Of a stretch of DNA of 64,000 nt, positions 1-64,000 are shown in pieces. Position 1 is the first letter of the stretch; each line of letters begins with the position of its first letter. The translations under genes and the position numbers were made by a program. The notes below the pieces were generated by a model that worked only from the letters and a program-made list of their open reading frames with translations, was not told where the DNA came from and did no database searches. Origin of the DNA: Astrocystis sublimbata (Eukaryota; Ascomycota; Sordariomycetes; Xylariales; Xylariaceae); assembly GCA_022453515.1 (NCBI GenBank), contig JAJNNY010000072.1, forward strand, positions 110,171-174,170, written 5' to 3'.

Positions 1-142
1 GTTAGCGCCAGCGCTATGTTTGCTCCGGCAGAATCGACCCAATATATGTTGCTGGGAACGGTCGGTGTGATACCTGTTCTTGGCCAAGCATATAACAGGG
101 TTGTGCTTTTCCTTTCGGTAATTCACGTTGATGCAATGCGCA

Positions 143-1361
143 CTAGGTGGTTATCATGGGCTCATGGCCATCCTGGCTATCATGTCGAGCCGTATCGTCA
201 CCGTCGAGACCTAGCTCAATGATTCTAGGTAGGTCCTTCTTGGTTTCCTTACGTGTAGCTTCTTCGCTCCAAACTCTCATCTGTGCAAGTTGCTGGATGG
301 CGGTCTGTTTGCGTTGGTTTTGGTGATCGAGAATCGCTTGATTCACCTGGTCGGCGACCTCTCTTCTAAGACTGGGCTCTAGAAGAGCTGATATCGATGG
401 GTCCAGGGAGTCATCCTTGGGGAAGACAAGAAGCGACATGGTGTTCTCCAAAGCCTCAAGAAACTCCGGTCTCGTTACTGCCTGTGGGCCTAGTTTGGTC
501 TGCGCAAATTGTAGTGCAGCTGTGATATCACGTTCGGTGCTATTATTGCAGACCCGGATCAGTTCCACAAGTTGCAGGCGACGGAGTGCAAACAGCAACA
601 TGTCGTCATTATCTAGAATCTTTAGATTATTAGTCGCGTGCGTCTGATAAGTATGACAAGCAATAGTAAAGCGGACAGGTGATAAGTGCTCATAGAAAAG
701 TGGTTGTTTCTCATCAGTGATCCGAAGACCAATATGAGTGGTGCATGTTAAACTCGTGTTCTAATCACAGCAGTTGTGGGGGGAGGAAGAATTCACCTAC
801 CGATGGAGATACCTCATTCAACTCCAGTATGGCATTCTCGATCTCTCCTCTCTGTATGTAGTTCCGAATTATAGATCGCTGCTGGATTGCGAATGTAGGC
901 TGTTGAGGTGGAAGATTGGCTTCTGAGGAGAACTTGGCCGCCGCATTGGGATACCCAGCGACAGTGAGGTAATCGAGAATCAGCGCATTTATGTCACTTT
1001 TCAATAGCGAGGTTAGTAAAAATGATGCTCCAAGATAGCCAGGAACCGCAAAAATATGTGTCATTTTGGTTCTTATCAGAAGATAATAAAATCGATCTCC
1101 GCATTGCGTACTCAGAGAGATTCCCATTGATTATTTGTTGCATCATGAAAGGACGGGCGGGGTAGGAAGCTGAGGCGGGGACGGGTTATATTTACCTCTT
1201 TGGTGTCTGCACATCTTCGACCCGCTGTATGAAGGGATGCTTCACGGGATGCGTCACAGACAGCGTGGCGGTGGACGATGATGAAGTCTACTCCAGGCTC
1301 GGTCAGTTTTTTCCCGCCCGCCGTGATCAACCAATCAACGAAACAAGTGACGCACCATCAT
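143..1361 (-). CDS. GID8: GID8-like subunit of the GID/CTLH ubiquitin ligase
   Basis: This is probably the scaffold subunit of the GID/CTLH E3 ligase, which in yeast marks gluconeogenic enzymes for degradation. LisH, CTLH and CRA segments appear in order: LisH/CTLH in exon 3 (core INALILDYL) and CRA in exon 4 (LLFALRRLQLVELIR). My exon model on the minus strand is 1361-1356, 1287-1196, 996-797 and 612-143, which keeps frame and gives 255 residues, a usual length for the family. The first coding exon is only ATGATG; the next exon has an in-frame stop directly before it and no ATG of its own, so an upstream start is required. The 68-base first intron has a CTGAC branch point and ends in TAG. 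The gene is divergent from URK1. The family call is strong; the tiny first exon and the GTGAAT donor of intron 3 are inferences. Confidence 0.85.
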
Positions 1362-2345
1362 GTCAGCCAAGGACATCACATGAGCAGGTCTCAACATCCC
1401 ATCAGTTGATATTATACGGAAGAGAAGAGTAAGTAGTATGCTTCAGGGACTTATCGGGGGCAAGAGGGCTGGTTTTGTGACATGGCTTGAAGAGACGAAG
1501 CTTGCAGGTCGATGAGGGTGGTTGTGGGAGAAAGGAAAGAAAGCTTCGCAGGGAATCAGCCTCCACGTACCTATATTGGTCCAAGCTCCTTGCATTCCAG
1601 CAGCTAGATCGCTAACGGTTAGTGTCGTCGCCCGCCCAGCAATGCCTGCCCACGCAGCCTGCCTCGCCTGCCTCTTGCCTTGCCGTACAGCAGCAGGCAC
1701 CTAGCTCGCCTAGGCAAGTACCTACATGTAGATAGGGAGGTACCTGCCGTGACTGGGAGAACCGCCTCTAGGTTCCAGTAGTGGCTGCAACTGCACCGTA
1801 GTCGTCTGTTAGGTGCAGTGGGCGTGCCAGCTTGGACAGCTACCACGTGTAATTGAACCAATCATGGTCCAGTCTCTATCAACCAGACCCTTTTCTACCT
1901 TCTCCTTATTACATAGTCCAGGATTAGGTCCTGGCATGCTTGGATCTCCCCAGTGAATGCTGTCGTCAAGGTTGGGACCAAATCTAGGTTTGATAATGGA
2001 TTGATCAGGGATACAGATACACTCTTCTTTCCTTCGTCTCCCTCTCGCATTGCGCTCTCTTTCTCTTCTACCGGACCGGGTTCATCCTTTGGCACTCTAT
2101 CCCAGACAACACGTCAGTCATCCTTCACGCATTCTCCTTCTCCTCTAGATTTGCGTGAGCTCTCTTTTGGCTTTTATTACAGCTGTCTTGGCAGGCATGT
2201 GATAGCCATCCTCACGTGCCCTTCGAAGTCGATCCACCATCACTGCATCAACACGTTGCCCGGTATCTGAAATACCCGCTGCTTACGTCGAAATTTTCAT
2301 GTCTTCATTATCGACTCTACAAAATAACGGTGACCAGCGGTAGCA
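1362..2345. promoter_or_regulatory. Shared divergent upstream region of GID8 and URK1
   Basis: This stretch of nearly 1 kb separates two start codons that point away from each other, so it should hold both promoters. The part near URK1 (about 2010-2210) is CT-rich, as is common just upstream of fungal transcription starts. No defined factor site could be assigned, and the open frames in it look like chance. Confidence 0.4.
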
Positions 2346-4403
2346 ATGGATACTGCCATAAGCTCGCCAGGTCGCGGAGGCGACAAAAATGCAGCCACCC
2401 TTACCAAGCGTGCACATTACAGCCCACCGTATGTTACTCGTTGGAGCCTTGTATTTCCCCTTTCGCCATGTCTCACTCTGAAATGAAAACTCCCTGGTGT
2501 ATCCATATTCCACTCATTGCTACTTCTACAAGCATATAGGTCATTTGGGGAGTGCGTTGAAGGAAGAATTGTTGACTTTGAGGTGTTAGGTGGGCTGATC
2601 TTAGCATCATTGGCATTGCTGGCAGCTCCGGCTCGGGCAAATCTACACTGTCACACGCCATCGTAAGCCAGTTGAACTTGCCATGGGTAGTGATATTATC
2701 GATGGTCGGTCGTTGCATTCCCAGGCCGTGGCAGAGCCTAGGTGAACTGACCGATGTTGCAGGACTCGTATTATAAGCCACTAGACGCTGAGGCATCCAA
2801 GAAGGCGTTCTTGAATGAATATGACTTTGACTCTCCCGATGTAAACATACTATCTCTCGTTTAATGGCATGTCCGGTGTTGATGTAGCCTTACACAGGCC
2901 ATCGATTTCGACGCGTTGCTTGAAACCCTCCAGGACCTGAAGGCTGGGTAGGTGCAATTCTTGCAGATTCGCTCCCAAATTTCCCAGGCTTGTTCTATAT
3001 AACAAGTGCTGACCGGGCATATAGTAAGCGTGCCGAAGTCCCTATATATTCCTTCGAGAAACACGCGCGAGTGGAAAAGACGACGACAATATACTCTCCC
3101 CATGTCCTCATTTTAGAAGGCATATTTGCGCTGTATGATCCCAGAGTTATGGATCTGATGGATATGAGGGTAGGTATGAGCAGGACCTACTCGGTATGGG
3201 TTAGTGTTGACTCCTTGGTAGATCTATTGTGAAGCAGATGCAGACCTCTGCCTCTCTAGAAGAAGTAAGTGCCAGTATGATGATCGGTATTGAAACCCTA
3301 CTAAATCGCGGTGTTTTCAGTCTTGCGCGATGTCAGGGACCGCGGCCGTACCGTAGATGGTTGTATCAAGCAGTGGTTCGCATACGTTAAGCCCAACTAT
3401 GAAAAGGCAGGCCACGTCCACATCAGACTAGACTGTTCGCCAGGCTGACACTACGCACTCCACAGTACGTCGTACCTCAGAGAAAGCAGGCCGGTATGTA
3501 GTAATATTGAAGAAACCGCAGTGAACACGCTAACGAATATTCCAGACATTATCGTGCCTAGAGGGATTGAAAATCTGGTGGCTATGAGTAAGTGGTTGTA
3601 GCTACCAAGAACAAGCAATTGCTAACCATATGAAGCCATGGTCACCCACTATATCGAAAGAAAATTACTAGAAAAATCGAAACACCATCGTGAGGCGTTG
3701 AAAAGCTTAGAAGCTGGGTCTGAAGGCGAGCCCCTCTCGAAACGAGTGATGTTCCTGAAGGACACTCCCCAGCTCAGGGGCATGAACACGCTGATTCAAG
3801 ACATCGACACGTTGAGCGAGGACTTTATATTCTACTTCGATAGATTCACCTGCCTCCTCATTGAACAGTACGTAACGGATTGTTTCCTTCGGGTAATCCC
3901 ACTGACGTCGAAAAAATAGGGCCTTAAACAACGTCCACTACAAGGAACTCACTGTCGAGACGTCGAAGGGGGTGCCATATCATGGGCTTGCTCCTAAGGG
4001 CGAGGTTAGCGCCGTGTTGGTCCTCAGAGGTGGCGCTGCGTTTGAAGCAGGGCTGAGAAGAGTGATCCCAGATTGTCGTACGGGACGGCTCCTGATCCAA
4101 AATAACGTGCGGACCGGAGAGCCGGAACTACACTACTTGAAGTTGCCCAAAGATATTAACGAACATGAAAGTGTGCTGCTGCTAGACTCTCAAATGTCGA
4201 GCGGTGGCTCCGGTCTAATGGCTGTCCAGGTCTTGGTCGATCACGGCGTACCCCAAGATCGCATTGTCTTTGCCACTTATTCTGCAGGACACGTTGGCTT
4301 ACATCGTCTCACGAAAGTATTCCCTGAGATCTCAGTCGTGGTTGGAAACATGGTGCCGGACATTGAGGAGAGATGGATCGAAAACAGATATTTCCGATGC
4401 TAA
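2346..4403 (+). CDS. URK1: Uridine kinase with C-terminal UPRT-like domain
   Basis: The enzyme phosphorylates uridine and cytidine in cytosolic pyrimidine salvage. The P-loop GSSGSGKS lies near residue 35-45, followed by the kinase core (DSYYKPL, EGIFALYDPRV, EADADLCLSRR, RDVRDRGR). The second half is a uracil phosphoribosyltransferase-like domain (SAVLVLRGG, PDCRTGRLLIQ, LLLDSQMSSGGS) ending RYFRC. Eleven exons keep frame: 2346-2428, 2590-2704, 2763-2840, 2898-2947, 3025-3169, 3222-3264, 3321-3406, 3466-3493, 3546-3587, 3636-3867 and 3920-4403. They give about 461 residues, normal for fungal Urk1. The start is chosen because its exon splices in frame to the conserved segment before the P-loop. 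The intron after 3406 begins with GC, not GT, and has a CTGAC branch point. In this family the UPRT-like domain is generally thought not to be an active UPRT. Confidence 0.92.
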
Positions 4404-5060
4404 TTGTTCTAGTTGCTCGTCTCAGCTGACTACCTAGGTAGGTAGGTAGGGATAGACCCATAACCGTATACCTCACCTCGGTAAAGGATAAGTAATTGGG
4501 ACGTACATAGGCAGATATAACTACCTAAGGTAGGTAGGCAACCTTCGGCATATGGGAGTTGGTGGCATAGCAATCCAAATTTCAATTCTACCCATAGGTA
4601 GCATAAATTACTGCATAAGCATTTCCGCTTTTGCCCGATTGATTCCGAATTTCTGCGAGTGACAGTGTAAAGACTGATGTAAGGCGCATGAGATAAATGT
4701 GTCATCGGTCGAGAGAGCTACTAGCTCTCAGCTCGTATATTGTCGACCAATCAGAGTTCGATCGTTATAAGTCGCGCTTGTTCAATCCGCCTTCGTTCAA
4801 CGGCCGACTACCCTACATTGCGATACAGTATCATGGCTGGTTTGTGGTCAGCATCTGGGGCACTTGGGCAGGAAACAATATAAAACCCTCGGATTGACAT
4901 ACCTACCTAGTATGTCTTTCCTTTAACTCTGTCCCTCCCATCATTCAGTCCACACTTCCACCGACCTCGAAGTCTACTAAGTACCTGCTCACCTACCTCT
5001 TTCCACTCAACCTCTCTTACACTTGGCAATAAGCAATTCTCTTACTGGTTCTATTCCGAA
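4404..5060. other. Intergenic, rich in TAGGTA motifs
   Basis: No gene is seen. Tandem and inverted copies of the TAGGTA/TACCTA motif occur at about 4432-4450, 4520-4540 and 4900-4910. The last 150 bases are pyrimidine-rich and probably form the hydrolase promoter and leader. Confidence 0.5.
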
Positions 5061-6241
5061 ATGTCTGAGAACAAACCGATCCTTGTCTTCTGTCCTGGGG
5101 CGTGGTGCGCCGCCGAATACTTTAGGTTCACGACAGATATCCTCACAACAGCCGGCTTCACCTGCTTGGCGGTCTCTCTTCCCAGCGTCGGTTCAGATCT
5201 AAGACCCAAAGACGCCCCTCCCATCACCCAAGGCCTTCAGTACGCAGTCCGGCGTCGTTTTTCTCCCTCTCAATCACCTCCCTCTCTGGACCGCACTCGA
5301 GTTTTTGACTGAAAGAATTTTCCCTAACGATTGGTGAACTTACAGAGCTGATGCCAAGGCCGTGCGAGACGTTGTCATACCACAACTCGATGCAGGACAC
5401 GATGTGATTATCGTATGCCATAGCTACGGAGGCGTGGTCACCAGCGAGGCAGTCAGGGGCTTGGATCGCGCCTCGCGTGGCCCAGGCACTGGCGCCGTGA
5501 TCCGTCTCGTTTACGTTGCGGCCATCTTGTTGGATATTGGGAACAAGGTGTGGCCTGAGGACCCCCCTGCATCGGAATTCATCGTAGAAGGTGACCTCTG
5601 CTGGCGCAACCCCGCGGCGCCAAACCCGGAGATCTGGGTCGCGGGTTGCAATGAGGAACAAATGAAGCTTCTTGGTTCATCTATACGCAGGTGAGCCCGT
5701 CCCAACTCACTCGAGTGTCTACTTCCAAAACACTTTGAACTACCTGGCTGGGCTTGTTCTATACAAGAAGCACCTGGGAGGTCCTGGCGCCGTCAAAGCG
5801 TCACTACGGCATTTCTTCAAGCAGACAGTATGAATTCCGGTACTAACTGCCAATAGCCATGCACGCCAATGCTTCAAGGAGCCCGTAACATACGACGGCT
5901 GGCGACACATTCCCGGCACGTATGTCATCGCTAAAGAAGACCTCATGCCAAATAGTATGTAAATATCAAACTCATTTCTTCCCTCCTGCCACAAGTCCCA
6001 ACGGCATTAATCACCCTGATGGGTATTCTTCTCACGAGACAGCATGAATCACGTGCAACTTCTTCAATTTCAAGGACAACTACTGACTCCGTGGGTTGGA
6101 GTGATCGCTGCTGCGCCAGAGGGCCACAAGTTTGACGAGATCGTTGAGGTTGACGGTGGCCACTTTGCATTTTGCGGCGCACCAGAGCAGGTGGCGGATG
6201 CCATACAGAAAGCTTCGAGAAAGGCTTTGGAAAGCAGCTAG
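5061..6241 (+). CDS. Alpha/beta-hydrolase fold protein
   Basis: This is a small soluble alpha/beta hydrolase of the AB_hydrolase_6 type, with unknown substrate. Exon 1 (5061-5239) has the first strand and oxyanion region (VFCPGAWC). Exon 2 (5346-5690) has the nucleophile elbow CHSYGG, where Ser is the likely catalytic residue. A later exon reads HARQCFKEP...YDGWRHIPGTYVI, the segment that normally precedes the catalytic acid. The last exon ends with DGGHFAF, whose His is the likely catalytic base, then an amphipathic tail. Exons 1 and 2 join in phase at a CA/A codon. I could not fix the exon between 5691 and 5870 confidently: candidate frames are short and do not clearly match the family, so an annotation error or slight decay is possible. 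No signal peptide is seen, and fungal relatives are mostly uncharacterised. Confidence 0.8.
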
Positions 6242-6887
6242 GTTGTATTATATTTAGCATGTTGCTGCCCCCTGACGATTAGCAACAGCTACACCAGCTA
6301 TCTGTAAAACTAGAGAATGATAATCTCCTCCATCCTGTCAAAATAAGACCGTGTGTGTTATTTCATGTGTATCAAAGTATTTATTGATTATATTAGTCAT
6401 TACCATGCACCGATGGGGGAGGCCATTCATTCGTTGTCATGTTGACATACCTCCCTCCTCTAGGTAGGTAGGTAGGTAGTAGCTATTGTCCTCAATTGAA
6501 ACATGCTTACTTTTTACTTGTGCTTATAATTTACTATCACACACACGCAAACGAAGACATGCCACGGATAGCTCCCTGTTCCAAGCCCTGACGTGAACAT
6601 CAAACAATAGGGGCATCCATCCATTCATGTATCTAAGTATCTAACTATTTTCCCTTAACAATACATGCGCACATACAATTAATTACTGCTACTTTGCTTA
6701 CTTACTTACTTGCTTACCTTTCTTTCCTTTGCTTGTTAATATAGTTATAGATAGATAGTAATTATTTATCTACTCTCTCTCTCTCCCTTACACAAAAGTT
6801 ATAACATTCAGAAAAATCAATTGATAAAATAAATAGAGACAGATGAGCCAGACAGACGGATTGTCTTTCTCATGAATGGCAAAATGA
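6242..6887. other. Intergenic AT-rich stretch
   Basis: No gene is seen. It contains a TAGGTA tandem run (about 6463-6480), a TTAC-rich stretch (about 6690-6720) and a CT tract (about 6773-6787). An AAAA run at 6881-6884 reads as T4 on the minus strand just past the tRNA and would serve as its Pol III terminator. Confidence 0.5.
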
Positions 6888-6940
6888 TGCGGTGAGTGTG
6901 GATTGAACACACGACCTTCAGATTTAGTGATGAAGTGTAA

Positions 6941-6972
<32 letters not shown>

Positions 6973-6977
6973 CCCGC
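6888..6977 (-). tRNA. tRNA-Phe (GAA) with a 17-base intron
   Basis: Read on the minus strand, the 90 bases fold as a cloverleaf. The D arm is GCTC/GAGC and the anticodon stem is TCAGA/TCTGA. The anticodon loop is CTGAAGA with anticodon GAA, and the T arm is GTGTG/CACAC around TTCAATC, with discriminator A. A 17-base intron sits directly after position 37, the standard nuclear tRNA intron site. The mature part closely follows fungal tRNA-Phe. One acceptor-stem pair (5:68) is G-A, so the stem has a single mismatch. A T4 terminator follows. Confidence 0.95.
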
Positions 6978-8512
6978 TTGATTGATGAAAGCGGGCATTC
7001 AAAAAGAGACTATATCCTAGGCGGCGAGAGATAGAACGGCGAAATTCTGAATATGCGGAACCATGTGGGGTTTGGTAGCCAACCTTATTTATCTATGCTG
7101 CTTTAGGGAAACATTCAACATGAATGAGCCTTGAGAAATAAGTTTCGCGAGTGTCACAGGACAGATAATGAGATTTGTTTGTCTTTATCTTTCCGTGCAA
7201 ATGTTAGCAAATACCTAGGTAGATACGGACACGGACGGGATGTGTCATCTGGCTAGGGGTGAGTCTGAGAGAGGATATGTGGGTGATAGTAGCTACTGTA
7301 GTAGTACGTAGTGATAGGGTACATACACACGGTTGGGTCCGTCTTCTAGGGATAGAGGAAGGGCTGATGTTCTCGTAAACCTTGTTCGGTTTGATTTGTT
7401 GTTTTGATCCAACGAAGCATCATCAATAAACCCCTTGATACTTACGCAATATACCGACTTACCCTAGCTAGATGACCACCCACTATAGCTAGTGTAAACC
7501 ACACTCTCTTCCTGGCTCTTCCATTACTTATTATTACCTGCGGTGTTAAGTCGAGGAGATAAATATAGTCATGGCGAAGAGAGAGAGGGAGCTTGCACCA
7601 GCACGGGCGCATATTTCTGTTTATGACGTGTTGGCTATCTATATCACATTTACATTATTACCAGGACTTGATACAGGCACGACAGAATGCCGAGAGCGTC
7701 TGAAGGCGGGGTTTGAATTCCTTCAATTTCTGAAATTCCTTGGGGTTGACACATGACAATCTCAGTCAATGCCACGACATACTGGGTACCAAACTAAGTA
7801 GTAACAGTAGGGGGTAGTAAGTTATGTGAGACACCACCATTGGAAAAGGAATATTTAGATGAGAACGTTTTACAACTACGTAGTAGATATTTAAGTTGTT
7901 TTGTTTTGTGCAGGTGCTTGCTTACTTTCTGCCTGCCAAGGTTGATGGCAACGTTCCTGTATAATTAGGTACATATTCAGTCGTCCCCTTGACAGACCTG
8001 GAGGAAAACCATAGGCTATCGTGTATGTGAATACACAGCTTCGGGAGTGATCGTCAAAGCGAACACTGCTATGCCCCTGAAAATCGGCCTGGAGGGGATG
8101 CTGCCCTGGCATCCTGGAGCGATAAACTCGACACATTCTGACAAGGTTGGCACATATATTGGGCTGTAGGTGTGAGCCTGCTCGCCTGCAGCAGCTACCT
8201 AGGTATCGAACAGCACTAAATTAGGGAGGGGAGGGATGCTACCCTGCGTGAACCGCCCAAGACTGGCTAGCTGAATGGGGAGGTACCTGCACTGGAGTCG
8301 GTCGTGGGCAGGTACCGTACCTAGGCAGGCCCGGCAGGCTCGCACAGGCAGGCCAGCAGGCTTCAGCTATCCATTCCCAATCTCCCACTAGCGACCATCC
8401 CGTTCCATTGCATTGTTTTACGTTGCGGCCATCTCCCACATTACGTCGCTTGTTCTTGTTTGTCGACTACCAACAATCTATTGCGAGACCACAGACATCA
8501 TAGCTTGTCAAG
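6978..8512. other. Intergenic region upstream of the BAR-domain gene
   Basis: No supported gene is seen in this 1.5 kb. A 61-codon frame at about 7571-7756 has no recognisable features and is probably chance. Scattered TACCTAGGTA motifs occur, for example at about 8198-8206 and 8318-8326. The last 150 bases are pyrimidine-rich and presumably carry the promoter of the next gene. Confidence 0.45.
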
Positions 8513-9842
8513 ATGGACAATTTCAAAGCTTTCGGCAACACTCTGGGCACTAGCTTCAGGTGAGTCGCCATAGCATGCTTGTCGTCATAGCACCTATATA
8601 GACGAGAGCTTCGTCGCTGATACGCATCTGCGCCCAGCACCATCGGGTCTACCATCACACCCTCCCTCTCCCGTGGCTTTCAGTACACAAAGGAGCAGTT
8701 TGGTCAGGCCGAGGACAAGGTCAGTCGATCCGTACAGCCGTCTATCGCCAGCCATGTGCCAGTGACTAACCGAGCCGTCATCTGCAGACCGAGCTTCCCC
8801 CTGACTACATTGACCTGGAGAAGCGCGTGGACGCCCTGAAGCAGGTTCACCAGAAACTGCTTGCCGTGACGTGAGTGCCAGCCAAACCGCCAAGGATAGC
8901 CCCCGTTGCTCCTGTGGACTGGCTGACTGATCGCATCCTAGCTCTCAATACTCCAATGAAGCATACGACTACCCACCCAACATCAAGGAGACCTTCCAGG
9001 ACCTCGGCCGTACTGTCAGCGAGAAGGTCCAGCTCCTCTCCTCGGCATCCACGCCTGCCGAGGCGCAGGCTGCTTTGACTGCCCCTCCGACCGCAAAGCC
9101 CCAGCCGAAGACATTCAACCATGCCATTGCCCGCGCCAGTCTAGCCAGCTCCCAATTGCTACACCAGCAGCACACCGGTGCTGGCGAAGACCCTCTGGCC
9201 ACGGCCCTGGAGAAGTATGCGCTGGCCGAGGAGCGTGTCGGCGAGGCCCGTCTTGCCCAGGATGCTCAGATCCAGAGCAGGTTCTTGGCTGGTTGGAATA
9301 CCACCCTAAACACCAACCTGATGTTCGCCACACGCGCACGCAGGAATGTCGAACGCACTCGTCTGACCTTGGACTCTGTCAAGTCCCGCGCCAAAGGTAC
9401 AACCTGGAAACTGCCTGGGGGCACGCCTCGCGAGGAGCAAGCCGGTTCCGATGAGCTCTCCCCTGAGGCCCAAGAGGAGATCGAGAAAGCCGAAGACGAG
9501 TTCGTCACGCAGACAGAGGAAGCTGTGGGTGTCATGAAGAACGTGAGTCACCACCACAAATACCGAAAAGGTACCTATGCTTTGAGTGGGCCGTAGCTGA
9601 TTATACTTTCAAGGTCCTCGACACCCCTGAGCCACTCCGTAACCTGGCCGAGCTTATTGCCGCTCAGGTCGAGTTCCACAAGAAGTCTTACGAAATCCTG
9701 AACGAGCTGGCTCCAGTCATCGAAGGTCTCCAGCTCCAGCAGGAGGCACGTAGTCGCGAATAAGTACCCATTACAGGTGCCGTTTGCTGACGGGTCCTTT
9801 TTATAGGGAAACTACCGCAAGAGCCGTGAAAACGCTTCGTAA
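8513..9842 (+). CDS. GVP36: BAR-domain protein of the Gvp36 type
   Basis: This is a membrane-curving coiled-coil protein; yeast Gvp36 is a Golgi-vesicle BAR protein with roles in endocytosis and traffic. The start MDNFKAFGNTLGTSFS is typical of the fungal family, and a long charged, Ala/Gln/Glu-rich helical body follows. Exons are 8513-8559, 8638-8719, 8788-8870, 8942-9542, 9614-9745 and 9807-9842, giving 326 residues in frame. The last step is unusual: without it the frame stops at 9763 after EARSRE. The downstream piece reads GNYRKSRENAS, which looks like the family's usual C-terminus, and is preceded by a CTGAC branch point (9786-9790) and an AG. That implies an intron (9746-9806) starting with GC. 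The family call is strong; the final intron is inference. Confidence 0.85.
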
Positions 9843-10818
9843 AAAATTGAGCACTTGCATTTTTGAAACAAATCATGGAGTTTTGATACACAATCCCATC
9901 GGATGATGTGAGGATCTCCGAAGGAGGTCTGTCTTTGAAGTGCATGACTGCGAAGGGATACTGAGGGATTTTTCAGTTTCATTTCCAAATTTTCATTCTC
10001 TATCTTGACATGCCACGCCGACTGGTTTCGATTCTTATTTGGTGGACGAGTGGATGGGAGGCTTCCGTCCGTGATACGACTGAGCCCACAGAAATGCAAA
10101 GAGATAGGCCCAGGCCAGTAGAACCACTTACACAACGCTGTTACACAACGCTGTTGGAATGATGCATGTTTCGTGCCTCGATTGTGCAGAGACTTATTAC
10201 TGAGCCTGCTCGCAATCAAACACATCTGACGAGGTCTCTTTGTCAGATGGTACACCACCTTTTCTCACTCAAGTGGTGAGTTCGACTTCAAGTCAACTGA
10301 TGCCTCCATGATGTTTTGTCATTGCTGTGTTCGAATACTACCAGCTCCAGCAATAACTCCCATACTCGGTCGCTACAGATGTGCGGTATTTTACCATATT
10401 ATCTAATGACTGCACTGGCCTACAACGTATTGGAAGCTTGAAGTGTCACGGTGTCTACGTACATGTCACAAATATGATGCTATTTGGGTACAGTGCATTG
10501 TAAAACGCCAGCTCTGATTGGACAATTAGCTGTATAGGCGACCCACTCACGTGATTGAGACTCGAGAGCTCTGACGTTCCGCCCAGGCCCACCGCCAAGG
10601 GAGGTACCAAGGTACCTAGCTGCAGTACCTCCGGGGGAGGTTAGGTAGCCTGAGACAGCCTGTAGAGGACCGAACCTTGGCAATTCGGTGGTGGTGGTGA
10701 TTGATTGATTGATTAATCAGATTGCCTGACTGATGCTGTCCGACTCACTGATTCGCGAGGCCCGGAAGCTGTAACCACCATACAACCACCCCCCAACGCA
10801 CCCTCACACTCGCCCACG
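9843..10818. other. Intergenic, terminator and promoter DNA
   Basis: No gene is seen. It includes an 11-base direct repeat (ACACAACGCTG) at about 10131-10153, a TACCAAGGTACC-type inverted motif near 10605-10630 and a TTGA tetranucleotide run at about 10700-10717. The final 60 bases are C-rich and probably leader sequence of the complex I gene. Confidence 0.4.
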
Positions 10819-11676
10819 ATGCGTCGGACTCTACGACTCCTCGCCGATGTCAAGCCCGCCCGCTACCTCGAGGCGGGCAACCCCACCGGTCTGACCGGCC
10901 TGTACACCCACAGCTCGCCGCGCTCGTCGCTGCTGTTCCTGTACTCGCACACCCTCGACAAGCTGCAGCGCTTCCCCGAATCGTCCATGTACCGCAAGTC
11001 CGTCGAGGCCCAGACGAAGCACCGCATGGCCATCCTCGAGGCTGCCGTGCCCCCCGGCTACGAGGAGTGGGCCGAGCGCGCGCGCAAGGTCGTCGAGGAG
11101 AACCCCGACGAGTTCAGCATCGACACCCGCGCAAAGGTCGACGGCGCCAAGGCCATCTGTGTCACCGCCGGCGAGTCCCTCTTCGTCCACCGCACAGACC
11201 CCCAGCCGCGGGACAGCCGGTACCTGGAGTGGGATGGCGAGAGGGACGAGGGCAACGGAAACGAGGGACTGCGTGGCCCCGAGGAGCGAGAGGACCCCCG
11301 CCTCAGCTCGGTCTATTCAAGGAAGCCGCTCGAGCTCCCTAGCAAGGTCAAGTGGGAGGCCGAGCCGCAGATGACGGCCGACCAGTACGTTGTGCTTCCC
11401 GAAGGTGATTCGGACACGGGTCGGACTGCTAACATGGGGTCTTGCGCAGGGTTGAGGAGGTCGAGAACAAGATTGGTGCCGGTCTAATCGAGGAGGTGGT
11501 GCAAATGGCCGAGAGCGAATTGAAGCTCATCGATGTCATGTACGAGTCCAAAGTGTAAGTGCTACTACGAAAATCGGACATCTATTCATGAGAAGCTAAC
11601 GGAATGTAGATGGGAGAGTCTAGAAGAGCAGCCACCAGCAGGTCAGTGGGAGTACTTTGAACGGAAATCGACATAA
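10819..11676 (+). CDS. Complex I accessory subunit (29.9 kDa, NDUFA5/B13 family)
   Basis: This is a nuclear-encoded accessory subunit of mitochondrial NADH:ubiquinone oxidoreductase, on the matrix side of the peripheral arm. The N-terminus (MRRTLRLLADVKPARYLE) is Arg-rich and suits mitochondrial import. It is followed by the hallmark segment TGLTGLYTH, then the three-helix ETC_C1_NDUFA5 region (LQRFPESSMYRKSVE, HRMAILEAAVPPGYEEW). Exons 10819-11384, 11450-11554 and 11610-11676 join in phase and give 245 residues ending in EYFERKST. That is close to the Neurospora 29.9 kDa subunit, which is longer than animal NDUFA5 because of a C-terminal extension. Both introns have CTAAC branch points. An acidic, Gly-rich stretch around residues 135-155 is probably a flexible linker. 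Confidence 0.92.
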
Positions 11677-12374
11677 AATAGCCATCTTTAATGATGCAAC
11701 AACAAAAAAGATCCCATAACTTAGACTCATTGTATCAGTAGAGGATGAGTGCATTATATGGCATTGTACATAACTTCACCCAAATGACGATTCTCTCTGC
11801 GCGTGCATATCCATGGCCAATTATATTCTTTCCCTCTCTCTCTCTCTCTCTTCAAATCACAATAATATCATACATCTCAATGAGTACCCAACAAGAATCA
11901 AAAAGGCTCTTAATGGGTTGATGTAGGGTTGAGATTCTGGTTGTGGGGTTTCCATCTACCCGGTGCCCTGGTCCAAAGTTGCTCCTACAATCGCAGACTT
12001 TGGCGAGACTGCCGTTAAATTGAACATCAACATTCTTGTTGCTCCGTGGCTTGGTCAGCTGGTAATTATTGTATGCATTCGGCTGCTTGTTATGGGGAGA
12101 ATGGCTGAGCTGCTAGACATTGGGTACAGTACAGTACGCAACACTAGGCCGCACTATCCATCATACCAGCTTCAGCTCACATAAGTTTTATAAGTGACAG
12201 CTTCTTCAACCTACAACTTGCATGTACTCACTCATTCATTCATACACTGCTCAACGCCACATTCGGGGACAGTAACCCAAAACCATTGCATACGAGCTCA
12301 ATGCCTTCTTCTTCATCACTAAGATTGAATTAAATAACAAGCACAGGTCATACAAACAAGATCTGTCAACCACC
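11677..12374. other. Intergenic between the complex I subunit and Rrn11-like genes
   Basis: No gene is supported. There is a CT microsatellite at about 11833-11851. A 73-codon frame at 11963-12184 shows no recognised domain and no splice partner. The last 100 bases are A-rich leader sequence ahead of the CACCATGG start context of the next gene. Confidence 0.45.
11833..11851. repeat. CT dinucleotide microsatellite
   Basis: This is an uninterrupted CT run of about 19 bases, seen directly, in the 3' flank of the complex I subunit gene. Confidence 0.9.
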
Positions 12375-14102
12375 ATGGCACCCTTTGCCCTGTCCGTCCC
12401 GGGCTACCGCCTGGGCGTGCACTCCCAGAAACAGCAGCCTCACGATGCCGCGCACCAAGATTCAAGCACACGTTCGTTGTCTCCACACGCAAATTCAGAT
12501 GGCACGGACACGCCCATCTTATTCTCAGCCTCAGCCTCAGCCAGGACCTCGCGTCTCCCCTCCGAGACCATCAACCCGCTCAGTCACAGCCCCAACACGT
12601 TGCGGCAACTCGCCGTCGCCGGGCTCTCGCCCGAAGACGAGCTGCCGTCGCGCTTCTATCCGGGTTTTCCCAATAGGCCTATCCCTACCAGCTCGCGCAG
12701 ACAGCGCCGTCGCGGCCGGAGCGCAGCGTCCAAACGGACAAGCCTATTATTAGGCAATGACAGCGGGGCGGAAACAGATGCCACAGTAACTCCACGGCAG
12801 CAGGAGGGGGGAGGGGAGGGGGGCAGCGGAAGTAGAAGGGGAGGAGATAATGGGAAACTCGACGATGTGGACGACAAACACCACTCGGCGCGCATGCGCC
12901 ACCTGAACACCATGACGGCCATCATGCACCGCTGTCTGCGCGAGGGCGACATGGGGCGCGCGAAGCGGGCTCTGGGGCTCCTGCTGCGCACAAGGGACGT
13001 CGACATACGCTACGACAACCTGTGGGCCATAGGTTCTGAGATCTTGATGCGCGAAGGGGAGCGGGAGGAGAAGATGGTCTCTGCGCTGGCGAAACGGCCG
13101 TTGTCGCCGACCTTTTTATCGTCGTCATCTTCAGAGTCAGATGACGCCTCTGGTTCTGGCGCAGACGACGACTCAGATGTCGTGAATCAAGGTTCGAGAA
13201 GAGGGAGAAAGTTGGGAGATGCGGAAGAGGAAGAGGATGAAGGAGGAGAAGGACACCCAAATCCGCCCCAGCGCTGGGGCAGCGCGGCCAATTTCGCTCA
13301 AGTGAGGCACTTTTTCGAAATCCTCATCCAGTACAACCCGTACGATGCACACCGTCAACAGCTGCCGAGCGCCATCGACTTTTGGCCCGCGCTCTTCGGC
13401 ATCGAGGTGTATAACCTCGACGCCGAGTTCCAGACCTCGCTGCACAATGTCTATCTAGAGCACGGGTCTCCATCCCTCTCATCTTCTCGGTCGCGGTCCC
13501 GTTCTCCTCAGGACAACGGTGACTATAATATGGACCTGGACGATGACGATCACGAAGACGGAGGACGACGAAGGCAGCAGGATGGCGAAGAAGAGGACGA
13601 GGACGACGAGGACAGAGACCGCCACGCCGCCATCGACGATCTGCGCTCCGAGACACAGCGCGGGGCCCTCAGGCTCGCAGCGCGGATGGACGGCGTCCTC
13701 GAGAACCCGCCCTACAACACGCACCCGGAGCTACTCCGTCTGCGAAGCCACGTGGGGCTGTTCGTCGCCGATCTATTTCTGCCTTCACGCCTCATGGAAC
13801 GGTATACGAGGCGCGAAGGACGGCAATCGCAAGGACAACGATATCGACGGGGCGAACGGAGCTTACTGCACGATGCGGAGCAACGTCTCCAGAAACATGC
13901 AATACATACGGACGAGCAGCTCGCGCTTGCAAGACGCAGGGCAGAGCAAGGGCGGGCCTTGGTGTTCTTCCGACGCGCCGTGGCGGCGAAGGGGAGGGTG
14001 GAGGATTGGATCACGGACGCCCTGGAGGAGGAGGAGGAAGACGAGGAAGAAGAATTCGACCACGAAGGACTTTTGCGTCGACGATCGGGATGGGGACTTT
14101 GA
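12375..14102 (+). CDS. RRN11: RNA polymerase I initiation factor, Rrn11-like
   Basis: This is probably the fungal counterpart of Rrn11 (animal TAF1A), a core-factor subunit that brings RNA polymerase I to the rDNA promoter. The single exon codes 575 residues in a good CACCATGG start context. The N-terminal 175 residues are low-complexity and basic (RRQRRRGRS). The diagnostic helical segment then follows at about 178-225 (HLNTMTAIMHRCLREGDMGR..ALGLLLR), with WAIGSEIL, the TPR-like repeat typical of Rrn11. Two acidic low-complexity inserts (about 240-300 and 370-420) are rich in Asp/Glu/Ser, and the C-terminus is acidic and Arg-rich. The call rests on this motif order and not on an alignment. 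The gene is convergent with the Yip4-like gene. Confidence 0.7.
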   Translation: MAPFALSVPGYRLGVHSQKQQPHDAAHQDSSTRSLSPHANSDGTDTPILFSASASARTSRLPSETINPLSHSPNTLRQLAVAGLSPEDELPSRFYPGFPNRPIPTSSRRQRRRGRSAASKRTSLLLGNDSGAETDATVTPRQQEGGGEGGSGSRRGGDNGKLDDVDDKHHSARMRHLNTMTAIMHRCLREGDMGRAKRALGLLLRTRDVDIRYDNLWAIGSEILMREGEREEKMVSALAKRPLSPTFLSSSSSESDDASGSGADDDSDVVNQGSRRGRKLGDAEEEEDEGGEGHPNPPQRWGSAANFAQVRHFFEILIQYNPYDAHRQQLPSAIDFWPALFGIEVYNLDAEFQTSLHNVYLEHGSPSLSSSRSRSRSPQDNGDYNMDLDDDDHEDGGRRRQQDGEEEDEDDEDRDRHAAIDDLRSETQRGALRLAARMDGVLENPPYNTHPELLRLRSHVGLFVADLFLPSRLMERYTRREGRQSQGQRYRRGERSLLHDAEQRLQKHAIHTDEQLALARRRAEQGRALVFFRRAVAAKGRVEDWITDALEEEEEDEEEEFDHEGLLRRRSGWGL

Positions 14103-14604
14103 TGGGTGGCGGTGTAGCTGGTTGCAGTGTATCATTTCTTTATCAGTCATGTCTAGTTGAGATACCCCCTGGATTTGTAGAAACATACTTTTTGCTCCTT
14201 GGTTTACCCGTTGGGCTGCTTTTCCGAACATGGACGTTACCGAATATGCATTTAATTATCATACTTATAGCAGCTGTATCTTCAAGGTTTATGCAAGTCT
14301 ACTTATCGATGGATGTCAAATGAGGTTATTAACAGCTCCAAAAGGATATGGAGGAACCTCATCTTGCATACACGCATCAGATTCATGTTGTGTTGAAGAT
14401 TTGATATTCTAATCCATGTACATCCCTTCAAAACGGAGCAAAGCGGCAGGTTAGTACCTAGTTACAGCTTTGTAAAACACAAAAGATATCACAGAATTCC
14501 AAAAAATCACAACCCTTGCATTTTTCGAGGCAGCAGGTTCTGTCCACCACGTGTCCCCCTGAAGCGCCAAAGATGTAATAAGATATCAGGCAACGAAGGG
14601 GACT
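14103..14604. other. Convergent 3' flank
   Basis: This is short 3' flanking DNA between two convergent genes. No further gene is seen. It presumably holds both polyadenylation regions. Confidence 0.5.
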
Positions 14605-15881
14605 CTAGCTGATGAAGCAGAGACAGCCCAGCCCGATGTAAAATATAAATAAGGGGTACACGGCAATTCCTACACGGTTGCTGACAACACCACTGCCGCC
14701 CAGGATGCTAACACCGGCGGCCATCGCCCAGCCTACGAGGATAGTGTAGACCGGAATTCGGGGGATCGGTGGAAGGCCCACGGCTGAGAGCAGCGCGGCG
14801 ATGACGAGGGGAAAGAGTGTGTAGCCGATGATGCACACACTTTGCATAAAGGATCTGTTCTCGAATCAGTTACCAGCCAGAACACGGTAGCTTGTGATGC
14901 GAGCCAACTCTCCTGTGGGGTCTTGGAAGCCCATTGGATAATAGGAATGAAGAGGAAAAGGGGGGTGGGGGGATCATGAAAAACTAACATATTCCCGCCC
15001 AGTAGCTTGATCTGCAACGTGACGATGGCCTCTCCGATCCACACAATGGCGAAAACGCCTGAGAAGATGGCGTCCTTTTGCTTCGGCTGGCCGCAGATGC
15101 TCAGCAGCACAGCTAGGAGCAAACAGAAAATGAGGGGTCCCCAGAGATCCCAATCGCGCAGTCCGGGGGTCATGTTGTTCTGGCTAAGGAGAGCCTCGGT
15201 GTCCATGACACGTCCGGCCAGGGACTGCAGCTCCTCGCGGGCGCCCGAGATGCCGGCGCCGCGTAGATTTGCGTAGGCGCCCCGCAGCCCGCCGCTCTGC
15301 ATGCCGCTCTCGATCATGGAGCCGCCGAACAGGTAGCGCGGGTACAGTACCTCGCGCATCTTGGACCACACGGCCAGCAGGTCGCGGCGCACCGTCTCCC
15401 AGACCGTCTCGTCGATCGTGTTCTGCGGCGCGGCGCGGTCGTCTCCGGGGATTCGCGAAGTGAGGTACGACTCGTTGAGGGGCCGCGAGGAGGAGGACGA
15501 GGAGGCGGCGGCGGATTGCGCGCCGATGTTGCCCGTTAAAGGGGTGCGCTGCGATTCGGCGTTTGATAGCGGATCGTCGAAGTCGTTGAGGTCGGCTATG
15601 GATTGAAACAGGTGAGCGTTAGCTACCGAGACGTTATTCTTGCAGGCGAGCTTCGCAGTTCACAGGTCGTGGGTCGCGACTTGGGTCTTGCAACCGTTTT
15701 TTTCACGATCTCCGTGGCGTCCACGGCGAGGATTAGACGGCGCGGTGCCATGCCATGGGCTGTGCCACGAGCGAGACCGTTCCTGAGGTGGCAGAGCTCT
15801 GAACTCACCATCATCGGGATCGATAAGGTCGTCCTCATCGTCCATGTGCGGGTTGTTGTAATGGTGGCTTGAGGAGGCCAT
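14605..15881 (-). CDS. YIP4: Yip1-family Golgi membrane protein (Yip4/YIPF6-like)
   Basis: This is a multispanning Golgi/ER vesicle protein of the Yip1 family, whose members bind Rab GTPases. Exons 15881-15809, 15595-14989 and 14854-14605 join in phase and give 309 residues. The cytosolic N-terminal half is acidic and Ser-rich, then carries the family signature WDLWGPLIFCLLLAVLLS, the first of about five membrane helices. IKLLGGN..FMQSVCIIGYTLFP follows; it is the core Yip4/YIPF6 motif and crosses the last intron. The last two helices end at GLGCLCFIS. The start is the ATG of MASSSHHYNN, whose exon joins cleanly to ADLNDFDDPLSN. Yip4 is favoured over Yip1 and Yip5 by the LLGGN motif, but no alignment was run. 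Confidence 0.88.
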
Positions 15882-17338
15882 CTCGTTGAAGTCGATGAGG
15901 ACAGCTCGACGATGCTGGTGTCCAGCTCCCTCTTGCGATCACCAGAGCACTTCTTCCTACTGGGCTGTCTAACCAGTGAACTGGGATGTCGAGCTTCGAC
16001 ACTAGTCCTCGCAGATTCCCAGCGTACTTCGGTTCGTGAGCACTTGGCCCGGCGTAAGTAGGTGGTAGGTATGTGGTACGTGGTGTCGAGTCGGGATCGA
16101 GAGTGGTAAGATTGTGCGAATGCGTGGGCGTGTGTGTGTACGTACGTGTTCCGTCGCTGCAAGCTGCGCTACCTCCCACTAGCTCCAGCTAGGTACCTGA
16201 TCACCCTGAGCTGGAGGTGCCTGAGGTGCCTACTTTAGCGGGCTTAGGAGCCTACATCACAGCAACAGTTATGTACCTAGGCCCACCTAACGAGGCATGT
16301 CGATTTGAGCTAGGTAGGAGGTAGCTGCCCGCCTATCTCGGGTGAATGTATACTTCTCTACCTACCCAGGACACACCTACCTTGGTAACCTGACACCCGT
16401 ACAAGTATGTCCTTGCAGTTGTCGGGTCGATTTCCAAGAGCTGAAATGCACTTATCCGGGTCCCGCCCTGGGGGACGAAGGAGACGAAGGGAGTCGAGCA
16501 AGATCATGTTATGTGGATGCCCGAGGACGGGAGTGATGAGTACTTAGTCGGTGCGGATGCAGGTGCAGGTATCCAGCGGACCAGCTCGCCATCTTAATAC
16601 TCACACAACACGAGCCGATTTGCGATCTACAAGAGACGGCACCTACGCCTCTGGGTAGTCTGGTGCCAGTTCAGATGCATACAAGAATAGCAAGCATGGT
16701 TGGATAGAAGTTAACGCGAAGCTGTTTGTCCGGTGTGAGCATAAAACCGAGCCCTAGCCTGACCTCAACCCAAGCCCATCTCCACCAAGCCCATCCTGGG
16801 TGCCTGGATAGTTTTCTTGTTCGTTTGTTCTGTATGCCTCATCTGTTCCTTGCAAGTTCCCATGTCGCTGCCTAGAAACGCCTTGCTTAAACCTAGGTCA
16901 CCAAAGACAAATTGTGTGACAATCTCAAATAAAAGACCATTATCAAACGTGCCGGGCGAAGCTCCAGAACTCGTCTACGAACCTCCCCGTCTGTGTAGTA
17001 GTCAAACCCAGGGGCTTCATCGCGCAGTAGTAATAGTGGTTGAGCGAGCCGTTCTGTGTCGGCTCTGATCGATCCTCATGCACATCCGATACGTGTTCCT
17101 TTCCGAATGAATTATTATATGCCCAACCCTGTGGCACTGGTGCTGTTATTCAACCCTTAGAGCAGGCTCGTGGCTTTTCACCAAAGATCATAATGAAGTG
17201 GTTGAAAAGGTCGGCCAGGCTTAAAGTTCTGTTGGACTGGTTTGCAACTTTGGTGGCGTATTGTCCTTCGTCAAAACCAGCGGATGGTTATGTAATGCGA
17301 CTGTGCTCATCAACAAATCAACATGATGATTCATATGG
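15882..17338. other. Intergenic, Yip4-like promoter and PAS-gene 3' flank
   Basis: No gene is supported. The part next to the Yip4-like start is its promoter and leader. TAGGTA/ACCTAGG motifs cluster at about 16060-16320. Open frames here are short and have no domain or splice support. Confidence 0.4.
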
Positions 17339-18747
17339 TCAGTGGCCTACTTGGTTTGGCATCCTCTCGTGGAGACGTGTGTTCGAGTAAGATGCAGGGT
17401 CGAAGGTATGCAGTAAGTTCGCGGGATGGTTGGGACCAAGCAAGTGCACATTTCGAGAGCCCGTGAACAAGCTGTTCTCAACATTCGACACACGAAGAGA
17501 TGGTATTGGTGGTCGTGCCTTTCTGAGCACCATGACTAACCCATCAGAGCTGCAAGTAATGACGGCCTCGAGCTCACATGATGGGGTCGGTTCGCGACAG
17601 CGGGCTTGTGATTCTCCCTGCGTCATCGGTCTTGGAGAGTCCCGATTCCTCGTCGTTTTCAGATGGCTTGTAGATGTGGCCCCATGAGCTTCGGCGTACA
17701 CCTTGTCTACGTGCATGGGCTGGTATCTCGGTGGCCTGCGATCCGTCCCTCTCTCAGCCATGCGGCTTTGCTCCCCCGTCATCGGTACATTAGTGATGTG
17801 TTTTATAACAACACTGCTATCCGAGTTGTTGACCGATGTGTCGTCCGGGCTACCCATTCCCATGTTGTCCCTATCTCCCGGGGAGATGTCCTCGGCTTGT
17901 GGGTCGCGCGACCAGAAACGTAAATAGGCAATGGAATTGTTCGCTTTGGCATCTTCGAGGCATTTGATGGCGTCGCCCCAGCAGTTTTCGGCGATCCATT
18001 CGTAGAGGCTCCTCCCTTTCAGCCGATCTGAATCGATGCCGAGTACTGATGATACCGTGTTCGTGGCAAACATGATAGTCAATGTTCGAGTAAAGCGATT
18101 TAGGATCAAGGCTGCGCGAGATTCGCGTTCCGTTGGCTGCATCTTAAATTTGGGGGACAGATATTCCAGCATATGGTACCGAGGGTCCCTTGGTGAACTA
18201 GAGAATATCTTTCGGATATGGGGTGCCTCTATAGCTCGTCCTAAGAGAATATCAGCACAAAGCAGGAGGTGACGATACACATGAAGCAACCTCTGAACGC
18301 ACTCTCGCTTTTCTTGCCTCGATGATGGACGCTTATGCATGCCACCAAGACATCATAGACAATTGTAAAGCAGCACTCGCAACTTACAAATCGGCCATCC
18401 TTGGATAATATGCGAGCACGGTGCAACACCGCTGCCTGGTCTAACAAAACGCCTCTATTGTGGATTGACCGAGCAAGGTGGACTTCATCTGGGTCGAAGT
18501 ATTCGAAGCTGGATTTCCCTCGAATTTCTTGTGGCTGATAACCCAAAACATCAACTACCGAGTCCGATGCGAAAAGAATGTGTGCATCACGGGACAGATC
18601 TGGTGACTGTAAGCTTTTGAGTTTCCAATGAAAAAAGAATATTGATCGTTTCAACAAGAATGGACTTCGCCGAGCGGCGTCCAGCCCGCCAAGGAGGATG
18701 GTCTTGTAGAAATACTCACTATGTATGGTCATGAAAGTCTGCTCCAT
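17339..18747 (-). CDS. Double PAS-domain protein
   Basis: This is a probable signalling or transcription-related protein with two PAS domains, from a conserved but poorly studied fungal family. Exons 18747-18720, 18599-18291 and 18240-17339 join in phase and give 412 residues. PAS 1 (about residues 8-110) reads LFASDSVVDVLGYQPQEIRG, then SSFEYFDPDEV and RILSKDGRFVSCECCFT. After a linker (RAIEAPHIRKIFSSSPRDP), PAS 2 (about 150-235) reads MFATNTVSSVLGIDSDRLKG with SLYEWIAENC. The C-terminal 170 residues are low-complexity with SSDGLVMVLRKARP near the end. There is no GATA finger, so it is not a white-collar-1/2 orthologue, and I see no LOV-type Cys motif. The start at 18747 is chosen because MEQTFMTIH joins NLSRDAHILF across intron 1. 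Confidence 0.78.
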
Positions 18748-19506
18748 GAGAGCGGCACGGGGGCAATCTTGCTGCAGGTATGCACCAAACCAATGCACAT
18801 GAATACAGTAATTTATACAATACGTGAACGGCTAGAGTCAGGTATAATCCGCGTCGAAGGGAACCAAGCCAAGTCTCGCCGAGAAGTTCTGATGATACGG
18901 TTGATCATGGGAATGATATTCGTCGCACACAAACCGGGGTAGTCGGCCATCCACTAGATGCCGTGGAAAACGAACGAACGAGATGTCTCTGATTAGCCGA
19001 GTGATGTGTGACACAGAACCCACTCTGACCTCGCTGTCGGGAGGCAGAGGAAAGTCGAAGGGTCTCACGACTGCGAGTGCCAGGCAAGACAAGGTGGTGT
19101 AACGTCCCAAGATGAAAAAAAGAGCGGGAATATCGGGGACGACGGCTGAGGGCGAGAGTGGTGTTGTTATACCGGCAGAGCAGAAACGACTGAGGCCCTC
19201 GATATGAACTGGCTAAGCTCGTCAAAGCGGGTCCTTTTGAGAATCACGGCTCCGTGCAGCAACACTTGCCAGCTTGGGACCACAGTCACAGCTGTCGGTA
19301 ACCAGTCAGGGAAGAGCAGGGCTCAGGGAGTTCTCGGCGTGATCTGACACTGGGAGTACGATCGTAGTATACTGGTATGAAAAGACAGGCAGGCGGCAGG
19401 CGGGCGGCCGTCCAACAAGAGGTGTAGCAGCAAAGACCAGGGAGAGGAGAACCCCGGTCGGTTTGCAGAGGAACGAAACGAGGGGGGAGGAAACTAGACC
19501 TAGCAG
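18748..19506. other. Upstream region of the PAS-domain gene
   Basis: This is presumed promoter and leader of the minus-strand PAS gene. No other gene is supported; a 106-codon minus-strand frame at 18905-19225 lacks recognisable features. Confidence 0.4.
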
Positions 19507-20133
19507 TCAGTCATCATGAGGAATGAGGTTGATGGGGGCAGAGTTCAGAGTCGGTCTACTTTCGCTCGGATTGTAACAGAACGCTGGACTGGGGAAAAGC
19601 AGGAGCCGCCGGGGAAGACGGCCATGGGCAGGTATTCGCAGGGTAGCATTGGCATACAATGCGTTGACGTGTAATTCAAGAAATGCCCACTCTCTCGTAA
19701 CCGTACTACTATTACTATGTATGCTGCTGTCTGTACCGGCTGCACAGATGGTGGCAGAATACCTACTATTCGTCGATACGGCGTACCCACCACCCCTTCG
19801 ACCCCTTCGACCCTTCGACCCAACTACACCCTCCAGTGGGATGGTTCCTGGCGAGCCTGGCGTACCTGGCCAGAGCGTGGCCTGGTAATACCACACCCAT
19901 AAGTCGGACCTGTCTATGTGTTGCTTGAACTCACATCTTGAAGCCGGGGATCGGAATGCAAGCCGCTTCGATTGGGGTAGATTGAGCTCGAGATTCAAAT
20001 ATGAGCTCAGGCCGCCGACCACCTAAACACAAATACACCTCATACCAATCCATACAAGAATCAGATCACGAACCTTGAGAAAGAGATACCGGTCCCTCGG
20101 CATGGCTTCTGGATGGCATTGAATGACATCCAT
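19507..20133 (-). CDS. Possible small spliced hypothetical protein
   Basis: I do not recognise a family. A minus-strand exon at 20133-20074 (MDVIQCHPEAMPRDRYLFLK) is followed by a candidate 51-base intron that starts GTTCGT and ends TTTAG. It then joins in frame to VVGGLSSYLNLELNLPQSKR and stays open to 19507, giving about 191 residues. The first 60 residues look protein-like. The later part is Gly/Arg-rich with ACCCCTTCG tandem repeats in the DNA (about 19790-19820) and looks less like coding sequence, so another intron may remove it. There may be more exons upstream, since the frame is open before the chosen ATG. It could also be a gene remnant. Confidence 0.3.
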
Positions 20134-21117
20134 CTTGCCATCCCATGTATTTAATATCGGACGATCACTGCTATTCATAGTAAGTACTACACGTGCAGCG
20201 TTACCTTAAGCCCGAAGGTGGACATACCGGTATTACGTTGTAATCGGTTCCGGGATGGTAGCTGGGGCGAGTTGTGCAGACAGTATGAACAGCCGGGTCA
20301 AATTACTAACACTCTGAATCCGATCACTAGAGAAAAGCCTTGGAATCCAACGAAGATCTAGTCTCTCGTACTGTATACTGTATTCTTCGCTCTTCTTGGC
20401 ATCTTTGTAGTGAGCTATGCTTGATGTAGGTGGCTCCAAACTCTCAAAGATCCACACGTGAAGATAGATATGGATGTAGGCGAGATTTGAAACTACCAGC
20501 ATGGAACCATAATTCAACATGACGTTAATTCAATCATCACAGTCAATACAGTAGAACCATCGCGAGGGCGAAGACATTGACATTACATACAACGCACCTA
20601 AACATAGGTGCCATGTCATGTTGCTGTACGTCTCCCTACCTAGGCAAGTACTTACAAAAGAGGGAATGATCCGAACATTCGCGGCGATTCAGCAGCTGAA
20701 TGCCTCAGACACGGTGTGACCATAACATCGATGAGTGAAGCTGCCAAGACGAATGGGGATCGAATTGGAAATGCGAGAACTGGTGGCTTGGACCAAAACG
20801 GTTTTGGTTCAAACGGGTGCAGGCCAGGAGTGTCTCAGCGCTTTGACTTAGCCTGAGCCTAAGCCTCTCCCTTGCGAAGCCAACAGCTGCTGGAGAGTAT
20901 GCATTCATTTCCAGCGAAGAGAGTCGACTCACTGAAGCAAATGTGATGAAAGTTTGTGATATGATGGCTTGATGCATTTGAAGAGAAACCTGCCGGGCCT
21001 GCTTGTGGCCTTAGGTACCTAGGTACTTACTGATATTTCCTGACACAAAAAGTTTTTATCGGTTTGTCTGCTTACGCAGACCTAAGAAGTTGATTTCGGT
21101 CATATCTGACTTAATTG
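20134..21117. other. Intergenic
   Basis: No supported gene is seen. A 95-codon minus-strand frame (20233-20520) has no recognised domain and could not be spliced in phase to the hypothetical exon at 20074-20133. A TTAGGTACCTAGGTAC motif lies at about 21011-21026. Confidence 0.4.
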
Positions 21118-22480
21118 TTATGTCAAGCTCAGATAGCCAATAACTTGTTCCTCTTCCAGCATCACAGCATCTTCCGGGTCCCGAACAGTGATCTCAAACT
21201 TTCCACGCCAGGGTATTGAGAACGACAAAGTTTGCGACCGAATTACTGAGACATCGATATTCCTGGGTTTGAAAGAACAGTATAGCGCAGCAAGACATCT
21301 ATAGCGCAGTAAGACATCGTCCGTGGGTACCAAGCCAACTCTTTCACGCAATTTTTGAACCTTGCTGATCATCTCATTCTTGCGAACAAAACTTTCCTCT
21401 GGGACCTTTGGATGCGAAGCAACTTCTAACAGCACAATCATGCCTTCCTCAAAAGCCGTCTACAGAACCGGCATCATTTGCCCCCAAGTCTCGCAGGAAA
21501 TTCTCCTCCAAGTTGGATCCCCACGACATCGACTCTCTTAGTACGGAGGGTCACGGCTCATAAGTGGCTGCAGACGGTTGCCTCTCCGAGTTGACAACAA
21601 TCTCTTGTTTGATGGTGCCATGGTGCCGTGGTATAGTGCTGCAGTTCTGATCCAAGTCTTTCGAACGTTTTAGACTACTTTGGTATCTTTTGACAAAGAT
21701 GAACCAGTTCGCTCTAGCTTCGAGAAGGGTCTTGTATCGCTCGTTATCAATGATGAAGTCTACAACCTTCAGCTCTTCTTTGGTGTATGAACTAAGCCCT
21801 CCTGTGTCAGACAGTACTTCTAAATCAGCTATAATGACTGGGGGAAATAGCGGTATTCTGAGGGATGTGTTAGCTCGTTCTCTCGCCATTCTTGCTAGCC
21901 AGAGGACGATCTACAGATCAAGTACTTTTATTTGATATCTCAGCGAATAAATCAGCAGAAATCGCAGGCTCCTAGAATCAGAGAACTGTGCGAAGGCATG
22001 ACCGTAGCTTCAACAGTCTATATAGGTGTTCCGTCGAAAACGGGGTGAAAAGTGCCATGACGCGGAAATGATATACAGGGCATCAGGTAAAGTATTCATC
22101 GCACCTATGGTGTCTTCGGTTCCTAGACCAGCAGTACTTTTCACTCTCTTGCCGTTGAATTGAACATACTAACTCGTTGGGTCCTGGATGGACCTCGAGG
22201 TTTTGGAGTCACAGTAGTTGGTATATTTTTGAGCGTTGGATTCAGTTGCATGACGGATATGTGTCCTTGCCCGCTGTGTCCAGATTCACGAAGCGTATCA
22301 AACTCTGGCAGTCGGCAAGAAAGCATCTATCCACGATATTGCTGGGCATAGCCTCCCCGAGCTGGCCGAAGAACATGTGACCAGTAATGTTTTGGTAAAG
22401 GGTAGCTTGCTTAGAAACTAGCCATTTCTATCCCAAAATGGGAGGAAAGTTCTAGACACAACTTATTCCATGCGTGTCGC
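21118..22480 (-). pseudogene. ILS1: Decayed 3' half of cytosolic isoleucyl-tRNA synthetase
   Basis: Minus-strand fragments follow the order of cytosolic IleRS from the end of the catalytic domain through the anticodon-binding and C-terminal regions, but in several frames. From about 22480 downward they read VVSRTFLPFWD, NIVDRCFLADCQSLIRFVN, YVQFNGKRVK, GLGTEDTIGAMNTL, ALFTPFSTEHLYRLL, ARMARERANTSLRIPL, IIADLEVLSDTGGLSSYTKE, MISKVQKLRERVGLVPTDDV and a final LEEEQ. Stops interrupt it, for example TAG where the family has Trp before YVRFN (near 22170), and at least four frame changes occur. No HIGH or KMSKS catalytic motifs were found, so only the 3' part survives. The functional ILS1 must lie elsewhere, since the enzyme is essential. 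The origin is a degraded partial duplication (inference). The family assignment comes from motif memory, not alignment. Confidence 0.75.
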
Positions 22481-25400
22481 TTGAAACTTACTGTCTCTGC
22501 CTCGACAGCCCTGGAAATCATTGAGCTCGAATGGCCCAGAGACGTTCAACAAGTTTGAAACTCGGGTGGGTTCAGTTAATCTCTATAATAGCACCCCTTG
22601 ATGCTGCGCTGTTTAAAAAGGCACTCGCAAAAGGTAGAACATCCTGAGGATAAGGTTCATCTGCTAGCGTATGTTGATGTAATATTCATGCACAGAGTAA
22701 CGCATCACAAAAGATAGGTACATATGATAAGTCGGCTAAATAAGAAGTTTTTTGCACTCACGCACAAAGCGACCACTACAGTATTATACCAAGCATACAC
22801 TTGCAAGCAGATTCTACTCGGAGGACAATGCGATCCAACATGCAGAAGCACATTGAGGTACGTAGCCAGTTGGGACGGTCAGATGCTTCCCTGGGAGGCC
22901 TCATACATGTGTCTCATTTACAACAGTTTCGTCCCAAAGGCCGCGAAGCACTTCATCATTGATTGATCTATCTTTTATGGGAACCTCGTCGGCCTCTTTA
23001 GTGGTACAACTGGATGAATATCAGTTCTAGGCTTGTTCATGTGTCAACTCCGTATGACCCATGAAATATTATTAATGAGCTGAAAATGTTCAAATAAAGA
23101 GTTCATCTCCCAGTCTCCTCGGCGGTTTGGGGCGGTGTCCATACATTCTCGGCGACTGGTTATGCCAAAACATGTCATAATTTCATAATTGACAGGTAGC
23201 AGACTTAAGAGCATTTTCAGTCGTAGCGTGAAGATTCGATTATACCTATTCTCCATGCGATAGGCTTTGTACCATTATTTACATTCATCGGGTGTTTGTG
23301 TATCTGGAGGGCGCATATTTCTTACCGAATACTGCCTACTGCTATCAGTGCTATCAAGCTCGCTCCGTCTACCCACACGATCATTCGCACTCTCGACCGC
23401 AAGAATATCGGTTGTCTTTGCTGCTGATAGGAGTCTTTGGCTGGGTTTATCGGTGGCATGCATTCATATTCAAGGACTGAAATCCGATTACTGTTAATTG
23501 ATTGATCTGCCGTTGGCTGAACGTTTCTTCGGCATGCCTTTGAAATAATGGGGACTGTGAATCGCTTTATTCACTAATTGTCATCCATATAGTAACGATC
23601 TGCTAGGAATTGTTTTTGCCTTCGCTTCTCCACGGGGATTATCCAAGTTGTCTAATCGTCCATATCATACATGGAGGCCATTTTCATCGGAGCTGGGACC
23701 CAACCCGACCGAGTAATCGTCAGGGCAGTCACATTTGCCCATATTTTGCACAGTTGGAGGCTGTTCTTCTATTCCTCGCTGTATGTTCTAATATTATGAA
23801 CTGGGTATATGCTGTGATAACAAGCAGCTCCTAATCTCTTTTGCCTTCCTCAACACTCTCCCGGTACAGCTGGTTCATAGATTGCACAAAGTGAAGACAA
23901 AACATTTCTGATTTTCCGTATCATAATTGGCAAAACCAAGATTCATTATACCTATCTAGGTATCCAATCACAAACACTGCCTCAGATCAAAACCAAATTT
24001 CAAACAGGATCAGGTGCTAGGTTTGTGTAAGAGGTGATTGTGTCCCGGTTCATGTTGCTCATCAGAGTATCGGGCATTAGTGACTGTCTCTCTCTGCGAG
24101 ACTAGAGAATAGATATATATGTAACAAAACTGTATTTGGCGTAAGGAAGAACGCATGCTATCGCAAAGAAAGACATATACGCTTATTAAAAACATTACAA
24201 TCATTATCATATGAATATGCTCGTGTCACCTTAAATATAGCAATAAACATAGCAATGAGCTTTAATACATACTTCTAACAACAAATGTTACCATTTTGAT
24301 AAAGTTGCAGTTAGATATTGGATAAACAGCTATTACCACTCGGATAAACTTGTAGTTCGCCAGGGCGATATCCCATAGGCGTACGAAGTGAGGTAGTATC
24401 AATCATTTCCTCTGGTAGTTTCTGGGGAGGAGCCACGTGGTTGTCTTTGCATCATGCTACCTGATACATCATTTCTCACACACATCACAACTCGGTGAGA
24501 CAACTTGATATTCATAACATAACAACCCTTGCCGTCCATCTCTTGTCCAGAGCATCAGCCTGTCTAATCTCATACATAGAACCGTAGGGGCCTTACACAT
24601 AGCCGAGGGATATGAGTAAAGTCCGTAGCCCCCAAGTCTCATTAACCCGCCCGAGCAACCTCGCCGGTAAAGCATTGCACTAGATCGGCACATTTAAATG
24701 CGTCACATATAAGCCTTTGATGACCTAGTAATTTATCACATACGCTAAGTAAACACAAGCGAGCAGTGCCGTGGCGATAGTCGCCGTAAGATACAGCTTG
24801 AGGCGGATCTGCGCGGCGTTCAACTCCAATCAGCCAGTGAGGCCGAAGTGCCATTACCGGTAGTGTGGTTTGACAACCGAGTGGTGAGTGGGAAGCTGTC
24901 AGCAACAGTACCACCTGGTAATTTCCAAACTGGCCAATGGTGTAGAGTAGATTGCTTCCGATATCTAGGAAAGAATTTTCTCTTGTAGCTGATCTCATTG
25001 GCCCAAAAGCAAGGCCACCGAGCGGCAAATACCGAGCCTCGTGGCCTATCATGGGAAAAAGTACCTTGCGTGGTTGGGAGAACGGAGTGGCATGCATTGG
25101 AATCCTGAGTAGAGGTCCTACGGTGTGCACATGCATCATTTAGATATATCTTACCGCCGATGCCCTGTCAGAAGTTGCCTGACAGCTGCTGATACTGGTA
25201 TTGACGAGGATACCGGAATATACACACAGAATTGCTTTTCACACGCTTGCCTACTTGTGCAATCTATCGCATCGGATCATCGGAACGACATCCCTCAGCT
25301 AAAGGAATATCGGATATGTACGTAAACCCACGGTTGGGGAACGGCGGGGAGCAATCAGCCCCCAAATGCCATTTTCGTGATACTAATCGAAGGTCATTGG

Positions 25401-28400
25401 ACCAGTGATCATATCGGATGCCATTACTCGTAAACTTGATCATCATGATTACCAACGACCAAGCTCCACGGCTGACCCATTCCGTGCAACCTTTTTTTCT
25501 AACAGATAAGGTGCGTCAGCCTCTTGATTTGGAAAGGCGAAAACAAAGACGTTTCAAAAATAAATCTGGTAGGTAGGTAGATTTCATATTAATTGCCAGA
25601 TGGTTGGTACAAAACATTCCCTGGTGCATGGAAGGTCAAGACGCGTGTAAGACGGGCATAAGTGTAAATGTCAATTATTCATGATGATCAGATTGACTTC
25701 TACCAGCTGTGGGTTCAGTCGCATGTGCATGAAACAAGCGATGGTAATCACTGCTGATTCCTGGCCGATGGGATTCAATGCATGACTGCAGCAATCAAGA
25801 GCGGCAGGATGACTACATGCAAGTTCGCTGCTCGCCGAGGAAAGATCATCCAACGACGTACTCCAGAGTCGGCATCGAAGGCTTGGCCCCCGCGTGGACG
25901 TTCCGGGGCCGCGTTTCTCTCTTTATTCTCTGGCCGCTTGCTGCGTCCCCGGAACGCACCGTGGTTGAACCTGATTTGTAGAGGCCACTCACATGTCAAG
26001 ATACTGCGGCTGGCTACCTACCTACCTACCTAGGAACATAACACAGTCGATGACGAGACCGAGATTCGCCACATATCCGAGGAACGTGGCCTTCCATATT
26101 AGGTAGTTATTATCTGGCGTTGGCCATCGCCGTATGTTGGCGGATGATGGATCGGCACACCTGGAATTGGGCAATCCTGGATCTCGAAGGATTCCTATAA
26201 TTATCCCAAATACCACAGTCGTTAATCATGGTTGAGGAAATGAAAACGAGCAGATCCAGCTCCTCTCTGACCACCTTCGGCCCAGTCCATCTCACCACCT
26301 CATGTTCGTCTGATGGCGAGACATAGCAAATACCACATGACACCTCTGCCGTCGATGCATGGTCAGGTCAACGACCACGCAGACTCCAACATCTTGGGCC
26401 ATTAGTAGTAGCACGACCGCTTCCATTAGGCAGGTCAGAGTTGTAGTAGGAGCTTCTGCATGCATATATATGCATGTAACATCGTGCTAGAACTTACAGC
26501 ATAGCTGAGACGTGCAACGCCATTGCATATTGTATGCTATAGATAAATACACACAGTCGGTAGAACGACACATACGAGTAAATGAGCCTATCAGGGCAGG
26601 AAGCAGCACTCCAATGCGCGCAACATACGGCGTGGGTATGTGCCGACGGATGGTCAGATGGCGGCCCTGCGCAGTCTGATTCGCTGGGTCATGTGTTTTG
26701 GAAGGATTCCTCGACTCTCGGTGTTGCAATGCAGCAGGAGTCTGACGAAAGCTCACCTCATCAGGTTGCAAAGAGAGCGGAGACGGGCATTGGCGTATTA
26801 CGCCGCCATGCGAGCCATGTTCGACCCCAATCTGGTATCTGCTTCATCTTCTTCATCTTCGTCTGATGTAAGTAGGTACGTGCAATAACAGGGACTCGAT
26901 GCTCGATGCAGTGATCACCAACCAGCCTACGTCCCTACGTATGTACATACCTACTTATGCAGCAAAGGTTGGCGCGGGCAGAACATTGGATATTGGAGGC
27001 GTGCTCCGCCGTGCCGTGTACTACACGACTTACTTACCGGATATAGTGAACATCCATCGTGTCGTCCTCTGGCACCGAGTTGACCGCTCTACAAACTTGG
27101 TCATCGCATCTCGGACCATGTCCCAATCGACGAAATCGTGCGTGGAAATGGCTGCAGAGTACCTTAGTCTAGCGACTAGAATCGGCCGTGAATCATGATG
27201 GCCACCGCAACGGCTCACCGTAACGGCCACCTTGCCTTGCTCGGGGCCTCCGTCAATCACTGCATCAGCGAGGCGCAGGTCCCGCGCAGAGGCGAATGGA
27301 TGAATGGATAGTATCCATCCATTAGATACTGGGTTTCTGAGCGTGCTGCGCTGAGAGCCCAGCCCGCCCAGCCTGCATATATGGTCTCTGTGCATCTATA
27401 ATAATATCTGAGCCTATTATCGCAGGACATGCATCCATGAGCACACACTAACAGCAGCGGCGAGAGCAGCGAGAACAGACCAGACTCTCTGACCAGACCT
27501 CGCCCGCTTCGGGCCCTCACCTGGCATCTATCCATCTATCTGCAGCTCGCAGCCGAATCAACTGACAACAACGGGTCTCTCCTCCGACACTGGCCAGGTA
27601 CGGGTCGTGCAGCGAGGTCACAACGAGGCACGAGCGCGCAGCAAAGCATGCAGCTAATGCCGCAGCTGGCGAGCTGGCTGCCTCTCTCCACGATCCCAGC
27701 CCGCCATGCCCGCCTGCAGTCGAGCGGCAGTCCAGGCCGCGTGGCTCGCTATTCGCTGGCATCCGCGGCCTATTGCAGCCCGCTCCGAGCGCCCCTCCTC
27801 ATCCATACTAGATGCCAGGCACTTACTTATGCGTGTATGCGACTGTGCTGCAAAGCCACCGAGAACAACGATGATGCGGTTTCAGCTTTGGGGTAGGTGG
27901 GTTTGTGCTGGTACAGTACTCACCCCGACTACGACGACAGACACGTGAACATCGTCATGATAAGTGGATGGAGATAACACTGGAGATATTACACTGCCAG
28001 CTGGTGTTAGGCTCTGTTACCACATAGTACCCAGCGAGCCCAGATGTCGGCCACTGTCCCGCAGTCGATTCTGTACTATGTAAGTCAACGACCCGAGGAC
28101 CCAAGACTGCGTACATGTTCTCATCGTGCATATCCTTACACATGACATCCCACTCTCAGGCATATATTTTTTGATTAATGAATGGGGGCCTGGTCGAGCT
28201 GAAATACTATGCGTACGTACATGCGGCATGCTCAGTCTTCCCATTCGCCACAGAGCGACTTCAAAGCAAGAAGAAGCCCATAGTGGCATGTTTTCCCACA
28301 CAAGTGTACTCTGGCGACTGGCTCTTGGACGATCGCGGGCCAAGAGTATTAAGCAAAGAAAAAAAAAAGAAGTGTGACTTGGCCATGGCCACACCACAGA

Positions 28401-29598
28401 TGGCACAGAATGACATAATCACCGAACACCGAACAGACCGGCCGGCGACCCGAATGAACGGCGACCATTGTTCGAGTCATGTCGTTAGCTTACCACGTAG
28501 ACGGTGCTGGCGGTCTTGCACCGAGAGGCTAGATGTTTGCTGGTGTTTATACTATTCGTGGTAGTCCCAGCATCGCCTGTACTGGACGGACCTTGGCAGC
28601 CGTCTGATGACGTTCCAGCAGATGGTAGGTACCGAACGGGATACTGCTTTTGCTTTGTCCGCCTCAATATTGGTTTCACTACGGTTTTGGCAGCTTTGCT
28701 CTTGAAACATAGCAGGAGCTCTTATCGAAACGCTTATAGGCTGTGATAGTAGCTACCGAGTCATTTTGGGGATGGAGGCAGTCGAGGCATTCGCTTTCGG
28801 TGCACTAACAATGGACAAAGCCATTGTTCTAGGGAGTCGAGGGAGTTAGTCTCATAGCCTAGCATAGTAGTGCCGCCATCCATAGTCAGTCAATGTGCCT
28901 GGCACGTGCCCGGTATGCGGGTATACTAAAATGTAGGTACGCAGCTATGGAGACGATCATTGCTTTACTGAATCTTCTTTTGCTGCATACCGGTATTGTA
29001 GGATGTTCGGCAGTTCTGGCGTCAGTATTGACGATCGACCACCCGCTGCTTTTAGATGCATGCTGAGTACGAGATGCTCCCACCCTCCCTTCATGCTACA
29101 GTGACGTACAGTCCCGGTGCTCGCTATGTCGCTTTCCCAGCTACAACACTACGTGTATATCTGGTTGATGCTGATATTGAACCAAGGGAAGATGAGGATC
29201 GGCTGCAATCGTCGGCCATGATTCGTGCAACGGGCTTACTGGCTCGCTAAGTGCGCCCATCTGTACTGTACTATGACAACGTAGCCACTTCAAGCATAAC
29301 TGCTCTTCCTAATTGGAATAGTACAGACACTTAAATTCAAGGTCCCCGTTAAGATCGTCGATAGGCAGCTTGTTAGTGTAAACTGGCGAGGCTGGGCGAT
29401 CATTAGTAGGGGACCACGGGCAGCACGGGCGAGCACGGGCACCTGACAACCGTCCATTCTTCCTCAGCAGGCTGGCAAATATACTTATCAATCTCTGCCC
29501 TATCATTGATTGTAGGCTCGGTACTTCTCAAGCAGAGGAGGCAGGCGATCGCGAGGTTAGGTTAGTAGGTGAGCAATAAGGGTCTGGTTCTATGTACT
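22481..29598. other. Gene-poor stretch without supported genes
   Basis: About 7 kb with no gene I can support. Open frames are short, overlapping and on both strands, with no recognised domains. The largest (minus, 24642-25139, 165 codons) has no family resemblance. At 26640-26888 a plus-strand frame rich in Arg and Leu is protein-like but isolated. An 18-base perfect palindrome sits at 26459-26476 and a TACCTACC run at about 26015-26033. The stretch may be decayed genic or repeat DNA like the adjacent IleRS relic, but I cannot identify a source. Confidence 0.4.
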
Positions 29599-30005
29599 AT
29601 GTATGACAAGGTCTGGGATTTCCAGTTCATGCAGGTTTCACTTCCTCAACCGCCAGAAGGCTTTTGGTGGCTGTACTTCCCTGCCTTCCTTCCACTTGTG
29701 GAAACTCCCGATGTTACCGAAGACTTCGAAAACCTTCTCACGGCGACCCGAGTATTGACGCTTGGGAGTGCCCGTCTCGCCCGTGTCTATGGCTTTGGGA
29801 CATGCGATCTACAGGTAGCCTCGGTAGTCCGCATCTTCTTCGAACTAACATGAAGAACGATGTAACGCGCCTCCAACCTCATTAGGTAGTCGCGGAAATG
29901 CAAACCTGGCTGGATAAGGAATACCCAATGTTGGCTTCGGATTGGTGGACTTTCTGTGGACTTCAAGACGAGGTTATCATTGAGGAGGGCCACTTGCACT
30001 ACTAG
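29599..30005 (+). CDS. Possible spliced hypothetical protein
   Basis: I recognise no family. Exon 29599-29814 (from MYDKVWDF through PEGFWWLYFPAFLPLVETPD to GTCDLQ) joins in phase to exon 29886-30005 (from VVAEMQTWLDKEYPMLAS to IIEEGHLHY and a stop). The 71-base intron has a GTAGCC donor, an ACTAAC branch point about 35 bases before the end, and a TTAG acceptor. The result is about 111 acidic, Trp-rich residues. It could be the last two exons of a longer gene or a surviving gene piece; the frame is open upstream of the ATG. Coding-like frames also continue at 30015-30197 and about 30240-30430. Confidence 0.4.
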
Positions 30006-33000
30006 CGTCGATAGTTGCGGTGCGGATTGGATGCCAGCTGGCTCGGCTGGTTCCCCATAGTCGTAGTACGAGTACTCGTAATTCGAACGGAAGCTTTAGT
30101 CCAGCTTGGAAAATTCGGAATCCTTTACGAAACCGTACAGTATGCGGATAGCAGAACAGAAGGCTTCGAGAAGAACGGGGCATCATCTAGCGGATAGAAG
30201 CTGGTTCGGACCTTGCATTAGTGCGCGGGCTAATAGCCACGGGGAAGATGGGAAGACCAGACAGACCCAGGGAACAACCAGGGATGGTCCATACAGGGTT
30301 GGCCTAGGATTCTCGGATTTATCCTGGCGAGATGGCGAGCCCTGGCAAGTCTACGTTAACCTAGCCTACGAGTATCTGACCTCAGGACCTAGCCTGTCGT
30401 GTACACCAAGGTCCAACTACCATGAACACTAAAGACTTCACCGCGCCGGACACGCCATCCCGTTGGTCTGCCCGTTGTTCGAGAAACAATAGTCTAAGAT
30501 GCTATGTGGGAATAGCCTCCAGGGACCAAAAAAGCCCCGGCAACTTCCTGGCTGTGAAGCGAGGTCGTGACTGTGTATGATGCTTGTGCCAATTGAGCAG
30601 GACGAACTACCAAAAGACTATGGCGAACTTAGCGTCTTGGGGGGGCTGCAATTCTCCAATACCGATTCTATACTACCGATAGCAATATGACAATCTCGTC
30701 CAATGTCAACACTAAAACGAGCAGACCCCATTATTCACACACGTGTATGCTAATTGCCACTGACACTTAGTAACACGCGTAGTGTACAATAGGCAGGCGA
30801 GGCAGGCAAGGCAATGCGGAAACGATGGTGGCATGTTCATAGATCATATTGCTCTTAAGCGGTGTCACTAGCCAAACCCCGGGATTTGACCACAATCGCG
30901 CGTTACGTGCGTCATATCATGGCATCTCGAATTGATTGCCATGAAACAAGGGACTTCAACTGTCAATCGTCCACCGCTAAAGTGGGGGCTGGGCGGAGAA
31001 GCGTACGTTATTGCAGTTACTTTTGTATGTTGTTATTGTTGTTTGAGAGTCCGGAGCCAGTAAAACCACCAGCTTGGTATGTCGGACTTCGTATTGTACC
31101 ATTAGACGAATTTGCCACGCTGAAAGAAGCCGATACTACGTTTCCTCTGGCGAGCCACTCGACCACTGCCGCGTTTTGTCTACGTAGGACCTAGTGTGTA
31201 CCTATTACCTATGCAGTCGGTACTTAGAAAGACGAACAACAAGTACACCTTGACAAATGCAGATATGGCTGGCAACTAAAGGCCCGAATGTGGGAACACT
31301 ACCCATGTCGATATAGGTACACACGTAATGATCTAGCTGCACTAGGCGCGCGTGGGTGATGCTGACGAGTTCCAACGGTTTTTTCGGGATTCTCACTTAT
31401 GCAGTCTAAGTAGATGATATCCTGGATAAAACAATCGCACACTATATACCATCCTCTATCTATCTAGCGAGATTTTGCAGCTAATCAGGACGATACTGGC
31501 CGACCGCTGCCATCGATCACTTGTACGTGGATGGCGTTGCGCAGCTAACTAACGCGAAGCGGTGTACAGGCAAGTGTACAAGTGTACAGAGTCGATGTCA
31601 CGAAACCCTGGCCCCCTGGCAGTCCAGAGTTAAACTATTTTCGATACGCATTTGTAAATCTGGGGGAATGGTCCTTACTGTAGCATACTGTTCCAAATCC
31701 GGGTCCCGTCTCCGGCTCTTTCATTCAACTGCAACGGATACGGAACCCATCCGAATTACACTAGAAGGAAGACCCAAAGTGGCAAATCCAATGTACAAGA
31801 TTTCGTCGATGAGGTTAGGGCAAAGAGAATACTTGTCGGAACATGCCCAATTCGTCTATTGAAGTTACATAGTGCCGAAAAGAGAGGCGACGACTATATC
31901 ATAGTCTGAGGTTTTTAATTTCAATGTCTCTCCCCCCTGCGCTTAGTTTCGGTGAGGCGAGCTCAAAACATACGTACATACATAGTAGGTAGGTTCATCA
32001 ACGTGACCAGCGTCGATATCTCGGTCCTCGGCGGTCGGATGCGTTAGAAGTCGAGGCTGCGAGGATGTTGATACCCGTAGGAGTTTTCGACCTCCACTAC
32101 CGATGTTACGCTGCGAGAGAGCGAGTGCTCGTCTTGGTAGCATGGAGCCACAGTCATGCCTGGTCGCAGCCCTCGACAGCGGGATTGCCGACATATTATT
32201 TGGAAACTGACACCGAAGTCCATTGGCATCCAAACAGTCGGTAACACTCGAGGCGATGGCATGTCTTTCATCACCGTCATACCATTCTTTAGCCTCTGGG
32301 TGTATCATGAAGGCAATATGGCAATGAATGAATGAATGAATGAATGTGCTACCTTGTCAACCGTGCCGAGGCTCGTATTGATATTGATATGTCTTTGCTG
32401 TTTTCTTCAGTAGCAATCAAATGACCTCAGTTTTTCGCCGGCTATTCTCGACCTCGAATATCGCCATAGCCGGCTTAATGTGGTAATAGGCTTCATAGCT
32501 CGATAGGCAACGTGGGAGATGATGACACTCCCGCGGGCCTTCCATCTGCAGCCGATGGAGTGTTCCTGCATAATTCATGCTGCAGGAACAAATTCTGATA
32601 TGCAAGGTACAGAAAATGGTCAGGGCCCCGGGCCCGGCTCGGCCAGTGAGATGGCAGGACGCTGTCGCATGGCTTGTATCCTACCCACTTGGCTACATGA
32701 GGGCGGCCAGGCGGTGACTGTCAAGAATGCAGTATGCATACGACTGTTTTCCAATACCATGGCATCCGATGGTGTCAGAAGTCGACTGCCTGGTCCAATG
32801 GCTTCCAGCAGCGGGCAACTGGAGCTGCTGCTAGCACACTAACTAGCAGCAAGCGAAGTGAGAGCCAGTGCGGTCCGGCTCCAGCTTCAGCGAGCCGGAG
32901 CTCGTGCCTGCGACAAGGTATGGAGACGTTGGAGTGGGTGGACAAGGCAAGGCAAGGTGTGGGCTGCTGCGCATCCGCATCGTGCTGCAGGCAACAACCG

Positions 33001-36000
33001 AGGCCTGACGCCTGAGGCAGATGGGCCAACATGGGCCAACATGGGCCTGGATGGGGGGATGGGTCCTGATCTGGGCGACTCTTGTTCAGGATCTGTTGCA
33101 GAAGTCGGGCAGTCTGCTGGTCGATCCACGCCCTGGCTGGACCCTTTCGTTTGACAGCCTTCCGCTTCAGGAAACGACTGTCCGATGCGAATCCACTTTC
33201 TTACTGATGACTGTACCAAGCCAGATGCTGCAAAGATAGGCAATCTACCTGAGCTGCTGGTGGTCGAGATGGCGTACCATGTAGAGTTGCTATCTGTCAC
33301 TTGATACATTGCGCTCAATGCAGCTCGGATGCAACTTGGAAGAGGTGGAGTGCGAGCAACCAGGCTCGCCAGGCAGTACTAACCTTGTAGTGTGCGCCGG
33401 ATGATGCAGCTATGCATTAGCACCAGCATAGCCAGTACAATAGTGAAACAGACCATGGAGACGGATGAACATGCGAATTCAATGATGTGCACGCCAAATT
33501 CCCCAAAAGCCAATAGTCCTCTGTATCCACGAGTAGTACATCGCGCTGTGGTCAGCTCCTGTCCACAGTGGTGGGTTTCTAGAAGATCTTAAAACGCAAG
33601 TTGCGTTTGCGTTTGCGTTTTGTTTTTTGTGTGTAGTATCGTAGTAATTGCATCATTGTCGTCGAGTGGGAATGACTGTCCGTACAGGCTGTAGCCTGTA
33701 GATCAAATACTACCTACCTATCTAGCTCGTCGACAGTCCACACTTGTTGTACAATACTGCACAATATCACACCTTATGCTATTCTCTCAAGTCGTAGGTA
33801 GGTAGGTAGTCTTGTGAATGTAGTTTTGATAGTCAGAAACACTTTTATGATATGTATCTACCTCACTTAGTACTGTGCGTGCTCGACTTGTAGCCGTTAC
33901 GTATACGGAAATTTCGATTTAATTCATAGGTTGGTAATTGACCAGCCTCTGTTCCAATGCCCATTCCTCCACGCTTCCGCTACCTATACGAAGGGCACCG
34001 GGCTGGTTCTAGATATCGAGCTATTGACGGCTGTGTGGTCCGCGAGTCGCCAGTGGTGGAAACACCCGTAATTCATGTGGGGGCTGGTTAGGCTCTCTAA
34101 TTTGCAGTACTCATTATCGACCGCGGAATGTCCATCTCGTTGACAAGAAAGCCTCTTACTTCATTGTACCTAAATTGTGGCCTGTGCGATGTATACTAGG
34201 GAGGGACGTTAGTACCAATCGCTCCCCAATCTTGCAATACCGAGGCCTGTCATCTGTCGATACGGTGCAACGGTTTGCCAATAAGAAGCTTGGGCCGCCA
34301 GGAAGCATGGGCTAACAGGGCAAAAAGACAGAACAAAAAGCAATAAAAGACAACTGAAAGCGCAAGGTTGGTGATGAAAGAGGATCTATCCGAGGCTGGC
34401 TCGGCTGGTTGGCTTGCTAGCCTCAGGCCAGACGTTGTCAGACCTTAGTTCCTGTCAGAACTCTGAATTTGATTTTTGAAATACCCGTCAAGCCCGTGCT
34501 CAGGACTGCTGTAGCCCTGGCCTCCTGGCCCGACCTTCCCGCGATCTACGAGTACTAGGTTAGACGAGGGCACAGTACGGTATTCTGCGGTAGGCTATTT
34601 GTGAGCCTTGACCGACATGTGTTCACGACTTACATGTCCACCCACATGTACGTACGGATATAGGTGGGCGAGGTAGGTAGGCATGGTAGGTGCCTCGGGT
34701 GCCTATCTATCCCATAGCAGATGAATTAAGCGCATCGACAGTGTGATTGTGCACTCCAGTTGGTTGGTGTCAATTCGACAGAAATAGTTACCGCCGTCTC
34801 GTAGCACACTGTTCATTGCGTGGTGTGATAGGGTCCCTCCGCGTGTTCATCGTGAAGCGCCGTCTCCAACATGCCCAAGAAATGTCCCGCAATCCTAATG
34901 GCTAAAAGAAATCCATCAATGTGACGGGTTCTGTATCTGGCATCAGAGGATGGCATTTCAACCGCTGATGGGGGGTTGATCGGGTTTAGGATTGGTAGTT
35001 CGGGCTCATCATATGCCTAAAACGGCCTGAATATGTGACAGCTAGTAGGCTTGTGATAAGACGTGGGCGATATGCACAGAACATGCATTCAAATAAAGAC
35101 CGCCACAGGAATCTGATGTTTCGAAGTGAGACTTGGCCCAGAGCGCCGTCAAGTTGCATCTTTGTACCAGAAGAGAAAGAAAGAAAGAAAGGTCGTGATG
35201 AACCAAGGCTTGAATACTACACACCCACAGCAACGCCAGTTTCAGCTCAGGGACTACCTACTACGTGCACAGCCAAAAAAACCGACTTCCTGATTCCTAT
35301 TCGTGTATCCTTCCAACTGCCACATAACCAATCAACCTGTGTTGTACCAACTCAAAAAAAGACCCAGATTGTCTGCATCTCGACCTGACTAGTATAGGTT
35401 ACATTTGCACACGAAATATTTTTCTTTCCTACTTTTTCGTCTGAACATTGCTCGGTGTGAACCATCCAAGCCCACGGATAAGCATATCGCGCCCCAGCCG
35501 AGGAGGGATGACGGTGCATTACCACCAGGCACCCAGGGTCGTTATTCTTAGATGGCTACTTCAAGTTGTCTACATACATACCTACCTTAGGTACACTGCT
35601 TACACCACCTAGTATTGGCAGTGATATTTGCAGTAACTACCCGCCTATGATCCTGGCAAGCCCGGTCGCCATTGCCCTGCTTGTAGATGAAATATTGAAA
35701 GCATGAACTTCGGCCAAGTATAACCGGATCTTCTAGCCAATGCTGTCCAAGCTGCAGGGAACTAGAGTTACACGTGTAGAGTACCCGAGAAGCAGCCTCT
35801 ATATTCTCTCACACAAACGGTTTAAGCTGCCTGTTCTCAAGGTCGGGGGACCCTACCGACTGGGAGGTTCATGTTTGACCATTGCTGCGACCAGCCCGGC
35901 GGGAGACGCCTTTGCACCGACGACCCCGCCTGTCACTCTCGAAAGCACGGAAATGGTACTCGTAGTGTAAGTAAGCATGGGTGCAGGAGGAGTCGGGCGC

Positions 36001-38010
36001 CAGTGCTGCGCGCTCTGTTCGGACCAATCTATGAATCGCCAGCGGCGGTTGGCCCAAGCAACGAGACAGCAGAGCCCAATGAAGATGCAGATGCCGATGC
36101 TGAAAACCTGCGCTGCGCTGCTCTGCGTCACTCGACTCTGGACGGCCTCCGGCCACTGGCTGTGTAATGTTGCAGCCGATATACAATGCGGCATGGCTGA
36201 ATACGAATTATGCATATCTGGCTGGCTCGTCCCTCGTCTTGGTGGGCATGGTCAGCGGCGTAATCCGCCTATCACAAGAACGGGCTTATGCATGCGTGTC
36301 CCAACCATTCACCATTCCCTAGAATCTGTGCTCGTACACATTGTGCAGCTTTGGCCAATCCATCGCTCAGCAGGGGTATGGTGATAGGACGACACCAGCG
36401 CGCTGCTGGACACTATCATGACTTGCCAAAGTAGCGCTTTCTCCCTTGGCGGATAGATAGGTCCTCACCTGATGCACCATCGGCTCACGTGCTCACATGT
36501 TCACTTTTTCACCAGCACTGACGGTGTATTACAGGCTTGCTTTTGTCTATCTAGAGTTCTTGGGGGGAAGAGTGGAAAGTGGCCGAATGAAAACCCCCAA
36601 ATACGATTACTACATTGGTGCTGTACGGTAAGGTAAGGGAAGTACAGCATACGACTGTGACGGCATGGTCGTCGTTGTCGGTCGACGACTAGCCCGCATC
36701 AAGCAAGAGACATGGCCGCAGGAACTCAGGTTGTCAGGATGCTTGAGGCCAAGGCTTTCTCTCGTCGTTCAGCATAATGTGCACGAGAATCCATGTTCTT
36801 TGTGCCTCTCGCTTCTCAAAGGATGTACCTACTGAGTAAGGATGGCGGCTTTATGCACACCGTACCTAGCAAAGACCACAGACCACAGACGCAGAGATGG
36901 CGTCGGATGGATCTAGCGAGGGACTTGTATCTGCCGGCGGGAGATACCCGGTCATGGTACTTTGCTTCTTCGTCCTCGTCGTCCTCGCCGTCACTCGCCA
37001 GCTCGTGCTCCTCCGCTCTATCCTGGCATCCTGGACCTTTCTGCTTGTCCAGATTTAGAATCGAGCGGTGGCTGCGCCCACGCCGGTCCACACTATGTAT
37101 ATTACCCACAATACCCACCCTCATCTAATGTTTCCGCGGCTTTGCCCCAGACAAGTCGACAGGGATTCCATTTTGTCTTTGCTGCCAAGCCTACCCCTCT
37201 GTTCCTGTCTAGCGTCGACCGGGTCCCTTGTCAGCTTTCCCCCATGAGACATTGCATGGATGGATGTGGGTTCGCTCATGGGCTCGCTCATGGGTCGGTA
37301 CCCATTCCATCCGCCGGCTGTCGAGTGCCTTTGGATGGATGGCGTGGGTTTGTCTGGTCTGGCGTTGATCTGTGACCGACCTCTTGTACATATCCTCCAG
37401 GTCCCCTTCGACCTGGTCTGTTCTTCACTCCAGCCCGTGATCGACAGTCCGGTCGACGTACTTGTAGAGCGGTTTCTCTTTCTTCTTCAAGCCATATCGG
37501 TTTCTTTATTTTCTGTGACTCGCATTTTGGAACTCTTGGGGTAATCCTCCTCGAACTCCTTCACCTTCATTTAAGTATACAGTTGGACCTGGTCTGCCTC
37601 GGCTCGAACGCCTCCAGCCTTGGTTCGTCACGACTCTGATATAGAGTTCCGGCGATTAGACATTTGTACAACAACATCAAGAACAACAACAACTCCAACA
37701 ACACACCGCATCCGAGTCCAGCAACTAGACAGTCTATGGGAGACTTCATAGACTGACGTCCATTCCTTCTAACCCGGAACCGAAACCACCATCTTTAGGC
37801 CATCGCCATCAAAAACAACGCTGTACAGTACACGCTACATATATAATTAATTATACGAAACGAGCAAGACGACATAAGTATAATCGCAAGAACCAACAAA
37901 CAACCAACAACCAACCACGCATATATCGCTATCCTGTGTTGATCAGGTTAGTTGAGAATTTGGCGTACGAGTCGCGATCGAAATCTAATGCGAGTGTTCC
38001 AAAAGCAACA
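30006..38010. other. Gene-poor stretch and long upstream region of MSN2
   Basis: About 8 kb without a supported gene. Two plus-strand frames (30015-30197 and about 30240-30430, with GFSDLSWRDGEPWQVYVNL) look protein-like but cannot be joined convincingly. Simple repeats include AATG x6 (32323-32346), a GAAA run (about 35170-35190) and a short tandem ATGGGCCAAC repeat (about 33020-33050). TAGGTA runs occur near 33795-33810 and 34670-34680. The final kilobase is pyrimidine-rich, then A/C-rich (37640-37930) with many CAA triplets, which suits a long 5' leader of MSN2. Further upstream I see nothing definite. Confidence 0.4.
32323..32346. repeat. AATG tetranucleotide repeat, six copies
   Basis: Six uninterrupted AATG units are seen directly, in a stretch without genes. 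Confidence 0.9.
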
Positions 38011-40188
38011 ATGGATCCCAATATGATGAATATGCAGATGGGCCAGGCGTCGTTCTTCTACTATACGCCTGACCCGAACCCGGAAAACAGACAACATGGG
38101 CATTTCAGCCAGCACCCGGGCCTCCAGCAGATGCAGCAGCAACACCAACACATGTACCCCATTGTACCGACGCTTCCATCGACACCTATCTACTCTCGGC
38201 CCAACTCATCTTGCTCGCAGCAGGCCATGCCAGCCAAGATGTTCGCTCCGATTCCCAGCAGTGTGACGCCGCAGAGGCCGAACAACTTCATGGTCAGCCA
38301 CCCTGGCAAGTTGATGCTGGAGACGGACATCTGTGACACCGACGCCTTCTACTACCCGGCCACGCCACCATTGTCGACGTCGGGAAGCTCGATGGGCAGC
38401 CCCGCTCACATACAGGATGTGTTGGCGACACCATTGAACCCCATGTTCTCTGGAATGGACGGGTGCGAAATGATCAAGGCCGAGGAGGAGATAACAACAG
38501 GGGCTTTGGAGAACCTAGACTGGACAAGCTACACATCGACACCCGTTACTCCTGGTAAGCTCACATTTTCTTCTGGTTTTTTTCCGATAACCCGACTTTG
38601 GGTCTGCATCACGTGAAGTGGTTCACTGGATGCGGCCATGGCGTGCCACGTACCAATTGAAGGACCTGGCAAATGTTGTTTTCCAAGTTCCGTAAATAGC
38701 GGGTGGTCTGCAGATGTTCCATTGTGCAGCGTCGTGCATGAGCAACGTGATCGGCCGCAGCCGTGCTTGATGACAGACACGAGCCGGTCCCAATTTTGAA
38801 TCACGTTGCATCTTGTCATAGGTGGTTGGTTAGGTAGCTTGTTGAAGCCGGAAAGGTAGAACAGCACGAGAGCAAAGACTGGCGGCTAACTGGTGGTGTG
38901 TGTTGCAGTATACCTCCAGCAGCAGCAGCAGCTCCAATTACAGGTGCCCCAGGCAGGGAAGAGCCTTTCGCCTAGCGCGGCCAACCTCTCTGGCGACCTG
39001 GCCGGGGCGTCCTTCACAGGCACCCAGGCCAGCGCCAGCAGCTGCACGACGCCCACAAATCTCTCCTTTTCTGAGAGCACCGCCTCGTTCGACACCACAA
39101 CATCGTCAACATCCTCGACGCTCTCGTGTCCCTCACTCTCACCGTCGCCCTCCCCCGCCCGCGACCAGGACCTGGACTTCTGTGACCCCCGCAACCTGAC
39201 CGTCGGCGGTGCCGCTAACCCGACATTGGCGCCCGACTTCTCAGCATCCCCTGTCGCGCTTGATGAGTTCAGGGGCGACACCGCCCTGCCTGACGCCTTT
39301 GAGTTCAACCCGATTGTGCCCCACGGCCTGCCCGTCTTTGACGACGCGTCCGACTTGGAGTCCGACGACGACCTTCTCAGCTTCGTCGACCGCCTCGTCA
39401 ATCTCGGCGGCCAGCCGTCTGTCGAAGGCAAGAGGTCCCGCTCTGCCACCTGCTCCACCACACTCTCGCTCGGCCACGACACCTTTCTGGCTGACGATAG
39501 CTTCGACTGCGAGGACACCACATCCTGCGCCGTCACAGGCATCCCCAGTCCCTCTTCATTTGACTCGGACGCACACCAGGACAAGAAGCTCAAGAAGACC
39601 AAGAAGGAGGCTCGCAAGTCCGTGCCCATCATGAACATCGCTGCTGCCCCTGCCACCGACTCCGCCTCCGGGGAGGAGCAGAAGCGCGAGTCCACACAGA
39701 GCGAAGAGAGCCACACCGGTGCACACGTCGCCAGTTCGAGTGACGGCTCCGAGACCGCGCCCGCCCCTCTTCCCGCGCCAGCTAACCGACGCGGTCGGAA
39801 GCAGTCGCTCACGGAGGACCCGAGCAAGACGTTTGTCTGTGAGCTGTGCAATCGCCGATTCCGTCGCCAGGAACACTTGAAGCGCCATTACCGCTCACTT
39901 CACACCCAAGACAAGCCCTTTGAGTGCAATGAGTGTGGTAAGAAGTTTTCCCGGAGCGACAACTTGGCTCAACACTCGCGCACTCACGGTAGCGGTGCCA
40001 TCGTCATGAGTCTTCTCGACGGCAATGAGGACGGCCTTGATATGATTGCACACCCGGACAACGACTTTCACAACTACGGCAAAGTTCTGTTCCAAGTCGC
40101 CTCTGAGATGCCCGGCAGCGGTAGTGAATCTTCGGACGACTCTCAGAGCGAGAGCAACGGCAAGAAGAAGCGCAAGCGATCTGAATAA
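38011..40188 (+). CDS. MSN2: C2H2 zinc-finger stress transcription factor, Msn2/Msn4/Seb1-like
   Basis: This is a nuclear activator of the Msn2/4 type, which in fungi binds the stress element AGGGG and controls stress tolerance and often virulence and development. Exons 38011-38554 and 38909-40188 join in phase (G/TA) and give 607 residues. The N-terminus is Met/Gln-rich ([12 protein letters not shown]), followed by Pro/Ser-rich and acidic activation-like segments. Two C2H2 fingers lie near residues 492-541 (CELCNRRF...[10 protein letters not shown] and [17 protein letters not shown]), with the [12 protein letters not shown] helix typical of Msn2. The C-terminus ends in a KKKRKRSE basic tail. 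The last part of exon 1, the intron and exon 2 lie around the outer edge of the left arm, with a second exon-2 copy near the right end of the window. Confidence 0.93.
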
Positions 40189-41772
40189 TGCAACATATCT
40201 TCACATCGTCTGTACGACGTATGTCACCTTAACGATATTACGACTTCTTCTTACCAGCACCTACCCCGCTATCTTTACGCGGATCGGGCATTAGGGTCAA
40301 GGGACTATCATTGGCGGCTTGATTGAATTGGACCGAGGCTGAATGCTTCCTCATACCTAGAGACCGAAAAGTTTGCATCATCACATTCAGCATCATGCCT
40401 TCTTTGTGTATCAACAGTGGCGAGACGTACAAAGCTTCTTTCCATCTACGACATGGAAAATGGGATTTCGGCGAATTTGCCAGCACAATAGGACGGGTCG
40501 GGATTTTTGTGTTGGGCTGACGAGGCGTGACACGGCGGGATCTACATTTAGAACATTTGCAATTCCTGACTCGAGACCCACGACACTCACGTACATATAT
40601 CGGCATCGGCGGCTTCGTTTCTTTACTCTCTTTGTAATATATTGGGCAGACGACGCAGCGCGGCCGTTCTGACTCGAATGGGGTTCTCCGATGTTGATTA
40701 GATGGCTCGGAAGGGTACATCTTTCAACCTCTGGTCGTTTCGTCTTCGTATTGCATACTGCCATTCCTATAACGAGTATTAAAGTGCTGGACATTTGGGA
40801 GCTCTCACGCACGTCTTTGTACAGAAAGCAGATTATAACACGAATTAAAAAAAAAAGCTGCCAACCATCTACCTGACTTCATTCCACCAAACTCCATGAT
40901 GAAACCCATCTTGCGTGAATATGCTTCAAAGTTCGTGCACTGTTTTTACTCGCATACTAATTACTTGATCATTGGCCTTCACATCCATTCCGTAGTTGTG
41001 AACATAGATTGAAGAAGCCTCTATGTATGTCTACATGTTTTGGCGAGTGATGGACTGCATGAGCTACATGGTGCAGCAGAAAACGTAACTGACTGCTGAC
41101 TACATACCTAGGAAGTATGTATCCCACGGTGCATTTGCCGTCCATCATGCGCTTTGAGAGGCCTATCGACATGGCTAGCATTTGGTGTTCATCTTCAACA
41201 ATACTACATCTGCTGCCACCAAGGGGGCATTTACTCGCTACCCATCTTCCACTAACAATGTAAATGGATTGCTCTGATCGTTCTCTTCTTTGTATACCTG
41301 AGCGAGTTTCTTCCTCTTTCCAACTACCTATTTGATCTTAGGGTACCTACGTCCGGTAGCGGTAAGTGTGTTGCTGGCGGTCTAGGTACTATCCTACTAT
41401 GCTACTTACTATCGCAGGGTGGTAGATTCCAAGTCAGCCGATTGGCAACTGATGGCGAACGGCGGTATCGTACTTACGGGGGACACAGGTGGTACCTAGT
41501 GGGACAGCATCAGCCTCTTCTACGCTAGCAACACCGAACTTTCCGTGGCTGACAAAAAAGCATCTCAACCTGGATGAGCTACCTACCTCTTAGAGAACTA
41601 CCTACCTAAAGCTACCTACATAGGCACGAAGTAGATTACGGCATCCCATACGCGGGCAATCACGATTTGGGTGACGTGCAATTGACGACCTAGGGTTGAT
41701 GCGAGGGACCCATCACGCCATTTCTCAGCTCAACTAATTCCAACTAAGATCAGAACCAAAGGTTGAAACTTG

Positions 41773-41811
<39 letters not shown>

Positions 41812-42098
41812 ACTGTGGCACATGTGTTTCTTGATTCGCTAACCTACCTAGCATGCGGGCGTAACATTAAGTGTCCGGGTCCACATCTACCTACACTCAA
41901 CTACACCGGACACTTAAACCTCCGCCCACGGGCCTAGGTACCTAGGTAGTCTGGTGACTCTGTTACGTTACCTGCCCTCGTGCCCTGCCCTCGCAATCTC
42001 CAATCTCTGCGGGCACTATTCCTCATTGCTCATCAATCAAACAAAAGTCCGTCCTGGCTCGCTGGTCTCGGCTGCGATCCCTGAGATCCGCTGAAGCC
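40189..42098. other. Intergenic between MSN2 and DPH6
   Basis: No supported gene is seen in this 1.9 kb. The minus-strand frame 40238-40720 (160 codons, Cys/Arg-rich) overlaps the MSN2 3' flank and lacks recognisable features. TACCTA motifs are dense at 41578-41622 and 41932-41949. A perfect 10-base inverted pair (AAGTGTCCGG / CCGGACACTT) lies at about 41870-41879 and 41907-41916 and could form a hairpin in the DPH6 promoter region. Confidence 0.45.
41777..41810. repeat. AG microsatellite, 17 units
   Basis: A perfect 34-base AG run upstream of DPH6, seen directly. The mirror copy at 61026-61059 has exactly the same length, which matters for dating the inverted repeat. Confidence 0.95.
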
Positions 42099-45000
42099 AT
42101 GGCCGCGCCCCCGGGGCAAGGGTCTTTGTCGGTCATAGCTCTGATCTCCGGTGGCAAGGACAGCTTTTATTCCCTCCTCCACTGCCAAGCCAATGGCCAT
42201 CGTGTTGTCGCGTTGGCAAATCTCTACCCGTCAGGATCGGCTGAAGAACCCGTCGTGGGCGCTGGGCGGTCACTCTCACCCCCGTCCCAGCAAGATGGCC
42301 ACAGCGCTGCTTCCACGCGTCCGCGGCTCGAGACGGCCGGTGCTCGGTCACGACACAGCGAGATTGCGGGCGAGGGCGAGGGCGAGACTGATTTGAATAG
42401 TTTCATGTACCAGACCGTGGGCCATCAGATTGTGCCCTTGTACGCGCGAGCCACTGGCCTACCACTACACCGCCAGCCCATCGTAGGGACCGCGGTCCAC
42501 AGCGGGCTGAACTATGAAAATCCTCGTCGCAACTCACGAGGACTAGTGCCATCGGACGGCTCAGCGCTCAGGACTTCTCTTGGCCATTTCCCGTCAGCCA
42601 CTGACGGCGATCCGCAAGGGTTGGAGCGGGAGCAAGCTGACGATGGTGGTGAGCGGCAGCCAAGGCTAGAGCCAGACCGGGAGCTAGAGGACGAAACCGA
42701 ATCCCTAGTCCCACTATTACGCAGTGTTCTCGCGGCGCATCCCGAGGCCAACGCGCTATGCACGGGCGCCATTCTATCTACCTACCAGCGCACGAGAGTC
42801 GAGTCCGTCGCCATACGCCTGGGCCTCGTGCCCCTGTCGTATCTATGGCAGTTCACCGAACTGCCGCCCTCACTAGACGACAGCTGCTATGACCAGAATA
42901 TCGGCTTAGCGGCGAGGGCTACGAAGGGCAATGCTAACGGCAAGAAACGCCACGCAGCAGGCGGCCAAGAGCTGGCGCGAGACGATGCTCGGCTCCTCCG
43001 GGACATGGCAGCCGTGGGGCTCGAGGCACGCATCGTGAAGGTTGCGAGTGCGGGTCTCGACGAAGACTTCCTCTGGGAGAATGTGGCGAGCGAGAAAAGC
43101 GTGCAACGCGTGGATCGCGCCATGCGTCGCTTCGGAGCTGCTGGGGGTCGAGGCTCGATACTCGGGGAAGGTGGCGAGTTTGAGACACTCGTCGTTGACG
43201 GACCGCCATCCCTTTTCAAAGGCCGCATCGTCATATCAGACGACGATAAACGCGTCGTACGCGAAGGCGGCGGGTGTGCGTGGCTCAGCTTCCGTCAGGC
43301 GGATGTTGTCTTGAAGGACGAGCCAGAACAGGCAGGCGCATCATCACAAGCAGATGCGCTAAACAGCATTCGAATCCCGGGACTTCTCGACCCCAGATTT
43401 GCGGACACATTACAGTGCTTACTCGCCGATACGACGGGAGATGAGAACAAATTAGGGCTCCTTCATCTGGCGTCATCGCGCGATAGCGAACCTGGGCCTA
43501 ATCTCGGTCCGGAAAGTAGCTGGCGGACCACCGTAAAAGCGGGCTTCCCAAAATGTCAAATGTCATTGTCGAACAATCTTTCATCTGAAGAATGGGTTTT
43601 CCTTGGTAGCGACGAGCCGAGTCGTGCCAGCCTCGAGGAGCAAACAGTCAGCATCGTGGACCAGGTTCGCCGGTGCTTAGAAAGCTATAGGCTCCCCGCT
43701 ACTGCGATCAGTAATTCCGTGATAGTGCTACGGCACATGTCGGATTTTCCAGTCGTCAATAAGCACTATGGCTCCTTATTCCATGAGCCCAACCCGCCAT
43801 CACGCGTCACTATTTCCTGCGGCGATAAGCTTCTGCCCCAATACGCACATATTGCTGTTTATCTGACAGTTCAGCTAGGCTTACAACCTGACGAGAGACG
43901 CGGGCTTCATGTCCAGTCTCGTTCGTATTGGGCACCTGCAAATATTGGACCCTATAGTCAAGCTGTTGCTTTCCCACTGTTGCCTCAACTTGTTGGCGAC
44001 GCTGCGAAGCTACACGATGGCGAACTGGAGCAGCCTTTACATAGCTCGAGTTCACCCTTCGCCGTGGCCATAGCTGGCCAGATCCCCCTTCTCCCTGCAT
44101 CCATGGAGCTACCTTCATCCTCAGAGCCCAATAGTGTTGAACTACAAATTACCCTAGCACTACAGCACCTGTGGCGTGTCGGCATCGAGATGAAAGTTCG
44201 CTGGTGGACGAGTGCTGTCGCCTACTTCCCAGTCGCGTCGTCCACCGACGTCATGCGGCATCAGGCACTGCTTGCGGCTACTGCCTGGAAGGCGGCTCAT
44301 CTATGGCCCGACCTAGATCAAGGTAACGTAGACGAGGAGCTTGACGCAAGTGATGATGATGAGGAGGACGATGCTGGCCCTGATCTTTGGGACCGTCGGT
44401 ATAACGCCCAGTACATGACTCACGGCGACGAAGATGAACCTTTCCCGCTGTCTCTCCCAAACTGGAGTGTCTTGGAACATTTAAACGTACCTGTCGATGA
44501 GAGCGTCGGCAATAGCCGCGAAGGTGCGAAGGTGCTTCTACGAAAGAAAGCTGCAGCAGTCCCCTTTTTCTTCGCAGCCGAAGTTGAGGAGCTTCCGCGC
44601 CAGGCTGGCGTCGAGTGGCACGCTCATCTAGGACTTGCAGAAATACCAACAGGATCGATCACGTTTCAGTCCGCCAGTATTATGAAGCACACAGAAGACC
44701 TTACTGCTAGTGAACACCTCGTCGTCATTGACGCTGGAGATGCCGTGTTCGTGCAGACTATCTGTGCGATTCAGCCTCCCGCCCATGATGCCGATAGTCA
44801 GAAGGCTACAATTGCTCCAAATGTGCTTCGTAGTGTGGCTCGATGGCAAGGGTCCTCATTGCGGAAACTGTTGAATTTGTCAGAGTTCCCAAAAGTCAAG
44901 CCAAAAATCACATACGTCGAGGTTCTTTCAACCACAGAAATCAATAAAGAATGGCTCACCGATAACGAAAACCCCAACGGGTTCGGGAATAAGGATCCTT

Positions 45001-45107
45001 TTGGCGAGCTGGGACCGCTTATTCCTTGTCACTCACTCTGGGACTCCCAAGGCCGCCGGCTCGTGGCTGTTTGTATCTTCGAGACGAGATTGCCCAAAGC
45101 AAAATAG
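42099..45107 (+). CDS. DPH6: Diphthine--ammonia ligase
   Basis: This enzyme catalyses the last step of diphthamide synthesis on elongation factor 2, the ATP-dependent amidation of diphthine, in the cytosol. The single exon codes 1002 residues. The N-terminal ATP-pyrophosphatase domain has the PP-loop SGGKDS at residues 17-22. GAILSTYQRTRVESVAIRLG at about 225-245 and GEGGEFETLVVDGP near 355-370 are hallmark Dph6 segments. A fungal-type insert with acidic, Ser-rich sequence (about 45-215) separates the PP-loop from the rest. C-terminal RidA/YjgF-like domains follow, with ANIGPYSQAV near 615. The length exceeds yeast Dph6 (685) mainly through inserts. The ATG has a good GCCATGGCC context. An identical inverted copy lies at 57729-60737. 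Confidence 0.95.
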   Translation: MAAPPGQGSLSVIALISGGKDSFYSLLHCQANGHRVVALANLYPSGSAEEPVVGAGRSLSPPSQQDGHSAASTRPRLETAGARSRHSEIAGEGEGETDLNSFMYQTVGHQIVPLYARATGLPLHRQPIVGTAVHSGLNYENPRRNSRGLVPSDGSALRTSLGHFPSATDGDPQGLEREQADDGGERQPRLEPDRELEDETESLVPLLRSVLAAHPEANALCTGAILSTYQRTRVESVAIRLGLVPLSYLWQFTELPPSLDDSCYDQNIGLAARATKGNANGKKRHAAGGQELARDDARLLRDMAAVGLEARIVKVASAGLDEDFLWENVASEKSVQRVDRAMRRFGAAGGRGSILGEGGEFETLVVDGPPSLFKGRIVISDDDKRVVREGGGCAWLSFRQADVVLKDEPEQAGASSQADALNSIRIPGLLDPRFADTLQCLLADTTGDENKLGLLHLASSRDSEPGPNLGPESSWRTTVKAGFPKCQMSLSNNLSSEEWVFLGSDEPSRASLEEQTVSIVDQVRRCLESYRLPATAISNSVIVLRHMSDFPVVNKHYGSLFHEPNPPSRVTISCGDKLLPQYAHIAVYLTVQLGLQPDERRGLHVQSRSYWAPANIGPYSQAVAFPLLPQLVGDAAKLHDGELEQPLHSSSSPFAVAIAGQIPLLPASMELPSSSEPNSVELQITLALQHLWRVGIEMKVRWWTSAVAYFPVASSTDVMRHQALLAATAWKAAHLWPDLDQGNVDEELDASDDDEEDDAGPDLWDRRYNAQYMTHGDEDEPFPLSLPNWSVLEHLNVPVDESVGNSREGAKVLLRKKAAAVPFFFAAEVEELPRQAGVEWHAHLGLAEIPTGSITFQSASIMKHTEDLTASEHLVVIDAGDAVFVQTICAIQPPAHDADSQKATIAPNVLRSVARWQGSSLRKLLNLSEFPKVKPKITYVEVLSTTEINKEWLTDNENPNGFGNKDPFGELGPLIPCHSLWDSQGRRLVAVCIFETRLPKAK

Positions 45108-45961
45108 TTTGAGAACGCATACTGCGGTTATCATTGCCGTCAGCCTTACAATCTGCTTTTGGCATGTTGTGTCGAGTATAAAGTAGCAGTAGACAGTACT
45201 GTGGGAACGTGAAGGGCATATCGTTCACCCCAATACTCCTTCTGTGTCTTAGACTTGGATCCTGAACTGGCAGTTGGGGGCTAAAAGATCATCCACATCT
45301 GCGGCGCATATATTGAGACTCAAATAGATCTGGCAAACCCGCGTGCTGTCTGCTACGATGCTACCGTACCATACTGAAGGATGGAGAGGCTGGAATCCTT
45401 CACATGATGCGGTTTATATCTAGCAATTCAAATACTACGCACAACTTTTCCGCCTCTATGTTACTCAAGCCTTCAGCCGTTGGTCTTCAACTATCTTTAG
45501 CACCGAACAATGTGCAAGTAGTTTAAGCCCGGTGATACGCGATATCCTGCCCCCAAATAGCCACGCATGCACGATCATACTCGACTGTACATGTTACTGG
45601 CCTCAGACTAATATTAGACATTACATCGAATGAGGCTGCTTTATCGTACAGAGATTTGGGAATAAAATACGACGGCGTATTAGCTATGGGAAGCTGAACA
45701 AGCATTAACGCAAGGCTAGGCAGGCATCCTTCTAGATCCAACGACCGATATGAACAACGCCTCATATGTTCTACTCCTACACTACCTAATGTGAAGCTCC
45801 CATCTATTTATAATTCCAGCCCCTAGGACAAGAAATGCAGTTCACGACGAGTGCCTATATCAACATCCAGAATGTCTACTTCTTGGGCTTGAGTTACCGA
45901 GTTAAACACGGACAATCGAGCTGTCTACCTCTTCTTGCAAGTTGACATCGTAGCCAACATC
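45108..45961. other. Intergenic, DPH6 3' flank and PL20 lyase promoter
   Basis: No gene is seen. Short frames only; the final 100 bases are the presumed leader of the secreted lyase. Confidence 0.45.
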
Positions 45962-46986
45962 ATGCTGTCCCACGCTCTCCCTATCCTCTGCGCCCTGAGC
46001 GCCGCTGCTTCTGTGCAGGCGTCGCAGATATTCAGCAACACAGGCACCATGGACGGATGGGACCACTTCACGCACGAGAACCAGGGCACCGTGGAAGAGG
46101 TCACCGACGTCGTGTACCAAGGCAGCACGGCGCTCAAGATGACTCAGGTCTACGACCCGAACTACAGCGGACGGTACCACTCCGAGGCCGTCAAGTATGA
46201 CGTTTACAAGAAGGGTGACACGGGCTTCTACGGGTTTGCCTTCAAGCTGCAGGACGACTGGGAGTTCGCGCCGGCGCAGAAATTTAACTTGGCCCAGTTC
46301 ATCACGGACTTCACGGATTTGGGGTGCGAGGAGACTTATATGCCCTCTACTTGTGAGTGCTTTCCCGTGTTGTTTTGCATTTTCACAGTTCGATATATAT
46401 ATAGTAGGTATTGAATGAGTGGTGACTGATTCGTGAATTTTGCAGTGGTGTGGATCGAGGGTGACCAGCTCGCTACTCGTGTCAAGTACGGCGAGGTCTG
46501 CCCGACTAGCAGCCAGGTAACGCGCAACTTCAAAAACCTAAAGACAGTTACGGCCGGCGAATGGCATCGCAGTAAGTCATTCTCCTATCTCCCATCCCTA
46601 GGCATCTGGTTGGCAGTTCTCAGACCTGCAAGAGCTTCCATTTGCGAGTTAAGAGACTGTTCACAACTTTTGAGGTCTCATGGATGAGCTAGATGTACAG
46701 TGGAAGGCCGTAACTAATGTTGATGATCACAGTTGAGCTCCAGATCAATTGGCAGAGTGACGAGACGGGTTACATCAAGATGTGGTATGATGGCGAGAAA
46801 GTGACCGAGACGTACAACATCGCCACCAACGTCGGGGATGAGCGGCCGTTCCAGTTCCGCGCCGGTCTCTACGCGAATGGCTGGCACGATAACGGCTATC
46901 AGGGCAATCAGGATATGCGACAGGTTTGGTACGACCAGATCGCTGCTGGGTCTGAGTTCTCGGATGCTGACCCAGATGGATGGTGA
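45962..46986 (+). CDS. Secreted polysaccharide lyase family 20 (glucuronan lyase)
   Basis: This is probably an endo-beta-1,4-glucuronan lyase (PL20, the family of the Trichoderma enzyme TrGL), which cleaves polyglucuronate outside the cell by beta-elimination. Residues 1-19 (MLSHALPILCALSAAASVQA region) form a signal peptide with likely cleavage after Ala. The mature chain is a beta-jelly-roll with the segments YSGRYHSEAVKYDVYKKGD, GFYGFAFKLQDDWEF, FNLAQFITDF, GEWHR..ELQINWQSDETGY and FRAGLYANGW. The Lys, His, Tyr, Asp and Asn groups suit the family active groove, but catalytic residues were not assigned. Exons 45962-46352, 46446-46571 and 46733-46986 keep phase and give 256 residues, the usual PL20 size. 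The upstream in-frame ATG at 45935 would bury the signal peptide, so 45962 is preferred. Confidence 0.88.
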
Positions 46987-48026
46987 TGTATGCGGCATTT
47001 GCTTGGGCTGCGTCCACGTTTCCGCAAACGTTGGAACCCTGTCACGAGAATTAACGCAGCTCGACGAGCTGCAATTCCCCTCACTGGAGGAGACACCGGA
47101 TAGCAAGGTATCTCCACTTGCCATGCTGAGAGATGCATGCCAGGTGTTGTTGAAGCCAAGATGGGAATTCTAGGCAGCGTCTAGATGGAGAGAGCAACCT
47201 GCCAATCTCCCATGACAATAAGTAAAGGAAAGGTTTCCAAGAATAGATCATGAGCGACTGCGGATGTTCTATAATGATTCGATGAATCGTCGAAAATATA
47301 GCATTGGTTTGAGAATTACATCCGTCCCTACCTAATTGATGATGCGACCACGCCGTCCTAGAAATAGTCCAAGTACTGTATCGAATGAGAGCAGCACATC
47401 GTAGGATAGTAGCAAATGACCAAATTGAGATATGTCGCATCACGCTGATAAATGCGAAGAGAAAAACCGCGCATCTAAGTAGCAGCATAGATAAACCGGG
47501 ATATTGTGATTCATGTTCTTCGAAAGATGCTTAGAAGATCCTATTGGGCCAGAAAGCCATATTGCTTCTCTTACCGACTCTCAATCACATGCAAAACGTC
47601 GCGACGACTGGAGGTAAGCCAGCGCTTGATTGGCGCATGCGTCATTGCCCAGTTGCATATTCTGGGGTACAATAGCAAGCTCCCGCATGCCACTAACCGG
47701 ATGGGGATAATGCAGAACCGATTCCAGCTAGTGAGCCCCGGCATTGGATTGTCTTGAGCCGAGAGACAAGACAATAACTTAACCTTACCCTCCTTACCTA
47801 GCTCACATGTTCAAGAATCTCAAACTAGCCGACAGACAACAACATTCCCTCCTTGTCCACCCCTCCATTTCTCCCACATAGCATCTCCATGTAGACCGCT
47901 CTTCGAGACAGCAACACCCAATGAGTCGGTAACGGCTTTTTTGTGTCCCTCACTCCCTGCACTGCCCTCCGACCGAAAGCGCCGGACCGTCCTCTTCGGC
48001 AGTTCTGAAAAAATAGCCGAGGCACG
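46987..48026. other. Intergenic, PL20 and PXMP4 flanks
   Basis: No supported gene is seen. The 135-codon minus-strand frame at 47081-47488 has no domain and is matched only by its own mirror copy. Pyrimidine-rich DNA at about 47780-48000 precedes the PXMP4-type start. Confidence 0.45.
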
Positions 48027-49055
48027 ATGACGTCCTCGCTACAGAGCCTTAAGGTGTGTTGTTTTTGGCGCCAGCCTACCCCCTGATGAGAAGCAAAAGC
48101 GAAGCACGAAGAGGGAAAGATGCAGAGGAAAGAGGAGGGTTGCTATCCCGCACAATAGATCCCAAATTGTTTCCTACGTCGCAACAAATAGCCATGGTTA
48201 CTAAGTTGAGAATTGCCAACCGCGCAGGCCGCCATCGAGCGCGTGATCCTCGACCCGGCGAACCATGACCTGCTGGCCGTCGTGAAGGGCGCGCGCAACG
48301 GCGCCGTCTACGGCGCCAAGGTGCGCTTCCCGCACGCGCTCGTCATGGTCTTCCTGTTCCGCTCCGGCACCTTCCGCCAGAAGGTCGACCTCGTCTTCCG
48401 CGCCACGCGCACCCACGCCCGCAACCTCGCCAAGTTCGCCACCATATACAAGTTCATGTGCTACGCGCTCAAGCGCTGGGGGCCCACGCCGGGGAAGGAG
48501 GGTGAGTTCGACCCTATACACACCTGGGCGCGAGAAAGGGGGGAGGGAAGGTGTAGCGTTAAACACGCGCGATCGCCCGCAAGGGGAGAGAGAGAGAGAG
48601 AGAGAGAATAGGAGACAACTTCATTACAAAAGGGGAACAATGCTAACGCGACACCCTTTCCCATCAAAACAGGTCCATACGACAACCTACTGGCCGGTTT
48701 AGTAGGCGGCTATTTCGTCTTCGGCCAGCGCTCGCGGAAATCGGGCAAGATCTCCAGCGTGAACCAGCAGATCGTCATCTACGTGTTCGCGCGCGTGGTG
48801 TTAGCCCTGGCGCGGCTGGCCGTGAAGCCCGGAGCGGCCACCGGCCTGCCATTCGTATCGCGGGAGAAGCCCTCGGCCATGATCAGCCACTACGCCTGGC
48901 CCGTCTTCGCCGCCGCCTCCTGGGGCCTCGTCATGCACCTCTTCCGCCACCACCCGGACGACCTGCAGCCCAGTCTGCGGTCGAGCATGAATTACATATA
49001 CCTCCAGTCCAACGAATGGGACGGACTGAGGAATTTCGTGGTCCACAATAAGTAA
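48027..49055 (+). CDS. PXMP4: Peroxisomal membrane protein PXMP4/PMP24-like
   Basis: This is an integral peroxisomal membrane protein of the PMP24 branch of the Tim17/22/23/PMP24 family; its biochemical role is unknown. Exons 48027-48053, 48228-48501 and 48673-49055 join in phase and give 227 residues, close to family length. The 9-residue first exon (MTSSLQSLK) joins AAIERVILDP. Family hallmarks are LAVVKGARNGAVYGAKVRFP, HARNLAKFATIYK and the Gly-rich helix LLAGLVGGYFVFG after the second intron. INYQIVIYV-like (here VNQQIVIYVFARV) and a terminal helix around WPVFAAASWGLVMHLF follow. A GA microsatellite (48586-48607) sits inside intron 2. It is convergent with the mannosyltransferase gene. 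The mirror copy lies at 53781-54809. Confidence 0.9.
48586..48607. repeat. GA microsatellite inside PXMP4 intron 2
   Basis: An uninterrupted GA run of about 22 bases, seen directly, with an equal-length mirror copy at 54229-54250. Confidence 0.9.
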
Positions 49056-49520
49056 CCAAATATAAACAAATGTAAGATGAGAATGTATCCAATGTGATAG
49101 GGAGACAAAAGACCTCCAGTCCATGCTGTTCTTGCATGCGCATCAGCGAGAGGGACAACTGAGCAGCGCCAAGCGAGTTTGTTGTGGCAGAGTCGGCATG
49201 AGTGGCACAGGCAAATTGAGGGTCTTTATTGCATGGCGTTTTTTTTTTGGTTGGGTGTATTGGGGTTTCATGCATACTATATCCGAGTTCTATCAAGGCA
49301 GCGACAACAGGGCCTGGTAACGATTGCTGCCTATTTGGATATCGAATCCCATACATAGAGCACGGTGGCACAGAGTCACTACAGAGTTTTAGAGGGTGTA
49401 TTTGCTTTGCTGCCTGTAGAGATCTATGATAGCCCCTTATTGTGGCCTGTATGCTTTTATATATCAACACATACCATACTACCTTCACAAATTTTGCGCT
49501 GTTTTCACTGTTTTCCAAGT
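49056..49520. other. Convergent 3' flank between PXMP4 and mannosyltransferase
   Basis: No gene is seen. This is 3' flanking DNA of two convergent genes, with a T-run at about 49241-49249 and a TATATA-rich tail near 49457-49462. Confidence 0.5.
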
Positions 49521-50862
49521 CTATAAATGCTTCCAACCATTTTCCCACATGATCTGCATCTCGTTAATGAGACAGGCAGCACCAGGCTCATGCCGCGGAG
49601 GATCTCCCTCGGGCGTTTCGGCCTTCCACCTTTCTATTCTCTTCGTCACAACGCGGGCCTCGAGCTGCGACTGGACCTTCATCCGCCCGCTCTTGAAGCG
49701 GTTGATCCAGGCGCCCAGGACCGTCCAAAAAGCTGACGGGAAGTGATTCCTCTGAACCTGCCGGTACGCGTCGACGCTGTATCCTACGCGAACGTTAGGG
49801 TTCAGCCAGACCCCCTTTTCCGAGCTGAGGTAGTTGTCAGCATGGATCAGACAGCATTCGGAACCCTCGAGATGCAGGTCGGCTAAAGTATCGTCGATGC
49901 CGCGGAATTGGAGGCGGGGGTGGGCGTAGAAAGGAGCCGAGTCGAATGCGACGATACCGTTCCAGCAGGACTTTACCCGGATCGGCGCATTCTGAGCGGC
50001 CGCGGCCCGCGCAGTTGGGGACTGGAACCACGGCCAGTACTCGGAAATGGTCTTCAAGCCCATGTCGTCCCGCAACGCAAAGGTGTCGTAGTAGAGCGGC
50101 GCATGCTTATAGTCCATGGAGCAGGCGGCAGCATAATCGTCGTCGCGCGTGTTGAGGAGCGTCACGATGTCTTCGGTCTAATATGCCATGTTAGCTTGTT
50201 ATTTTCTTACCGCTTAAGCATCGGTCGGCATCAATTGGGGGGGGGGGGAACCGTACGTCGAAGACAACATCGTTGAGCCACAGGATCTTGTCAAATGTGA
50301 CCCCTTTCTTCTCGAGCTCCTTCAGCGGCTCCATGGCCTGATTACGCACGCGAGCAAGGTACGGGATGCGGCGCATCTCCCACTGCGACTCGGCCATGTT
50401 CCAGATCCAGGTCGGCAGTCTCACATCCGGGGGAGGTCGCGCATAGATCTCGTCCAGCTGCTCCCAGACGGTCAGGCCGAGGGTAACCGTGTTGGCGACG
50501 CCTTTCATATCGAGCAGGGTCTGCAGGTCGAGCAGGGCATCCTTGGACTCGTCCTGGGACCCGGACTCTATGGCGGAGAAGTAGACGTTCTCGGGCCCAT
50601 AGTAGTCGACCAGGTCCAGTATTGCGTCATTCCAGGCCGTCCTCAGTATCTCCTCGGTGTTGCGGTGGACGGAGGCGATGAAGAGGGTGGTATTGACCAG
50701 AGCGCCATCTTCTGATCTACGGTGCACCTCACTCGGATGCGTTCGATAGGTGTCTGGTCGGGAGCGTACGAGGCGGGCCGAGTCGATGAGGAAGAGGAAG
50801 GCGAGGAAGAGCAGGGTCGGCCGCAGGTAGTTGCGCCGGAAGCGGCGGTAGCTGAGGTGCAT
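49521..50862 (-). CDS. Type II membrane mannosyltransferase, CAP59/CMT1 family
   Basis: This is a probable Golgi alpha-1,3-mannosyltransferase of the family of Cryptococcus Cap59 and Cmt1, which act in capsule and cell-surface glycan synthesis; the acceptor here is unknown. Exons 50862-50257 and 50177-49521 join in phase 0 (DVVFD/TEDIV) and give 420 residues. A short basic tail precedes one membrane helix (about 14-30, LRPTLLFLAFLFLIDSARLV). The lumenal domain carries NTTLFIASVHRNTEEIL, WNDAILDLVDYYGPENVYFS, ESGSQDESKDAL, the donor-site-like ILWLNDVVFD, AACSMDY and VKSCWNGIVAFDS, all family hallmarks. The intron contains a run of 12 C on the coding strand. The start is the ATG of MHLSYRRFRR; the frame is open 3 codons further up but only to a TTG. 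It is divergent from its own mirror copy at 51974. Confidence 0.9.
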
Positions 50863-51410
50863 GGATAGCAAGAGACGTCGGCGTATAACGGGCTTGTAGG
50901 AGCCAGAAGGGGGGAGGTAGCGAAGGGGTCAGGTCCGGATCAGATCTGGATCAGATCTGGCTGGTCATCATAAGTAGAAGCTGAGGGTATCCCCGAATCC
51001 TTCGACAGCAAGACAGCAAGACACCCTAGATGCCTGGGAGAAGCATGGGGAGAGAGAGGCGAGAAGGTACTCGAGGAGCCAAGGGATACAAGGATCACGA
51101 TGATGACGAGCGGCGTAAGGAACGAGGCAAGGTGGGCGGGGCCGAGTAGCGATAGACCACAGGGAGACGGGACACACGTGTTTCTGACATGGTTGGGAAG
51201 TTGGGAAATAGAGTTCGAGGTCAACGACAATAAGATTTGCGAGGTTGCTTGGCTCTAGCTCTGGCTACTTTGCTTAGCCTCCATTGCTCGTAATCTGGTG
51301 CGGGTGTCGTCAGCCCGCCTGTCAAGAGGTACCTACTCGATACAGTAGGGGCAAATTGAAAACGGATAAAACGTGCACTTTTTTTTTACCTATATATTAT
51401 ATCGCTTAAT
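50863..51410. promoter_or_regulatory. Promoter of the left mannosyltransferase copy
   Basis: This is upstream DNA of the minus-strand gene, ending at the fold-back junction. It holds an A/T-rich tail with a T9 run and TATATATTATAT close to the junction. Only about 556 bases separate the start codon from the symmetry centre, so the natural promoter may be cut off by the junction. A chance 96-codon frame (50940-51230) is repeated in the mirror. Confidence 0.4.
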
Positions 51411-51425
51411 TGATTTTTTTTAACT
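51411..51425. other. Spacer at the centre of the palindrome
   Basis: Fifteen unpaired bases (TGA, eight T, then AACT) lie between the arms; the symmetry centre is at 51418. The spacer is AT-rich and differs from the common hairpin sequencing adapter as I recall it. No telomere repeat is present. Confidence 0.9.
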
Positions 51426-51973
51426 ATTAAGCGATATAATATATAGGTAAAAAAAAAGTGCACGTTTTATCCGTTTTCAATTTGCCCCTACTGTATCGAG
51501 TAGGTACCTCTTGACAGGCGGGCTGACGACACCCGCACCAGATTACGAGCAATGGAGGCTAAGCAAAGTAGCCAGAGCTAGAGCCAAGCAACCTCGCAAA
51601 TCTTATTGTCGTTGACCTCGAACTCTATTTCCCAACTTCCCAACCATGTCAGAAACACGTGTGTCCCGTCTCCCTGTGGTCTATCGCTACTCGGCCCCGC
51701 CCACCTTGCCTCGTTCCTTACGCCGCTCGTCATCATCGTGATCCTTGTATCCCTTGGCTCCTCGAGTACCTTCTCGCCTCTCTCTCCCCATGCTTCTCCC
51801 AGGCATCTAGGGTGTCTTGCTGTCTTGCTGTCGAAGGATTCGGGGATACCCTCAGCTTCTACTTATGATGACCAGCCAGATCTGATCCAGATCTGATCCG
51901 GACCTGACCCCTTCGCTACCTCCCCCCTTCTGGCTCCTACAAGCCCGTTATACGCCGACGTCTCTTGCTATCC
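51426..51973. promoter_or_regulatory. Promoter of the right mannosyltransferase copy
   Basis: Mirror of 50863-51410. If the palindrome is real, the two identical promoters face outward from the centre and form a symmetric divergent pair. Confidence 0.4.
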
Positions 51974-53315
51974 ATGCACCTCAGCTACCGCCGCTTCCGG
52001 CGCAACTACCTGCGGCCGACCCTGCTCTTCCTCGCCTTCCTCTTCCTCATCGACTCGGCCCGCCTCGTACGCTCCCGACCAGACACCTATCGAACGCATC
52101 CGAGTGAGGTGCACCGTAGATCAGAAGATGGCGCTCTGGTCAATACCACCCTCTTCATCGCCTCCGTCCACCGCAACACCGAGGAGATACTGAGGACGGC
52201 CTGGAATGACGCAATACTGGACCTGGTCGACTACTATGGGCCCGAGAACGTCTACTTCTCCGCCATAGAGTCCGGGTCCCAGGACGAGTCCAAGGATGCC
52301 CTGCTCGACCTGCAGACCCTGCTCGATATGAAAGGCGTCGCCAACACGGTTACCCTCGGCCTGACCGTCTGGGAGCAGCTGGACGAGATCTATGCGCGAC
52401 CTCCCCCGGATGTGAGACTGCCGACCTGGATCTGGAACATGGCCGAGTCGCAGTGGGAGATGCGCCGCATCCCGTACCTTGCTCGCGTGCGTAATCAGGC
52501 CATGGAGCCGCTGAAGGAGCTCGAGAAGAAAGGGGTCACATTTGACAAGATCCTGTGGCTCAACGATGTTGTCTTCGACGTACGGTTCCCCCCCCCCCCA
52601 ATTGATGCCGACCGATGCTTAAGCGGTAAGAAAATAACAAGCTAACATGGCATATTAGACCGAAGACATCGTGACGCTCCTCAACACGCGCGACGACGAT
52701 TATGCTGCCGCCTGCTCCATGGACTATAAGCATGCGCCGCTCTACTACGACACCTTTGCGTTGCGGGACGACATGGGCTTGAAGACCATTTCCGAGTACT
52801 GGCCGTGGTTCCAGTCCCCAACTGCGCGGGCCGCGGCCGCTCAGAATGCGCCGATCCGGGTAAAGTCCTGCTGGAACGGTATCGTCGCATTCGACTCGGC
52901 TCCTTTCTACGCCCACCCCCGCCTCCAATTCCGCGGCATCGACGATACTTTAGCCGACCTGCATCTCGAGGGTTCCGAATGCTGTCTGATCCATGCTGAC
53001 AACTACCTCAGCTCGGAAAAGGGGGTCTGGCTGAACCCTAACGTTCGCGTAGGATACAGCGTCGACGCGTACCGGCAGGTTCAGAGGAATCACTTCCCGT
53101 CAGCTTTTTGGACGGTCCTGGGCGCCTGGATCAACCGCTTCAAGAGCGGGCGGATGAAGGTCCAGTCGCAGCTCGAGGCCCGCGTTGTGACGAAGAGAAT
53201 AGAAAGGTGGAAGGCCGAAACGCCCGAGGGAGATCCTCCGCGGCATGAGCCTGGTGCTGCCTGTCTCATTAACGAGATGCAGATCATGTGGGAAAATGGT
53301 TGGAAGCATTTATAG
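51974..53315 (+). CDS. Mirror copy of the CAP59/CMT1-family mannosyltransferase
   Basis: Same 420-residue protein as the minus-strand gene at 49521-50862, with the same intron (52580-52658) including the 12-base C run. Exons are 51974-52579 and 52659-53315. No difference from the left copy was seen. It transcribes away from the symmetry centre, divergent from its twin. If the inverted repeat is an assembly artefact, this is not a second gene. Confidence 0.85.
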
Positions 53316-53780
53316 ACTTGGAAAACAGTGAAAACAGCGCAAAATTTGTGAAGGTAGTATGGTATGTGTTGATATATAAAAGCATACAGGCCACAATAAG
53401 GGGCTATCATAGATCTCTACAGGCAGCAAAGCAAATACACCCTCTAAAACTCTGTAGTGACTCTGTGCCACCGTGCTCTATGTATGGGATTCGATATCCA
53501 AATAGGCAGCAATCGTTACCAGGCCCTGTTGTCGCTGCCTTGATAGAACTCGGATATAGTATGCATGAAACCCCAATACACCCAACCAAAAAAAAAACGC
53601 CATGCAATAAAGACCCTCAATTTGCCTGTGCCACTCATGCCGACTCTGCCACAACAAACTCGCTTGGCGCTGCTCAGTTGTCCCTCTCGCTGATGCGCAT
53701 GCAAGAACAGCATGGACTGGAGGTCTTTTGTCTCCCTATCACATTGGATACATTCTCATCTTACATTTGTTTATATTTGG

Positions 53781-54809
53781 TTACTTATTGTGGACCACGA
53801 AATTCCTCAGTCCGTCCCATTCGTTGGACTGGAGGTATATGTAATTCATGCTCGACCGCAGACTGGGCTGCAGGTCGTCCGGGTGGTGGCGGAAGAGGTG
53901 CATGACGAGGCCCCAGGAGGCGGCGGCGAAGACGGGCCAGGCGTAGTGGCTGATCATGGCCGAGGGCTTCTCCCGCGATACGAATGGCAGGCCGGTGGCC
54001 GCTCCGGGCTTCACGGCCAGCCGCGCCAGGGCTAACACCACGCGCGCGAACACGTAGATGACGATCTGCTGGTTCACGCTGGAGATCTTGCCCGATTTCC
54101 GCGAGCGCTGGCCGAAGACGAAATAGCCGCCTACTAAACCGGCCAGTAGGTTGTCGTATGGACCTGTTTTGATGGGAAAGGGTGTCGCGTTAGCATTGTT
54201 CCCCTTTTGTAATGAAGTTGTCTCCTATTCTCTCTCTCTCTCTCTCTCTCCCCTTGCGGGCGATCGCGCGTGTTTAACGCTACACCTTCCCTCCCCCCTT
54301 TCTCGCGCCCAGGTGTGTATAGGGTCGAACTCACCCTCCTTCCCCGGCGTGGGCCCCCAGCGCTTGAGCGCGTAGCACATGAACTTGTATATGGTGGCGA
54401 ACTTGGCGAGGTTGCGGGCGTGGGTGCGCGTGGCGCGGAAGACGAGGTCGACCTTCTGGCGGAAGGTGCCGGAGCGGAACAGGAAGACCATGACGAGCGC
54501 GTGCGGGAAGCGCACCTTGGCGCCGTAGACGGCGCCGTTGCGCGCGCCCTTCACGACGGCCAGCAGGTCATGGTTCGCCGGGTCGAGGATCACGCGCTCG
54601 ATGGCGGCCTGCGCGGTTGGCAATTCTCAACTTAGTAACCATGGCTATTTGTTGCGACGTAGGAAACAATTTGGGATCTATTGTGCGGGATAGCAACCCT
54701 CCTCTTTCCTCTGCATCTTTCCCTCTTCGTGCTTCGCTTTTGCTTCTCATCAGGGGGTAGGCTGGCGCCAAAAACAACACACCTTAAGGCTCTGTAGCGA
54801 GGACGTCAT
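53781..54809 (-). CDS. PXMP4: Mirror copy of the PXMP4-like gene
   Basis: Reverse-complement twin of 48027-49055 with the same three exons (54809-54783, 54608-54335, 54163-53781) and the same 227-residue product. The GA repeat in intron 2 has equal length. It is convergent with the mirror mannosyltransferase. No difference from the left copy was seen. Confidence 0.85.
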
Positions 54810-55849
54810 CGTGCCTCGGCTATTTTTTCAGAACTGCCGAAGAGGACGGTCCGGCGCTTTCGGTCGGAGGGCAGTGCAGGGAGTGAGGGACACAAAAAAG
54901 CCGTTACCGACTCATTGGGTGTTGCTGTCTCGAAGAGCGGTCTACATGGAGATGCTATGTGGGAGAAATGGAGGGGTGGACAAGGAGGGAATGTTGTTGT
55001 CTGTCGGCTAGTTTGAGATTCTTGAACATGTGAGCTAGGTAAGGAGGGTAAGGTTAAGTTATTGTCTTGTCTCTCGGCTCAAGACAATCCAATGCCGGGG
55101 CTCACTAGCTGGAATCGGTTCTGCATTATCCCCATCCGGTTAGTGGCATGCGGGAGCTTGCTATTGTACCCCAGAATATGCAACTGGGCAATGACGCATG
55201 CGCCAATCAAGCGCTGGCTTACCTCCAGTCGTCGCGACGTTTTGCATGTGATTGAGAGTCGGTAAGAGAAGCAATATGGCTTTCTGGCCCAATAGGATCT
55301 TCTAAGCATCTTTCGAAGAACATGAATCACAATATCCCGGTTTATCTATGCTGCTACTTAGATGCGCGGTTTTTCTCTTCGCATTTATCAGCGTGATGCG
55401 ACATATCTCAATTTGGTCATTTGCTACTATCCTACGATGTGCTGCTCTCATTCGATACAGTACTTGGACTATTTCTAGGACGGCGTGGTCGCATCATCAA
55501 TTAGGTAGGGACGGATGTAATTCTCAAACCAATGCTATATTTTCGACGATTCATCGAATCATTATAGAACATCCGCAGTCGCTCATGATCTATTCTTGGA
55601 AACCTTTCCTTTACTTATTGTCATGGGAGATTGGCAGGTTGCTCTCTCCATCTAGACGCTGCCTAGAATTCCCATCTTGGCTTCAACAACACCTGGCATG
55701 CATCTCTCAGCATGGCAAGTGGAGATACCTTGCTATCCGGTGTCTCCTCCAGTGAGGGGAATTGCAGCTCGTCGAGCTGCGTTAATTCTCGTGACAGGGT
55801 TCCAACGTTTGCGGAAACGTGGACGCAGCCCAAGCAAATGCCGCATACA

Positions 55850-56874
55850 TCACCATCCATCTGGGTCAGCATCCGAGAACTCAGACCCAGCAGCGATCTG
55901 GTCGTACCAAACCTGTCGCATATCCTGATTGCCCTGATAGCCGTTATCGTGCCAGCCATTCGCGTAGAGACCGGCGCGGAACTGGAACGGCCGCTCATCC
56001 CCGACGTTGGTGGCGATGTTGTACGTCTCGGTCACTTTCTCGCCATCATACCACATCTTGATGTAACCCGTCTCGTCACTCTGCCAATTGATCTGGAGCT
56101 CAACTGTGATCATCAACATTAGTTACGGCCTTCCACTGTACATCTAGCTCATCCATGAGACCTCAAAAGTTGTGAACAGTCTCTTAACTCGCAAATGGAA
56201 GCTCTTGCAGGTCTGAGAACTGCCAACCAGATGCCTAGGGATGGGAGATAGGAGAATGACTTACTGCGATGCCATTCGCCGGCCGTAACTGTCTTTAGGT
56301 TTTTGAAGTTGCGCGTTACCTGGCTGCTAGTCGGGCAGACCTCGCCGTACTTGACACGAGTAGCGAGCTGGTCACCCTCGATCCACACCACTGCAAAATT
56401 CACGAATCAGTCACCACTCATTCAATACCTACTATATATATATCGAACTGTGAAAATGCAAAACAACACGGGAAAGCACTCACAAGTAGAGGGCATATAA
56501 GTCTCCTCGCACCCCAAATCCGTGAAGTCCGTGATGAACTGGGCCAAGTTAAATTTCTGCGCCGGCGCGAACTCCCAGTCGTCCTGCAGCTTGAAGGCAA
56601 ACCCGTAGAAGCCCGTGTCACCCTTCTTGTAAACGTCATACTTGACGGCCTCGGAGTGGTACCGTCCGCTGTAGTTCGGGTCGTAGACCTGAGTCATCTT
56701 GAGCGCCGTGCTGCCTTGGTACACGACGTCGGTGACCTCTTCCACGGTGCCCTGGTTCTCGTGCGTGAAGTGGTCCCATCCGTCCATGGTGCCTGTGTTG
56801 CTGAATATCTGCGACGCCTGCACAGAAGCAGCGGCGCTCAGGGCGCAGAGGATAGGGAGAGCGTGGGACAGCAT
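55850..56874 (-). CDS. Mirror copy of the PL20 glucuronan lyase gene
   Basis: Reverse-complement twin of 45962-46986, with exons 56874-56484, 56390-56265 and 56103-55850 and the same 256-residue secreted product, signal peptide included. No difference from the left copy was seen. Confidence 0.85.
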
Positions 56875-57728
56875 GATGTTGGCTACGATGTCAACTTGCA
56901 AGAAGAGGTAGACAGCTCGATTGTCCGTGTTTAACTCGGTAACTCAAGCCCAAGAAGTAGACATTCTGGATGTTGATATAGGCACTCGTCGTGAACTGCA
57001 TTTCTTGTCCTAGGGGCTGGAATTATAAATAGATGGGAGCTTCACATTAGGTAGTGTAGGAGTAGAACATATGAGGCGTTGTTCATATCGGTCGTTGGAT
57101 CTAGAAGGATGCCTGCCTAGCCTTGCGTTAATGCTTGTTCAGCTTCCCATAGCTAATACGCCGTCGTATTTTATTCCCAAATCTCTGTACGATAAAGCAG
57201 CCTCATTCGATGTAATGTCTAATATTAGTCTGAGGCCAGTAACATGTACAGTCGAGTATGATCGTGCATGCGTGGCTATTTGGGGGCAGGATATCGCGTA
57301 TCACCGGGCTTAAACTACTTGCACATTGTTCGGTGCTAAAGATAGTTGAAGACCAACGGCTGAAGGCTTGAGTAACATAGAGGCGGAAAAGTTGTGCGTA
57401 GTATTTGAATTGCTAGATATAAACCGCATCATGTGAAGGATTCCAGCCTCTCCATCCTTCAGTATGGTACGGTAGCATCGTAGCAGACAGCACGCGGGTT
57501 TGCCAGATCTATTTGAGTCTCAATATATGCGCCGCAGATGTGGATGATCTTTTAGCCCCCAACTGCCAGTTCAGGATCCAAGTCTAAGACACAGAAGGAG
57601 TATTGGGGTGAACGATATGCCCTTCACGTTCCCACAGTACTGTCTACTGCTACTTTATACTCGACACAACATGCCAAAAGCAGATTGTAAGGCTGACGGC
57701 AATGATAACCGCAGTATGCGTTCTCAAA

Positions 57729-60700
57729 CTATTTTGCTTTGGGCAATCTCGTCTCGAAGATACAAACAGCCACGAGCCGGCGGCCTTGGGAGTCCCAGAG
57801 TGAGTGACAAGGAATAAGCGGTCCCAGCTCGCCAAAAGGATCCTTATTCCCGAACCCGTTGGGGTTTTCGTTATCGGTGAGCCATTCTTTATTGATTTCT
57901 GTGGTTGAAAGAACCTCGACGTATGTGATTTTTGGCTTGACTTTTGGGAACTCTGACAAATTCAACAGTTTCCGCAATGAGGACCCTTGCCATCGAGCCA
58001 CACTACGAAGCACATTTGGAGCAATTGTAGCCTTCTGACTATCGGCATCATGGGCGGGAGGCTGAATCGCACAGATAGTCTGCACGAACACGGCATCTCC
58101 AGCGTCAATGACGACGAGGTGTTCACTAGCAGTAAGGTCTTCTGTGTGCTTCATAATACTGGCGGACTGAAACGTGATCGATCCTGTTGGTATTTCTGCA
58201 AGTCCTAGATGAGCGTGCCACTCGACGCCAGCCTGGCGCGGAAGCTCCTCAACTTCGGCTGCGAAGAAAAAGGGGACTGCTGCAGCTTTCTTTCGTAGAA
58301 GCACCTTCGCACCTTCGCGGCTATTGCCGACGCTCTCATCGACAGGTACGTTTAAATGTTCCAAGACACTCCAGTTTGGGAGAGACAGCGGGAAAGGTTC
58401 ATCTTCGTCGCCGTGAGTCATGTACTGGGCGTTATACCGACGGTCCCAAAGATCAGGGCCAGCATCGTCCTCCTCATCATCATCACTTGCGTCAAGCTCC
58501 TCGTCTACGTTACCTTGATCTAGGTCGGGCCATAGATGAGCCGCCTTCCAGGCAGTAGCCGCAAGCAGTGCCTGATGCCGCATGACGTCGGTGGACGACG
58601 CGACTGGGAAGTAGGCGACAGCACTCGTCCACCAGCGAACTTTCATCTCGATGCCGACACGCCACAGGTGCTGTAGTGCTAGGGTAATTTGTAGTTCAAC
58701 ACTATTGGGCTCTGAGGATGAAGGTAGCTCCATGGATGCAGGGAGAAGGGGGATCTGGCCAGCTATGGCCACGGCGAAGGGTGAACTCGAGCTATGTAAA
58801 GGCTGCTCCAGTTCGCCATCGTGTAGCTTCGCAGCGTCGCCAACAAGTTGAGGCAACAGTGGGAAAGCAACAGCTTGACTATAGGGTCCAATATTTGCAG
58901 GTGCCCAATACGAACGAGACTGGACATGAAGCCCGCGTCTCTCGTCAGGTTGTAAGCCTAGCTGAACTGTCAGATAAACAGCAATATGTGCGTATTGGGG
59001 CAGAAGCTTATCGCCGCAGGAAATAGTGACGCGTGATGGCGGGTTGGGCTCATGGAATAAGGAGCCATAGTGCTTATTGACGACTGGAAAATCCGACATG
59101 TGCCGTAGCACTATCACGGAATTACTGATCGCAGTAGCGGGGAGCCTATAGCTTTCTAAGCACCGGCGAACCTGGTCCACGATGCTGACTGTTTGCTCCT
59201 CGAGGCTGGCACGACTCGGCTCGTCGCTACCAAGGAAAACCCATTCTTCAGATGAAAGATTGTTCGACAATGACATTTGACATTTTGGGAAGCCCGCTTT
59301 TACGGTGGTCCGCCAGCTACTTTCCGGACCGAGATTAGGCCCAGGTTCGCTATCGCGCGATGACGCCAGATGAAGGAGCCCTAATTTGTTCTCATCTCCC
59401 GTCGTATCGGCGAGTAAGCACTGTAATGTGTCCGCAAATCTGGGGTCGAGAAGTCCCGGGATTCGAATGCTGTTTAGCGCATCTGCTTGTGATGATGCGC
59501 CTGCCTGTTCTGGCTCGTCCTTCAAGACAACATCCGCCTGACGGAAGCTGAGCCACGCACACCCGCCGCCTTCGCGTACGACGCGTTTATCGTCGTCTGA
59601 TATGACGATGCGGCCTTTGAAAAGGGATGGCGGTCCGTCAACGACGAGTGTCTCAAACTCGCCACCTTCCCCGAGTATCGAGCCTCGACCCCCAGCAGCT
59701 CCGAAGCGACGCATGGCGCGATCCACGCGTTGCACGCTTTTCTCGCTCGCCACATTCTCCCAGAGGAAGTCTTCGTCGAGACCCGCACTCGCAACCTTCA
59801 CGATGCGTGCCTCGAGCCCCACGGCTGCCATGTCCCGGAGGAGCCGAGCATCGTCTCGCGCCAGCTCTTGGCCGCCTGCTGCGTGGCGTTTCTTGCCGTT
59901 AGCATTGCCCTTCGTAGCCCTCGCCGCTAAGCCGATATTCTGGTCATAGCAGCTGTCGTCTAGTGAGGGCGGCAGTTCGGTGAACTGCCATAGATACGAC
60001 AGGGGCACGAGGCCCAGGCGTATGGCGACGGACTCGACTCTCGTGCGCTGGTAGGTAGATAGAATGGCGCCCGTGCATAGCGCGTTGGCCTCGGGATGCG
60101 CCGCGAGAACACTGCGTAATAGTGGGACTAGGGATTCGGTTTCGTCCTCTAGCTCCCGGTCTGGCTCTAGCCTTGGCTGCCGCTCACCACCATCGTCAGC
60201 TTGCTCCCGCTCCAACCCTTGCGGATCGCCGTCAGTGGCTGACGGGAAATGGCCAAGAGAAGTCCTGAGCGCTGAGCCGTCCGATGGCACTAGTCCTCGT
60301 GAGTTGCGACGAGGATTTTCATAGTTCAGCCCGCTGTGGACCGCGGTCCCTACGATGGGCTGGCGGTGTAGTGGTAGGCCAGTGGCTCGCGCGTACAAGG
60401 GCACAATCTGATGGCCCACGGTCTGGTACATGAAACTATTCAAATCAGTCTCGCCCTCGCCCTCGCCCGCAATCTCGCTGTGTCGTGACCGAGCACCGGC
60501 CGTCTCGAGCCGCGGACGCGTGGAAGCAGCGCTGTGGCCATCTTGCTGGGACGGGGGTGAGAGTGACCGCCCAGCGCCCACGACGGGTTCTTCAGCCGAT
60601 CCTGACGGGTAGAGATTTGCCAACGCGACAACACGATGGCCATTGGCTTGGCAGTGGAGGAGGGAATAAAAGCTGTCCTTGCCACCGGAGATCAGAGCTA

Positions 60701-60737
60701 TGACCGACAAAGACCCTTGCCCCGGGGGCGCGGCCAT
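57729..60737 (-). CDS. DPH6: Mirror copy of diphthine--ammonia ligase
   Basis: Reverse-complement twin of 42099-45107. The 1002-residue translation is the same as that of the left copy, including the SGGKDS loop. Dph6 is normally single-copy in fungi (family knowledge), so an identical second copy is unexpected and bears on whether the repeat is real. Confidence 0.85.
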   Translation of the reverse strand: MAAPPGQGSLSVIALISGGKDSFYSLLHCQANGHRVVALANLYPSGSAEEPVVGAGRSLSPPSQQDGHSAASTRPRLETAGARSRHSEIAGEGEGETDLNSFMYQTVGHQIVPLYARATGLPLHRQPIVGTAVHSGLNYENPRRNSRGLVPSDGSALRTSLGHFPSATDGDPQGLEREQADDGGERQPRLEPDRELEDETESLVPLLRSVLAAHPEANALCTGAILSTYQRTRVESVAIRLGLVPLSYLWQFTELPPSLDDSCYDQNIGLAARATKGNANGKKRHAAGGQELARDDARLLRDMAAVGLEARIVKVASAGLDEDFLWENVASEKSVQRVDRAMRRFGAAGGRGSILGEGGEFETLVVDGPPSLFKGRIVISDDDKRVVREGGGCAWLSFRQADVVLKDEPEQAGASSQADALNSIRIPGLLDPRFADTLQCLLADTTGDENKLGLLHLASSRDSEPGPNLGPESSWRTTVKAGFPKCQMSLSNNLSSEEWVFLGSDEPSRASLEEQTVSIVDQVRRCLESYRLPATAISNSVIVLRHMSDFPVVNKHYGSLFHEPNPPSRVTISCGDKLLPQYAHIAVYLTVQLGLQPDERRGLHVQSRSYWAPANIGPYSQAVAFPLLPQLVGDAAKLHDGELEQPLHSSSSPFAVAIAGQIPLLPASMELPSSSEPNSVELQITLALQHLWRVGIEMKVRWWTSAVAYFPVASSTDVMRHQALLAATAWKAAHLWPDLDQGNVDEELDASDDDEEDDAGPDLWDRRYNAQYMTHGDEDEPFPLSLPNWSVLEHLNVPVDESVGNSREGAKVLLRKKAAAVPFFFAAEVEELPRQAGVEWHAHLGLAEIPTGSITFQSASIMKHTEDLTASEHLVVIDAGDAVFVQTICAIQPPAHDADSQKATIAPNVLRSVARWQGSSLRKLLNLSEFPKVKPKITYVEVLSTTEINKEWLTDNENPNGFGNKDPFGELGPLIPCHSLWDSQGRRLVAVCIFETRLPKAK

Positions 60738-61024
60738 GGCTTCAGCGGATCTCAGGGATCGCAGCCGAGACCAGCGAGCCAGGACGGACTTTTGTTTGAT
60801 TGATGAGCAATGAGGAATAGTGCCCGCAGAGATTGGAGATTGCGAGGGCAGGGCACGAGGGCAGGTAACGTAACAGAGTCACCAGACTACCTAGGTACCT
60901 AGGCCCGTGGGCGGAGGTTTAAGTGTCCGGTGTAGTTGAGTGTAGGTAGATGTGGACCCGGACACTTAATGTTACGCCCGCATGCTAGGTAGGTTAGCGA
61001 ATCAAGAAACACATGTGCCACAGT

Positions 61025-61025
<1 letters not shown>

Positions 61026-61059
<34 letters not shown>
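61026..61059. repeat. Mirror AG/CT microsatellite
   Basis: CT run of 34 bases, the exact mirror of 41777-41810 with equal length. Confidence 0.95.
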
Positions 61060-61063
<4 letters not shown>

Positions 61064-62647
61064 CAAGTTTCAACCTTTGGTTCTGATCTTAGTTGGAATT
61101 AGTTGAGCTGAGAAATGGCGTGATGGGTCCCTCGCATCAACCCTAGGTCGTCAATTGCACGTCACCCAAATCGTGATTGCCCGCGTATGGGATGCCGTAA
61201 TCTACTTCGTGCCTATGTAGGTAGCTTTAGGTAGGTAGTTCTCTAAGAGGTAGGTAGCTCATCCAGGTTGAGATGCTTTTTTGTCAGCCACGGAAAGTTC
61301 GGTGTTGCTAGCGTAGAAGAGGCTGATGCTGTCCCACTAGGTACCACCTGTGTCCCCCGTAAGTACGATACCGCCGTTCGCCATCAGTTGCCAATCGGCT
61401 GACTTGGAATCTACCACCCTGCGATAGTAAGTAGCATAGTAGGATAGTACCTAGACCGCCAGCAACACACTTACCGCTACCGGACGTAGGTACCCTAAGA
61501 TCAAATAGGTAGTTGGAAAGAGGAAGAAACTCGCTCAGGTATACAAAGAAGAGAACGATCAGAGCAATCCATTTACATTGTTAGTGGAAGATGGGTAGCG
61601 AGTAAATGCCCCCTTGGTGGCAGCAGATGTAGTATTGTTGAAGATGAACACCAAATGCTAGCCATGTCGATAGGCCTCTCAAAGCGCATGATGGACGGCA
61701 AATGCACCGTGGGATACATACTTCCTAGGTATGTAGTCAGCAGTCAGTTACGTTTTCTGCTGCACCATGTAGCTCATGCAGTCCATCACTCGCCAAAACA
61801 TGTAGACATACATAGAGGCTTCTTCAATCTATGTTCACAACTACGGAATGGATGTGAAGGCCAATGATCAAGTAATTAGTATGCGAGTAAAAACAGTGCA
61901 CGAACTTTGAAGCATATTCACGCAAGATGGGTTTCATCATGGAGTTTGGTGGAATGAAGTCAGGTAGATGGTTGGCAGCTTTTTTTTTTAATTCGTGTTA
62001 TAATCTGCTTTCTGTACAAAGACGTGCGTGAGAGCTCCCAAATGTCCAGCACTTTAATACTCGTTATAGGAATGGCAGTATGCAATACGAAGACGAAACG
62101 ACCAGAGGTTGAAAGATGTACCCTTCCGAGCCATCTAATCAACATCGGAGAACCCCATTCGAGTCAGAACGGCCGCGCTGCGTCGTCTGCCCAATATATT
62201 ACAAAGAGAGTAAAGAAACGAAGCCGCCGATGCCGATATATGTACGTGAGTGTCGTGGGTCTCGAGTCAGGAATTGCAAATGTTCTAAATGTAGATCCCG
62301 CCGTGTCACGCCTCGTCAGCCCAACACAAAAATCCCGACCCGTCCTATTGTGCTGGCAAATTCGCCGAAATCCCATTTTCCATGTCGTAGATGGAAAGAA
62401 GCTTTGTACGTCTCGCCACTGTTGATACACAAAGAAGGCATGATGCTGAATGTGATGATGCAAACTTTTCGGTCTCTAGGTATGAGGAAGCATTCAGCCT
62501 CGGTCCAATTCAATCAAGCCGCCAATGATAGTCCCTTGACCCTAATGCCCGATCCGCGTAAAGATAGCGGGGTAGGTGCTGGTAAGAAGAAGTCGTAATA
62601 TCGTTAAGGTGACATACGTCGTACAGACGATGTGAAGATATGTTGCA

Positions 62648-63922
62648 TTATTCAGATCGCTTGCGCTTCTTCTTGCCGTTGCTCTCGCTCTGAGAGTCGT
62701 CCGAAGATTCACTACCGCTGCCGGGCATCTCAGAGGCGACTTGGAACAGAACTTTGCCGTAGTTGTGAAAGTCGTTGTCCGGGTGTGCAATCATATCAAG
62801 GCCGTCCTCATTGCCGTCGAGAAGACTCATGACGATGGCACCGCTACCGTGAGTGCGCGAGTGTTGAGCCAAGTTGTCGCTCCGGGAAAACTTCTTACCA
62901 CACTCATTGCACTCAAAGGGCTTGTCTTGGGTGTGAAGTGAGCGGTAATGGCGCTTCAAGTGTTCCTGGCGACGGAATCGGCGATTGCACAGCTCACAGA
63001 CAAACGTCTTGCTCGGGTCCTCCGTGAGCGACTGCTTCCGACCGCGTCGGTTAGCTGGCGCGGGAAGAGGGGCGGGCGCGGTCTCGGAGCCGTCACTCGA
63101 ACTGGCGACGTGTGCACCGGTGTGGCTCTCTTCGCTCTGTGTGGACTCGCGCTTCTCCTCCCCGGAGGCGGAGTCGGTGGCAGGGGCAGCAGCGATGTTC
63201 ATGATGGGCACGGACTTGCGAGCCTCCTTCTTGGTCTTCTTGAGCTTCTTGTCCTGGTGTGCGTCCGAGTCAAATGAAGAGGGACTGGGGATGCCTGTGA
63301 CGGCGCAGGATGTGGTGTCCTCGCAGTCGAAGCTATCGTCAGCCAGAAAGGTGTCGTGGCCGAGCGAGAGTGTGGTGGAGCAGGTGGCAGAGCGGGACCT
63401 CTTGCCTTCGACAGACGGCTGGCCGCCGAGATTGACGAGGCGGTCGACGAAGCTGAGAAGGTCGTCGTCGGACTCCAAGTCGGACGCGTCGTCAAAGACG
63501 GGCAGGCCGTGGGGCACAATCGGGTTGAACTCAAAGGCGTCAGGCAGGGCGGTGTCGCCCCTGAACTCATCAAGCGCGACAGGGGATGCTGAGAAGTCGG
63601 GCGCCAATGTCGGGTTAGCGGCACCGCCGACGGTCAGGTTGCGGGGGTCACAGAAGTCCAGGTCCTGGTCGCGGGCGGGGGAGGGCGACGGTGAGAGTGA
63701 GGGACACGAGAGCGTCGAGGATGTTGACGATGTTGTGGTGTCGAACGAGGCGGTGCTCTCAGAAAAGGAGAGATTTGTGGGCGTCGTGCAGCTGCTGGCG
63801 CTGGCCTGGGTGCCTGTGAAGGACGCCCGGCCAGGTCGCCAGAGAGGTTGGCCGCGCTAGGCGAAAGGCTCTTCCCTGCCTGGGGCACCTGTAATGGAGC
63901 TGCTGCTGCTGCTGGAGGTATA
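62648..63922 (-). pseudogene. MSN2: Partial, frameshifted mirror copy of MSN2 exon 2
   Basis: Twin of MSN2 exon 2 (38909-40188), cut by the window end before exon 1. Compared with the left copy it lacks 3 bases near 63154 (in-frame loss of one Gln in EEQKR), one base of a G4 run near 63826 and one base of an AA pair near 63895. Since the two single-base losses do not restore frame, the zinc-finger part would be out of frame with exon 1. The finger-coding frame itself remains open from 63607 to the stop at 62648. The losses lie in the final 0.85 kb of the window and shorten short base runs, so uncorrected sequencing error at a contig end is as likely as true mutation. Confidence 0.8.
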
Positions 63923-64000
63923 CTGCAACACACACCACCAGTTAGCCGCCAGTCTTTGCTCTCGTGCTGTTCTACCTTTCCGGCTTCAACAAGCTACCTA

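Follow-up and report, generated by a model that had tools for sequence, protein, structure and literature searches.

Does the 25-kb palindrome that closes contig C160 of Astrocystis sublimbata exist in the chromosomes of this fungus, or was it made during sequencing and assembly? The window, i.e. the whole stretch of 64,000 nucleotides analysed here, covers positions 110171-174170 of this contig, which is itself 174,170 b long, so that the mirrored sequence ends at its very last base. The complete assembly comprises 42.6 Mb in 189 contigs. A first-pass annotation had reported a near-perfect palindrome at the end of the window and had left two readings: a fold-back duplication at a chromosome end, and an artefact, either a chimeric read folded back on itself or an assembly that reversed direction. 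The palindrome itself is in the sequence. When the whole window is compared with itself by BLAST, 38831-64000 is recovered as an inverted repeat and as the sole non-trivial match, no further repeat pair being detected in the window at E 1e-5 with a word size of 16. Its parts are the following.

38831-51410, forward strand: left arm, 12,580 b, joined to the unique sequence of positions 1-38830 and read as the true copy
38831-39679, forward strand: outer stretch of the left arm, 849 b, which contains all three differences between the arms
51411-51425, no strand: spacer at the turn, 15 b
51426-64000, reverse strand: right arm, 12,575 b, probably artefactual; it repeats the left arm as its reverse complement and stops with the final base of C160

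The alignment of the two arms extends over 12,580 columns with 5 indel columns and no substitution. The bases present on the left and absent on the right are an A at 38936, a G at 39004 and CAG at 39677-39679; two of these three right-arm gaps sit in single-base runs. The rule that every feature has its twin at 102836 minus its coordinate holds without exception over 39680-51410 (11,731 b of perfect symmetry) but breaks down in the outer 849 b, where the gaps of the right arm offset the register by 3 to 5 b. The 15-base spacer lies where it had been placed, at 51411-51425. At such a length a chance origin of the symmetry is not an issue. The sequence around the turn is AT-rich, the 120 b centred on it having a GC fraction of 0.24.

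Each arm had been credited with five genes. Pfam profiles support four of these five:

38893-40188, forward strand: C2H2 zinc-finger ORF of 431 codons (Pfam)
42099-45107, forward strand: diphthine-ammonia ligase gene, 1002 aa, with its mirror at 57729-60737 on the reverse strand (Pfam)
45935-46414, forward strand: polysaccharide-lyase ORF, with its mirror at 56422-56901 on the reverse strand (Pfam)
49521-50871, reverse strand: CAP59-type mannosyltransferase, in two ORFs (50191-50871 and 49521-50165) with their mirrors at 51965-52645 and 52671-53315 on the forward strand (Pfam)

Because of the indels between the arms, the mirror of the zinc-finger ORF (62648-63607, reverse strand) is open for 319 codons only. 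The best non-self match of the diphthine-ammonia ligase, among the best 120 of 2223 matches, is a Xylaria longipes protein with 69% identity. The genes of the arms are ordinary chromosomal genes. Elsewhere in the window, a 575-codon ORF at 12375-14102 matches Rrn11, an RNA polymerase I initiation factor.

Two properties characterize fold-back artefacts: a reverse-complement copy of the adjacent locus that ends at the contig end, and recurrence at other, unrelated loci within one data set. The first is observed at C160. Directly beyond the right arm there is only the contig end, and neither a telomere, nor a translocation, nor unique sequence follows in the assembly. The tandem repeats detected in the window include no telomere array. 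Searches of the assembly with parts of the arms (38700-41000 and 50900-51425) identified no other occurrence; the former matches only itself and its mirror. Likewise, 51200-51425 matches C160 alone at E values up to 10, and no second contig crosses the turn.

An inverted duplication made in the cell could produce a similar structure. A broken end would fold at a short inverted repeat and yield a hairpin-capped chromosome, then a mirror-image chromosome, which would break again and be stabilized. In yeast, according to one study (PMC10622511), fold-back duplication needs no more than a break close to an imperfect inverted repeat of 11 bp with a 6-bp spacer; such events are frequent in cells deficient in Sae2 or Mre11, with a few in wild type, and their products are stabilized via telomere capture, translocation or centromere loss. 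Perfect arms and a short spacer are the expected products, and the yeast duplications as described there resemble C160 in their perfect inverted arms and would also resemble it in a fold-back at a short inverted repeat, if the step proposed below applies. However, they differ from it in being completed by a stabilizing event, whereas none, whether telomere or translocation, follows the C160 arm, which simply runs to the contig end. A real palindrome could likewise have halted the assembler at this point. Overall, we consider an in-cell origin improbable, mainly in view of what is observed at other contig tips.

The mirroring of C132, first seen as exactly mirrored TTAGGG sites, prompted a sampling of these tips. 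Thirty-three contig starts were taken, a non-random set picked by contig number, 15 as 10-kb stretches and 18 as 250-b tips. One of the 15 long starts, partly composed of N, was excluded before the count (its readable part also gave an inverted match), leaving 32 usable. Four of these are palindromic (C2, C120, C134 and C188) and 28 are not. A search of tips against the assembly (30 starts and 2 ends) recovered the tip itself in 32 of 32 cases and detected no inverted copy in the own contig for 28 of the 30 starts. The arms of C2 (3.5 kb) and C188 (3.56 kb) were read over their full length, while the palindromes of C120 (about 5.2 kb) and C134 (about 3.9 kb) were each read as a 90-b near-tip piece and 400 b at the turn. 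Five further terminal palindromes were met incidentally, at the starts of C48 and C163 (0.87 kb) and at the ends of C100 (1.25 kb), C132 (about 18.5 kb; 240 of the 250 tip bases are comparable and identical to the mirror) and C182 (15.4 kb followed by a second turn, 3.1 kb of each arm being unread). With C160 this amounts to ten contigs and eight loci, C48 corresponding to the C2 locus and C100 overlapping C182. The second property, recurrence at unrelated loci, is therefore also observed. A duplication arising in the cell would have had to occur at eight loci of one genome, in ten contigs, exactly at the contig tips. The 28 non-palindromic starts count against an artefact, as do four contig ends without a palindrome: that of C188, read as a 250-b tip, and those of C15, C143 and C156, read over 7.8-8.5 kb.

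The origin of the C160 palindrome at a chromosome end, which had been proposed as the real alternative, was considered separately. At least three contigs (C15, C143 and C156) end in TTAGGG arrays, and the stretches read from them contain no inverted match; the window carries no such array. This part of the earlier proposal is thus left without positive support, the arms carrying ordinary genes and no telomere array, while its other part, a fold-back chimeric read or an assembly turnaround, is favoured by the stop at the contig end, by the recurrence and by the two contradicted sister loci described below.

Several of these tips have peculiarities of their own. C132 was ruled out as a second perfect palindrome, 165 of 8246 aligned columns being different. 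Most of the differing columns (155 of 165) are concentrated in about 2 kb near the turn (274995-276995 against its mirror), by short TTAGGG blocks, the arms hardly differing over the outer part that was compared. All 165 together comprise 153 transitions, one transversion and 11 indels. The differences may result either from RIP-like mutation of a subtelomeric repeat or from reads of other subtelomeres mixed in by polishing. In C15 (57306-58025) the starts of two TTAGGG blocks, of which the second reaches the contig end, are separated by 492 b, and in C132 (275136-275658) by 493 b, a spacing that suggests a shared subtelomeric unit. In addition, C130 (58-150) is identical, in the same orientation, to C131 (288327-288419), which may reflect a repeat or overlapping contigs.

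C182 turns twice (82320-97701), and its inner turning point is shared by C100; the two turns delimit one unit of about 15.4 kb, which resembles a dumbbell or a chimera folded several times. The turn common to both contigs counts against an artefact, as a defined real end could also give it. It would fit sequencing straight across a natural terminus, either a covalently closed hairpin end or that of a linear element resembling a dumbbell, the turns near 82320 and 97701 then bounding the element. However, C182 goes on beyond 82320, the arms of C160 bear ordinary chromosomal genes and at least three contigs terminate in TTAGGG arrays. Closed hairpin ends are therefore the least probable of the explanations that we considered.

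At two loci a second contig contradicts the turn. The tip search provided C112 as the second contig for C163. Once reverse-complemented, C163 runs along C112 from 1 to 904 at 100% identity and then back from 841 to 1 at 99.8%, whereas C112 runs straight on past this point and, within its first 3 kb, shows no inverted match to itself. The geometry of this turn can be traced: an 8-b inverted repeat is located at 834 and 895 of C112, the strand rejoins at about 831-841 and the loop measures about 53 b. A second contig over the turn was also sought for C160, C2, C188, C120 and C134 and was obtained for C2 only, in the form of C48. This 25-kb contig duplicates the start of C2 and is identical to it beyond the palindrome (2001 of 2001 b), which suggests that it is probably redundant. 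It reads through the C2 turn, carries about 124 b without a match in C2:1-10000 and turns back elsewhere. The assembly search found no second contig over the turns of C188 and C120. Besides C48, the C2 turn has one 85% match, in C129, and the C134 turn has only repeat relatives of 85-89% identity elsewhere in the assembly. This turn (C134:3685-3874) is located inside a dispersed repeat with at least 39 further matches in the same range of identity. Judging from the contigs, the turns of C163 and C2 are not fixed genomic joins, because another contig reads past each of them into different sequence. Continuation past the turn into other sequence, which the first-pass annotation had named as evidence that would speak against a real repeat, is thus found at these two sister loci, and it further weakens an in-cell duplication.

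The turns also share their base composition. All eight that were measured are AT-rich, with GC fractions of 0.07-0.27 in the 60 b at the arm end. In a background of 158,050 overlapping 60-mers, drawn from positions 1-38830 of the window and from 12 contig starts, 1.1% have a value of 0.27 or less, as do two of the 28 non-mirrored start tips. AT-rich ends open easily, and the composition of the turns therefore fits self-annealing. For a duplication in the cell, the AT-rich turn could instead be a fragile site. Such a fold would begin at a short native inverted repeat; an 8-b inverted repeat is present at C163/C112. The native far side of the C160 turn is absent from the assembly; on the known side, the left-arm end and the spacer do not form a stable hairpin (z +1.95).

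Since no second contig crosses its turn, C160 has to be judged by the class to which it belongs. Membership of this class, the chimeric molecule and the stage at which it arose are what we infer, and on these grounds we regard the palindrome with high confidence as a fold-back artefact at a contig tip, the artefacts being taken as a whole and whatever their exact source. A DNA molecule or read ending near 51410-51425 would have folded back, giving a read that consists of the locus followed by its reverse complement. Having no sequence past the AT-rich spot, the assembler would then have followed the returning strand and lengthened C160 by 12.6 kb, as far as the evidence reached. The closure itself may have occurred when a single-stranded 3' end snapped back, annealed to a short inverted repeat some 50 b upstream of it and was ligated or extended into a closed hairpin, a step suggested by the geometry of C163/C112 and not visible at C160 itself. 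Ligation, end repair or a strand-displacing polymerase may have sealed the fold. It could be placed in library preparation or in whole-genome amplification. The gaps of the right arm, all within the part that mirrors the outer 849 b, would fit a tip that was polished less well, because reads that reach unique sequence would map to the left arm alone.

Both stages have known counterparts. Fold-back artefact reads made up 0.55-0.6% of the reads in the nanopore genomic data of one study, their sites can recur, and library preparation is favoured as their source by its authors (PMC12870357). As at C160, the sequence of such a read switches, at one and the same place, to its own reverse complement; as described there, the phenomenon concerns reads, whereas the present examples are contig ends. 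Fewer than half of them have more than 11 bp between the two halves, the C160 spacer being 15 b. HiFi data from the three PacBio samples of the same study were essentially free of fold-backs, which counts against the artefact reading. The chimeras generated by whole-genome amplification, as presented in another study (PMC6218980), consist of inverted copies joined end to end, may include several folds per molecule and lead to false inverted duplications in assemblies. The end-to-end inverted copies found here resemble those in that description in their sequence structure, and the twice-folded C182 is compatible with it.

An artefact could also have been produced by computation alone, the assembler having walked back along a graph edge at a dead end with no chimeric molecule involved. 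The members of each pair, C112 with C163 and C2 with C48, have a common starting base, which looks like shared graph edges. However, the joins have spacers or loops of definite sequence, an 8-b inverted repeat is present at C163, and the approximately 124 b at the C48 turn match nothing in C2:1-10000. Within the artefact reading, chimeric molecules or reads are therefore much the likelier source and account for most of our confidence in it; a purely computational turn is unlikely and takes the small remainder.

A different picture would emerge if this fungus formed many real fold-back duplications or hairpin-closed ends at AT-rich sites, true palindromes then being present in a share of the nuclei. 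The genes of the C160 arms would be doubled and the disagreeing contig pairs would represent variants within the culture. We find this very doubtful.

The C160 palindrome is thus very probably not a real chromosomal feature of A. sublimbata. The pairs C163/C112 and C2/C48 illustrate how contigs alone, with no raw reads, can expose turns of this kind. As nine other contigs are alike, the contig tips of this assembly should be screened for self-complementarity before duplications are counted. Taken at face value, the palindrome would wrongly duplicate at least four genes of the fungus and give the appearance of a dramatic rearrangement.
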